NCBI GenBank assembly: GCA_038049695.1
Contig: CP142456.1
Location: 80,747,422 to 80,811,421 of the forward strand
Reading direction: 5' to 3'
Origin: Cinnamomum chago
Lineage: Eukaryota; Streptophyta; Magnoliopsida; Laurales; Lauraceae
Length of the DNA stretch: 64,000 bases
A program made the position numbers and the translations under genes. A model generated the notes under the pieces. The model had not been told where the DNA came from and made no database searches. It saw nothing but the letters and a program-made list of their open reading frames with translations. Of the stretch, positions 1 through 64,000 are shown piece by piece; the stretch's first letter is position 1; each line of letters begins with the position of its first letter.

Positions 1-562
1 AATTATGTTAGTCCACCGTCTTTGCCCCACAGAAGATATTTCTGGCTCCACCACTAATCAAAATCATTAGGGAGTGATTGAATCCACTCAACCCAAAACA
101 CACATCCAATCCAAATCACACACAACAAAACCCAACATAAAATTTCCAATAATAATATTTAGAAGAGATTGATTTATATTAACAGAAAAATATACACTCA
201 AAACTCAGACAGAGAGGGAATAAACACTAATTAGTAAAAACCTATAACAAGAACATGAAATATGTCAAAGGCTCCTATGCAAACATATTATCAAACGTTA
301 ACTGACACTACTCCTTAATTATCAACCAAAATGATCAGGATGCTGACTTCCAACGCCCCATTAATAGTTTCCTAGCATAATTAGAAAGTTTCTTTAACTG
401 TTTTGAAATTTCTCCATGCCTGCAAAGGGACAACCACCATTAACAAATGGAAATTCACAATACAAATTGCAGCAAGATCTAACTATATATATATATGCTA
501 ATGAAAATCATCATCCCCAAGACCCCAACTACAAACATTGATTCATTTTTAGGGAAGAAAAT
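1..562. other. AT-rich intergenic sequence, no gene seen
   Basis: I see no coding stretch, RNA gene or transposon end here. The stretch lies downstream of the minus-strand F-box gene and would hold any distal 3' flank of it. A short (TA)n run lies near 485-496. Confidence 0.5.
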
Positions 563-725
563 GATTACATTCAAACTACAATATCATGCAAAAGTTTCCC
601 CACACCATACATTTGCCTTGTGATCATCATGATCATGTGATAATTACATTCCAACTACAATATCATGGATACTTTTCAAGAGTTTGCTCACACCATACAT
701 TTGCATTGTGATCATCATGATCACG
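563..725. repeat. Two-copy tandem repeat of about 80 bp
   Basis: Two adjacent direct copies (about 563-637 and 642-725) share ATTACATTC, ACTACAATATCATG, CACACCATACATTTGC and TGTGATCATCATGATCA. They differ by scattered substitutions and a small indel. The repeat is in the 3' flank of the F-box gene and has no obvious function. Confidence 0.8.
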
Positions 726-819
726 GGGCTTCCATCCCTTTAGTTGGGGGCATCTAGTAGACCAAGTCCCCTTGGCTGGAAAAAAAAAAAAAAAAAACAG
801 CCATTACAATAGCATAACT

Positions 820-1922
820 TTACCTCTTAGATATGGATGTTTTAGTAGGAGTGTAACGAAAGAACTTGTGCGGAGAAATGTACCCAGTGTTGACAGTCTC
901 AAAAACATCCTTCTTCAGTCTTCACATCATATGATACAATATTCCGTTTGGAGTTTTCAAGTAGGAGAACTTTATCATCTCCTTGGCAACTCAAGTCTAT
1001 AGGTTTCATAGATAGAAATAATGTTTTTCCTATCAACAATGGAAAAGTGCCGAGATCTCTCTCCAATGCTCTTTTCAAGTCTGCATTATGCAACATCAAC
1101 CATTCACCGCTCGTAGTAGACATCTTCAACACGTATAGTCGCAAGCAGTCACAGAAAATCTGAATGCAGTGCAATTGCCCATTACACTCCTTCAAAACGC
1201 TTCCACTCAATGCGAATGCATCATACTTTTGAGGCAAATCCAAATAGTCAGAAGTTTTTGTATCCATATTGAACATGAGAGCATGTTTTATGCAACGGCA
1301 CTGCCAATACAAGACCCGGTTGAAATAAACTGCATTTTCCTCTAGCCTGTGCCAACAAAGATGTGGCCTGCAGGGTCTGGAGGCCCTTCCAAGCCTTCCC
1401 CACCTCCTTTTTTCAGATGAGTACATCTCAAATTCATGAAGTGCCTCCCCGGTTAAATAAGGGCCAACCCTATAGGCCATCACAACCTTGTACAAGGCTA
1501 CATTGTTGTTGCTGTTGCTGTTGCTTGAGTCGTTTTCTAAGGAGAGTCCGAAAACAGAATCACTGCACAGCATGGATGGATTTGGAAGACGAACACACTC
1601 TTTGGTCCATGGATTGGAGATGTAGCACTCACCGATATTAGCGCTTCCACTCATGAAATGATAGGAAAAGAGCAATCCATTGCACGAGGAGATATGAAGC
1701 GTGTAATCGCAATATTGCCTTGTTGGAAAGCCAACAGAGAAGTCAAGCTCTGAACTCTGCATTTGACTTTGGCCTTTTTTAAGGCACATAAATTCGTGAT
1801 AAGTAGTAGTTGCAGCATTTACAGTGAATGGGCTGCCACTGATCAGAGATCTCCACCTTTTACAGACATCGTAGCATTGGATGATGGAGTTCAGCGGCAA
1901 CAAAAGCAGAATCTCCATCGTT
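820..1922 (-). pseudogene. F-box protein gene, main 3' part (split by a retrotransposon)
   Basis: This is the body of an F-box protein, expected to be the substrate adaptor of an SCF ubiquitin ligase. Reading leftward from 1918 it starts inside the F-box (MEILLLLPLNS, then VCKRWRSLIS). It continues into an F-box-associated type C-terminal region with SCNGLLFSY, ISNPWTKECVRLP, FEMYSSEKRRWGRL and YWQCRC blocks. A CTG/TTG microsatellite near 1500-1530 encodes a Ser/Asn run. The open frame ends at 899. Just before that, a run of five Ts (minus strand) puts the sequence one base out of frame, and the neighbouring frame continues plausibly (ETVNTGYISPHKFFRYTP) to a stop at 820-822. The true N-terminus lies 10.8 kb away at 12757-12816, so the gene is almost certainly disrupted here. 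The precise F-box subfamily is not certain. Confidence 0.85.
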
Positions 1923-1927
1923 ATATC

Positions 1928-2584
1928 TGTGTGGGGGCCATATCGCGAACCGATTTCATCTTGAGCTCGGCAAGGGCACGCCTGTATCGGTCTCGGATCG
2001 ATCCGAGACTACTTCGGTCTCGGCAACAGCAGCCGACTTCGGCTAAACGATATTCAGTTTGGCCATGCCGCCCCGTCTCGGCTGTGCAAGACTACGTTTG
2101 CATCCATCAGCCACGGTTCTATCAGGGCAGAGCCCAAGGAAGGTATCTGATGGGACTTCAGCCACCACCAGATCAGGGCAAGATCAGGCCCAATGTGACT
2201 AGCATTAAAGGCAGCATGGGCTGATCGGACCCGCATTAAATGCAAGGAGGGCTGTGATGGACCTTCATTAATGACTTTGTGGGCTGACAGGACCCAGGTC
2301 ACATCACAAAGCCCACTGGCACTCACCCAAAACTGTTCCATATATAAGGCACGAGCCATACTGAGAGGGGGGTAAGCATTCTCTTCCAAACAACTACTCA
2401 TTCTTCTTCTCCGATCGATTGCTGACTTAAGCATCGGAGAGCCCTGCGCTGCCCAGAGCCAGGGTCCTCTGACCTTTGTGTTTCTTCTCTCCCAGGTTCA
2501 GACCGTCGTAGCTATCTCCTCCATGCATTGAGTAAGTCCTAGAAGGCTTCCTGATCTTGTGAGTATATTATTCTTGCACTTACA
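1928..2584 (+). repeat. 5' LTR of the Tat element
   Basis: 657 bp, starting TGTGTGGGGG and ending CTTACA, almost identical to 12104-12760. It contains a TATA box at 2341. The left neighbour is the target duplication ATATC inside the F-box gene, and the right neighbour is the primer-binding site. Confidence 0.97.
2341..2349 (+). promoter_or_regulatory. TATA box of the 5' LTR promoter
   Basis: TATATAAGG lies 414 bases into the LTR, and the same motif is present in the 3' LTR at 12517. The position fits the U3 end of a plant LTR, with transcription expected to start roughly 30 bases downstream. The start site is inferred. Confidence 0.7.
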
Positions 2585-2604
2585 ATTGGCGCCGTCTGTG
2601 GGAA
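2585..2604 (+). other. Primer-binding site
   Basis: Directly after the LTR comes ATTGGCGCCGTCTGTGGGAA. TGGCGCC is complementary to the 3' end of a plant tRNA (tRNA-Asp-like start), and this form is common in Gypsy elements. The exact tRNA is inferred. Confidence 0.75.
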
Positions 2605-2631
2605 ACGTTTTCTGCAATCTTCCCTTTCACC

Positions 2632-4560
2632 ATGACGAGGAGAGCTGCGAAAGACGGAGAAACTTCCAAGACAAAGCATGCAGGACCGCCCCCTACCAAG
2701 CAGAGGGCTGGCAAGCAACCAGTCACAGAGGACGATGCTGAACGTGCTCTCATCCGGATCAACGTTCAGGAGCGTGACCTCCGCTCGGAGTCCGCTCCCA
2801 GGAGGGGAGACACCCAGCAACCGGCAGGCCTCCTGACAGGTCAAGACCAGCGGAGTAAGTCTCCAGTGGTCGATGGATCACGTCCCCCCGGCCAGGTGGA
2901 AGACGTTGAGGGCCGGGTGGAGGACGTTGAGGATACTGAGGATGAAGACTACAACCCTGATGACGACTTGGACTCCACCCTTCTGGCGATTAAAGCACAG
3001 AATGAGGCCATCAAGGAGAGAGACGCTCTGATCCTCCGGCTCCAGCAGCAGCTGGAAAGAGCTACGGGATCAGCGGGGCTTCGGCAACAGTCTCGGCAGC
3101 AGTCTCAGCAGCGTCAGTCACGGCAGCAGCAGCGGTCGCAACAACAACAGCGCTCACTGCGACAGCACGAGCGGAGGACGTCCCGTGGCAGGCACCCCGA
3201 CTCCCCCGAGAAGGACTTGAGGGACCATCTGAACAAGAAAAGGAGCGACCGAACTCGAGATGAAGGTTCGAGCGCTAGCCACAGCTACTCGAGGAAGGCG
3301 TCAGAAACCATCCCGGAAAGCAGGCATCATGATCAGGAGTGGTTAGACGCGCGCATAAGGGAAACGGTCCAGCGTAATTTGGAAATAGCTGGTCTCGGCC
3401 GAGACCAAAAGGATAATTGCTGCGACCCCGTCGATCTCGGCGCGTCTCCCTTTTCTCGAGACATCAGGAAGCATCCCCTGCCAAAGAAGTTTACCGTCCC
3501 GAGGTTCGTCACTTACGACGGGACTTCGGACCCGGCTACGCACCTCAGGCACTTCTCCCAGAGGATGTCTGTCTGGGGAGACGAGGGCCATCTGAACTGC
3601 CGAGTCTTTTCCTCTAGCTTGGGCGACATCCCCCTGAAGTGGTTCTGTGCGCTCCCGGAGGGGTCCGTCTCGAGTTGGCAGCAGCTCCAGCAGTCCTTTC
3701 TGAAGAAGTTCCAGGCCTACAGAGTCCTTCCGAAGACAGATGCAGACATCATGGCCATGAAGATGAAGCAGGGAGAGAACGTCACCCAGTTCGCCAAGCG
3801 GTTCTGGGCGGTCTACAGTCAGATTGAGAATTCCAAGGACGAGGTTGCCGTCTTCGCATTTCAGAATGCCTTGCTGCCAGACAGCGATCTTCGTAAGGAC
3901 CTGGCCAGGAACCCGGTCTCTTCCATAGCAGCACTCATGTCTATCGCCAACCGGTACATCGCCCAAGAGGATGACCAGGTCCGTGCTCGGGAAAGCCATG
4001 GAACCGCGCAGAAGGACCGAGGTGAGAGGCCCTCCAAGAAGGATGGGATACCGTCTCGAAGAGATGAGCCTCGGCGAAGCGAGCGATGAAGAGATGAGTC
4101 GGACAGGCGTTGGGCACCTACCAGCTCGGCAAGGACTCAGATGTTCACCTCAGCAAGGAGCAAAAGGCCCAGGCTATCCGCGGATGCATATCGGGCGGTC
4201 AACACGGTCTTCAAGATGCCAATCCACAAGATCATGTATAAGATCAAGGGTAGGCCATACTTCAACTGGCCAGAGCCCATGCAAGGCGACCCTTCTATCC
4301 GAGATCAGACGAAATTCTGCGCTTATCACAAGGAGGGCGGCCACAAGACTGAAGAATGCAGGATATTGCGGTCGCATTTGGAGAAGCTCGTCCAGGATGG
4401 ACACCTGCAAGAATTTGTCAGGAGAGAAGCCAGGGCCGATACTCGAGCCCCGGGCCGAGACGAGAGGGGTCATGACAGCGACGGGTCTGAGAGGATCATC
4501 AACGTCATCCATTTGGCACCCCCGCCCAAGGGGAGTAACCGAGCCCGTGCCGAAGCCAGG
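2632..4560 (+). CDS. gag region of the Tat element
   Basis: The structural (capsid-like) protein region of the retrotransposon starts at the first ATG after the primer-binding site, preceded by a short leader. A long charged, Gln-rich N-terminal part (runs of SRQQSQQRQ type) comes first. The gag core follows, with YDGTSDPATHLRHFSQRM, LKWFCALPEGSVSSWQQL and FLKKFQAYR. Near the C-terminal side a CAYHKEGGHKTEECRIL motif (about 4317-4370) matches the Cys/His knuckle typical of Tat gag proteins. In the family this protein packages the element's RNA in cytoplasmic particles. The region belongs to an element whose gag-pol reading has about two breaks in all. Confidence 0.9.
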
Positions 4561-4599
4561 AAAGCCGCTCACGGCAAGCAGGTCATGGCCGCCGAGCTC

Positions 4600-5150
4600 G
4601 GCCCAGCACAGAAAAGGGCTCGGAGGGAGCGTCCCGAGATCAGGTTCACTGATGCAGATCTGGAAGGGGTGCAACTCCCCCACAACGATCCCCTGATCGT
4701 TACTCTGAAGTTTGATTGCTCTAAGCAGGGCGTGAAGAATTGCACTGTGAAGAAGGTCCTCGTCGACCCCGGCAGTTCTTCCGAGGTCCTCTATTTTGAT
4801 AGCTTCCGAAGGATGGGACTGACGGAAAAAGATCTGCAGGAGGCCCGAGTTCCCCTTATCGGCTTCAGCGCCAAACCAGTTTACCCCAAGGGGAAGGTGA
4901 CATTCAGGGTCGAGGCCGGTGGCGCGTCTGTCATGGCAACCTTCATGGTGATCGACGCGCCCTCGCCCTACAATGCTATAGTGGGCAGGTCTTGGCTCCA
5001 TAGTCTGGAAGTAGTCCCTTCCACCCTCCACCAGAAGCTGAAATTTCCGTGGGAGGGGAAGAGCGGCCGAGTTGAAATCATCACGGTCAGAGGAGATCAA
5101 CAGGCAGCTAAGCAGTGCTTGACAGCAGTGGTACCCGGGGAACTAGAGCC
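4600..5150 (+). CDS. Aspartic protease region of the Tat element
   Basis: Between gag and reverse transcriptase lies a retropepsin-like segment with VLVDPGSSSEVLYFDSF near 4755-4810. FMVIDAPSPYNAIVGRSWL follows near 4940-4995, the ILGRxWL-type block that ends Gypsy protease folds. In the family it cleaves the gag-pol polyprotein. Position and motif order support the call. It is part of the same fossil element. Confidence 0.85.
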
Positions 5151-5389
5151 CAAGGAGGTCAACGTGGCCGTGATGGAGAAGAACCTGGAGCAGGGGCTGG
5201 ATGAGCTCGGCCGAGATCCAGGCAGGAAGAGCGTGGAGGAATTGACCGAAATCCGGATCGACCAGAAGGACCCGGATCGGTTCTTCCTAATCGGCAGCCA
5301 GCTCGGGGAGCCGGAGAGGTCCGAACTGGCCCAGTTCCTGGTGCAGAACAGAGATGCCTTCGCCTGGACACCTTAAGAGATGCCTGGCA

Positions 5390-8300
5390 TCGACCCCGAG
5401 GTAATGTGTCACAGACTAAATGTTGACCCTAACCACAAACCTGTGATGCAGAAAGCACGGAGGACTGGGGTCCCGCAGACCGAAGCCGTCGTTGAGGAAG
5501 TGGATAAGCTGCTTGAGGCCGGCGCTATCAGAGAGGTTCAATACCCGACCTGGCTAGCCAATCCGGTGGTCGTCAGGAAGAAGACTGGCAAGTGGAGGGT
5601 GTGCGTCGACTTTACCGACCTCAACAAAGCCTGTCCCAAGGACAGCTTTCCCCTACCCAAGATTGACCAGCTGATCGACGCCACGGCCGGGCACGACAGA
5701 ATGAGCTTCCTTGATGCCTACCGCGGTTATCACCAGATTCCGCTGTATGGACCGGATGAAGAAAAGACAGCTTTTATCACACCCAGGGGAACCTACTGCT
5801 ATAAGGTGATGCCGTTTGGGCTGAAGAATGCGGGCGCCACCTACCAGAGACTCGTCACCAAGATGTTCCACGGTCAGCTCGGCAAGACCGTTGAAGTTTA
5901 CATCGATGATATGGTGGTCAAATCCGAGAAAGCGCAGAACCATTTGGCAGACCTGGCCGAGGTCTTCGCTACTCTGAAGAAGTTCAGGCTGAAACTCAAC
6001 GCCTCGAAGTGCGCCTTCGGCGTTGGCTCCGGCAAATTTTTGGGCAGCTTGGTTACACGCAGGGGCATTGAGGCAGACCCAGATCAGATCTCGGCCATCC
6101 TCAGGGTGCAGAGTCCCACCTCGGCAAAGGAAGTCCAAAAGCTCGCTGGGATGGCAGCGGCACTAAATCGCTTCATCAGCAAATCTTCAGATAAGTGCCG
6201 ACCTTTCTTTCAGCTTCTTAGAAAAAATTCTAAATTCCAATGGACTCCAGAATGTGACCATAAGGCTTACCTCTCTTCACCACCATTGCTATCAACTCCG
6301 GTCCACGGAGAAATCCTGTATCTATACTTGTCGGTCTCGGATCACGCGGTCAGCTCGGTCCTCATCCGGGAAGAGGACAAGGTCCAAAAACCCGTCTACT
6401 ATACGAGCAAGACCTTGATTGATGCCGAGACCAGATACTTGTCACTCGAGAAGCTCGCGTTGGCACTCGTTAGTGCCTCGCGGAAGCTCTCTCATTACTT
6501 TCAAACACATACAATAGTGGTTGTTACGGAGCATCCACTTAAGTCTGTTTTTAGGAAGGCTGACTTTTCAGGAAGAATCTCCCGATGGGCTGTCGAACTA
6601 GGGCAGTATGAGATTCAGTATCAGCCACGGACAGCGATAAAGGCCCAGGTTCTGGCAGACTTCCTTGCCGAGTTTGATTCAAGTTCGGCACCAACCCAGC
6701 TCGGCACCGAACTGGGGGGCAAGGAGCATGAGGCGCCCACGTGTTCGGAACAATCACAATGCCATGCGGATACCCCAGTTTGGAAAGTCTTCGTCGACGG
6801 ATCTTCCACCTCGAGAAGAGCCGGGGCAGGAGTTGTTCTCCAATCGCCAGAAGGACTGGTCATCGAGCAGGCTCTGACCCTAGACTTCAAGGCGTCAAAC
6901 AATGAAGCTGAGTATGAAGCCCTTTTAGCCGGACTGAATAGCGCCAAAATCCTCGGAGCTGAACAGCTGATGGTCTTCAGTGATTCACAGTTGGTGACAA
7001 ACCAGCTGACTGGGGACTACCAAGCTCGCGACGACCGGATGGCCGCGTATCTGGCCCTAGCCAAGAAGCTGCTCTCTCAGTTCCACACGGCCGAAATCAG
7101 ACAGATTGGCAGAGAAGTCAACTCTCATGCAGATGCTCTTGCGAACTTGGCCAGCGCTGTTGAGGCAGGAAGAAAGAGGAGCATCGAAGTCGGATCGTTA
7201 GCCGCGCCCAGCATTGAGCTCCGTCCACCTCGGGATGTGTTATGCCTCGGTCTCGGCCCGAGCTGGATGGACCCCATTATCACCTACCTTAAGGATGACA
7301 GGCTTCCTGAGGACCGTGGCGAGGCCCATCGAGTCAGACTCAAGGCATCTCGGTTCTGGCTATCTCCCGAGGACAAGCTCTACAGAAAATCTTTCTCGGG
7401 ACCGTACCTCCAGTGCGTCCATCCTAGTAAGGTCGAAGACCTCCTTTTTGAGATACATGAAGGAATCTGCGGGAGCCACATCGGGGGAAGGTCCCTGGCC
7501 TATCGCGCCATCAGCCAAGGCTACTGGTGGCCGTACATGCAGAAGGATGCACAGGTATACGCAAGGAAGTGTGAGAAGTGCCAGAAGTTCTCCCACTCTC
7601 TCCATCAGCCAGCACAGGACCTCAGCCTGCTCTCTAGCCCGTGGCCATTCGCTCAATGGGGGCTCGACATTGTGGGACCACTCCACCGAACTCCGGGGAA
7701 CAAGAGATGGCTCATCGTGGCTACTGACTACTTTACCAAATGGATCGAAGCAGAACCACTGTCATCCATCACGGAGCGGGACTCCAAGAGTTTCGTATGG
7801 AAAAATGTCATCACAAGGTTCGGCATTCCTAGAGCCTTGATCTCGGACAACGGAACTCAGTTCGACTCCAAGCTCTTCAAGACCTTCTGCCAGGAGCTGG
7901 GCATCCGAAACCATTACTCCACTCCAGCTTACCCACAGAGTAACGGCCAGGCCGAGATCTCCAACAAGGTGATCCTCGATGGGCTCAAGAAACGACTGGA
8001 CCAAGCAAAGGGGAGATGGGTGGAGGAACTCCCAAGCGTCCTATGGGCTTACAGAACTACTCCAAGGCGTTCCACCTCGGCTACCCCCTTCTCACTCGCC
8101 TATGGCATGGAAGCGGTCATCCCTCTGGAGATCGGCCTCCCCACTCTGAGGTCCGAACTCTTTGACCAGGGACAGAACGAAACCAACGTGGCCAGGGAGC
8201 TGGATTTAGCGGACGAGCGAAGGGAAGCAGCTGCAATCAGGCTAGCCGTCTACCAGCAGCAGCTAGCCAGGGGCTATAACCAGAACGTCAGAGAGAGGAG

Positions 8301-8502
8301 GTTCTCTGTAGGAGAACTGGTTCTCAAGAAGGCTCTCCCAGGGGACAAAGATCCGAATCAAGGGAAGCTGGCGCCGAATTGGCATGGCCCGTTTAAAGTC
8401 ACTTCCATCGCTGGGCGGTCAGCTTATCGGCTCGAAGACATGGAAGGACGGCCGCTACCGAGACCATGGAACGCGTCACACCTCAAGAAATTCTATTTTT
8501 AG
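5390..8502 (+). CDS. pol region: reverse transcriptase, two RNase H domains, integrase
   Basis: Reverse transcriptase spans about 5500-6100, with KTGKWRVCVDFTDLNKACPKD, MPFGLKNAGATYQR and the YIDDM catalytic motif at 5899-5913. A first RNase H-like domain follows at about 6240-6660 (KPVYYTSKTL, ETRYLSLEKLALALV). A second, archaeal-type RNase H lies at about 6780-7160 (VFVDGSS, NNEAEYEALLAGL, VFSDSQLV). Integrase spans about 7420-8500, with an HHCC zinc-binding part (ICGSHIGGRS, KCEKCQKFS), a core with GLDIVGPL, ISDNGTQF and NGQAEISNK, and a C-terminal tail ending LPRPWNASHLKKFYF. A double RNase H is diagnostic of the Tat clade. Together these domains copy the element RNA to DNA and insert it. 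There is no sign of a chromodomain. Confidence 0.93.
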
Positions 8503-8608
8503 TCTGTGTACTTGTACAACGCTTCTGGATTTAATGGAACTACATTTGTTCTCAATTTGTGGCGATCTGGTGACCTGACAGTGACAATGGTGTGAAGGTG
8601 GAGGACTG

Positions 8609-9034
8609 TCTAAGGTTGGCACCCAGCCACCTAGATGAGATGCCAAAACGGCCCATATCTAAGGATGGCACTCAGCCACCTAGATGAGTTGCCGAAACGG
8701 CCCATGTCTAAGGTTGGCACCCAGCCACCTAGACGAGCAGCCGAACCGGCTCATATCTAAGGATGACACTCAGCTGCCTAGATGAGTTGCCGAACCGGCC
8801 CATATCTAAGGATGGCACTCAGCCGCCCAAATGAGTTGCCGAACCGGCCCATATCTAAGGATGGCACTCAGCCACCTAGATGAGTTGCCGAAACGGCCCA
8901 TGTCTAAGGTTGGCACCCAGCCACCTAGACGAGCAGCCGAGCCGGCCCATGTCTAAGGCTGGCACTCAGCCACATAGGCGAGACGCCGAACTGACCGATG
9001 TCTAGGGGCTGGCACTCAGCCACCTAGACGCGAA
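8609..9034. repeat. 49-bp minisatellite in the retrotransposon 3' spacer
   Basis: Eight full units and one partial unit of a 49-bp repeat lie head to tail. Each begins TCTAAGG, has GGCACTCAGCCACCTAG in the middle and ends near CGGCCCAT. Units differ by a few substitutions, and two alternating subtypes (GGATGGCACT and GGTTGGCACC) are visible. The array sits just after the integrase stop. Tat elements are known for variable tandem repeats in this untranslated spacer, which can seed genomic satellites. Confidence 0.95.
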
Positions 9035-9434
9035 CAGAAGAAAGCAAATAAAAGCCAAACACAACACAAAGGAACACAGGAGACAAGTATGGGAAAAGAG
9101 ATCCGAAATTCATTGATAACATGATATTGAAACTTACATTTTCCATTCATTGCAATTTCTGGTCAAAACGATTCGAAACATGGAATACATTTTGTATAGC
9201 AAGACCAAAAAAAAAAAAAATGAAAAAAAAAAAAAAATGGAAGTCAAGTTAAGTCGACGGCCCTGCTTCTGTGTCTTCAATTACGACCACAGCGGCTTCG
9301 GCTTGAGGAGCGGCTTCAGAGGGGTCGGGCGTCGGCTCAGCAGGGACTTCGGCAGGAGTGGCTGGGATTTCGGCTGGGGCTTCAACTGGAGGCGCGACTC
9401 CGAACTCGGGGAGGTCTTGATAAATCGGGTCATC

Positions 9435-11459
9435 CTAAGGGACGCCCATCTTCTTGAGTACAGCCTCACAGCCAAGTCGGAACAGCTGCGGGCTGAGCGC
9501 TCTGATCTGATCAATGTAATCTCTCCCTGCGTCCTCAGTCCCGTCCAGGAAGGCGGCGTCGATCTCGGCCTGCCGAGACGCGCGGAGTTCCTCCTTTTCC
9601 TTCCTTTCCTGCTCAAGCTCGGCCATGAGCCTCGCCGACCTCTTCTCCTCAGCCTGATACTTCCCCTGCCACTCGAAGCTCTCAGACTTCACTTTGCAGA
9701 GCTCACTGGCCATCAGATCGGATTGCGCGTTAAGCTCTGCGTTTGTGGCCGCCTCCGCCTTCAGCTCCTCCTTTTTCGCCTGCAGCTCGGCCTCGGCCTT
9801 CTGCTTTTCTTCTGCAAGGCGGCTCATCCGGCCATCCTCCTCCGAGATCCTATCAATTACTATTTGGAGTCTCTGGACGGCCTGTAAGGGAGCAAGAGAA
9901 TGAATCAGTACCACAGTAAAAACCCAAGGGAACAGCCATTACTGGAGAAGCATAAAGCTTACCGCGAGGGAGTGCTGCATCGTCCTCATTAGCAGCTGGG
10001 GACTGTCCTCGAGTTTGTGCCGCTCCATATCCTTGGGGAGCGCGCAAGCCCGGCCAAGAGCCGCGATCACTCCCGGATTCCCCACTAGCCTGTCCTCCGC
10101 GTTCAGCGGCCTGCCCCGTCGCAGCTCGAGATCGGCGTGAAAGGCGCAGGCTCAACCGATCTCGTGGGGGCCGGGGTCTCGGGGCGATGCTCGGCCAGGG
10201 GAGTCACCTGGGCCGGCGCCTCCCCCGTGGCCCTCTCCCTTGTTGCCGAGGAGGAGCGCGATCGCTCCTGCTGCTCCTGAACGGGCTCCTTGCCTTTCGC
10301 CCTTTTTCTCGGCCTTCCGCTCTCCGAATCCGCGGGAGGTCGGACCTCAGCTCTGACAGGAACGATAGCGCCAAAGGGGGGCGGTGTCGTGCGGGGTGCA
10401 GCTGCCTGTCTGCCGAGCACGGCGTCCGCCAGGTTCCGCGGTTGGTACGAGGGTCTGCGCCTCTCCATATCGTCGGCTTCGGCCTCGGCTCCGAAGGAAT
10501 AGTCTTCAATTTCCCTTATCGGGATGTCTGCCTCGGCTCCGGAGGAATAGTCTTCAATTTCCCTTATCGGGATGCCGGCAAACACGGCCACCGAAGCAGA
10601 AGCCTCCGCAACTGAAGCGGCGCCGCTGGCTTCGGCTAGAACGAGATCTCCCGGGGGGCCCGACCTCCGTGTGTAGGACGCGTATGTCGGCTCGTACCCA
10701 AGGAGGGAGAAGGCGGCCCTGTTGTAATGGCCTCGGTAATTGTAGATGGCGTCTAGCCACTTCTTGTTCCGTCGCCAACGGTCAAACCGGGCGTCTCGCT
10801 GTCGTTGATGATGACCTGCAGAAGAAGAGAAGGATTATAATAAGAGCTAAGGCAAGCTAAGAGCATTCGAATCCCAAGAGAGGGAATGGGGTATTACTCG
10901 GGGGTGTGCCAATGTATCTCGGAACCTGGACCCTCCTCGCGGATTCGGATTCGGATTCGGCCGGACCGAACTCCCAATTGCCCGAGACAAACAATCGGTC
11001 GTCCCCGGCGTACTTGTTCGAATCCTCCAAGGCCGTGACGAGTGGCGAGCATTTGGCTTTCACCCGGAGGTAATATGTGCCGCCGTCTCGGGTCTTGCAG
11101 AGGTCGTAAACGTCCTCAATATCATGGACGCCGAGATTGATTCCTAGGATCTTATTCATTTCGGCGACGCCCATGATTATCTTAAAACCGTTGGGCATCA
11201 ACTGGCAAGGGCAGAGATTCCAGGTTCGGAGGCATGACCGAAGTAGGGGATTGAGGGGGAATCTAACTCCTCCCTCGATGATGGCAACGAGAGGAAACGG
11301 CATCCAGCCGTCACTGAAAGTATAGCCAGAGGTCCTATCGGAGGCTTTTATCCGGACATCCTCCGGGATCGCAAACTTAGTCCTAAGTTGGGCTAGGGCT
11401 ACAGGGGAGTCGATCCAATGGCTGAAAGCCCCCATTTCTAATCTAAGAAACCCTAACAA
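9435..11459 (-). CDS. Antisense extra ORF (aORF) of the Tat element, PF04195-like
   Basis: Opposite to gag-pol there are three open blocks on the minus strand, about 10857-11459, 10103-10591 and 9435-9914. The first carries FAIPEDVRIKASD, GGVRFPLNPLLRS and LCPCQLMPNGFKIIMG. These match the plant domain filed as 'putative gypsy type transposon' (Pfam PF04195, from memory). The middle block is Pro/Arg/Ser-rich and low in complexity. The last is Glu/Lys/Ala-rich and probably coiled-coil (AEEKQKAEAELQAKKEELK). Candidate intron borders separate the blocks, and such antisense ORFs in Tat elements are known to be spliced. The function of this protein family is unknown. Whether this copy is whole cannot be judged by eye. 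Confidence 0.75.
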
Positions 11460-12083
11460 GCTCTAGAGGTCTGGACAGAGAAGGAACTGAGACGGAGGAA
11501 ATCCCAGGAAGGACTAGGTCAGAAATAGAAAAATAAAAAGAAAACCAGGGTAGGGACACTCACAAATTGTTGGCCCCTCACTGGTCCTCGCAGGAGAAGT
11601 TCTGGAAGACACTAAGGGGTCGTGGCGGAGGTAGTTCTGGCGACGGGGCGACGGAAGTCCTAGCAGCGAGAGTTCTGGCGAGCGGAGGTCCTAGCAAAGC
11701 TTCAGCAGGGTCAGGGAGCAAAAATGGTAGAGGAAGAAGACGAAAGTGAATATAAAGGGCAGGGATGGGCGCCATCCCGGAATTCGAAGCGAGACACGCG
11801 TGAGGTGTCGCCTCGGCTTGCGTCGCACGCCTCCTCGAAAAGACAAGGAAGCCTATCAGGCGATAACGCGTGGCGCTGTGGCGGTGATGGTCCGCCCTCC
11901 TATGCTGATCATAGCCTCCGCATTTATTACCCCCCTTTTATTATCTCTGACAGACGAAGCAATGGCGGCGTCCGACGCCGCACGAATCAGAGTCCTTAAC
12001 TAGAGGGCGAATGGAGGGTAAGCACTATCGGTTTCGGAAGATCGGTCCAGCTCCTAACCCTAGAGCCCGAGGAAGCCCTAGAG

Positions 12084-12103
12084 GTCAAGAGCTGAGGGGC
12101 TAT
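12084..12103 (+). other. Polypurine tract region before the 3' LTR
   Basis: A purine-rich stretch ending GAGCTGAGGGGCTAT abuts the 3' LTR start. It resembles the GGGGGCTA-type tract seen before the 3' LTR of Tat elements and is the expected plus-strand DNA primer. Confidence 0.55.
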
Positions 12104-12760
12104 TGTGTGGGGGCCATATCGCGAACCGATTTCATCTTGAGCTCGGCAAGGGCACGCCTGTATCGGTCTCGGATCGATCCGAGACTACTTTGGTCTCGGC
12201 AACAGCAGCCGACTTCGGCTAAACGATATTCAGTTCGGCCATGCCGCCCCGTCTCGGCTGTGCAAGACTACGTTTGCATCCATCAGCCACGGTTCTGTCA
12301 GGGCAGAGCCCAAGGAAGGTATCTGATGGGACTTCAGCCACCACCAGATCAGGGCAAGATCAGGCCCAATGTGACTAGCATTAAAGGCAGCATGGGCTGA
12401 TCGGACCCGCATTAAATGCAAGGAGGGCTGTGATGGACCTTCATTAATGACTTTGTGGGCTGACATCACCCAGGTCACATCATAAAGCCCACTAGCACTC
12501 ACCCAAAACTGTTCCATATATAAGGCACGAGCCATACTGAGAGGGGGGTAAGCATTCTCTTCCAAACAACTACTCCTTCTTCTTCTCCGATCGATTGCTG
12601 ACTTAAGCATCGGAGAGCCCTGCGCTGCCCAGAGCCAGGGTCCTCTGACCTTTGTCTTTCTTCTCTCCCAGGTTCAGACCGTCGTAGCTATCTCCTCCAT
12701 GCATTGAGTAAGTCCTAGAAGGCTTCCTGATCTTGTGAGTATATTATTCTTGCACTTACA
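12104..12760 (+). repeat. 3' LTR of the Tat element
   Basis: 657 bp, about 98.6% identical by eye to the 5' LTR and of identical length. It is followed directly by the second ATATC copy (12761-12765), after which F-box coding sequence resumes. Confidence 0.97.
12517..12525 (+). promoter_or_regulatory. TATA box of the 3' LTR
   Basis: TATATAAGG at the same offset as in the 5' LTR. It points rightward, toward the promoter side of the split F-box gene, so any read-through from it would be antisense to that gene. Confidence 0.6.
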
Positions 12761-12816
12761 ATATCATTGCTCAGATCTTCTATACTTGTTTTTCTTCTCT
12801 TCTCTGTCACCTCCAT
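12757..12816 (-). pseudogene. F-box gene, detached first exon part (start codon to insertion site)
   Basis: On the minus strand an ATG at 12816-12814 opens a frame whose residues include KRRKTSIEDLSND. It runs to the target duplication at 12765-12761. Counting one copy of the duplication, the frame continues at 1922 without a shift (EDLSNDITMEILLLLPLNS), giving 20 codons before the internal Met at 1918. The joined segment is a textbook F-box start. The natural start codon of the gene is therefore here, and the retrotransposon landed in about codon 18-19. The last few bases of this feature fall in the LTR end because the boundary is given to codon precision only. Confidence 0.85.
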
Positions 12817-13145
12817 TCAATAATATTGTATTGGTTTGATGATCAATCATGTAAGGACTAAGGATAAACTACATTGAAAAGGGCTGTGACTGTTGTTTCT
12901 AATGGATGTGATATTGATAGCATGGATCTCGAGTGAGTACTTGTACAGTTCCGCGGATTAGTACGTAGTCATAAAAAGTTTCCAAAGTACTCCTTCAATA
13001 GAAGATGAATAGCTATCTTCTATATTACAATTGGGAATCGAGAAAATATAACTCTCCTAGAATGAGACTATTGATGGGGCTTAAGTGGGCCCCACAAAGA
13101 GTTGATCCGATTGCCATGTACGGCCTTTATAACACAGGGGATGGG
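12817..13145. other. Upstream (promoter side) flank of the split F-box gene
   Basis: AT-rich sequence upstream of the minus-strand ATG at 12816. I see no clear TATA box, RNA gene or other ORF. It is bounded on the right by the 8-bp target duplication of the hAT-like element. Confidence 0.45.
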
Positions 13146-13153
13146 TATGTAGA

Positions 13154-13797
13154 CAGGGGCGGAGCCAGGATGTCATCTTGGGGGGGGGGGGGCAAAACTT
13201 GAATAAATTTTTTTTTCACCAATTATTATAACTATCATATTTTAAAATTTCCTTTTTGACATAGTTATAAGTTCAAACATGATTTTATTCCTTGAAAATG
13301 CTGGATATAGAGAAGACGGCGTGCAAAATTTTAATCACTGAATATGAGAGATTAATGGAGAAAAAGAGGAAAAGAACAAAACAAAGAAGGATCACTAATA
13401 ATATGTGATTTTGAATACACTGCCTATATTTCATAAATATTGGAAGCACCACTGCTCTCTCTCTTTCTGTAACATATCAAACAGTGTAGATTTGCATGAG
13501 ACTTCTTCACTACAACCTGGACATGCACCACCACAAGATCTTGTATGTCTCAGGCTATCAAGATATATACTCTAAGGAACATGGAGATTATCAATATTCC
13601 GTCAATCCACAATATCACGATTTTGCAACAACATTTACTATGTCATTTCACTATACTACTGCATAGCAATGTCAGACAACTCATGACATTAGAGATTATA
13701 TTATTAAAGATGATTTTTTCAAAGGCTTGGGGGGGGGGGGGGGGGCATTTTTCAAAGGCTGGGGCCCCCCCCGGGCCTCAACATGGCTCCGCCCATG
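13154..13797. mobile_element. hAT-like non-autonomous DNA transposon, 644 bp
   Basis: The ends are imperfect inverted repeats, CAGGGGCGGAGCCAGGA at the left and the complement of CATGGGCGGAGCCATG at the right. They are flanked by an 8-bp target duplication with one mismatch (TATGTAGA 13146-13153, TATGCAGA 13798-13805). An 8-bp duplication is the hAT signature. No transposase remains. The interior is AT-rich apart from G runs of 13 (13180-13192) and 17 (13729-13745) near the two ends, plus a run of nine Cs. Confidence 0.85.
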
Positions 13798-13833
13798 TAT
13801 GCAGATATAATTAGTGGTCATATATCAGTATCA

Positions 13834-14058
13834 TCCAACCTAAAGGGGTTGGCTAAGTGGTCAGGACTACGATTCCTCTCTCTTTTGGAGCTAGAGGTCC
13901 TGGTATCAACTCCCGGTTCCCCCCTCTTCAGGAACCAAAGGTTGAGTCCGCTTGTGCTACCACCTAGGACCACAGGGGTTTTACCCAACTTCTCTCTGAG
14001 CTCGGAGGGAATAATCCAGTTCAAAGGATTGAGAACCCTCCATTACAAAAAAAAAAAA
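13834..14058 (+). mobile_element. tRNA-derived SINE, about 225 bp
   Basis: The Pol III box A TGGCTAAGTGG (13850-13860) and a box B-like GGTATCAACTCC (13902-13913) lie near the 5' end. The 3' end is a run of 13 As. The element is flanked by the 12-bp direct repeat ATATCAGTATCA (13822-13833 and 14059-14070), a typical LINE-type target duplication. A related truncated copy lies at about 30300-30390. The perfect target duplication suggests a fairly recent insertion. Confidence 0.9.
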
Positions 14059-14254
14059 ATATCAGTATCACCCCCCACTAGTGCATCCAAAAACACCCAC
14101 AAGGCTAAAAAAAAGGACATACCTGGCTGGGCTTTAAGGCGCTTTGTTTTGGAGTGGGTGAAGATACTACCCTGTGATTGGAGTGGGCTTAAGACTTCTA
14201 TTTCTTAAATAATGCCAGACAGGCCTATGCCTCTCACTTATTATTTTTTAAGAG

Positions 14255-15145
14255 AAAAGTAGCAAACGTAATATCACGAAATTTAAATATTATAAGATTT
14301 CATTATCACATAATAAAATAGTGTCATATTATAATATTGTGTCAGTTATGGTGTTTGACAATTTCTACAAATCTCAATATATAATTTTTTTAATAGATGA
14401 TGCACTGAAATAAGAAATGAATAGGGAAACAGGGGTGACTGACCCAATATGGGAACCCACTACCTAGTAGGGCCCATCTAATTAGAAAATCCTTAGACTG
14501 AATGTTAAAAACCACGAGCAATGTATTTTAATCAATGTAGGTCCACCAAATCTTAAAAATCATAATGTAATACATCCAATGGTGATTATAGTAGAGACCC
14601 CCATTGAGTGTTCAACATCATTGAATAATCCATATATGAAAAATCAATGTGGGACCCATTTGATGTTAACAATCATATTAACCAAGCTAATTATAGTAAT
14701 CACTAGGGGGTCATTAATGTTGGTAATCATGGTAGAATTTGCCTAATGTGATATGTATAGGACCCACCTAATATTAGTAATCAATAAAGAAAGTATGTAA
14801 TTATGATAAGGCTATGGGACCCGAATAAAATTTATAAACACTAAAAGGCCCATCTAAGATTGAAAGTCATATATAGTAGGATTCCTATTGAAAAATCATC
14901 AATATTAAAAAATGTAGTGGGTCACCATGGTAGTAGTTTCTCATAAACTTCCACTCTTGTTTGCAAATACTCTTGATACTTGTTTTGGTTAGTTTTCTTA
15001 ACGAAAGATTATTTTATACCGAGATACGGTGAGATACTTTCTATCTTATCCAAACACTAGCTTTTAGGTGTGTAGATTGCACTCTAAAATAGGAGATAAT
15101 ATAGTTAAATCTTTAGAAATATTTGATTTCCAAACACCCCATTAA
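14255..15145 (+). repeat. Dispersed repeat, copy 1 (about 0.9 kb)
   Basis: Homologous by eye to 19441-20457 in the same orientation. Both start with a shared TTTAAATATTATAAG block. The middle is built from degenerate repeats of a roughly 40-base motif like GGGACCCACCTAATRTTGGT. Both end in TTTCCAAACACCC. No coding sequence is seen. The class is unclear, perhaps a MITE-like DNA element. The 5' end of this copy is eroded. Confidence 0.7.
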
Positions 15146-15149
15146 AGTT

Positions 15150-16953
15150 TCTTAATCATATTTAATCTCTCGAGTCTCTCTTACTTATTGACTCTAATAA
15201 AATACTATAGTTTCCTTACTGAATAAAATCTCTAATCTGAGCAGCAGGACATGAGATGATTTCCGTGAAAAAGGAAGCCTACGTCCCTTGTAAATGTTCA
15301 AATCCTAGAAATAGTCCAAGTAAGGGTGGGGATTTTCCACTTTGGAATTTGGAGAAATAGATCAAGACCATCTATTATTTTGTTCAGTGTTCAGTATCCA
15401 TCACAGTCCTTGAATCATGTGAGTGTGTGGGGCCCATCTATTAAAGGGTTTGGTCATTTTGCAAGTAATTGTGATGGCTGGATTGCATATGGGAACCTCA
15501 CATGTTGCATGTGGCCCACCATCAGATGGAGCTTTTGTTTCTATAAAGGATACATATATATATTCCAAACATGATTACCATACCACCCAAATCAGATATA
15601 AATCTTGGTAAGTATATGCATTGAAGGCAAGTGAAACAAGTGAGTTGGATCATCTTAACCTGGACTCAGTTATTAGGTTATATTTCATTGGAATAAAAAC
15701 TGAGAAAGCAATTGTAGGAAAACATTCACCCTGAGGCATGGCCTATTTTCCAATCTGATTCCTATATAAACAGATTTCCTTCCAGCTCCTTAAATGTAGC
15801 AGATAAGGTAGTTCCAGTTTGTCTTCTCTTTACAAAGAAAAGATGGATCCCATTCTACATCTACCAATTGAAAATAATTCTTTCCTACCAAACCTTCTTC
15901 AATGGAAGGATTGAAATTCTACATCAACGTCATGTCATAACCAATGATCATTGACCAACCATTGAACAATAAAGGCTTTCACAGTAAAAAAGGGGGTCCA
16001 ATAATGAGCCATCATTGATTGGGCTGCTTTTTACAGTATTAAAAGGGCCAACAAAGTGCCATGAGTAGACTTTTTTACAGCCCCCTAAAATCCCAAAGAC
16101 AGAGAATGTAATTGGAATGTTTTACACCCTCATCAATGGCTGCTTTACGGCTATGAAGGCATCTAAATATGTAATCAAGTATCAACCATCATGTGAGTTT
16201 ATTTTTACAGGTGAGAAGACCTCTAATTAACCAATAAACACATTGAGTTTCAATCATATATCTCTTGCATAATGTCAAATTTCTTGAAAGTGTACTTTCA
16301 GTTTTATCAGTAGGTTGAATTTGGAGCATATATTTTAGCCAACTCAAAAAATCTGGAATTGTGTCTCAGAGTTTTCTCACTATGCCGAATTTTGAAAGCA
16401 GGTTTTGAGAAGACTGCAGAGGAAAACATGACAATAAGAAAAATATTCAAAATTTAAACTTGACCTTATTCAAAACTAACCACCCTAACAAATCTAATAT
16501 CTGCCTCCTAAATCCTAATATCTCTAACGAGTTTATAATCACGTATCATATCCTGTTATATGTACATTAAGAACATTAATTTCAATTTATCATTGGATTT
16601 CATGAGATTAAATTGTGAACTCATATTTTACAGCGCTTTTGCATACAAAGTTTAGACTTGCTAAATTTGAAGTTAATATTGGTTAAGAAGCCTGCCAAAA
16701 GGGGGGGAGCCTCTAAGAGTAAAATAACCAATGTAAACGCCTTGGGTTCTCTCAAAGGTTAATTAGAATAACAAAATGAAGCCCATCTGGTGGGGTACTT
16801 ACTTGGATTCAGAAACTGAAAAGAAAAGCTCAAAGACATCTCTATCATTAATGGAAACAACGTTAGAAAACTGAAACTAGAAGAAAAAAAATTAACAAAA
16901 AAAAAATTAGAATAGCTAAACATGTCTATAGGTTGGAAGAATCATATTACATA
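15150..16953. other. AT-rich intergenic sequence, nothing recognised
   Basis: I find no convincing ORF, RNA gene or transposon end. Short ORFs near 15326-15611 lack any recognisable motif and fall in sequence with GTGGGGCCCATC-type repeat fragments. Confidence 0.5.
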
Positions 16954-16961
16954 ATCATAGC

Positions 16962-17103
16962 CTATGATGCACGGATACTTCAAAATGGGCAACGTATCGA
17001 ATCGTATCGTATCTGATACTTCATTTTTTAATTATAAAATCCGTGTCCCGGCTGTGCTTATAGCATGTTCTTGCCGTATTCATGCCACATACGTGCATCA
17101 TAG
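16962..17103. mobile_element. hAT-type MITE, 142 bp
   Basis: The terminal inverted repeat is CTATGATGCACG at both ends (12 of 12). It is flanked by a perfect 8-bp duplication ATCATAGC (16954-16961 and 17104-17111). The interior has repeated TATCG-type motifs and no coding capacity. It lies just beside the F-box pseudogene copy. Confidence 0.9.
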
Positions 17104-17133
17104 ATCATAGCTTTTACCTCTCAAGAGATCGAC

Positions 17134-17760
17134 TTGTCAGTTGGATTGGAGTATATCAAAAGAAGCTCCACACCGGAAAGAAGTTTTCTGTCTGGAGGAC
17201 TAACTCAAACACATCCCTCTTCAGATCATAAGATACAATCTGCTTGTAATCATCGCGTAAGAGAACTTTATCATCTCCTTGGCAACTCATGTCTACTGGT
17301 TTCAAAATCTATGCAACATCAACCATCTACGTACCGCTTGTCGGTGGCCAGTGGAGGATATTCGAATGTAGTGCAGTTGCCCATCACAATCTTTCTACCT
17401 GCTGGGGCGGACTAAGGTTGCATTATACTTACGAGGAAGATCCAAATAGGTAGAGGTTTCTGTTTCCAAATTGAACATGAGCGTGTGGTCCTCACCAGAG
17501 CACTGCCAGTACAGGACCTGGTTGCAATAAACAGCAATTTGATCTAGCCCACCCCGACAAAGATGTTGTTGGGAGGCCCCTTCAACTGATTGCCACCTCT
17601 TTTTATCTGATGTGTAGCTCTTGAATTTATAAGGTGTCTCCTTTGTGGTAGCTGGGTAAACTTCAATCCTTTGGACCATCACAATCTTGTATATATAAGG
17701 CTACGTTGGGGCTGTTTTCAAAGGCAAGTCCGAATAGAGACTTATGGCCCGAGTTACAGT
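17134..17760 (-). pseudogene. Decayed second copy of the F-box gene
   Basis: On the minus strand an open piece (17395-17682) contains YKFKSYTSDKKRWQSVEGAS, YCNQVLYWQC and TETSTYLDLPRKYNA. These align with FEMYSSEKRRWGRL, YFNRVLYWQC and TKTSDYLDLPQKYDA of the F-box gene at 820-1922. DNA homology continues leftward to about 17160 (shared GAGAACTTTATCATCTCCTT) with several indels and stops. The F-box itself is missing. This is a local duplicate in the same orientation that has become a pseudogene. Confidence 0.85.
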
Positions 17761-17769
17761 AACAATTAT

Positions 17770-19440
17770 CATCACAGTAAAAACTATACCCACCTCGACC
17801 TTCAATGTTCTCTCCACCCCATCAACCACAATTGGGATTTCCGTCTGGGACTGAGAATCCAAGGAACTCTAGGAATCTGAAATGGTTCCGACCTTTTCCA
17901 TCGGATTGAATTGGATTCGATGGCATTTCTGTCGGATTTTGCAGAGGAGGGGATAGAATGATGGATATTCTTAGAGACATGTGCATGGACTTCACGCGTG
18001 CCGGAGCTCCTTATGGGGCCATGTAGAGATAATTTGGACCGTTCAAGATAAATTACATGATCCCCTCCGCTCACTCAGATTTGGCTTTATAAGATTGAAC
18101 ACGTGATTAAAAAGTATTCACAAAGCGTGTCTTTGAACTTTGAAATCCAAATTAGTCACACTCACCTTCCTATATTATTTCATCATTAAGAAGAATCTTA
18201 TTTTAATTAATCTTATGTCCCATTGTTAAGAGTGCTCCCATTTTTACTATATATACATGTCATCAACAGATGGTGAAAGTAATTTTGACTAGAGTAAAAC
18301 TCTTTTTTAATCGTGGAACATTAATCATCATCACGGCCACTATTATCAGTGCGATTATCACCATTCCCACACCATCATCGCATATCCTGATCACCATGAC
18401 CACCACCACCCTTTTCATCAACAATGGTGCCTGCCTTTGAAATTCAAACTACTCACATTAACTTCTCCAACAATGTTTTACCATCAAAGAAAAATTCTCT
18501 CCAATTAGTTATGTGTTAGTGCCGCACTATACGATTGCTAACATTATAATATGTGGTTGGAAAAAAAATCCAACCATATGATTTACACTAATAAAATCCC
18601 ATCGTAGGAGTAACCTTGATTTGATTAAAAAATTTAATGATATAACAAAGTGGGACACCATCACCACCACCCCATCATCACCACCCCATTATCACAATTG
18701 TCATAGTTATCATTATTACCGTCACTATCACTATCTTCACCACCGTCATCACTACTATTATCGCCACCGCCACTGTTGCCACCACCCTCAATATCTTTAA
18801 TTGTTATTATCATCGTCTTAGTCGGTGCACTCTCATTTGGCAAAGGCGGATCAGTTTATGAATCTTTTTTAAAACTTGCATTTTGAGAGAGATGATGAAA
18901 TAAAAATCTTGGTGAGACATCTAACTTTTCTTGGGTTGCCAAGTAAGTAAATTTTTTTTAGGGCTATTTACTGGGAAAAATCCCCACAAATCTTGAAACA
19001 CCAACAAAGGACCCAAACTTTCAATATTAACACCAAAGGTCCCCTATCTGTTTTTTTTTATTTTTTCTCCTTTTTTCAATATTAGTGCCAAACAGCCAAG
19101 ATCAACAATCGCTACATGCATGATCACATTTAGGAAAATGATTCTAAAACCTTTTTATAATGACATGAATTTTCGTAATGGGGATTTTGTATGCATATAT
19201 AGATTGGGTGGTTGGCTAACGCTAGGACTCTATATATTTTCCTCTTTTGATTTTCTACCTGATGTGATCTAGCATTCTTTTCTTCACCTTTTTTAAAAGA
19301 AATCATATTTACCTTTGTAAAACATTTATATATACTAAAGAGCAGCCTTTTAGTGAGAGAGGCAGCATGTGGCGCTTTCTCTAATTATTTTCTAATTCTT
19401 TCATGCTTTTTAGCCAAAAATTAATTATACCTACACATCT
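17770..19440. other. Intergenic sequence with CAC/CAT-rich low-complexity tracts
   Basis: Two tracts rich in ATC/CAC triplets (about 18319-18420 and 18655-18790) create a spurious minus-strand ORF of Gly/Asp/Asn/Ser. The rest is AT-rich with no gene seen. Confidence 0.55.
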
Positions 19441-20457
19441 AAGGGGGTGCTTGGATAAGTATATAATATAATATCAACAAGTTTAAATATTATAAGAATT
19501 CATTATCATATAATAAAATAGAATCATATTATTATATTGTGTTACTTATGGTGTTTTGACAATCTTCACAGATTTTAATATACTTTTGAAGTGTTTGACA
19601 ATTTATAAAAGAAAAGTCACATAATGATGTGCCGAATAAGAAATGCAGAGAATATAATCAATTAACCCGACAGGGGACCCACTAATTAGTAATCACAGGT
19701 GTTAATAATCATGGTAGGACCCATCTATTGTAAATATATATATATAATTAAATTTAAATTAGGAGATCCAATCAATGTTGTTTAATTAAGGTGGGTCCAC
19801 TAAGTGTTAGTAACTATACTATCTAATGGTGATTATCACGAATGGCCATTTCTAGCTTTTTTTTATTGGAAATCATTGTGGGACCCATTTGATGTTGGTA
19901 GTCATATAAATACTAGGAGAGCTATCAAATAGTGGGACCCATTTAATGAAGGTCAAATGATAATTACAATCACACAATTCAATCTTGGTAATCATGGGAC
20001 CCGGCTAATTTTGGTAGTATGGGACCCACCTAATATTGGTAATCACAATGAAAGACACGAGCGTGACATTTATAGGACCCACCTAACATTGACAATTAAC
20101 AAGGGCTATATAGTCGTGATATGGCTATAGGACCCCAAGTACTATGGGGCCAATCTAATAGTGAGACTCATAAATGTTAAAACTTTTATAGTGGGTCATT
20201 TTAGTTAGTGGTTGCTCATGAACTTTCTAATGGTTTTAACTAAAACTCTCCATTCGTATTTAGAAACGATTTTTCAAAAGATTATTTTATACAACATATC
20301 CTTGAATAATGTAATATGAAGGTTTTTTGAAGAAAGTAAGATATTGTAAGATACTTTCTAAGTTATCAAAACACCTCATTTTTAGGTGAATATATTATAT
20401 TTTAAACTAGTAGATAATATAGCAAAATCTCTTAAAATATCTCGTTTCCAAACACCC
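19441..20457 (+). repeat. Dispersed repeat, copy 2 (about 1.0 kb)
   Basis: The better-preserved copy of the repeat at 14255-15145. The left end AAGGGGGTGCTTGG and the right end CCAAACACCCTT form an imperfect inverted repeat (GGGTGTTTGG type), common at plant non-autonomous DNA elements. I could not find a convincing target duplication. The interior holds the degenerate GGGACCCACCTAAT-type tandem motif. Confidence 0.7.
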
Positions 20458-20469
20458 TTAATCTTCATA

Positions 20470-21266
20470 TAAATCCTCTTCCACCTTGAATTTCACATAC
20501 CTAATCCCTATATTTACACTGTTTTTATGTATTTATTTTAACATTTTGTTCATTATCACATTGTGGGCGGGCTAATTATCCTTTCTTAGATAATTTTGAT
20601 AATTTTAGGCTAATTTTTACCAAAATTCGATGATAATACACAAAAATATTAACTAAACTGGTTATTGGGAGTAGGGTCCTTAAAAAATAAAGGTATGTGA
20701 TAATACAATAAAGGTAGTGTATTGGCAGGGGTATGTAAGAATCCGTTGTTACATACCAAGAGATCAAATACAAACTCCGCATAAATACAAAATTAAAGGT
20801 CCTCTATTTGATAAAAATAAAGATTCACCGAAAGAGTTTAACAATTTTGAAGTGAACCATGTAAGAGTAGAAAGAAAAGTAGAAGCTCATAAATTAGCTA
20901 AGGTTAAACCCAAGCCTGATTAAACAATATATATAAGTATTGATGCGACGGCTAATTATAAATAAAAAACTTAGAAAAGTTACTAGAAAAAAAAAAAAAA
21001 CTCTCCTCTCCAACCCCCAACCCAATCAAATACACAAATTCCAAACAAAACTTAAAGTGGGTCCTGCCCAACAATTAATGAAACCCCAAAAAAAAAAAAA
21101 AAAAACCCTAGCATACTCTCCCACCCTTCCTCTATCCTACTTAGAAGAATGTCCACAAAATTGTCTATCAACATAGAAAAGTAAGCAAACTCCAATTTCT
21201 CCTTTTTCCTCTGTTTTCATTGTTTGTATCGACACCCCACCCTTTAATACGTGCACCCGCGCACCA
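20470..21266. other. Upstream flank of FATA
   Basis: AT-rich sequence with poly-A runs (about 20987-21000 and 21088-21104) and no convincing gene. A weak TATATATAAG lies near 20928, about 400 bases before the start codon, so it may be too far away to be the FATA TATA box. Confidence 0.4.
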
Positions 21267-21325
21267 CCGAGAGAAAGAAAGAGAGATAGAGAGAGAAAGA
21301 GAGAGAGAGAGAGTAAAAGAGAGGT
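21267..21325 (+). repeat. GA-rich microsatellite in the FATA 5' leader
   Basis: An interrupted (GA)n tract ends just before the FATA start codon at 21334. Such CT/GA tracts are common in plant core promoters and 5' UTRs. Confidence 0.75.
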
Positions 21326-21333
21326 GTAGAGAG

Positions 21334-24300
21334 ATGTTACTTAGGAGCTGCAATGTGGTCGAGCCGCGTTCCCAAATCCGATTTTTCGGCCCCAAACGGC
21401 TCCCGAGGGCCCGAAACATCGGCGTATCGACCATCTCCTGCTCCGCTCGGCCTGCTCCGGAGCTAGATCTGTCAGTTTCCGGAGGGGCGGTCCGGCCTGC
21501 TGCCTCGGGGAGGCTGGCGGACCGGCTCCGGCTCGGGCGGCTGACCGAAGATGGGCTCTCATTCAAGGAGACTTTCATCGTAAGGTGTTACGAAGTTGGG
21601 GTCAATAAGACTGCTACCGTTGAAACCATCGCAAATCTCATGCAGGTACGGCTGCCGATGGTAGTTTCGTGAATATGGGCACTCTTTTTTCCCCTTTTTT
21701 TTTGTGTGTGATTTGGGAGGTGGGTGTTTTGGGGATTTGATTTTTGTTATGTGGGTTGTTTGTATAATTTCAATATGTTTTTTTTTTTTTTGAAATGTTT
21801 GATTTTGTCTGATTTGAGCCACGTGCAGGGTGTGATGGGATTTGGAGAATGTGGGTGTTTATAATCTTGAGTTGGGTTGTGTTGCGTTGATTTGCTATGT
21901 TTATGCGTTTTCTTCTGGATTTCCAAGATTTTGGGAGGTTGTTTTTTTTTTTTAATATTTTGTGTTGGGTTTTGTTAATTAATAGAACTAGTGCCATTTT
22001 GGAATAAAAAGATGAGATTTTGAGATTTCTCTCCACTTTTCTTTTCTTTTTTAATTGTAAGATGAGATATGTTTTCCCCCTCTGTGGTTGTTTATGTAAT
22101 TTCTCTGTTTTTTTTTTTTTTACAAAATGTTTATCTTTTTAATAGTAGATTTTGTCTGCTTCCAGTTTCTTGTACTGTGTGATGACAATTTGGAGTTTTG
22201 GTATGTTCTTATGGGAATTTTGTGGATGGGTCTTTTTGTAAACCTTCCCATTACCTTAGGTTTGGAGTTGGACTTGGATTTGCATGTTCTTTTTCATTTT
22301 TTTTTATAGTGATTTTGGTATGTTCTCTGTCATTTTTTATAGTAATTTGGATTTGCATGTTTATGGTTTTTTCCTGTAATTTGAGGATTGCATTTTGGGA
22401 ATCTGGTATGATTTTTATAGTAGCTTCGTCGATGCATGGGAGTTGATGATTTCTATGTTTATTGCTTCCTTCTGTACTTGTAAGATGGAATTTGGGATTT
22501 CTCTTTATTTCTTTAAGATGTTAGACTTTATATCCAAATCTGTGGCTTTTGTTGATTATTACTAAAAGCTTCTTCAGTTCTACTTTCATTTTTATTTCGT
22601 TTGCAATTTTAGCTTTGTTCATATCTGCATTTATGATATGTGTTTTTGTTTATTTTAATTCATTGCCATTGATGTTATGAAAAGCTTTAATTGCTGGGTT
22701 TTTTATGTTCATATATTTTTTTTTTCTACATCTTTGTCATTTTATGTGAAATTCTGTTTGTCATGCCGCAAAGAATATGTTGTGGTTTCTAGTACTTTTG
22801 GTTGTTGTTAGATAATTTCTTTTCCTTTTGATTTTTGTTTCATTGGATTCTGTTTGCATCAATGTGTTTGGATGGACCATGGATCTCAATTAGTGGGTTT
22901 TGAACATCATTCTTGTAAAGAGAGTCCAGATCCTCTTGCTCCTCGAAATAATGGCACTTATTAAGATATATAAAGATTCCAGATCCTCTGGCTCATTAAA
23001 CCACGATGCTTACTCATATACTTAGAGAGAGTCCAGACCCATTGATGCCTGCAATTTGCAAACACAACACTTATTAAAAATTTAAACTACTCAATGTAAA
23101 TGTCTCCCTTTTGTATGGATCTTGCTAAATTTCACTTTAATAGGAGTTGGTCCCTATTTTATTAAGCATAAACAAGTAAGAAATTCATGTCTTTTATATG
23201 TGATCAATCTGATGGGGTGCCCAACTCTTATTGGGGTGAAGTTTTGCGAGAGCGGGGAAGACATCTATTTCGGACAGTTCAGCTTGAGTAAGTGCATCAC
23301 CGCATTTCTTCTGATTCTCATAATCAGAGGATCCAGACTCTTCTAAATCTGTTGGCTGTGGGAAACCCCATTAAGCTGTTACAGTCACTCCCAGTGAATA
23401 CCATCATTTTTGTAATATTCATTTGGGGCAGAAATAGTGACAAAAAACAAATTCACTTCTAATTTTTTTCTGATTTCAAAATATTTGTATGGTGTGGTTA
23501 TGGTTCGACAGTTCGTTTTTTAAGATACTCGTTTACATGAAAATGCATCCTAGATTAATACAATGACTGGTTAGAAAGCTCAAAGACCGTCCTTTCTTGC
23601 TAATCATTTTCTGATTTGGTATCTGTGTTTTGTTTCAATGTCCGAGTCCCTTTTATCACACTTCAATTGGTTCCAATGCAGGAAGTTGGATGCAATCATG
23701 CCCAAAGTGTGGGGTTTTCGACAGACGGGTTTGCCACAACAACTACCATGAGAAAACTGCATCTCATTTGGGTGACTGCTCGCATGCACATTGAAATCTA
23801 CAAATATCCAGCTTGGTAAGTTCCTGATTACTTAATCCAACCATATAATGCAATCAACATCCCATATATATATATAATGGCATATTTTTGTGTTTCTAAT
23901 AAAGATGAATTTAGTTTTTATGATAATTTTGGAAGTAATTGCATATGACAAGTTGTGAATGAATAGGGGCGATGTAGTTGAAATTGAAACATGGTGCCAG
24001 AGTGACGGACGAATTGGTACTAGGCGTGACTGGATTCTCAAGGACTATACTACTGGTGCAGTCATAGGAAGGGCAACCAGGTAGTTTTCTTAATGTCAGT
24101 CATCTTATTTTTTTGCCAGTGTGAATGAATCGAATAGAATTATAGAAGTGACTGGTAATTCAATGTATTAGATCTGTCTGGTATAGTCATACAGATCCAA
24201 AGGTTAATATGATTTTAGTTTGATGGTTATACTATTTGTTCTTCTGTGAGTTTGGGCCTTGGGTTAATATGCTTTCTTCCTATTATTCCACCCCAAACCA

Positions 24301-24873
24301 TGTTTTTAAGGGCAGAGTGATAATGCAGTTCTCACTTTCTTGGCGTGTAAAAAATGTTTAAACTGCTTCTCACTCGGTAACATCTAAACTCAGTCATAAA
24401 AGGAAAAAAATTTAAAAATTGGGAAGGCATCATTCTGACCATTGTCACAAATATTGTTCTGGGGAAATTATCATCGTGGTAAAATGGTGGGATATTATCA
24501 GATGTAGGGTTTTTTTTTCTTGGGATGTTATTGGAAAAACCTTTTTGAGAATAAACTATTTTTTAAAATAAATTATTGATAAATAAATACAAGATAAAGA
24601 TGAAATACTGTTAAATCTTTTAGATTTTTCCTTTTTTCTTTTCCATTTTTTCTGTTATTATTGTGATTTTCTCTCTGTACATTCAGTTTTGGCAACATTT
24701 TGAAATATCACGATTTCATCAGGGGAAGTATCATTTTAGGTTAATATCACAATCCTGTCTACAACATTTCCAAATATCACTATTTTGTGACACCAATTAT
24801 GACCTGTGTATTGCATGGATGCATTGGTTGCGATATCAACATGTATCTTACCAATCATTTCGTGGTGAAAGAA

Positions 24874-24913
<40 letters not shown>

Positions 24914-27423
24914 TGAAAGGCATAAAATTTATGACAGTTCCACTTCAGCCTGGGCTATTCCATTTTTTATCTTTGTTTTTAGTGTTATACACTTCCTTTT
25001 ATCATCCTTTTGTTCTCTGTGTTTCATTTGCCAAGATAGTGATACATTGATTATTGGAAAAATGGGTTATTGATAATTGCGCTTGATGCTGCATGGTTGT
25101 AGGATATAGTTTCAACAATTCAACAGGGTCCTGTTTCAGTGCATTCATTATTTTCATCAGTTATAACAAATTTCATGTTATGCTGATGTATGATAGGATG
25201 CACGTATCATGATATGTGTTCTAGATTGTGAGAAATATGGATCTGTATATCAGCTTCCAATATCTGGGTTTGTGTCTGCATCTAGTCATATGACTGTGAT
25301 TCAATTCATTCAAAATTCTGAGCCAGAGGTCTCTGTGAGAATGCATCTTTGAAATTTGCTTTGATGCCTTGGATCTGCAGGATTTAACATTGAGGCAAAT
25401 TTAGTGTTTGTTACTTTTGGTGATTAGGTTTTGATGATGGTAAAATATGCTTCACAAGATTGATTTGCACATTTTTGGTCCAGTAAATGGGTCATGATGA
25501 ACCAGGATACTCGACGGCTTCAGAGAGTGAGTGATGATGTGCGGGATGAATATCTTATTTTCTGTCCTCGTACTCCTAGGTAAATGGTTTCTCTTCGTGT
25601 TCTTGATCTTCTTTTCCATTTTCTCATTTTCGTTCCTGCATTCACATGTATATGTAAATAATGTGATTCATTATTACGTTTCTCACTGTTATCAGTAGGA
25701 GCTCAATGGTAAGTTTCCATGACAAGATTGATTATATCATTGTTGGGCATGGTTGCTGCAAAGTGCACACTCGTACAATCATCCCTTCATATGGGCACCA
25801 TGACACGTCATTGTTGGATATGGCTGCTTCAATATGTTCCCTTTCTGATGCAAGCTTCAGTGTCATGACAGAATTCTATGTAGCAAGGATCGACATTTAT
25901 ATTTTACACTCATGTGAATGTAACGGCTTTAGTAGTAACCAAGATGGTATTCAGTGCTAGAGTATAATAGTAATTTGCTATTATTAATATTCTTGGTGTT
26001 ATTATTATATTATTTCTGCATATAAGAATGATGTGCTATCGATTAACCTTTTTATATCTCCCCAAAAATAAGAACTTCAAAATGTTTTGATAACTTTTTA
26101 TGAACCATGGGCCTATTCAGATTCTTGAAGTTTTTGTTCAGAAGTCCTACCTGTTAGTGTCCATGATAATGTTGATGGATGATTATGTTGAGCTTTTAAA
26201 TCACTTTATCCCTCCCAAGTCCCAACATCCTGTTGCATTGTATTGGGGAAGAGGCTGCCTCAAACCTAGACAATATCCTTTTAATGTGTACATTTAAACC
26301 TATATTAGCATCTTGCATGCCAAGAATATGGGCACTTGCACTGATTAATCCAATGACTGACTGGTAGGTGTTCTTGTCCAGATTAGCATTCCCCGAGGAG
26401 GATAACAGCAGCTTAAAGAAAATACCCTTGCTCGAAGACCCTGCCCAGTATTCTCGATTGGGACTTGTGGTAAATGACTTCCCACCAAGTATGCATGGTT
26501 TTTGCTTCACTGTCGAGTTTGTTCAAGTTCTTATTTGCTCTCTCAAATATGCAGCCCCGGAGAGCTGATCTGGATATGAACCAGCATGTAAATAATGTCA
26601 CTTACATTGGATGGGTTCTTGAGGTGAGTAGAAATCCGCGTATTGGTCTCACCATAGGTAGGCACAAAAATGCAGGGAGGCAATGTGCTACATGGCGCCG
26701 GGTTCAAGCTGCTTAAGGCTGGACCACACACCATATGTAGATTCTATAGCCCCTTAAATCAGTACACTCATTTATCAGGCGGGCCACATGGATATTTTGA
26801 CTGTAACTGTTCACTTGTCTAGTCATCTGCCCATTGTTTATGTGCTTCTGTTGACCTTGCCCCCTTGATGAGTGGACTCAACTGATTGTGGACAGAAGAT
26901 CTACATGGTGGCCCCCCATTGATTAGCATGTTGGATCTTGCTGATGAGTGCGTAGGTATCAGTGTTAAGATTTGGGCGTGTGGATTGCAAAATCTTGCTG
27001 TTTTTGCCAAAGTAGAGTTCCAGGTTTTGGCGAGTGGAAGTATAACTGTTGATTAGAACTGGGTTTTGTCTTCCATTGCCATCTATCCCTATTTTCACAC
27101 AAAATGTTCTAACTAGCTTTAAAATAAAAATATTTTTCCGATGACAGAGCATACCTCAGGAAATTATTGACACACATGAGTTGGAAAAGATCACACTGGA
27201 CTACAGGCGTGAATGCCAACACGATGACATGGTTGATTCCCTCTCCAGTCTGGAATCAGATGGCACTGAGATGCTTCCAGAGCAGAATGGAGCAAATGGG
27301 TCTGCAACAGCGAGGAAATTCGGAGAAGATTACTGTCAGTTCTTGCATTTCTTGAGATTCTCTGGTGATGGACTTGAAATAAACCGGGGGCGCACCGAGT
27401 GGAGGAAGAAATCTGCAAGATAA
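21334..27423 (+). CDS. FATA: Acyl-[acyl-carrier-protein] thioesterase A, plastidial, seven exons
   Basis: This enzyme hydrolyses oleoyl-ACP (and less readily other acyl-ACPs) in the plastid stroma and so releases fatty acids for export. Exons are 21334-21645, 23682-23815, 23967-24080, 25484-25579, 26382-26469, 26555-26623 and 27148-27423. All introns are GT-AG and frames join exactly, giving 362 residues, the usual FATA length. Residues 1 to about 45 look like a transit peptide (Arg/Ser-rich, few acidic residues). The double hot-dog thioesterase fold follows, with LTEDGLSFKETFIVRCYEVG, GFSTDGFATTTTMRKLHLIW, RRDWILKDYTTGAVIGRAT and the active-site block RADLDMNQHVNNVTYIGW, and a GLEINRGRTEWRKK end. 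The ATG at 21334 is chosen because it gives the FATA-like ML start, whereas an upstream in-frame ATG (21220) would add only a Glu/Arg repeat from the GA tract. The gene looks intact. The specificity call (FATA, not FATB) rests on remembered family sequence and the absence of the FATB N-terminal hydrophobic segment. Confidence 0.96.
22918..23075. repeat. Degenerate short tandem repeat in FATA intron 1
   Basis: Three loosely similar stretches of about 60-70 bases share AGAGTCCAGATCCTCT and CACTTATTAA-like pieces. Function is unknown, and it may be an old repeat fragment. Confidence 0.4.
24872..24914. repeat. A-run and (AT)n microsatellite in FATA intron 3
   Basis: About 20 As are followed directly by about 12 AT dinucleotides. 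It may be the tail of an old insertion, but no element body or target duplication was recognised around it. Confidence 0.8.
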
Positions 27424-30299
27424 GGTTTCATTTTATTGTACTTTGAGTTTATCATGTTTCTCTTGTTATTTCCAGTAGTTTAGACTTTAGATCCATTTGT
27501 CAAACGTATTTATTCCCATTGTTTCAGTTTGATCATGTAAGTTAGGATGCAACCATACTGTTGCTTTCCTTCAGTTAGCAAAAGCAGATAATTCAAGATG
27601 GAGAGAGACAGTAATTATTAGTTTTTGTGAATCATGTGTACCCACGCGAGGAGCTTCTGAGTGTATATTTCCATTTTTGTGACTATCAATTTTAAGAAAG
27701 TTTTCTCAAATCCTTCATAGTTCTGCACATGCGGCCATGACCTTATGGAAGTTAGAGTAGATAATTAAAGGAGGTTCTTCTGTCTGCTATCAGTTCTATA
27801 CATATTGAGTAACTGCTGATGGGGTGGACTCATTGTGGATGTGGAGAAACTTGTGGAAAATCTTCCAAATTTGGAATTGTCCTACGAAAAGAGAAAAAGG
27901 TTGACTGCCAATGAAGAAGTCAGTTCTGTGTTATTAGATTTTTTCAGAAAGAAACCATAAATAGAGTTTTTGAGGAGAGATGATGCTGGTTATAGTATAG
28001 ACAAATAAGACGACAGCTAAAATGTTTGTTATTGTTGTATCTAGGGGTTCAACTTGGGAGGGTTAGGTCAGGTTTTAGATCAATCCAAGCTCAACCCAAG
28101 TTCTAAGAGAGCCAACTTAAATCCTACCACCATTTCTCAGGTTCTATCATTCCGAGTTTCTTTTTAACCTAAGATGATGCATAAAAGCCATGACAGTCCC
28201 ATGATATCGTGGGATTTATCAGTTTTTGTGATATACACTATTCTCATAATATCATGTGATTTGAGGCAAAAAAGAAGTCAAAAAAATATTGAACATACTC
28301 AAGCAACTCTGGTGACATTATTTGAATTTCGGCCATGTAATTAAAAAAAAATGGAATGTAAGGAGGACTAATATGTCGAAACTCTATTAATCTATCATGA
28401 ATCTTCCCAAATCTTGTAAAATATCAATATCATGACATACATCCTAACATATTAAACCATAAACTTCCTAAGATTAGAGTATTCTCCACCATTTGCAGTC
28501 TTTCAAAAAGGATTATGAGAAATATTTACTTCTTTTTTTTCTGTGATCTTTACGTCTTCGCTATTCTCAATTTTTGCATTAAGAAAACTTCCTAAGATGA
28601 TCAAAGTCTTTTAGAGGCCTTGCATGAAAAACATAATATATGGACTTGTGGCATTGGGTATATGGTTGAAGATGATTTTACAGAATTACAGATCAATGTT
28701 TTTCGATTGAGTATGATTAACACTGGTTAGCTAAAAAGAGAATTCAGGATTGAGACTCTTAACCAGGTAATGGACCCACTGTACTTGGCCTGATTGTCAT
28801 TAAAAAGAATTATACCTGAAACCTTGTTCAATTAAGGGCTGGGCTTGGAACACTTTCATGAATAACTCTTTGAGAAAACTTTTGCATTTTGCATTGTTTT
28901 TTAAGCCTGTTAGTGGATGATCATTAGTCGGGTCAATTTTCCCATGTTTCTCTTGTTATTTCAAGCAGTTTATATGCATTTGTAGAACATATTTATATCC
29001 TTGTGGATGTTGTTTCCAAAAAATTGTGAAAAAATATTCTAAATCTGGAATTGTCCTACAAAAGGAAAATTGTCAGTTATTATTTTGCAAAGAAAAACCA
29101 TGGTCTGACATATGTTGGGACAAAGCTTTGATGAGGATGCATGACGGAAACCGCAAGTAGATTGTTCTAGAATAGATTCTCCAAGTTTGGATAATAAGAG
29201 ATGTTGGTGAGTCTTGTGGGTTTCCTTGCTTTCAAGTGAATTGTTCTGGTGTGGAACTAGAGTAGTGAACTCTGGTGTTGATGAACTTGTCACAACCAGA
29301 TTTGGTTTTCATGGTGATGATTTCACAAACAGCAAAAATGTTTTTGTAATGGGTGTTTCTTTCGGTTTCAACTGAAGCAGGACTTAAAAGTCAGTTCCTG
29401 AAATAGATCCTGGAAAATGAATAGGATAGGTGGCCTCAGAGCTTCTTTTTGGGGATGTTCTTCTATGGGCAGAATGCTCATTGGGCCCACTTAGATATAA
29501 GTTTATAAATGAGAAGAGGGCATTTGGGAAGTTCTCCTCATGGTCGAGGGGGATTAAAAATTCAGTCCCGCCATATTATCACAGCCCTTGATTCAACAAC
29601 CTTAAAGTTTAAAGGTATGATCTTAACCATAGATCTTCTTAAGACTCAACCTAACGACGAGTGAAGGTTCAACAAGTATAAAATTGCCAAATCATGGGAT
29701 GAAAATAGTATCAAAAGGGTTGCATCGATGAAAAGTGGGCCCCCACAGTGCTGGACTGCACTTACAGTTGCTCTCAAGAGAACATATCTCAGTTTTGTAT
29801 TACTCAACTAATTTGTTAATTTTAAACAAATTAAATTGCTTTCATTTTGAAATTAACCAATTATCCTTTTTTATTATTATTATAGGTTTTAATTTTGATT
29901 GTAATTTTTACCATCTCTATATAATTTAGACTAAATTTTATTTATAAATTATATCTTCTTAATATTATAACATGTTTCAAAATTATACCATAGATTGTTG
30001 GATGGCTGTAACCATGAGCTTGGGAGATGGTACCTGTTTAAAATTTTTTTATTAGTATAATATAGAAAAGAATGCCAATAAGTTATATCCATGCTTTTGG
30101 TTTTGGTTCAGTCCATTGTGAACTCTTCTTAGTTCTTATCATCAATATAATTCCGATCCACACAAAAAATTCCAAAGAGCCTTCGCAGTTGGAATATGCT
30201 CCATGTAATTTGCCACAAGGTTGGGTTCGGGTCATGTTACCAAGCCCAAAAAATAAATGATTGTCGACCCAATGATCAACCCGCACCCAATGACCCAAC
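27424..30299. other. FATA 3' flank and AT-rich intergenic sequence
   Basis: The 3' UTR of FATA should lie in the first few hundred bases. The AT-rich TTTTATTGTA just after the stop is a possible processing region, but no site is certain. Beyond it I see no coding sequence, RNA gene or clear transposon end. Confidence 0.45.
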
Positions 30300-30390
30300 T
30301 TTTATTTTTTTGCCAACGGAGGATTCTTAACCCTTTGGGCTGGACTAATTCCTCCGGGCCCAGAGAAAAGCTGGGTAAAAACCTATGTTT
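30300..30390 (-). mobile_element. 5'-truncated SINE fragment
   Basis: On the minus strand this matches the 3' half of the SINE at 13834-14058 (TTTTACCCA, CTTTTCTCTG, GGAGGAATTAGTCCAG, AAGAATCCTCC). It ends in an A-rich tail. The promoter boxes are absent. Differences are many, so it is older than the full copy. Confidence 0.75.
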
Positions 30391-30814
30391 GGGATTCATA
30401 AATGTTAAATGTCTTAACAAATTTGAAAGCTGAAACCAAATCCATTAGTACAACTCAAGAAGTAGTATCAGGGCCGTAAGAACCAGATCTGGCCACCAAA
30501 CTGGGTCATAAATTGGATTCAGATCCGGTTCACATTGCCCAAACTTGCGATCTTCATGACTTGTGCAACTTCCTCTTTTTTGAGATGAATGTATGGCTTT
30601 GATTTCATTAATTTCAAAATATCAAGCAATAAACCAATCAGCAGCCCGTGTCATTGCAGTTAAACTTCATCAAATTGAGAAATAAGCTTTTGAGAAATAT
30701 GTAATCTACATTCCAAATGACAATAAACTGAAAATGCTAAATTGAGATTAAAAGTGAGCAATTAAAGTAATCAAATGCACTGAAGCTATGATATGTGCTT
30801 GTTAGTTAAGCTCA

Positions 30815-31176
30815 ATAGCCAAATTCGGTACTGGCATTTGGTCTGATCAAAGAAGCAATCCTTTCTTTAAGGAAATATTCTTCCCTGGGCATTCCTTGCA
30901 ACCTGGTTAAGCTCTGTAACTCGAGTTCCACAAGTTTACTCTACATGTCTACATCCTGTTTCAGTGGTGGTCAGGTGTTGTAGAAAGTAATTTTTTTTGC
31001 CAGTTCAGGGCGACTCAAGCATTGTGTAGACTGTAGATCATCAAAACCTTCTTTTTGATTTTTAGAAGGTATGGGATAGTTCGCTATTGACTCCTGAGAG
31101 TCGTAGAAAGAATCACTTTCATCAAAACTAGGACATTGTGACTGAGGAAAATAAATTTTTTTCTGGACAACTTCAA
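30815..31176 (-). pseudogene. Possible exons of an unrecognised gene
   Basis: On the minus strand, an open block near 31176-30975 reads SQCPSFDESDSFYDSQES and SRPELAKKITFYN. A second block near 30940-30815 reads SKLVELELQSLTRLQGMPRE and EEYFLKERIASLIRPNAS before a stop. Both look more like protein than random AT-rich DNA, and acceptor-like AG sites precede them. I recognise no family and cannot find the upstream exons. It may be a gene remnant or chance. Confidence 0.3.
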
Positions 31177-31199
31177 AAACACCACACCAAATCAACCCA

Positions 31200-32070
31200 A
31201 ATAATATGAAATGCCTTAAAAGTTGCTCTTTATGTCCTACGCAGAAAACACTAGTTATATCAGCAGCACTGAAAAGTTTTTATACAAATGTCAAAATAAA
31301 TTGCTCTCCAGATGCTTTACACAAAACCAACTTGAAACACTTGAAAAATATAAAAATTTAAAACTAGAAGGTTACAAAACCAAAAGTTGAGTAGCATAAT
31401 GGAAGAAAAAAAATATTGAATTAGAAAAGAACTCAACAATGCTTTTGGCTGCTGGTAAGAAGTAGAAAAGTGCAAGCAGCAACTGTAGTCTGTTTCAGAC
31501 TGGACAGGACTTTAACAAGAAGAGGATGGATGAAGAACACAAACACAAAATTTTCTTGTAGAATGAAAATCTTTGTTAAAAGCAGCCATGAGGTTCAGGC
31601 CCAGGAAAAAAAAATACCATCATTGTGCAATGATAGATGCGGACAGATCCACATATTTTGTATGTCAACTCTCATATCAAGTTCCCACCACAGCAAGTAG
31701 AGACCCCAATTTCCTCGAATTGACCTCTCCATATCACTTTTTTTTTTTTTTTTTCGCTGGACTTACCAATGATCCTCCGAGGGCTTCTGATGTCTTATTG
31801 TGAAGCCTCTTTAATGTTGTTATTACAAGCCTCAATTCAGCTGTAATGGACCACAAACAACCAATTGAAGGTTAACAATAATCTTGTGTTTAGAAGTGCC
31901 AGAGCTCTTGCAAATGATGCATGGATGAAACCAATGCTGTAACAGATAGCAAGGAAAAGACAAAAAAATTGAGTTAATAGAGGTTTACAAATAATTAACT
32001 GAAATATTAGCCAACAAAATCTCAAAAGTGGGATACGCTCTAGAACTTGATGCAACTTTGGGAATTTAGA
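31200..32070. other. AT-rich sequence, nothing recognised
   Basis: No gene, RNA or mobile element seen. A T run lies at about 31738-31755. Upstream exons of the doubtful gene at 30815-31176 would be expected here on the minus strand, but I could not identify any. Confidence 0.4.
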
Positions 32071-32073
32071 ATG

Positions 32074-32268
32074 AACATCACCAAGTGAAGCAGTTACATT
32101 TTACGTATGAAAAATCTGCAAACTAGAAGTACCAAACATCACCAAGCAGTTTCACCATATGTATGAAAAATCTGCATACTAGAAGTACCAAACAAACATC
32201 ACCAAGGTATGACAAATCTGTAAACTAGGTTTCATTATAAGTATGAAAAATCTGTAAGCTAGAAATCC
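32074..32268. repeat. Irregular tandem repeat at the edge of the macrosatellite
   Basis: Four copies of a core like GTATGAAAAATCTG + CAAACTAGAA start at 32105, 32161, 32207 and 32241, with shrinking spacers (56, 46, 34, 28 bases). Some are followed by CAAACATCACCAAG. The tract ends about 35 bases before the first 2.64-kb unit. Confidence 0.8.
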
Positions 32269-32303
32269 TTGCGCCGCTGCAAATGTAGTCATTAATGATA
32301 AAG

Positions 32304-34916
32304 GTTGATTACAAGATTGCAAAATCTTTTGTGTCATTGCTCTAGATTAGATACATGATAACACTCAATGCTTTTAAATTTTCTTTCCCAAATGTGCTCT
32401 CTTAAGGGCCCCTCTACTTGCATGGAATTGAATTTTTAAGAATTTATTATCAAGTGAATCACACCGATGATCATTAAAGACTATGAGTGATGAAAGATTT
32501 AAGGATGGAGTTGTAGACATGAGCAAATTGCTTTAATAAAGTGATATCTCGGATTTTATTCTTTAATGATTGGGATGATATTTGATGACCATTTATATAT
32601 TTCTACTTTTATTTATGGGGAACCATGTATATTAGAAGGACTAGAAACTGAATTCACACGTGTCATTTGCCAAAGTCAGCTAGTGTGATTTTTTCTCTCT
32701 AATCATATCATATGGGGGATCACTAGATATGGGCTACAAGAAAAAACACAACTATCGATTCTTTCATTCTATTTTCTGTTAATTGGAAATGGAAATGCCT
32801 TGCAACTTTATTTGGACACTCACTCAGCTTTACCATTGCTGGAATCGGCGGTAAACTCGTTACTTTCCAGATTTCCTTCTCTCTGAGAGGAGGAAAACCG
32901 GAAATTGCAGGTATACCGCGGCGGAAATATTGAAAACCGATTTTTTAGCCTTTTCTTTCCTCCTTTTATGATAATTTGAAATGGAAAGGCCTCCCGACTT
33001 TATTTGGACACTCACTAAGCTTTACCGCTGCTGGAATCGGCGGTAAACTCGCATTTTCCAGTTTTCCTCCTCTCTGAGAGGAGGAAATCTGAAAACTGCA
33101 AGTATACCGCGGATACATAAGGCGGAAATCTCGAAAACCCATTTTTTAGCCTTTTTTCCTTCTTTTACTTTACTGTGGGTCACGGGTCGGGGCTTGGTTC
33201 ACAAAATGATGGATAGACATGTGTGAATAACAATTGGATGAAATAATATCAAATCACAATAAACACACAATTAATCGTAAATTTATTTTACCGTTGAAGT
33301 GAAGTAAATGGTCAACATAAGAGAGAACAAAATTTAGGATGTAGTAGAATTAGAAGGTGAGAGAGTAGCATTTTTATTTCTTCTCCTAAAAAGGAGAGTA
33401 TTTTCTGTGTTTGTAAGTGAGCTCATGGATTGGGCTTTGGGTATGGGGTTTAGTTATTAATAGATTGGCCGTGCTCGGGTTATTTATTTATTTATTTGCA
33501 CTTAGTGCTTGAGAGCTGGAATCCCCGTTCGGCCAAAATATATATAGATATATTTATGAGGGAGGGTGGAAGCAGTGATGCGAGGACTCAAACCCATGAT
33601 CTCTCACAGCTGAGCTGGCGTACGACTAAGGATGTAAATGTGTCCCCGATTCTCCGATTACGCCGAGGTTCCGACCCGTTAAAACCGGGTTTGGGTCCTT
33701 AATAATGCCCCAATAAAGAAATGGGTTTGGGTCCGGTTCCACCTTGGTTCGGACCCGTGGACCCGATACCCAACATATTACCTCAATTTAGGACCTGGAT
33801 CTAGACCTGTCCCATATATTGTTCTAGTTCCAATTCCGGAGACAAGGATTCAGTTCCGAAACGGTTTCAGGTCCGGATCAGGTTCCACCTTCTCTTTCTT
33901 ATTTCACTTGTTATTTAGCCCATGCATTGAACATCGTTTTCGCTAGTCCTAAAGTGAGAATGCAGCCCATGACAATTATGTATGTGTTTGAGTATCTCAT
34001 TGCCATGCACAACCTAAATTTCCCGAGAAATCTCCCAACTAAATATATCTTTGGTTCTACGAGTTTATTGACTCTTAATACATGGTGCAGAATCGTTACC
34101 ATAAAAAACCAAAGATCCTAATATCTACGATCGAGAATATACGTGAAACCAACAGAACCTTCACTTCAACCGGACAAAAAAAAAACAAAAAGAGCCTATA
34201 CTCGCAATCATGTAGGGTTCCAAAAGGGTAACCGATTACCCAGATGTTTCGACCCGTAAAGAACCGGGTCTGGAACCTATTCTATGTTCCGCTTCATAAA
34301 CGGGTCTGCATTCGGAACATAATTTAGGTTCTGATTGATAAACGAGTTCGGGTCCATTTAGGTTTCGACCCGTGGAGCCGGGACCCGGCATATGAGTCTT
34401 TGATAATGCAAATTGTACCTCAAAATTAACTCTTTTTTTTTTTTTCATTTTTACGTACAATATTAGCCGTTGTGGACTTGACGCACTGTTATAAGCTGAA
34501 TGCTATGCTTATTTTAGGAGACATGAAGAATAAAGATAAATTAGAATCGATTTTGGAAAAAGGATTCCAGCCCTCTAGGTAGACCCGAATCCGGGTTTTC
34601 CTATCGGAACCGGGTCTGGAACCAACAAAACAAGTTACGAGTCAAAACCGGATTCAGAATCGGAACCGTTATTCAGAAACGGGTCCGAGTCCACTATTGT
34701 TCCGATCCGGAACCGTTCCGTTTGCAGCCCTATAAACATGACGTAGTAGTCAACACATCACTGCCTTCTGTGCAGGTAGGCGACTGTGTGGTGTTTTGCT
34801 ACGGTCCTTAAATAGTTATCGAGCTTGATTTGACCAGTTCCATCAGTCATTCGACTTTCTGGTTAGGTCCAGAGAGCTTCCAAATCTAAGCACGTCAACA
34901 AAAATAAAGCTGAGAT
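32304..34916 (+). repeat. Macrosatellite unit 1 (left edge)
   Basis: 2613 bp. The most divergent unit, lacking about 60 bases in the hAT-like segment (33627-34732). It has the CGGCCAAAATATAT subtype before the tRNA-derived piece. Homology to other units fades left of about 32298. Confidence 0.93.
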
Positions 34917-37900
34917 GTTGATTACAAGATTGCAAAACCTTTTGTGTCATTGCTCTAGATTAGATACGTAATAACACTCAATGCTTTTAAATTTTCTTTC
35001 CCAGATGTGCTCTCTTAAGGGCCCCTGTGTTTGCATGGAATTGAATTTTTAAGAATTTAATATCAAGTGAATCACACCGATGATCATTAAATACTACGAG
35101 TGATGAAATATTTAAGGATGGAGTTGTAGACAGGAGCAAATTGCTTTAATAGAGTGATATCTCGGATTTTATTCTTTAATTATTGGGATGATATTTGATG
35201 ACCATTTATATATTTCTACTTTTATTTATGGGGAACCATGTATATTAGAAAGATTAGAAATTGAATTCAACACGTGGCAATTGCCAAAGTCAGCTGGTGT
35301 GATTTTTTTCTCTCTATTCATATCATATGGGGGTTCACTAGACATGGGCTACAAGAAAAAACGCAACTATTGATTCTTTCAATCTATTTTATGTTAATTA
35401 GAAATGGAAAGGCCTTGCGACTTTATTTGGACACTCACTCAGCTTTACCACTGCTGGAATCGGCGGTTAACTCGTTACTTTCTAGATTTCCTCCTCTCTG
35501 AGAAGAGGAAAACCGGAAATTGCAGGTATACCATGGCGGAAATATTGAAAACCGATTTTTTAGCCTTTTCTTTCCTCCTTTTATGATAATTCGAAATGAA
35601 AAGGCATTGTAACTTTATTTGGACACTCACTAAGCTTAACCGCTGCTGGAACCGGCGGTAAACTCGCATTTTCTAGTTTTCCTCCTCTCTGATAGGAGGA
35701 AATCTGGAAACTGCAGGTATACCGTGGATACATACGGCGGAAATCTCGAAAACCCATTTTTTAGCCTTTTTTTTCCTTTTTTTCCTTTATTGTGGGTCAC
35801 GGGTCGGGGCTTGGTTCACAAAATGATGGGTGGACATGTGTGAATAACAATTGGATGAAATAATATCAAATCACAATAAACACACAATAAATCGTAAATT
35901 TATTTTACTGTTGAAGTGAAGTAAATGGTCAATATAAGAGAGAACAAAATTTAGGATGTAGTAGAATCAAAAGGTGAGAGAGTAGGATTTTTATTTCTTC
36001 TCTTTAAAAGGAGAGTGTTTTCTCTGTTTGTAAATGAGCTCATGGATTGGGTTTAGGTATGGGATTTAGTTATTAACAGATGGGCCATGCTTGGGTTATT
36101 TATTTATTTATTTGCACTTAGTGCTTGAGAGCCAGAATCCCCGTTCGGCCAAAATATATATGTAAGTCCATGGGGATCCGAACCCTAGAGGGGGGGTGAA
36201 TAGGGTGAGCTCCAATTATGACCAATTTTAACAAATTTAACTTCTTTAAAACAAACTAGTCACAAGTGATGATTAATCATACAAGATGCGGAAGCTAACA
36301 AAAGAATCACCACAAAGCAATCACCATCACACAAGGATTTATAGTGGTTCGGCCTCAATGCCTACATCCACTACCGGCTTGTGATCCAACACCCCACCGG
36401 ATTTCCACTATTTATGCTTTTCAATAGGCTAAGCAATAACCTTTACAATATGCTTTCCAAGGCTAAGCAATAACCTTACATTGATGTTTTTCAAGGCTTA
36501 ACATCAACCTATCCATTATGCTTTTATAGGCTAAGCAATAACCTCTTCAACCACAAGGTTGGTTATCTCTCTAAATTAGTGTCTATAATACACTTGATGG
36601 AGATTCTATTTAGCTCAATACAATGCCTCTTAAATAGGCGGATATGGAAGTGAAAAAACTAATACACACTCACACTATGAATGCAAAGATGAAAGTATAT
36701 GAAGTGTGTGTGTGTGGTCCTCAATCATTTTGAAAATGAAAGTTCATAAATGTATGCCTAAGGCTTTTGAAAGTTTTGGCTCATAAAACATTTATGATTG
36801 AGGATATAATGCAATCACATGTTAAAAGTAACAACTTGTTAATGATATCAAAGTTACACAAGTTGTATGAAATGGATTAGCTCTAAACATGTGATGCATA
36901 GGGATGTCAATCAAATCATCAATGAAGCTCAAAACATAAAAATAGATTTGATTGAAATTAGGGGACAAATCATATGTAATTATAAAGACAACTTGAAAAA
37001 GATTTACCAATCAAAGTAAGGCAAGTTGTGAAACATTAAAACAATAATACACATATGATTTGTAATGATGTTGAATCCAAAACATAAGATACATTTGAAA
37101 GAGATTTTCTTATGATGGAAAACAACAACCAAAGATTCAACAAAGTATATGAATCATGTTACATATTTCATTAACATGATCTACTTAGATTTACCAAAGA
37201 TAAAGTACTACTTTGATGAATCAATGGTGATGTATCCAAAACAATAGATCTATTCAAAATATAACACATGCTAAGGATACAACAAATCATAGATTAACAT
37301 GTTACAAAGATTTACCAATGATAAAACAAAACATGAAAACATATGATTTGTAAAGAAGTTGAATCCAAAACATAAGTTAATTTTGAAAGAGATGTTCTTA
37401 TGATGGAAAACAACAATCAAAGATTCAACCAAGTATATGGATCATGTTACATATGATTTACCAAAGTTCTTTCATTAACATGATCTACTTAGATTTACCA
37501 AAGTTAAGTACTACTTGGATTGAATCATGTGATGTTGTATCCAAAACAATAAATCAACTCAAAACATAAAATATGTTAAGGACACAACACAAACATAGTT
37601 TAACATGCTAGAAATGATTTACCAAAAATAAAACAAAGCATGAAAACATATGATTAAGGAAGGAAGAGCCTACTTGGTGGTTTAACTTCATTAATCCAAG
37701 CTTTAGCTTTCCTAATCATCCCCTTCATCCCTTGGTTCTTTTCCCTTTTGATATGCCTCAAATCCTCTCAAGGAGGGGCTAAAAATTCCCAACTTTTGGC
37801 AAGGGAAAGAACTCATATTTATAGCAAAAAGTTGCCAACGGCTAGTTCTCGGTCGACCGGGAAACAGGTCTCGGTCGACCGGGAACACACAACGGTCGGA

Positions 37901-39751
37901 TTTCTGACCGTTGGTGCGCCAGGCCAATTTCTGCTGCAGTGTGCTCGGTCGACCGGGACCTCTGCGCCGGTCGACCGGCGACACTGCGGGGACCAAAAAT
38001 TTCCACTTTTGCATTTTCAAACCTTTTCTTTGTGGAACTATTTGGGCCATATAATCAAGCTTTCAAACATGTTTTAAATCATTCTAAGGGTTTTAAAACA
38101 TGGAACATAAAAAGCCTAAAACATTTTGAAAGATTTAAAACTCATAGGCTAGCTTGATTTTCTAAAACTCTTTTCTAAAACAAATGCATCCAAGATTAAA
38201 AACAAATCATGCATAAAACAAAATCTTAAAAAAATGCATGAATAAATCAAGATTTCAAGTTTATCTAAAACAATGCAAGTGTGTGAATCAAATGATGCTA
38301 GAATGAAATGCATCCATCAAATTGCAATCTATAAAAACCCTAACAATATATAGATTTATTTATGAGGGAAGGTGGGAGCAGTGATGCGAGCTAGGACTCA
38401 AACCCATGACCTCTCACAGCTGAGCTGGCGTACAATTAGGGATGAAAATGGATCCCTGATTCTCCGATTTCGTGGAGGTTCCGACCCGTTAAAACCGGGA
38501 CTGGGTCCTTAATAATGCCCCGATAAGTAAATGGGTTTGGGTCCGGTTCCACCTTGGTTCAGACCTGTGGACCCGATACCCAACATATTACCTCAATTTT
38601 CTAAAATGTCTCCTGAAAATCGTATTTTTTTAATATCATTCTCTACCTAGACCCGAACCTGGATCTAAACCCGACTCATATATTGTTCTGGTTCCGATTC
38701 CAGAGACAAGGATTCGGTTCAGAAACGGTTCCGGGTCCGGATCCGGTTCCACCTTCTCTTTCTTTTTTCACTTATTATTTAGCCCATGCGTTGAACATCG
38801 TTTTTACTGGTCCTAAAGTGAGAATGCAGCCCATGACAATTATGTATGTGTCTGAGTATCTCATGGCCATGCACAACCTAAATTTCCCGAGAAATCTCCA
38901 CACTAAATACATCTTTGGTTTTATGAAATTATTGACTCTTCAATACAGGGTGCATAATTGTTACCATAAAAAACCAAAGATCCTAATATCTACGATCGAG
39001 AATGTACGTCAAACCAACAAAACCTTCATTTCAATCGGACAAAAAAAAAAGCATATACTCGCAAACAGTTAGGGTTCCAATCGGGTTTCCGATTACCCAA
39101 AAGTTCTGACCCGTAAAAAACTGGGTCTGGAACCTATTTTCGGTTCCGCTTCATAAACGGGTCCGGGTCCGGAACCTAATTTAGGTTCCAATTGATAAAC
39201 GGGTCCGGGTCCAAAAAGGTTCCGACTTGTCGACCCGGGACCCGACATATATGAGCATTTGATATTGCAAATTGTACCTAAAAATTAACTTTTTCTAGAC
39301 ATTTTTACGTACAATATTAGCGGTAGTGGACTTGACGCACTGCTATAAACTGAATGGTATGCTTATTTTAGGAAACATGAAGAATAAAGATAAATTAGAA
39401 TATATTTTGGAACAGGATTTCTGTCCTCAAGGTAGACCCGGATCTGGGTTTTCCTATCGAAGCCAGGTCTAGAACCAACTAAACAAGTTGTTGGTCAAAA
39501 CCGGATTTAGAACCGGAACCGTTATTTAAAAACTGGTATGAGTCCCCTATGGTTCCGATCCGGAACCGTTCCGTTTGCAGCCCTACAAACATCACTGCCT
39601 TTTTGTGCAAGTAAGCGACCGTGTGGTGTTTTGCTGCGGTCCTTAAATAGTTATCGAGCTTGATTTGACCAGTTCCATCAGTCGTTCGGCTTTCTGGTTA
39701 GGTCCAGAGAGTTCCCAAATCTAAGCATGTCAACAAAAATAAAGCTGAGTT
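34917..39751 (+). repeat. Macrosatellite unit 2 (with solo LTR insertion)
   Basis: 4835 bp including a 2185-bp solo LTR and its 5-bp duplication, so about 2645 bp net. The solo LTR splits the TATATATAG tract before the tRNA-derived piece. The hAT-like segment is 38437-39585. Confidence 0.93.
36161..38345 (-). mobile_element. Solo LTR A, inverted, 2185 bp
   Basis: The element runs from TGTAAGTCCATGGGGATCC to AACCCTAACA, with TG/CA ends in either reading, and is flanked by ATATA (36156-36160 and 38346-38350). It is the reverse complement of the LTRs at 40832 and 56210. No internal retrotransposon sequence is present, so it is a solo LTR left by recombination between two LTRs. The end motif CACCCCCCCTCTAGGGTT suggests a Copia element (Angela/SIRE style, from memory). 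Confidence 0.85.
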
Positions 39752-40831
39752 GTTGATTACAAGATTACAAAACCTTTTGTATCATTGCTCTAGATTAGAT
39801 ACGTGATAACACTCAATGCTTTTAAATTTTCTTTCCCAGATGTGCTCACATAAGGGCCCCTCTGTTTGCATGGAATTGAATTTTTAAGAATTTATTATCA
39901 AGTGAATCACGCCGATGATCGTTAAAGACTACGAGTGATGAAAGATTTATGGATGGAGTTGTAGACAGGAGCAAATTGCTTTAATAGAGTGATATCTCGG
40001 ATTTTATTCTTTAATTACTGGGATGATATTTGATGACCATTTATATATTTCTACTTTTATTTATGAGGAAGCATTAATATTAGAAAGACTAGAAATTGAA
40101 TTCAACACGTGTCAATTGCCAAAGTCAGCTTTTGTGATTTTTTTTCTCTCTATTCATATCATATGGGGGTTCATTAGACATGGGCTAAAAGAAAAAAACA
40201 CAACTATTGATTCTTTCAATCGATTATATTGTAATTAGAAATGGAAAGGCCTTGCGACTTTATTTGGACATTCACTCAGCTTTACCGCTGCTGGAATCAG
40301 CGGTAAACTCATTACTTTCCAGATTTCCTTCGCTCTATGAGGAGGAGAATCGGAAATTGTAGGTATACCGTGGCGGAAATATTGAAAACTGATTTTTTAG
40401 CTTTTTCTTTCCTCCTTTTATGATAATTTGAAATGAAAAGGCCTTGCGACTTTATTTGGACACTCACTAAGGTTTAACGCTGCTGGAATCGGCGGTAAAC
40501 TCGCATTTTCCAGTTTTCCTCCTCTGTAATAGGAGGAAATCTGGAAACTGCAGCTATACCGCGCATACATACGGCGGAAATCTCGAAAACCCATTTTTTA
40601 GCCCTTTTTTTCTTCTTTTACTTTATTGTGGGTCATGGGCAGGGGCTTGGTTCACAAAATGATGGATGGACATGTGTGAATAACAATTGGATGAAATAAT
40701 ATCAAATCACAATAAACACAATAAATCGTAAATTTATTTTACTGTTGAAGTGAAGTAAATGGTCAATATAAGAGAGAACAAAATTTAGGATGTAGTAGAA
40801 TCAAAAGGTGAGAGAGTAGGATTTTTATTTC

Positions 40832-42735
40832 TGTTAGGGTTTTTATAGATTGCAATTTGATGGATGCATTTTCATTCAAGCATCATTTAATTTACACACT
40901 TGCATTGGTTTTAAATAAACTTGAAATCTTGTTTTATTCATGCATTGCTTTTAAGATTTGTAAAAGTATTGATTTATGCATGATTTGTCTTTTTATCTTG
41001 GATGCATTTGTTTTAGAAAAGAGTTTTCAAGAAATCAAGCAAGCCTTTGTTTTAAAAGTTTTGAATCTTTTTAGGCTTTTTATGTCATGTTTTAAAAACC
41101 ATTAGAATCTTTAAAACATGTTTTCCAAGCTTGATTTAGTGGCCAAAAGGTCCCCCAAAGAAATACCTTTAAAATGTGAAAAGTTGAAATTTTTGCAAAA
41201 AAGGGGGTGGCCCGGCAGTGTCGCCGGTCGACCGGCGCAGAGGTCCCGGTCGACCGGGAACACTGCAGCAAAAAATTGCCTGGCGCACCAACGGTCAGAA
41301 ATCCGACCGTTGTGTGTTCCCGGTCGACCGATACCTGTTTGCCGGTCGACCGAGGACTAGCCGTTGGCAACTTTTTGCTATAAATATGAGTTCTTTCCCT
41401 TGCCAAAAGTTGGGAATTTTTAACCCCTCCTTGAGAGGATTTGAGGCATATCAAAAGGGAAAAGAACCAAGGGATGAAGGGGATGATTAGGAAAGCTAAA
41501 GCTTGGATTAATGAAGTTAAACCACCAAGTAGGCTCTTCCTTCCTTAATCATATGTTTTCATGTTTTGTTTTATCATTGGTAAATCTTAATAACATGTTA
41601 ACCTATGATGTGTTGTATCCTTAGCATGTGTTCTATTTTGAATAGATCTATTGTTTTGGATACATCACCATTGATTCATCAAAGTAGTACTTTATCTTTG
41701 GAAAATCTAAGTAGATCATGTTAATGAAATATGTAACATGATTCATATACTTTGTTGAATCATTGGTTGTTGTTTTTCCATCATAAGAAAATCTCTCTCA
41801 AATGTATCTTATGTTTTGGATCCAACATCATTACAAATCATATGTGTATTATTGTTTTAAAGTTTCACAACTTGCATCACTTTGATAGGTAAATCATTTT
41901 CAAGTTGTATTTATAATTACATATGATTTGTCCCCTCTTTTCAATCAAATCTATTTTTATGTTTTGAGCTTCTTTGTTGATTTGATTGACATCCCTATGC
42001 ATCACATGTTTAGAGCTAATCCATTTCATACAACTTGTGTAACTTTGATATCATTAACAAGTTGTTACTTTTAACATGTGATTGCATTACATCCTCAATC
42101 ATAAATGTTTTATGAGCTAGAACTTTCAAAAGCCTTAGGCTTACATTTATGAGCTTTCATTTTCAAAATGATTGAGGACCACACACACACACTTCATGTA
42201 CTTTCATCTTTGCATTCATAGTGTGAGTGTGTATTAGTTTTTCACTTCCATATCCGCCTAATTAAGAGGCATTGTAATGAGCTTAATTGAATCTCCATCA
42301 AGTGTATTAAAGACACTAAATTAGAGAGATAACCAACCTTGTGGTTGAAGAGGTTATTGCTTAGCCTATAAAAGCATAATGGATAGGTTGATGTTAAGCC
42401 TTGAAAAACATCAATGTAAAGGTTATTGCTTAGCCTTGGAAAGCATATTGTAAAGGTTATTGCTTAGCCTATTGAAAAGCATAAATAGTGGAAATCCGGT
42501 GGGGTGTTGGATCACAAGCCGGTAGTGGATGTAGGCATTGAGGCCGAACCACTATAAATCCTTGTGTGATGGTGATTGCTTTGTGGTGATTCTTTTGTTA
42601 GCTTCCGCATCTTGTATGATTAATCATCACATGTGACTAGTTTGTTTTAAAGAAGTTAAATTTGTTAAAATTGGTCATAATTGGAGCTCACCCTATTCAC
42701 CCCCCCTCTAGGGTTCGGATCCCCATGGAATTACA
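40832..42735 (+). mobile_element. Solo LTR B, 1904 bp
   Basis: Starts TGTTAGGGTTTTTATAG, ends CCCCATGGAATTACA, and is flanked by ATTTC (40827-40831 and 42736-42740). A TATA box TATAAATAT lies at 41379-41387. This copy is about 280 bases shorter than A and C because an internal repeated stretch near its middle is present fewer times. Confidence 0.87.
41225..41352 (+). promoter_or_regulatory. Paired palindromes upstream of the LTR TATA box
   Basis: Four CGGTCGACCG palindromes occur at 41225, 41247, 41321 and 41343, in two pairs each with a 22-base start-to-start spacing. A fifth dyad, ACGGTC...GACCGT, lies between the pairs (about 41291-41310). The last site is about 27 bases before the TATA box. 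The same layout is in LTR A (37850, 37872, 37946, 37968) and LTR C (56591, 56613, 56689, 56711). A role as a protein-binding or enhancer site is inferred. Confidence 0.6.
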
Positions 42736-44832
42736 ATTTCTTCTCTTTAAAAGGAGAGTGTTTTCTCAGTTTGTAAGTGAGCTCATGGATTGGGCTTTGG
42801 GTATGGGGTTTAGTTATTAACAGATGGGCCATGCTCGGGTTCTTTATTTATTTATTTGCACTTAATGCTTGAGAGCCGGAATCCCCGTTCGGCCAAAATA
42901 TATATAGATATATTAATGAGGCAAGGTGGGAGAAGTGATGCGAGGACTCAAACCCATGACCTCTCATAGCTGAGCTGGCGTACGACTAGGGATGAAAATG
43001 GGTCCCCGATTCTCCGATTACGCGGAGGTTCCGACCCGTTAAAACCGGGTTTGGGTCCTTAAAAATGCCCCGATAAGTAAATGGGTTCGGGTTCAATTCC
43101 ACCTTGGTCCGGACCCGTGGACCCTATACCCAATATATTACCACAATTTTCTAAACTTTCTCCTGAAAACCATATTTTTTTTAATATCATTCTCTACCTA
43201 GACCCGGACCTGGATCTAAACCCGTCTCATATATTGTTCTGGTTCCGGTTCCAGAGACAAGGAATTGGTTCTGAAACGGTTCGGGGTCCGGATCCGGTTC
43301 CACCTTCTCTTTCTTATTTCACTTGTTATTTAGCCCATGCGTTGAACATCGTTTTTGCTGGTCCTAAAGTGAGAATGCAGCCCATGACAATTATGTATGT
43401 GTCTGAGTATCACATGGCCATGCACAACCTAAATTTCCAGAGAAATCTCCACATTTAATACATCTTTGGTTCTATGAAATTATTGACTCTTTAATACAGG
43501 GTGCAGAATTGTTACCATAAAAAACCAGAGATCCTAATATCTACGATCGAGAAAGTACGTGAAACCAGCAGAACCTTCATTTCAACAGGACAAAAAAAAA
43601 GCCTATACTCGCAAACATTTAGGGTTCCAATCGGGTTTCCGATTACACAGAAGTTCCGACCAGTAAAAAACCGGGACTGGAACCTATTTTCGGTTCCGCT
43701 TCATAAACGGGTCCGGGTCCGGGTCCAGAACCTAATTTAGGTTTCGATTGATAAATGGGTCCGGGTCCAAATAGGTTTCGACCTATGGACCCGGAACCCG
43801 GCATATGAGCATTTGATATTGCAAATTGTACCTAAAAATTAACTTTTTTGAGACATTTTTACGTACAATACTAGCGGTAGTGGACTTGAGTCACTATTAT
43901 AAACTGAATGGTGTGCTTGTTTTAGGAAACATGAAGAATAAAGATAAATTAGAATCGATTTTGGAACAGGATTTCTGTCCTCTAGGTAGAACCGGATCTG
44001 GGTTTTCCTATTGAAGCCCGGTCTGGAACCAACTAAACAAGTTGCTGGACAAAACCGGATTCAGAACCGGAACCGTTATTGAAAAACTGGTCCGAGTCCC
44101 CTATGGTTCCGATCCGGAACCGTTCCGTTTGCAGCCCTGCAAACATCACTGCCTTTCTGTGCAAGTAAGCGACCGTGTGGGGTTTTGCTGTGGTCCTCAA
44201 ATAGTTATCGAGCTTTATTTGACCAGTTCCATCAGTCGTTCGGCTTTCTGGTTAGGTCCAGAGAGTTTCCAAATCTAAGCATGTCAACAAAAATAAAGCT
44301 GAAATGTTGATTACAGGATTGCAAAACCTTTTGTGTCATTGCTCTAGATTAGATACGTGATAACACTCAATGCTTTTAAATTTTCTTTCCCAGATGTGCT
44401 CTGTTAAGGGCCCCTCTGTTTGCATGGAATTGAGTTTTTAAGAATTTATTATCAAGTAAATCACGCTGATGATCATTAAAGACTACGAGTGATGAAAGAT
44501 TTAAGGATGGAGTTGTAGACCGGAGCAAATTACTTTAATAGAGTGAAATCTCGGATTTTATTCTTTAATTACTGGGATGATATTTGATGACCATTTATAT
44601 ATTTCTACTTTTATTCATGGGGAAGCATGTATATTAGAAAGACTAGAAATTGATTTCAACACGTGTCCATTGCCAAAGTCAGCTTTTGTGATTTTTTTCT
44701 TTCTATTCATATCATATGGGGTTTCATTAGACATGGGCTACAAGAAAAAACACAACTATCGATTCTTTCAATCTATTTTATGCTAATTAGAAATGGAAAG
44801 GCCTTGCGACTTTATTCGGACATTCACTCAGC

Positions 44833-44859
44833 TTTACCGCTGCTGGAATCGGCGGTAAA
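44833..44859. repeat. Inverted repeat in the subrepeat (representative)
   Basis: TTTACCGC (44833-44840) and GCGGTAAA (44852-44859) form an 8-bp stem with an 11-base loop. The same pair occurs once in each roughly 195-bp subrepeat, twice per unit, through most of the array. Confidence 0.75.
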
Positions 44860-45524
44860 CTCGTTACTTTCCAGATTTCCTCCTCTCTAAGAGGAGGAAA
44901 ACCGGAAATTGCAGGTAAACCGTGGCGGAAATATTGAAAACCGATTTTGTAGCCTTTTCTTTCCTCCTTTTATGATAATTTGAAATGAAAAGGCATTGCG
45001 ACTTTATTTGGACACTCACTAACCTTTACCGCTGCTGGAATCGGCGATAAACTCGCATTTTCCAGTATTCCTCCTCTGTGAGAGGAGGAAAACTGGAAAC
45101 TGCAGGTATACCGCGGATACTTACGGCGGAAATCTCGAAAACCCATTTTTTAGCCTTTTTTTCCTTCCTTTCCTTTAAAGTGGGTCACGGGTCGGGGCTT
45201 GGTTCACAAAATGATGGATGGACATGTGTGAATAACAATTGGATGAAATAATATCAAATCACAATAAACACACAATAAATCGTAAATTAATTTTACAGTT
45301 GAAGTGAAGTAAATGGTCAATATAAGAGAGAACAAAATTTAAGATGTGTTAGAATCAAAAGGTGAGAGGAGCATTTTTATTTCTTCTCTTGAAAAGGATA
45401 GTGTTTTCTCTGTTTGTAAGTGAGCTCTTGGATTGGGCTTTGGGTATGGGGTTCAGTTATTAACAGATGGGCCATGTTCGGGTTGTTTATTTATTTATTT
45501 GCACTTAGTGCTTGAGAGCCGGAA

Positions 45525-45629
45525 TCCCCGTTCGGCCGAGATATATATAGATATATTTATGAGGGAAGGTGGGAGCAGTGATGCGAGGACTCAAACCGAT
45601 GACCTCTCACAGCTGAGCTGGCGTACGAC
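45525..45629 (-). mobile_element. tRNA-derived SINE-like piece in the unit (representative)
   Basis: On the minus strand the order is CCAGCTCAGCTGTGAGAGG (box A-like), then GGTTTGAGTCC (box B-like; in this unit the first bases differ slightly), then an AT-rich tail. The same piece lies just left of the hAT-like segment in every unit. It is either a SINE 5' part or an old tRNA-like sequence, and no complete cloverleaf is seen. Confidence 0.45.
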
Positions 45630-46776
45630 TAGGGATAAAAATGGGTCCCCGATTCTCCGATTACGCGCAGGTTCCGACCCGTTAAAACCGTGTCTGCGTC
45701 CTTAATAATGCCCCGATAAGTAAATGGGTTCGGGTCCGGTTCCACCTTGGTTCAGACCCGTGGACCCGATACCCAACATATTACCTCAATTTTCTGTAAT
45801 CTCTCCTGAAAATAATATTTTTTTTAGTATCATTTTCTACCTAGACCCGGACCTGGATTTAGACCCGTCTCATGTGATGTTCTGGGTTCGGTTCCAGAGA
45901 CAAGGAATCGGTTCCGAAACGGTTCCTGGTCCGGATCCGGTTCCACCTTCTCTTTCTTATTACACTTGTTACGTAGCCCATGCGTTGAACATCGTTTTTG
46001 CTCGTCCTAAAGTGAGAATGCAGCCCATGACAATTATGTATGTGTCTGAGTATCTCATTACCATGCACAAACTAAATTTCCCGAGAAATCTCCACAATAA
46101 ATACATCTTTGGTTCTACGAAATTATTGACTCTTCAATACAAGGTGTAGAATTGTTACCATAATAAACCAAAGATCCTAATACCTACAATCGAGAATGTA
46201 CGTGAAACCAGCAGAACCCTCATTTCAACCGGACAAAAAAAAAGCCTATACTCGCAAACATTTAGGGTTCCAATCGGGTTTCCGATTACACAGAAGTTCC
46301 GACCCGTAAATAACCGGGTCTGGAACCTATTTTCGATTCCGCTACATAAACGGGTCCGGGTCCAGAACCTAATTTAGGTCCCGTTTGATAAATGGGTCCG
46401 GGTATAAATAGGTTCCGACCTGCGGACCCGGAACCCGGCATATGAGCATTTGATATTGCAAATTGTACCTAAAAATTAACTTTTTCGAGACATTTTTACG
46501 TACAATACTAGCGGTAGTGGACTTGACTCACAATTATAAACTGAATGGTGTGCTTGTTTTAGGAAACATGAAGAATAAAGATAAATTAGAATCGATTTTG
46601 GAACATGATTTCTGTCCACTAGGTAGAACCGGATCTGGGTTTTCCTATTGAAGCCCGGTCTGGAACCAACTGAACAAGTTGCTGGACAAAACCGGATTCA
46701 GAACCGGAACCGTTATTCAAAAACTGGTCCGAGTCCCCTATGGTTCCGATCTGGAACCGCTCCGTTTGCAGCCCTA
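45630..46776. mobile_element. Ac/hAT-like segment within the unit (representative, unit 4)
   Basis: Across units the left end reads TAGGGATGAAAATGGGTCC or close variants, and the right end is the complement of TAGGGCTGCAAACGGAACGG. These are imperfect inverted repeats very like the TAGGGATGAAA ends of maize Ac. Near the ends are many GGTTCC/GGGTCC motifs in both orientations, as in hAT subterminal regions. No 8-bp target duplication is visible and no transposase domain is intact. The segment is about 1.15 kb in each unit. Confidence 0.6.
46463..46651 (+). other. Recurring 62-codon ORF in the hAT-like segment (representative)
   Basis: A 62-codon ORF with FLRTILAVVDL, YKLNGVLVLGNM and NKDKLESILE keeps its length at 43826, 46463, 49101, 53847, 61118 and 63754. 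At 58481 it runs on to 124 codons. AVVDLTHYYKLN faintly recalls the LAxVLDPRYKL block of hAT transposases. Recurrence mainly reflects copying of the unit, and I do not claim it is translated. Confidence 0.3.
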
Positions 46777-46942
46777 CAAACATCACTGCCTTTCTGTGCA
46801 AGTAAGCGACCGTGTGGGGTTTTGCTGACGTCCTCAAATAGTTATCGAGCTTGATTTGACCAGTTCCATCAGTCGTTCGGCTTTCTGGTTAGGTCCAGAG
46901 AGTTTCCAAATCTAAGCATGTCAACAAAAATAAAGCTGAGAT

Positions 46943-49580
46943 GTTGATTATAGGATTGCAAAAGCTTTTGTGTCATTGCTCTAGATTAGATACGTGATAA
47001 CACTCAATGCTTTTAAATTTTCTTTCCCAGATGTGCTCTCTTAAGGGCCCCTCTGTTTGCATGGAATTGAGTTTTTAAGAATTTATTATCAAGCGAATCA
47101 CGCCGATGATCATTAAAGACTACGAGTGATGAAAGATTTAAGGATGGAGTTGTAGACCGGAGCAAATTACTTTAATAGAGTGATATCTCAGATTTTATTC
47201 TTTAATTACTGGGATGATATTTGACGACCATTTATATATTTCTAGTTTTATTCATGGGGAAGCATGTATATTAGAAAGATTAGAAATTGATTTCAACACG
47301 TATCAATTGCCAAAGTCAGCTTTTGTGATTTTTTTCTTTCTATTCATATCATATGGGGGTTCATTAGACATGGGCTACAAGAAAAAACACAACTATCGAT
47401 TCTTTGAATCTATTTTATGTTAATTAGAAATGGAAAGGCCTTGCGACTTTATTCGGACATTCACTCAGCTTTACCGCTGCTGGAATCGGCGGTAAACTCG
47501 TTACTTTCCAGATTTCCTCCTCTCTAAGAGGAGGAAAACCGGAAATTGCAGGTAAACCGTGGCGGAAATATTGAAAACCGATTTTGTAGCCTTTTCTTTC
47601 CTCCTTTTATGATAATTTGAAATGAAAAGGCATTGCGCCTTTATTTGGACACTCACTAACCTTTACCGCTGCTGGAATCGGCGATAAACTCGCATTTTCC
47701 AGTATTCCTCCTCTGTGAGAGGAGGAAAACTGGAAACTGCAGGTATACCGCGGATACTTACGGCGGAAATCTCGAAAACCCATTTTTTAGCCTTTTTTTC
47801 CTTCCTTTCCTTTAAAGTGGGTCACGGGTCGGGGCTTGGTTCACAAAATGATGGATGGACATGTGTGAATAACAATTGGATGAAATAATATCAAATCACA
47901 ATAAACACACAATAAATCGTAAATTAATTTTACAGTTGAAGTGAAGTAAATGGTCAATATAAGAGAGAACAAAATTTAAGATGTGTTAGAATCAAAAGGT
48001 GAGAGGAGCATTTTTATTTCTTCTCTTGAAAAGGATAGTGTTTTCTCTGTTTGTAAGTGAGCTCTTGGATTGGGCTTTGGGTATGGGGTTCAGTTATTAA
48101 CAGATGGGCCATGTTCGGGTTGTTTATTTATTTATTTGCACTTAGTGCTTGAGAGCCGGAATCCCCGTTCGGCCGAGATATATATAGATATATTTATGAG
48201 GGAAGGTGGGAGCAGTGATGCGAGGACTGAAACCCATGACCTCTCACAGCTGAGCTGGCGTACGACTAGGGATAAAAATGGGTCCCCGATTCTCCGATTA
48301 CGCGCAAGTTCCGACCCGTTAAAGCCGGGTCTGCGTCCTTAATAATGCCCCGATAAGTAAATGGGTTCGGGTCCGGTTCCACTATGGATCAGACCCGTTA
48401 ACCCGATACCCAATATATTACCTCAATTTTCCAAAATCTGTCCTGAAAATCATATTTTTTTTAATATCATTCTCTACCTAGACCCGGACCTGGATCTAAA
48501 CCTTTCTCATATATTGTTCTGGTTTCGGTTCCAGAGACAAGGAATCGGTTCCGAAACGGTTCCGGGTCCGGATCCGGTTCCACCTTCTCTTTCTTATTTC
48601 ACTTGTTACGTAGCCCAAGCGTTGAACATCATTTTTGCTCGTCCTAAAGTGAGAATGCAGCCCATGACAATTATGTAAGTGTCTAAGTATCTCATTGCCA
48701 TGCACAACCTAAATTTCCCGAGAAATCTCCACACTAAATACATCTTTGGTTCGACGAAATTATTGACTCTTCCATACAAGGTGCAGAATTGTTACCATAA
48801 TAAACCAAAGATCCTAATATCTACGATCGAGAATGTACGTGAAACTAGCAGAACCCTTATTTCAACCGGACAAAAAAAAAAGCCTATACTCGCAAACATT
48901 TAGGGTTCCAATCGGGTTTCCGATTACACAGAAGTTCCGACCCGTAAAAAACCGGGTCTGGAACCTATTTTCGGTTCCGCTTCATAAACGGGTCCGGGTC
49001 CAGAACCTAATTTAGGTTCCGATTGATAAATGGGTCTGGGTCAAAATAGGTTCCGACCTGTGAACCCGGAACCCGGCATATGAGCATTTGATATTGCAAA
49101 TTGTACCTAAAAATTAACTTTTTTAAAACATTTTTACGTACAATACTAGCGGTAGTGGACTTGACTCACTACTATAAACTGAATGGTGTGCTTGTTTTAG
49201 GAAACATGAAGAATAAAGATAAATTAGAATCGATTTTGGAACTGGATTTCTGTCCACTAGGTAGAACCGGATCTGGGTTTTCCTATTGAAGCCCGGTCTG
49301 GAACCAACTGAACAAGTTGCTGGACAAAACCGGATTCAGAACCGAAACCGTTATTGAAAAACTGGTCCGAGTCCCCTATGGTTCCGATCCGGAACCGTTC
49401 CGTTTGCAGCCCTGCAAACATCACTGCCTTTCTGTGCAAGTAAGCGACCGGGTGGGGTTTTGCTGCGGTCCTCAAATAGTTATCGAGCTTGATTTGACCA
49501 GTTCCATCAGTCGTTCGACTTTCTGGTGAGGTCCAGAAAGTTTCCAAATCTAAGCATGTCAACAAAAATAAAGCTGAGAT
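46943..49580 (+). repeat. Macrosatellite unit 5
   Basis: 2638 bp and uninterrupted. The hAT-like segment is 48267-49414. Its first half is almost identical to unit 4, which points to a recent exchange or duplication between neighbours. Confidence 0.95.
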
Positions 49581-52118
49581 GTTGATTACAGGATTGCAAA
49601 ACCTTTTGTGTCATTGCTCTAGATTAGATAAGTGATAACACTCAATGCTTTTAAATTTTCTTTCCCAGATGTGCTCTCTTAAGGGCCCCTCTGTTTGCAT
49701 GGAATTGAGTTTTTTAGAATTTATTATCAAGTGAATCACGCCGATGATCATTAAAGACTACGAGTGATGAAAGATTTAAGGATGGAGTTGTAGACCGGAG
49801 CAAATTACTTTAATAGAGTGATATCTCGGATTTTATTCTTTAATTACTGGGATGATATTTGATGACCATTTATATATTTCTACTTTTATTCATGGGGAAG
49901 CATGTATATTAGAAAGACTAGAAATTGATTTCAACACGTGTCAATTGCCAAAGTCAGCTTTTGTGATTTTTTTCTTTCTATTCATATCATATGGGGTTTC
50001 ATTAGACATGGGCTACAAGAAAAAACACAATTATCGATTCTTTCAATCTATTTTATGCTAATTAGAAATGGAAAGGCCTTGCGACTTTATTCGGACATTC
50101 ACACATCTTTACCGCTGCTGGAATCGGCGGTAAACTCGTTACTTTCCAGATTTCCTCCTCCCTGAGAGGAGGAAAAAAGGAAATTGCTGGTAAACCGTGG
50201 CGGAAATATTGAAAACCGATTTTGTAGCCTTTTCTTTCCACCTTTTAGGATAATTTGAAATGAAAAGGCATTGCGACTTTATTTGGACACTCACTAACCT
50301 TTACCGCTGCTGGAATCGGCGGTAAACTCGCATTTTCCAGTATTCCTCCTCTGTGAGAGGAGGAAAACTGAAAACTACAGTTATACCGTGGATACTTATG
50401 GCGGAAATCTCGAAAACCCATTTTTTAGCCTTTTTTTCCTTCCTTTCCTTTATTGTGGGTCACGGGTCGGGGCTTGGTTCACAAAATGATGGATGGACAT
50501 GTGTGAATAACAATTAGATGAAATAATATCAAATCACAATAAACACACAATAAATCGTAAATTAATTTTACTGTTGAAGTGAAGTAAATGGTCAATATAA
50601 GAGAGAACAAAATTTAGGATGTGGTAGAATCAAAAGGTGAGAGTAGCATTTTTATTTCTTCTCTTGAAAAGGATAGTGTTTTCTCTGTTTGTAAGTGAGC
50701 TCATGGATTGGGCTTTGGGTATGGGGTTCAGTTATTAACAGATGGGCCATGCTCGGGTTGTTTATTTATTTATTTGCACTTAGTGCTTGAGAGCCGGAAT
50801 CCCCGTTCGGCCGATATATATATATATAGATATATTTATGAGGGAAGGTGGGAGCAGTGATGCGAGGACTCAAACCCATGACCTCTCACAGCTGAGCTGG
50901 CGTACGACTAGGGAAAAAATTGGATCTCCGATTCTCCGATTATGCGCAGGTTCCGACCCGTTAAAACCGGGTCTGCGTCCTTAATAATGCGCCGATAAGT
51001 AAATGGGTTCGGGTCCGGTTCCACCTTGGTTCAGACCCGTGGACCCGATACCCAACATATTACCTCAATTTTCTGAAATCTCTCCTGAAAACCATATTTT
51101 TTTTAATATCATTCTCTACCTAGACCCGGACCTGGATTTAAACCCGTCTCGTGTATTGTTCTGGGTTCGGTTCCAGAGACAAGGAATCGGTTCCGAAACG
51201 GTTCCGGGTCCGGATCCGGTTCCACCTTCTCGTTCTTATTTCACTTGTTACATAGCCCATGCGTTAAACATCGTTTTTGCTCGTCCTAAAGTGAGAATGC
51301 AGCCCATGACAATTATTTATGTGTCTGAGTGTCTCATTGCCATGCACAACCTAAATTTCCCGAGAAATCTCCACACTAAATACATCTTTGGTTCTACGAA
51401 ATTATTCACTCTTCAATACAGGGTGCAGAATTGTTACCATAATAAACCAAAGATCCTAATATCTACGATCGAGAATGTATGTGAAACCAGCAGAACCTTC
51501 ATTTCAACCGGACAAAAAAAAATGCCTATACTCGCAAACATATAGGGTTCTAATCGGATTTCCGATTACACAGAAGTACCGACCCGTAAAAAACCGGGAC
51601 TGGAACCTATTTTCGGTTCCGCTTCATAAACGGGTCCGGGTCCATAACCTAATTTAGGTTCCGATTGATAAATGGGTCCGGGTCCAAATACGTTCCGACC
51701 TGCGGACCCGGAACCCGGCATATGAGCATTTGATATTACAAATTGTACCTAAAAATTAACTTTTTTGAGACATTTTTACGTACAATACTAGCGATAGTGG
51801 ACTTGACTCACTATTATAAACTGAATGGTGCTTGTTTTAGGAAACTTGAAGAATAAAGATAAATTAGAATCGATTTTAGAACAGGATTTATGTCCTCTAG
51901 GTAGAACCGGATCTGGGTTTTCCTATTGAAGCTCGGTTTGGAACCAACTAAACAAGTTGCCGGACAAAACCGGATTCAAAACCGGAACTGTTATTCAAAT
52001 ACTGGTCCGAGTCCCCTATGGTTCCGATCCGGAACCGTTCCGTTTGCAGCCCTGCAAACATCACTGCCTTTCTGTGCAAGTAAGCGACCGTGTGGGATTT
52101 TGCTGCGGTCCTTAAATA
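49581..52118 (+). repeat. Macrosatellite unit 6 (right end lost)
   Basis: The unit runs to a deletion junction near 52118, where the tail (GTCCTTAAAT) jumps to the GGGGTTCATTAGACAT position of the next unit. About 520 bases are missing. The hAT-like segment is 50909-52054. Confidence 0.92.
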
Positions 52119-54326
52119 TTGGGGTTCATTAGACATAGGCTACAAGAAAAAACACAACTATCGATTCTTTCAATCTATTTTATGTTAATTAGAAATGGAA
52201 AGGCCTTGCGACTTTATTCGGACATTCACACAACTTTACCGCTGCTGGAATCGGCGGTAAACTCGTTACTTTCCAGATTTCCTCGTCTCTGAGAGGAGGA
52301 AAACCGGAAATTTCAGGTTAACCGTGGCGGAAATATTGAAAACCGATTTTGTATCCTTTTCTTTCCTCCTTTTATGATACTTTGAAATGAAAAGGCATTG
52401 CGACTTTATGTGGATACTCACTAAGCTTTACCGCTGCTGGAATCGGCGGTAAACTCGTATTTTTCAGTTTTCTTCCTTTGTGAGAGGAGGAAATCTGGAA
52501 ATTGTAGGTATACCGCGGATACTTACGACGGAAATCTCGAAAACCCATTTTTTAGCCTTTTTTTCCTTCCTTTCCTTTATTGTGGGTCACGGGTCGGGGC
52601 TTGGTTCACAAAATGATGGATGGACATGTGTGAATAACAATTGGATGAAATAATATCAAATCACAATAAACACACAATAAATCGTAAATTAATTTTACTG
52701 TTGAAGTAAAGTAAATGGTCAATATAAGAGAGAAAAAAATTAAGGGTGTGGTTGAATCAAAAGGTTAGAGAGTAGCATTTTTTTTTCTTCTCTTAAAAAG
52801 GATAGTGTTTTCTTCGTTTGTAAGTGAGCTCATGGATTGGGCTTTGGGTATGGGGTTCAGTTATTAACAGATGGACCATGCTCGGGTTGTTTATTTATTT
52901 ATTTGCACTTAGTGCTTGAAAGCCAGAATCCCCGTTCGGCCGAGATATATATAGATATATTTATGAGTGAAGGTGGGAGCAGTGATGCGAGGACTCAAAC
53001 TCATGACCTCTCACAGTTGAGCTGGCGTACGACTAGGGATAAAAATGGGTCCCCGATTCTCTGATTATGCGCAGGTTCCGACCCGTTAAAACCGGGTCTG
53101 CGTCCTTAATAATGCCCCGATAAGTAAATGGGTTCGAGTTCGGTTCCACCTTGGTTCAGTCCCATGGACCCGATACCAAACATATTACCTCAATTTTCTG
53201 AAATCTCTCCTGAAAATAATATTTTTTTTAATATCATTCTCTACCTAGACCCGGACCTGGATTTAAACCCGTCTCATGTATTGTTCTGGGTTCGGTTCCG
53301 AAACGGTTCCGGGTCCGGATCCGGTTCCACCTTCTCTTTCTTATTTCACTTGTTACGTAGCCCATGCGTTGAACATCGTTTTTGCTCGTCCTAAAGTGAG
53401 AATGCAGCCCATGACAATTATGTATGTGTCTGAGTATCTCATTGCCATGCACAACCTAAATTTCCCGAGAAATCTCCACACTAAATATATCTTTGCTTCT
53501 ACGAAATTATTCACTCTTCAATACAGGGTGCAGAATTGTTACCATAATAAACCAAAGATCCTAATATCTAGGATCGAGAATGTACGTGAAACCAACAGAA
53601 CCCTCATTTCAACCGGACAAAAAAAAAGCATGTACTCGCAAACATTTAGGGTTCCAATCGGGTTTCCGATTACACAGTAGTCCCAACCCGTAAAAAACCG
53701 GGTCTGGAACCTATTTTCGGTTCCGCTTCATAAACGGGTCCGGGTCCAGAACCTAATTTAGGTTCCGATTGATAAATGGGTCCGGGTCCAAATACGTTCC
53801 GACCTGCGGACCCGGAACCCGGCATATGAGCATTTGATATTGCAAATTGTACCTAAAAATTAACTTTTTTGAGACATTTTTACGTACAATACTAGCGGTA
53901 GTGGACTTGACTCACTATTATAAACTGAATCGTGTGCTTGTTTTAGGAAACATGAAGAATAAAGATAAATTAGAATCGATTTTGGAACAGGATTTATGTG
54001 CTCTAGGTAGAACCGGATTTGGGTTTTCCTATTGAAGCGCGGTCTGGAACCAACTAAACAAGTTGCTGGACAAAACCGGATTCAGAACCGGAACCGTTAT
54101 TCAAAAACTAGTCCGAGTCCCGTATGGTTCAGATCCGGAACCGTTCCGTTTGCAGCCCTGCAAACATCACTGCCTTTCTGTGAAAGTAAGCGACCGTGTG
54201 GGGTTTTGTTGCGGTCCTTAAATAGTTATCGAGCATGACTTGACCAGTTCCATCAGTCGTTCGGCTTTCTGGTTAGGTCCAGAGAGTTTCCAAATCTAAG
54301 CATGTCAACAAAAATAAAGCTGAGAT
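52119..54326 (+). repeat. Macrosatellite unit 7 (left end lost)
   Basis: Begins inside the lead block because of the deletion shared with unit 6. The hAT-like segment is 53034-54160 and is shorter by about 20 bases near 53297. Confidence 0.92.
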
Positions 54327-54895
54327 GTTGATTACAGGATTGCAAAACCTTTTGTGTCATTGCTCTAGATTAGATATGTGATAACACTCAATGCTTTTAA
54401 ATTTTCTTTCCCAGATGTGCTCTCTTAAGGGCCCCTCTGTTTGCATGGAATTGAGTTTTTAAGAATTTATTATCAAGTGAATCACGCCGATGATCATTAA
54501 AGACTACGAGTGATGAAAGATTTAAGGATGGAGTTGTAGACCGGAGCAAATTACTTTAATAGAGTGATATCTCGGATTTTATTCTTTAATTACTGGGATG
54601 ATATTTGATGACCATTTATATATTTCTACTTTTATTCATGGGTAAGCATGTATATTAGAAAGACTAGAAATTGATTTCTACACGTGTCAATTGCCAAAGT
54701 CAGCTTTTGTGATTTTATTTTTTTATTCATATCATATGGGGGTTCATTAGACATGGGCTACAAGAAAAAACAAAACTATCGATTCTTTCAATCTATTTTA
54801 TGTTAATTAGAAATGGAAAGGCCTTGCGACTTTATTCGGACATTCACTCAGCTTTACCACTGCTGGAATCGGCGGTAAACTCGTTACTTTCCAGA

Positions 54896-54920
54896 TTTCC
54901 TCCTCTCTGAGAGGAGGAAA
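54896..54920. repeat. Perfect 25-bp palindrome in the subrepeat (representative)
   Basis: Two 12-base arms, TTTCCTCCTCTC and GAGAGGAGGAAA, flank a single central T. Versions of this palindrome occur in both subrepeats of most units. The central base varies between units (for example at 59541 and 62174) while the arms are largely kept. Confidence 0.85.
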
Positions 54921-56209
54921 TCCGGAAATTGCAGGTTAACCGTGGCGGAAATATTGAAAACCGATTTTGTATCCTTTTCTTTCCTACTTTTATGATAATT
55001 TGAAATGAAAAGGCAATGCGACTTTATTTGGACATGTGTGAATAACAATTGGATGAAATAATATCAAATCACAATAAACACACAATAAATCGTAAATTAA
55101 TTTTACTGTTGAAGTGAAGTAAATGGTCAATATAAGAAAGAACAAAATTTAGGATGTGGTAGAATCAAAAGGTGAGAGAGTAGCATTTTTATTTCTTCTC
55201 TTTAAAAGGATAGTGTTTTCTCTGTTTGTAAGTGAGCTCATGGATTGAGCTTTTGGTATGGGGTTCAGTTATTAACAGATGGGCCATGCTCGGGTTGTTT
55301 ATTTATTTATTTGCACTTAGTGCTTGAGAGCCGGAATCCCCGTTCGGCCGAGATATATATAGATATATTTATGAGGGAAGGTGGGAGCAGTGATGCGAGG
55401 ACTCAAACCCATGACCTCTCACAGCTGAGCTGGCGTACGACTAGGGAAAAAAATAGGTCTCCGATTCTCCGATTATGCGCAGGTTCCGACCCGTTAAAAC
55501 CGGTTCTGCGTCCTTAATAATGCCCCGATAAGTAAATGGGTTCGGGTCCGGTCCCACCTTGGTTCAGACCCGTGGACCCGATACCCAACATATTACCTCA
55601 ATTTTCTGAAATCTCTCCTGAAAACCATATTTTTTTTAATATCATTCTCTACCTAGACCCGGACCTGGATTTAAACCCGTCTCATGTATTGTTCTGGGTT
55701 CGGTTCCAGAGACAAGGAATCGGTTCCGAAACGGTTCGGGGTCCGTATCCGGTTCCACCTTCTCTTTCTTATTTCACTTGTTACATAGCCCATGCGTTGA
55801 ACATAGTTTTTGCTCGTCCTAAAGTGAGAATGCAGCCCATGACAATTATGTATGTGTCTGAGTGTCTCATTGCCATGCACAACCTAAATTTCCCGAGAAA
55901 TCTCCACACTAAATACATCTTTGGTTCTACGAAATTATTCACTCTTCAATACAGGGTGCAGAATTGTTACCATAATAAACCAAAGATCCTAATATCTACG
56001 ATCGAGAATGTATGTGAAACCAGCAGAACCTTCATTTCAACCGGACAAAAAAAAAATGCCTATACTCGCAAACATATAGGGTTCCAATCGGGTTTCCGAT
56101 TACACAGAAGTACCGACCCGTAAAAAACCGGGACTGGAACCTATTTTCGGTTCCGCTTCATAAACGGGTCCGGGTCCATAACCTAATTTAGGTTCCGATT
56201 GATAAATGG

Positions 56210-58408
56210 TGTTAGGAATTTTGTAGATTGCAATTTGATGGATGCATTTCATACTAGCATCATTTGTTTTACACACTTATGCATTGTTTTAAGAAATCTT
56301 GAAATCTTGATTTATTCATGCATTGCTTTTAAGATTTGTAAAAGTTTCAATTTATGCATGATTTTCTTTTAAGACTTGGATGCATTTGTTTTGAAGAGAG
56401 TTTTAGAAAATCAAGCTAGCCTATGAGTTTTTAATCTTTCAAAATGTTTTAGGCTTTTTATGGTTAATGTTTTAAAACCCTTAGAATGATTTAAAACATG
56501 TTTTTAAGCTTGATTTATTGGCCCAAAGTTCCACCATAGAAAATCTTTGAAACATGAAAAAGTGGGAATTTTTGGTCCCCGCAATGTCGCCGGTCGACCG
56601 GCGCAGATGTCCCGGTCGACCGGGAACACTGCAGGCAGAAATTGCCTGGGGCTGTCTAACGGTCAGAAATATAGCCGTTGTGTGATCTCGGTCGACCGAG
56701 ACATGTTTGCAGGTCGACCGAGGACTTGCCGTTGGGCACTTTTTGCTATAAATATGAGTTCTTTCCTTTGCCAAAAGTTGGGATTTTTAAGCCCCTCCTT
56801 GAGAGGTTTTGAGGCATATTCAAGGGAAAATAACCAAGGGATGAAGGGGAGCATTAGGAAAGCTAAAGCTTGGATTAATGAAGTTAAATCACCAAGTAGG
56901 CTTTACTTTCCTTAATCATATGTTTTCATGCTTTGTTTTATTTTTGGCAAATCATTTCTAGCATGTTAAACTATGTTTGTGTTGTGTCCTTAACATGTTT
57001 TATGTTTTGAGTTGATTTATTGTTTTGGATACAACACCATATGATTCAATCCAAGTAGTACTTAATCTTTGGTAAATCTAAGTAGATCATGTTAATGAAA
57101 GAACCTTTGAAATTATATGTAACATGATTCCTATACTTGGTTGAATCTTTGGTTGTTGTTTTCCATCATAAGAAAATCACTTTCAAAACTATCTTATGTT
57201 TTGGACTCAACTTCTTTACAAATCATATGTTTTCATGTTTTGTTTTATCATTGGTAAATCTTTAGTAACATGTTAACCTATGATGTGTTGTATCCTTAGC
57301 ATGTCCTATATTTTGAATAGATCTATTGTTTTGGATGCATCACCATTTGATTCAATCCAAGTAGTACTTTATCTTTGGTAAATCTAAGTAGATCATGTTA
57401 ATGAAATATGTAACATGATTCATATACTTGGTTGAATCTTTGGTTGTTGTTTTTCCATCATAAGAAAATCTCTTTCAAATGTATCTTATGTTTAGGATTC
57501 AACATCTTTACAAATCATATGTGTATTATTGTTTTAAAGTTTCACAACTTGCCTTACTTTGATAGGTATATTACTTTCAAGTTGTATTTATAATTACATA
57601 TGATTTGTCCCCTCTTTTCAATCAAATCTATTTTTATGTTTTGAGCTTCATGTTGATTTGATTGACATCCCTATGCTTCACATGTTTAGAGCTAATTAAT
57701 TTCATACAACTTGTAAATCTTTGATCTCATTAACAAGTTGTTACTTTTAACATGTGATTAGCATTTCCTCAATTATAAATGTTTTTGAGCTAAAACTTTC
57801 AAAAGCCTTTGGCATACATTTATGAGCTTTCATTTTCAAAATGATTGAGGACCACACACACACACTTCATGTACTTTCATCTTTGCATTCATAGTGTGAG
57901 TGTGTATTAGTTTTTCACTTCCATATCCGCCTAATTAAGAGGCATTGTAATGAGCTTAATTGAATCTCCATCAAGTGTATGTTAGACACTAATTTAGTGA
58001 GATAACCAACCTTTCGTTGAAGAGGTTATTGCTTAGCCTATAAAAGCATAATGTATAGGTTGATGTTAAGCCTTGAAAAACATCATTATAAAGGTTATTG
58101 CTTAGCCTTGGAAAGCATATTGTAAAGGTTATTGCTTAGCCTATTGAAAAGCATAAATAGTGGGAATCCGGTGGGGTGTTGGATCACAAGCCGGTAGTGG
58201 ATGTAGGCATTGAGGCCTTACCACTATAAATACTTGTGTGATGGTGATTGCTTTGTGGTGATTCTTTTGTTAGCTTCCGCATCTTGTATGATTAATCATC
58301 ACATGTGACTAGTTTGTTTTAAAGAAGTTAAAATTGATTAAAATTGGTCATATTTGAAGCTCACCCTATTCTCCCCCCCTCTAGGGTTCGGATCCCCATG
58401 GACTTACA
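56210..58408 (+). mobile_element. Solo LTR C, 2199 bp
   Basis: Starts TGTTAGGAATTTTGTAG, ends CCCCATGGACTTACA, and is flanked by AATGG (56205-56209 and 58409-58413). It has the same family and orientation as LTR B and sits inside the hAT-like segment of unit 8. The TATA box is near 56745. Confidence 0.87.
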
Positions 58409-58960
58409 AATGGGTCCGGGTCCAAATAGGTTCCAACCTGTGGACCCGGAACCCGGCATATGAGCATTTGATATTGCAAATTGTACCTAAAAATTAACTT
58501 TTTTGAGACATTTTTACGTACAATACTAGCGGTAGTGGACTTAACTCACTACAATAAACTGAATGGTGTGCTTATTTTAGGAAACATGAAGAATAAAGAT
58601 AAATTAGAATCGATTTTGGAACAGGATTTATGTCCACTAGGTAGAACTGGATCTGGGTTTTCCTATTGGAGCCCGGTCTGGAACCAACTAAACAAGTTGC
58701 TGGACAAAACCGGATTCAGAACCGGAACCGTTATTCAAAAACTGGTCCGAGACCCCTATGGTTCCGATCCGGAACCGTTCCGTTTGCAGCCCTGCAAACA
58801 TCACTGCCTTTCTGTGAAAGAAAGCGACCGTGTGGGGTTTTGTTGCGGTCCTTAAATAGTTATCGAGCTTGATTTGACCAGTTCCATCAGTCATTTGGCT
58901 TTCTGGTTAGGTCTAGAGAGTTTCCAAATCTAAGCATTTCAACAAAAATGAAGGTGAGAT

Positions 58961-61596
58961 GTTGATTACAGGATTGCAAAACCTTTTGTGTCATTGCTCT
59001 AGATTAGATACGTGATAACACTCAATGCTTTTAAATTTTCTTTCCCAGATGTGCTCTCTTAAGGGCCCCTCTGTTTGCATGTAATTGAGTTTTTAAGAAT
59101 TTATTATCAAGTGAATCACGCCGATGATCATTAAAGACTACGAGTGATGAAAGATTTAAGGATGGAGTTGTAGACCGGAGAAAATTACTATAATAGAGTG
59201 ATATCTCGGATTTTATTCTTTAATTATTGGGATGATATTTGATTACCATTTATATATTTCTACTTTTATTCATGGGGAAGCATGTATGTTAGAAAGACTA
59301 GAAATTGATTTCAACACGTGTCAATTGCCAAAGTCAGCTTTTGTGATTTTTTCTTTCTATTCATATCATATGGGGGTTCATTAGACATGGGCTACAAGAA
59401 AAAACACAACTATCGATTCTTTCAATCTATTTTATGTTAATTAGAAATGGAAAGGCCTTGCGACTTTATTTGAACATTCACTCAGCTTTACAGCTGCTGG
59501 AATCGGCGGTAAACTCGTTACTTTCCAGATTTCCTCCTCTCGGAGAGGAGGAAAACCGGAAATTGCAGGTAAGCCGTGGCGGAAATATTGAAAACCGATT
59601 TTGTAGCCTTTTCTTTCCTCCTTTTATGATAATTTGAAATGAAAAGGCATTGCGACTTTATTTGGACACTCACTAACCTTTACCGCTGCTGGAATCGGCG
59701 GTAAACTCGCATTTTCCAGTTTTCCTCCTCTGTGAGAGAAGGAAAACTGGAAACTCCAGGTATACCGCAGATACTTACGGCGGAAATCTCGAAAACCCAT
59801 TTTTTAGCCTTTTTTTCCTTCCTTTCCTTTAAAGTGGGTCACGGGTCGGGGCTTGGTTCACAAAATGATGGATGGACATGTGTGAATAACAATTGGATGA
59901 AATAATATCAAATCACAATAAACACACAATAAATCGTAAATTCATTTTACTGTTGAAGTGAAGTAAATGGTCAATATAAGAGAGAACAAAATTTAGGATG
60001 TGGTAGAATCAAAAGGTGAGAGAGCAGCATTTTTATTTCGTCTCTTAAAAAGGATAGTGTTTTCTATGTTTGTAAGTGAGCTCATGGATTGGGCTTTGGG
60101 TATGGGGTTCAGTTATTAACAGATGGGCCATGCTCGGGTTGTTTATTATTTATTTGCACTTAGTGCTTGAGAGCCGGAATCCCCGTTCGGCCGAGATATA
60201 TATAGATATATTTATGAGGGAAGGTGGGAGCAGTGATGCGAGGACTCAAAACCATGACCTCTCACAGCTGAGCTGGCGTACGACTAGGGATAAAAATGGG
60301 TCCCCGATTCTCCGATTACGCGCAGGTTCCTACCCGTTAAAACCGGGTTTGCGTCCTTAATAATGCCCCGATAAGTAAATGGGTTCGGGTCCGGTTCCAC
60401 CTTGGTTCAGACCCGTGGACCCGATACCCAACATATTACCTCAATTTTCTGATATCTCTCCTGAAAATAATTTTTTTTTAATATCATTCTCTACCTAGAC
60501 CCGGACCTGGATTTACACTCGTCTCATGTATTGTTCTGGGTTCGGTTCCAGAGACAAGGAATCGGTTCCGAAACGGTTCCGGGTCCGGATCCGGTTCCAC
60601 CTTCTCTCTCTTATTTCACTTGTTACGTAGCCCATGCGTTGAACATCGTTATTGCTCGTCCTAAAGTGAGAATGCAGCCCATGACAATTATGTATGTGTC
60701 TGAGTATCTCATTGCCATGCACAACCTAAATTTCCCGAGAAATCTCCACACTAAATACATCTTTGCTTCTACGAAATTATTCACTCTTCAATACAAGGTG
60801 CAGAATTGTTACCATAATAAACCAAAGATCCTAATATCTACGATCGAGAATGTACGTGAAACCAGCAGAACCCTCATTTCAACCGGACAAAAAAAAAAGC
60901 ATGTACTCGCAAACATTTAGGGTTCCAATCGGGTTTCCGATTACACAGAAGTCCCGACCCATAAAAAACCGGGTCTGGAACCTATTTTCGGTTCTGCTTC
61001 ATAAACGGGTCCGTGTCCAGAACCTAATTTAGGTTCCGATTGATAAATGGGTCCGGGTCCAAATACGTTCCGACCTGCGGACCCGGAACCCGGCATATGA
61101 GCATTTGATATTGCAAATTGTACCTAAAAATTAACTTTTTCGAGACATTTTTACGTACAATACTAGCGGTAGTGGACTTGACTCACTATTATAAACTGAA
61201 TGGTGTGCTAGTTTTAGGAAACATGAAGAATAAAGATAAATTAGAATCGATTTTGGAACAGGATTTATGTCCTCTAGGTAGAACCGGTTCTCGGTTTTCC
61301 TATTGAAGCCCGGTCTGGAACCAACTAAACAAGTTGCTGGACAAAACCGGATTCAGAACCGGAACCGTTATTCAAAAACTGGTCGGTGTCCCCTACGGTT
61401 CCGATCCGGAACCGTTCCGTGTGCAGCCCTGCAAACATCACTGCCTTTCTGTGCAAGTAAGCGACCGTGTGGGTTTTGCTGCGGTCCTTAAATAGTTATC
61501 GAGCTTGATTTGACCAGTTCCATCAGTCGTTCGGCTCTCTGGTTAGGTCCAGAGAGTTTCCAAATCTAAGCATGTCAACAAAAATAAAGCTGAGAT
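58961..61596 (+). repeat. Macrosatellite unit 9
   Basis: 2636 bp and uninterrupted. The hAT-like segment is 60285-61431. Very similar to unit 10, sharing a shorter TTTATTATTTATTTG tract not seen in units 4-8. Confidence 0.95.
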
Positions 61597-64000
61597 GTTG
61601 ATTACAGGATTGCAAAAGCTTTTGTGTCAATGCTCTAGATTAGATACGTGATAACACTCAATGCTTTTAAATTTTCTTTCCCAGATGTGCTCTCTTAAGG
61701 GCCCCTCTGTATGCTTGGAATTGAGTTTTTGAGAATTTATTATCAAGTGAATCACGCCGATGATCATTAAAGACTACGAGTGAAGAAAGATTTAAGGATG
61801 GAGTTGTAGACCGGAGCAAATTACTTTAATAGAGTGATATCTCGTATTTTATTCTTTAATTATTGGGTTGATATTTGATGTCCATTTATATATTTCTACT
61901 TTTATTCATGGGGAAGCATGTATGTTAGAAAGACTAGAAATTGATTTCAACACGTGTCAATTGCCAAAGTCAGCTTTTGTGATTTTTTCTTTCTATTCAT
62001 ATCATATGGGGGTTCGTTAGACATGGGCTACAAGAAAAAACACAACTGTCGATTCTTTCAATCTATTTTATGTTAATTAGAAATGGAAAGGCCTTGCGAC
62101 TTTATTTGAACATTCACTCAGCTTTACCGCTGCTGGAATCGGCGGTAAACTCGTTACTTTCCAGATTTCCTCCTCTCCGAGAGGAGGAAAACCGGAAATT
62201 GCAGGTAAACCGTGGCGGAAATATTGAAAACCGATTTTGTAGCCTTTTCTTTCCTCCTTTTATGATAATTTGAAATGAAAAGGCATTGCGACTTTATTTG
62301 GACACTCACTAACCTTTACCGCTGCTGGAATCGGCGGTAAACTCGCATTTCCCAGTTTTCCTCCTCTGTGAGAGGAGGAAAACTGGAAACTGCAGGTCTA
62401 CCGCGGATACTTACGGCGGAAATCTCGAAAACCCATTTTTTAGCCTTTTTTTTCCTTCCTTTCCTTTATTGTGGGTCACGGGTCGGGGCTTGGTTCACAA
62501 AATGATGGATGGACATGTGTGAATAACAATTGGATGAAATAATATCAAATCACAATAAACACACAATAAATCGTAAATTCATTTTACTGTTGAAGTGAAG
62601 TAAATGGTCAATATAAGAGAGAACAAAATTTAGGATGTGGTAGAATCAAAAGGTGAGAGAGCAGCATTTTTATTTCTTCTCTTAAAAAGGATAGTGTTTT
62701 CTATGTTTGTAAGTGAGCTCATGGATTGGGCTTTGGGTATGGGGTTCAGTTATTAACAGATGGGCCATGCTCGGGTTGTTTATTATTTATTTGCACTTAG
62801 TGCTTGAGAGCCGGAATCCCCGTTCGGCCGAGATATATATAGATATATTTATGAGGGAAGGTGGGAGCAGTGATGCGAGGACTCAAACCCATGACCTCTC
62901 ACAGCTGAGCTGGCGTACGACTAGGGATAAAAATGGGTCCCCGATTCTCCGATTACGCGCAGGTTCCGACCCGTTAAAACCGGGTCTGCGTCCTTAATAA
63001 TGCCCCGATAAGTAAATGGGTTCGGGTCCGGTTCCACCTTGGTTCGGACCCGTGGACCCGATACCCAGCATATTACCTCAATTTTCTGAAATCTCTCCTG
63101 AAATAATTTTTTTTTAACATCATTCTCTCCCTAGACCCGGACCTGGATTTACACCCGTCTCATGTATTGTTCTGGGTTCGGTTCCAGAGACATGGAATCG
63201 GTTCCGAAACGGTTCCGGGTCCGGATCCGGTTCCACCTTCTCTCTCTTATTTCACCTGTTACGTAGCCCATGCGTTGAACATCGTTTTTGCTCGTCCTAA
63301 AGTGAGAATACAGCCCATGACTATTATGTATGTGTCTGAGTATCTCATTGCCATGCACAACCTAAATTTCCCGAGATATCTCCGCACTAAATACATCTTT
63401 GGTTCTACGAAATTATTCACACTTCAATACAAGGTGCAGAATTGTAACCATAATAAACCATAGATCCTAATATCTACGATCGAGATTGTACGTGAAACCA
63501 GCAGAACCTTCATTTCAACCGGACAGAAAAAAAAGCCTATACTCGCAAACATTTAGGGTTCCAATCGGGTTTCCGATTACACAGAAGTTCCGACCCGTAA
63601 AAAACCTGGTCTGGAACCTATTTTCGGTTCCGCTTCATAAACGGGCCCGGGTCCAGAACCTAATTTAGGTCCCGTTTGATAAATGGGTCCGGGTATAAAT
63701 AGGTTCCGACCTGCGGACCCGTAACCCGGCATATGAGCATTTGATATTGCAAATTGTACCTAAAAATTAACTTTTTCGAGACATTTTTACGTACAATACT
63801 AGCGGTAGTGGACTTGACTCACTATTATAAACTGAATGGTGTGCTTGTTTTAGGAAACATGAAGAATAAAGATAAATTAGAATCGATTTTGGAACAGGAT
63901 TTCTGTCCTCTAGGTAGAACCGAATCTCGGTTTTCCTATTGAAGCCTGGTCTGGAACCAACTAAACAAGTTGCTGGACAAAACCGGATTCAGAACCGGAA
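61597..64000 (+). repeat. Macrosatellite unit 10 (cut by the window edge)
   Basis: 2404 bases of a further unit. Its hAT-like segment starts at 62922 and continues beyond the window, so the array extends to the right. Confidence 0.95.

Follow-up and report, generated by a model that had tools for sequence, protein, structure and literature searches.

Satellites with long monomers related to transposons have already been reported in plants. The Sobo satellite of wild potato consists of a 4.7-kb monomer in an array of about 360 kb and has similarity to retrotransposon LTRs and to genomic DNA (Tek et al., 2005, as summarised in PMC3648361), and potato centromeric satellites have monomers ranging from 979 bp to 5.4 kb, with four of six long-monomer satellites being related to retrotransposons (Gong et al., 2012, as summarised in PMC3648361). 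Described units of subtelomeric plant satellites measure 528 bp (khipu) and 370-383 bp (CS-1/HSR1/HJSR). In humans, centromeric alpha satellite is described as a young core flanked by older repeat layers (PMC2729386), and the macrosatellites, defined by units of up to a few kb that lie head to tail in long arrays, include D4Z4 and DXZ4, whose tandem units are about 3 kb and one of which is subtelomeric. The growth of satellite arrays is usually blurred by short monomers.

This article describes a tandem array on chromosome C6 of Cinnamomum chago that enters a window of 64,000 nucleotides, the whole stretch of DNA that was analysed, and continues far beyond it. We consider it highly probable that the array belongs to a largely subterminal, non-coding macrosatellite family of this species, the arrays of which homogenise locally and grow from the inside.

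Extent and make-up of the C6 array

Autocorrelation and 20-mer spacing give a period peak of 2637, and the unit at 48001-50637, compared with the window by BLAST, recurs without a break in head-to-tail order between 32304 and 64000, with full units at 87.8-96% identity, so that 32304 is the exact start of the array. Eleven units lie in the window, partial ones included; an earlier note on this DNA had counted ten, which is about right, and had overlooked three LTR inserts within the units. Beyond the window the array is contiguous, with further LTR inserts, up to window coordinate 184000. Past that point, the unit was matched in four of 20 slices of 700 bases (at 81.15, 81.18, 81.21, and 81.23 Mb) and in none of the remaining 16, which cover 81.25 to 83.5 Mb of C6. 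The last position at which unit sequence is seen in the assembly is C6:81,239,873, and the array thus measures about 460 kb. The tandem array of units of about 2.64 kb that had been recognised as exceeding 31 kb and running out of the window is therefore real, its length and right edge, which the earlier note had wished to see established, can be placed in the assembly, and its long series of head-to-tail units of a few kb makes it a macrosatellite. Pieces of the FATA gene said to lie about 5 kb away are likewise present. The stretches 26474-26713 and 27145-27420 match the Pfam family Acyl-ACP_TE_C, the best match of the former being an oleoyl-type acyl-ACP thioesterase; the piece 21145-21669 has no Pfam match, but its part 21385-21669 matches acyl-ACP thioesterases whose structures have been solved. 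About 4.9 kb separate the end of the last FATA piece from the array start.

Three units in the window are interrupted by inserts of 1.9-2.2 kb, together 6.3 kb. The first (36161-38345, forward strand) is flanked by the target duplication ATATA, and the others, of the same family and on the reverse strand, by ATTTC (40832-42735) and AATGG (56210-58408), the flanks being read by eye. All three have TG...CA ends and a 5-bp target duplication, lack an internal region, and have relatives that occur as LTR pairs outside the window, and are thus solo LTRs. They were rejected as components of the repeat unit, since the unit resumes beyond each insert with the 5-bp duplication at its flanks.

The unit itself had been described as a composite of a hAT-like element, a tRNA-derived piece, and palindromic subrepeats. 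The hAT-like assignment (48267-49414, forward strand) is carried by the segment ends, TAGGGATAAAAATGG and, reverse-complemented, CAGGGCTGCAAACGG, which agree by eye in 10 of 15 letters and may be terminal inverted repeats of the Ac type. The other marks of an element are missing: the flanks differ, with no 8-bp target duplication, and no transposase reading frame occurs in the unit, in which the longest frame is 117 aa from stop to stop. A non-autonomous hAT copy would lack such a frame. A 26-base hAT-like end has 151 genome matches at up to one mismatch, and the 100 listed (99 on C6 and one on C4) are all at satellite places, with no dispersed copy among them. Preliminary numbers of candidate matches to two segments of the unit are of one order (1759 and 2495) and do not point to a large dispersed family; diverged relatives are possible. 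The tRNA-derived piece was not borne out, as ARAGORN found no tRNA and none is among the three Rfam matches up to E 5; a tRNA-derived SINE head is not recognised in the unit by either route, and a much decayed tRNA-derived piece is possible. The palindromic subrepeats are supported by the unit consensus, two stretches of which (41 and 79 bp) are self-complementary. Two subrepeat copies lie on the forward strand at 50038-50245, where the predicted DNA fold is better than that of 200 of 200 shuffles (z -2.89), and at 50232-50446. The C6 unit family is non-coding and is not a gene-like system.

Subrepeats and kb-long units are also reminiscent of 45S rDNA spacers, from which the unit might have been derived, as several plant satellites are; satellites homologous to the spacer have been described. 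However, the unit has no counterpart in the 5 kb lying upstream of one 18S gene on C12, and Rfam gives no match in the window at gathering scores. An rDNA-spacer origin was rejected on the comparison with this one spacer and is extremely improbable.

Related arrays on other chromosomes

A genome-wide search for the unit, as the earlier note had proposed, places related copies at many loci, on eight of the 12 chromosomes among the matches listed (C6 plus C2, C3, C4, C5, C7, C9, and C10). The near-exact word matches listed comprise the first 100, ranked by mismatch class and then by contig, of 493, 179, 180, 151, and 196 each, and all 28 for one further word. None of those listed is on C1 or C8, with the proviso that diverged copies would escape near-exact words, and none is on C11 or C12 in the complete listing of the 28 matches of one word, the single listing that extends to these two chromosomes. 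Arrays on C4 have unit lengths of their own (about 2363, 2617, 2444, 2545, and 2200), and the array on C7 has a unit of about 2.65 kb, in which the marker word recurs at every other unit and neighbouring units are 92% alike.

Among the matches listed, six of the seven larger clusters are terminal, within the last 8.5% at either chromosome end. The binomial probability of this location is 0.00014, a post hoc value for seven clusters of our own choosing, which left out the small groups at C2:72.56, C3:112.76, C4:2.87, C4:10.28, C6:4.35, and C10:60.30 Mb. By the 8.5% measure, two of these small groups (C4:2.87 and C6:4.35) also count as terminal, and copies away from the ends are those on C10 (58.0-58.3 Mb of 74) and the small groups at C2:72.56, C3:112.76, and C4:10.28 Mb. 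The family is thus subtelomeric in the sense of lying near the ends of several chromosomes; at the extreme termini, the first 600 bases of C1-C12 are N and the last 600 of C6 contain neither TTTAGGG nor CCCTAAA. This location bears on the suggestion that C6 has, or once had, its centromere at the array. Potato centromeres are reported to be formed by long-monomer satellites (PMC3648361), but the C6 array lies 95.7-96.3% along its chromosome, with family members near several other ends, and the centromere motif printed for C. chago has no significant match to the unit (best E 1.2), on which ground a relation between the two was rejected. A centromeric identity is very unlikely.

Each array has its own unit type. 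For a segment of about 820 bp, a tree was built from 24 sequences out of 25 samples, two 700-base slices having been dropped and C7 having given two sequences. Within this segment, C6 core units are 99-100% alike and 85-90% identical to other arrays, and the outermost full C6 unit (33361) is 89-90% identical to the C6 core, whereas its identity to a C4 array reaches 93%. Homogenisation within and divergence between arrays are thus apparent for C6, the other arrays being represented by one or two units each.

Order of units from edge to core

Comparison of 35 full units, interrupted or shortened ones being left out, places core units at 98.6-100% identity to each other and four edge units at 87.5-98% identity to core units. 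The genome-wide, ancestral type is separated from the core type by 99 diagnostic sites, the ancestral state having been taken from ten stretches, with three old copies (C4:2.87, C6:4.35, and C4:10.28 Mb) left out. All window units are on the forward strand. From the left edge inward, the fraction of sites in the core state is.12 in the outermost partial unit (32304-33357, unit positions 1581-2637; 3 of 26 scored sites),.11 in the outermost full unit, of the ancestral stratum (33361-35974; 11 of 96 scored),.35 in an LTR-interrupted unit (35978-40808, pieces 35978-36161 and 38346-40808; 35 of 99), and.50 in the unit starting at about 40812, the main piece of which follows the LTR (42736-45362; 49 of 98 scored). 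Two units of an intermediate cohort follow, with.73 (45364-47999; 72 of 99) and, in the 2637-bp reference unit,.65 (48001-50637; 64 of 99). The fraction is then.67 in each of three units, one without unit positions 1479-1988 (50639-52764; 52 of 78 scored), one shortened in the subrepeat region (52768-55172; 65 of 97 scored), and one interrupted by an LTR (55176-60016, pieces 55176-56209 and 58409-60016; 66 of 99). It reaches.86 in a transition unit (60020-62653; 85 of 99), the first part of which has the cohort state and the last third of which is nearly all core,.99 in the first modern-core unit (62657-64000, cut by the window end and running to 65289; 98 of 99), and then 1.0. The rise does not occur at every step (.73 is followed by.65). 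The window takes in the old left edge of the array, and the young core begins at about 62657. The suggestion of a newly formed satellite locus is therefore half borne out at most: the core is young, but the array has an old decayed edge, and copies of the family are listed on eight of 12 chromosomes.

The derived states at the left edge are nested in order, with 14 reversals against a mean of 119.3 and a minimum of 102 in 2000 row shuffles; the shuffle ignores shared descent and thus demonstrates the nesting, not its cause. Within units, state switches are unclustered in eight of ten units, by a test that is weak for short tracts; they are clustered in unit 60020 (P 0.004), where the changes lie in one block, and unit 62657 has no variation. 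At the other end of the array, 460 kb away, the final piece of the right edge, of 534 bp, has the same state as unit 45364 at 23 of 25 sites and as unit 48001 at 23 of 24, which was equalled in 0 of 5000 shuffles each, and an intermediate type is thus common to the left edge and a right-edge piece. The remaining three pieces of this edge are less telling, for example with 31 of 35 sites in common with 60020, no better than shuffles; the strata are accordingly those of one array, with the right edge represented by one 534-bp piece. In the core, a four-unit block (10.6 kb) is duplicated, units 117296, 119935, 122574, and 125213 being 100.0% identical to units 127852, 130491, 133130, and 135769, respectively.

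A gradient of this kind could be produced by gene conversion that is efficient in mid-array and weak at the edges, without net central growth, and the young centre between old edges, the internally homogeneous core, and the single-block switch in unit 60020 would all fit. This explanation accounts less well for the ordered nesting (14 reversals against 119), for derived states that are interspersed and not in tracts in eight of ten units (a weak indication for short tracts), for the intermediate type in the far-edge piece, and for the duplicated block, and we regard it as rather unlikely. Given the nested, stepwise edge and the far-edge piece of the same intermediate type, the array most likely grew inside itself, with new copies arising internally.

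The near-identical core units and the repeated 10.6-kb block could be produced if an assembler had miscounted and falsely expanded a short array, and the C. chago genome paper states that redundancies were removed at 98% identity (PMC11068913), so that copy number may err either way. The same paper gives 80x HiFi and 30x ONT reads and one gap in the assembly (PMC11068913), which speaks against an artefact, as do the distinct edge units and the family copies on seven other chromosomes among the matches listed, several of them in arrays of other unit lengths. An artefact in the window is unlikely, given the differences among its units and the distinct target duplication of each insert; the core copy number is less certain. 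That the array is in part an artefact is very unlikely.

Under growth from within, a composite stretch (a hAT-like segment, other sequence, and palindromic subrepeats) would have turned tandem in the past, and clusters would then have come to lie on many chromosomes, their location being observed and the manner of their spread surmised. Growth and homogenisation would be local to each array and would most likely involve either unequal exchange or a replication-based duplication of single or several units, the molecular process presumably being unequal crossover or re-replication. New copies would arise internally and push older units outward, and the displaced units would decay at the edges, where solo LTRs persist; the array is presumably heterochromatic. 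A self-expanding array with concentric, time-ordered strata, in which two long palindromic subrepeats per unit stall replication and template multi-unit duplications in bursts from a central focus, is a doubtful extension of this scheme. If true, one and the same succession of former core types would be kept at both edges.

Relation to described satellites

The earlier note had known of no description of the array, and among the papers listed in literature searches, judged by title or abstract start, there is likewise no description of a Lauraceae satellite. The main text of the C. chago genome paper contains no word beginning with 'satellite', and tandem repeats are plotted in a figure (PMC11068913). 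With about 100 sites per unit, both edges assembled, and related arrays providing the ancestral state, the order of growth can be followed from one unit to the next, and it is testable in further trees of C. chago and of its genus. The unit is also a potential cytogenetic marker for Cinnamomum chromosome ends.

Sobo resembles the present array in its long monomer and its extent of hundreds of kb. As described, however, it occupies one pericentromere, whereas the C. chago copies lie on eight of 12 chromosomes among the matches listed, mostly in terminal positions, and its LTR similarity is in the monomer, whereas the C. chago LTRs are later inserts outside the unit. The long-monomer potato satellites are centromeric, whereas the C. 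chago unit lacks a match to the centromere motif printed for its own species. Terminal arrays are common to khipu, CS-1/HSR1/HJSR, and C. chago, but the C. chago unit is about five to seven times longer than these and composite. D4Z4 and DXZ4 resemble it in having tandem units of about 3 kb. A D4Z4 unit holds a gene, whereas the C. chago unit has no frame above 117 aa. Human alpha satellite is layered like the C6 array, with a young core and older flanks, but is centromeric and built of short monomers of 171 bp, whereas the 2.6-kb units of C6 carry about 100 diagnostic sites each, so that its strata are resolved unit by unit. The C. chago satellite is a new family of a known repeat type, with an unusually clear stratigraphy.

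Extent of the C6 array and anatomy of its unit

A tandem array that repeats roughly every 2,637 bp fills the window from 32304 to 64000. Matches of the reference unit 48001-50637 tile it head to tail, with full units at 87.8-96% identity and 11 units counted when partial ones are included; these matches place the start at exactly the position, 32304, proposed in an earlier note on this sequence. Three of the units are interrupted by inserts (about 36161-38345, 40832-42735, and 56210-58408). The array was last seen at C6:81,239,873 and therefore spans about 460 kb, and its length minus the inserts seen gives an estimate of ~150 units. The contig is 84.4 Mb long and ends 3.1-3.6 Mb beyond the array; it belongs to a Cinnamomum chago assembly that PMC11068913 describes as built from 80x HiFi and 30x ONT reads, with one gap.

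The unit has no frame longer than 117 aa. It carries a ~200-bp subrepeat in two copies that are 83% alike, with self-complementary stretches of 41 and 79 bp, and one copy, folded as DNA, beats all 200 shuffles; the palindromic subrepeats reported earlier are thus borne out. The hAT-like element that had also been proposed is retained in part, as a ~1.15-kb segment with hAT-like ends (10 of 15 letters alike) and no target duplication at its flanks, and a search of the unit for the claimed tRNA-derived piece found none. No match of the unit was obtained to 5 kb of one rDNA spacer or to the centromere motif printed for C. chago.

Related arrays on other chromosomes

A 40-mer of the unit has 493 exact matches in the genome and none when read backward. 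Among the pattern matches listed, clusters are present, in addition to the one on C6, on C2, C4, C5, C7, C9, and C10, while C2, C3, C4, and C6 also have small groups. Six of the seven larger clusters are terminal, the exception being C10 (58 Mb of 74), and the region C4:90.61-96.30 Mb, inside the last 8 Mb, holds several arrays of differing unit length in both orientations. Each array has a private unit length, which among the matches listed is about 2363, 2617, 2444, 2545, and 2200 bp for C4 arrays and 2637-2640 and 2626 bp on C6; in the units sampled, most of the length differences are located where the palindromic subrepeats lie. In the array at C7:60646342-60859584, copies of a marker word are spaced ~5.3 kb apart along much of the length and ~2.66 kb apart at the far end, and neighboring units are 92% alike, which suggests a dimeric higher-order repeat.

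LTR inserts and neighboring elements

The three inserts in the window are 84-97% alike over their aligned parts. Each begins with TG, ends with CA, and has a 5-bp duplication on its two sides (in order ATATA, ATTTC, and AATGG, as judged by eye in the flanking sequence), which identifies all three as solo LTRs. Dispersed LTRs of this family occur on many chromosomes (84 matches scored, out of a larger number). Farther along the array, beyond 64000, lie inserts that begin near 107073, 141555, and 167950 in window coordinates, and a further one sits at the right edge; their LTRs are 99.6-99.9% alike, and these inserts are therefore recent. Two of them have one long frame each, of 466 and 532 aa, which appear gag-like by eye from a CCHC-type zinc knuckle. 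The insert near 167950-181189 contains three LTRs in tandem (LTR-internal-LTR-internal-LTR); its repeated parts are 99.6-99.9% alike, and LTR-LTR exchange may have produced it.

Outside the array, an LTR element at 1924-12762, where the left part of the window is G+C-rich, has LTRs of 663 bp (98.5% alike) and a frame of 1041 aa matching reverse transcriptase, RNase H, and integrase. Inside the element and downstream of this frame, a 49-bp sequence is repeated in tandem 8.6 times (8609-9028). The left LTR of the element is overlapped by an F-box-like frame on the minus strand (902-2008; Pfam F-box and beta-propeller), which a minus-strand fragment at 17398-17700 resembles by eye.

Strata at the array edges

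In a comparison of 35 full units, with interrupted and shortened ones excluded, core units (the inner copies, from about 62657 inward) are 98.6-100% alike, and four edge units are 87.5-98% like the core. A site counted as diagnostic if seven core units carry the same letter, if none of ten stretches sampled from other arrays has it, and if at least 80% of those stretches agree on another letter; the resulting 99 sites were chosen without use of edge units. From the left edge inward, core letters account for a share of 0.12 in the partial unit and then 0.11, 0.35, 0.50, 0.73, 0.65, 0.67, 0.67, 0.67, 0.86, 0.99, and finally 1.0. The states are nested, with 14 cases of a core letter outside an ancestral one versus 119 on average (sd 5.4, minimum 102) in 2000 within-unit shuffles. 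The shuffle is blind to descent and is therefore evidence for order, not mechanism, and gene conversion weakening toward the edges is the main rival to growth from inside the array. States are unclustered along eight of the ten units tested, the pattern that mutations accumulating over time would give. Unit 60020 switches state in a single block (P 0.004), in the manner of a crossover or conversion product, and unit 62657 shows no variation in state.

At the right edge, the share drops from 1.0 to 0.90, 0.84, 0.83, and 0.50. The last piece there (534 bp) shares 23 of 25 sites with left unit 45364 and 23 of 24 with 48001 (0 of 5000 shuffles each), and fits outer unit 33361 (12 of 23) and core unit 62657 (13 of 24) less; three other right-edge pieces are less decisive. 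One old cohort therefore seems to be represented on either side of the young core, at array ends that are separated by 460 kb. Within the core, a four-unit block is repeated at 100.0%; provided that the assembly is correct at this point, several units were copied together.

The simplest account is that the array would grow internally through unequal exchange or replication-based duplication: older units would be pushed outward as new ones arise, and LTR inserts at outer positions would turn into solo LTRs. The structure, family, strata, and block duplication are steps seen directly; the exact recombination process is one that we infer, as would be heterochromatin and any role of the palindromes.

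Long monomers are shared by this family with transposon-related plant satellites treated in the available text of PMC3648361, namely Sobo (4.7-kb monomer, ~360 kb) and the potato centromere satellites (979 bp to 5.4 kb). Layered satellites have already been described in human centromeres, as the available text of PMC2729386 indicates; new here are the family as such, its spread in a magnoliid to mainly terminal sites, and a stratigraphy that can be followed from unit to unit.
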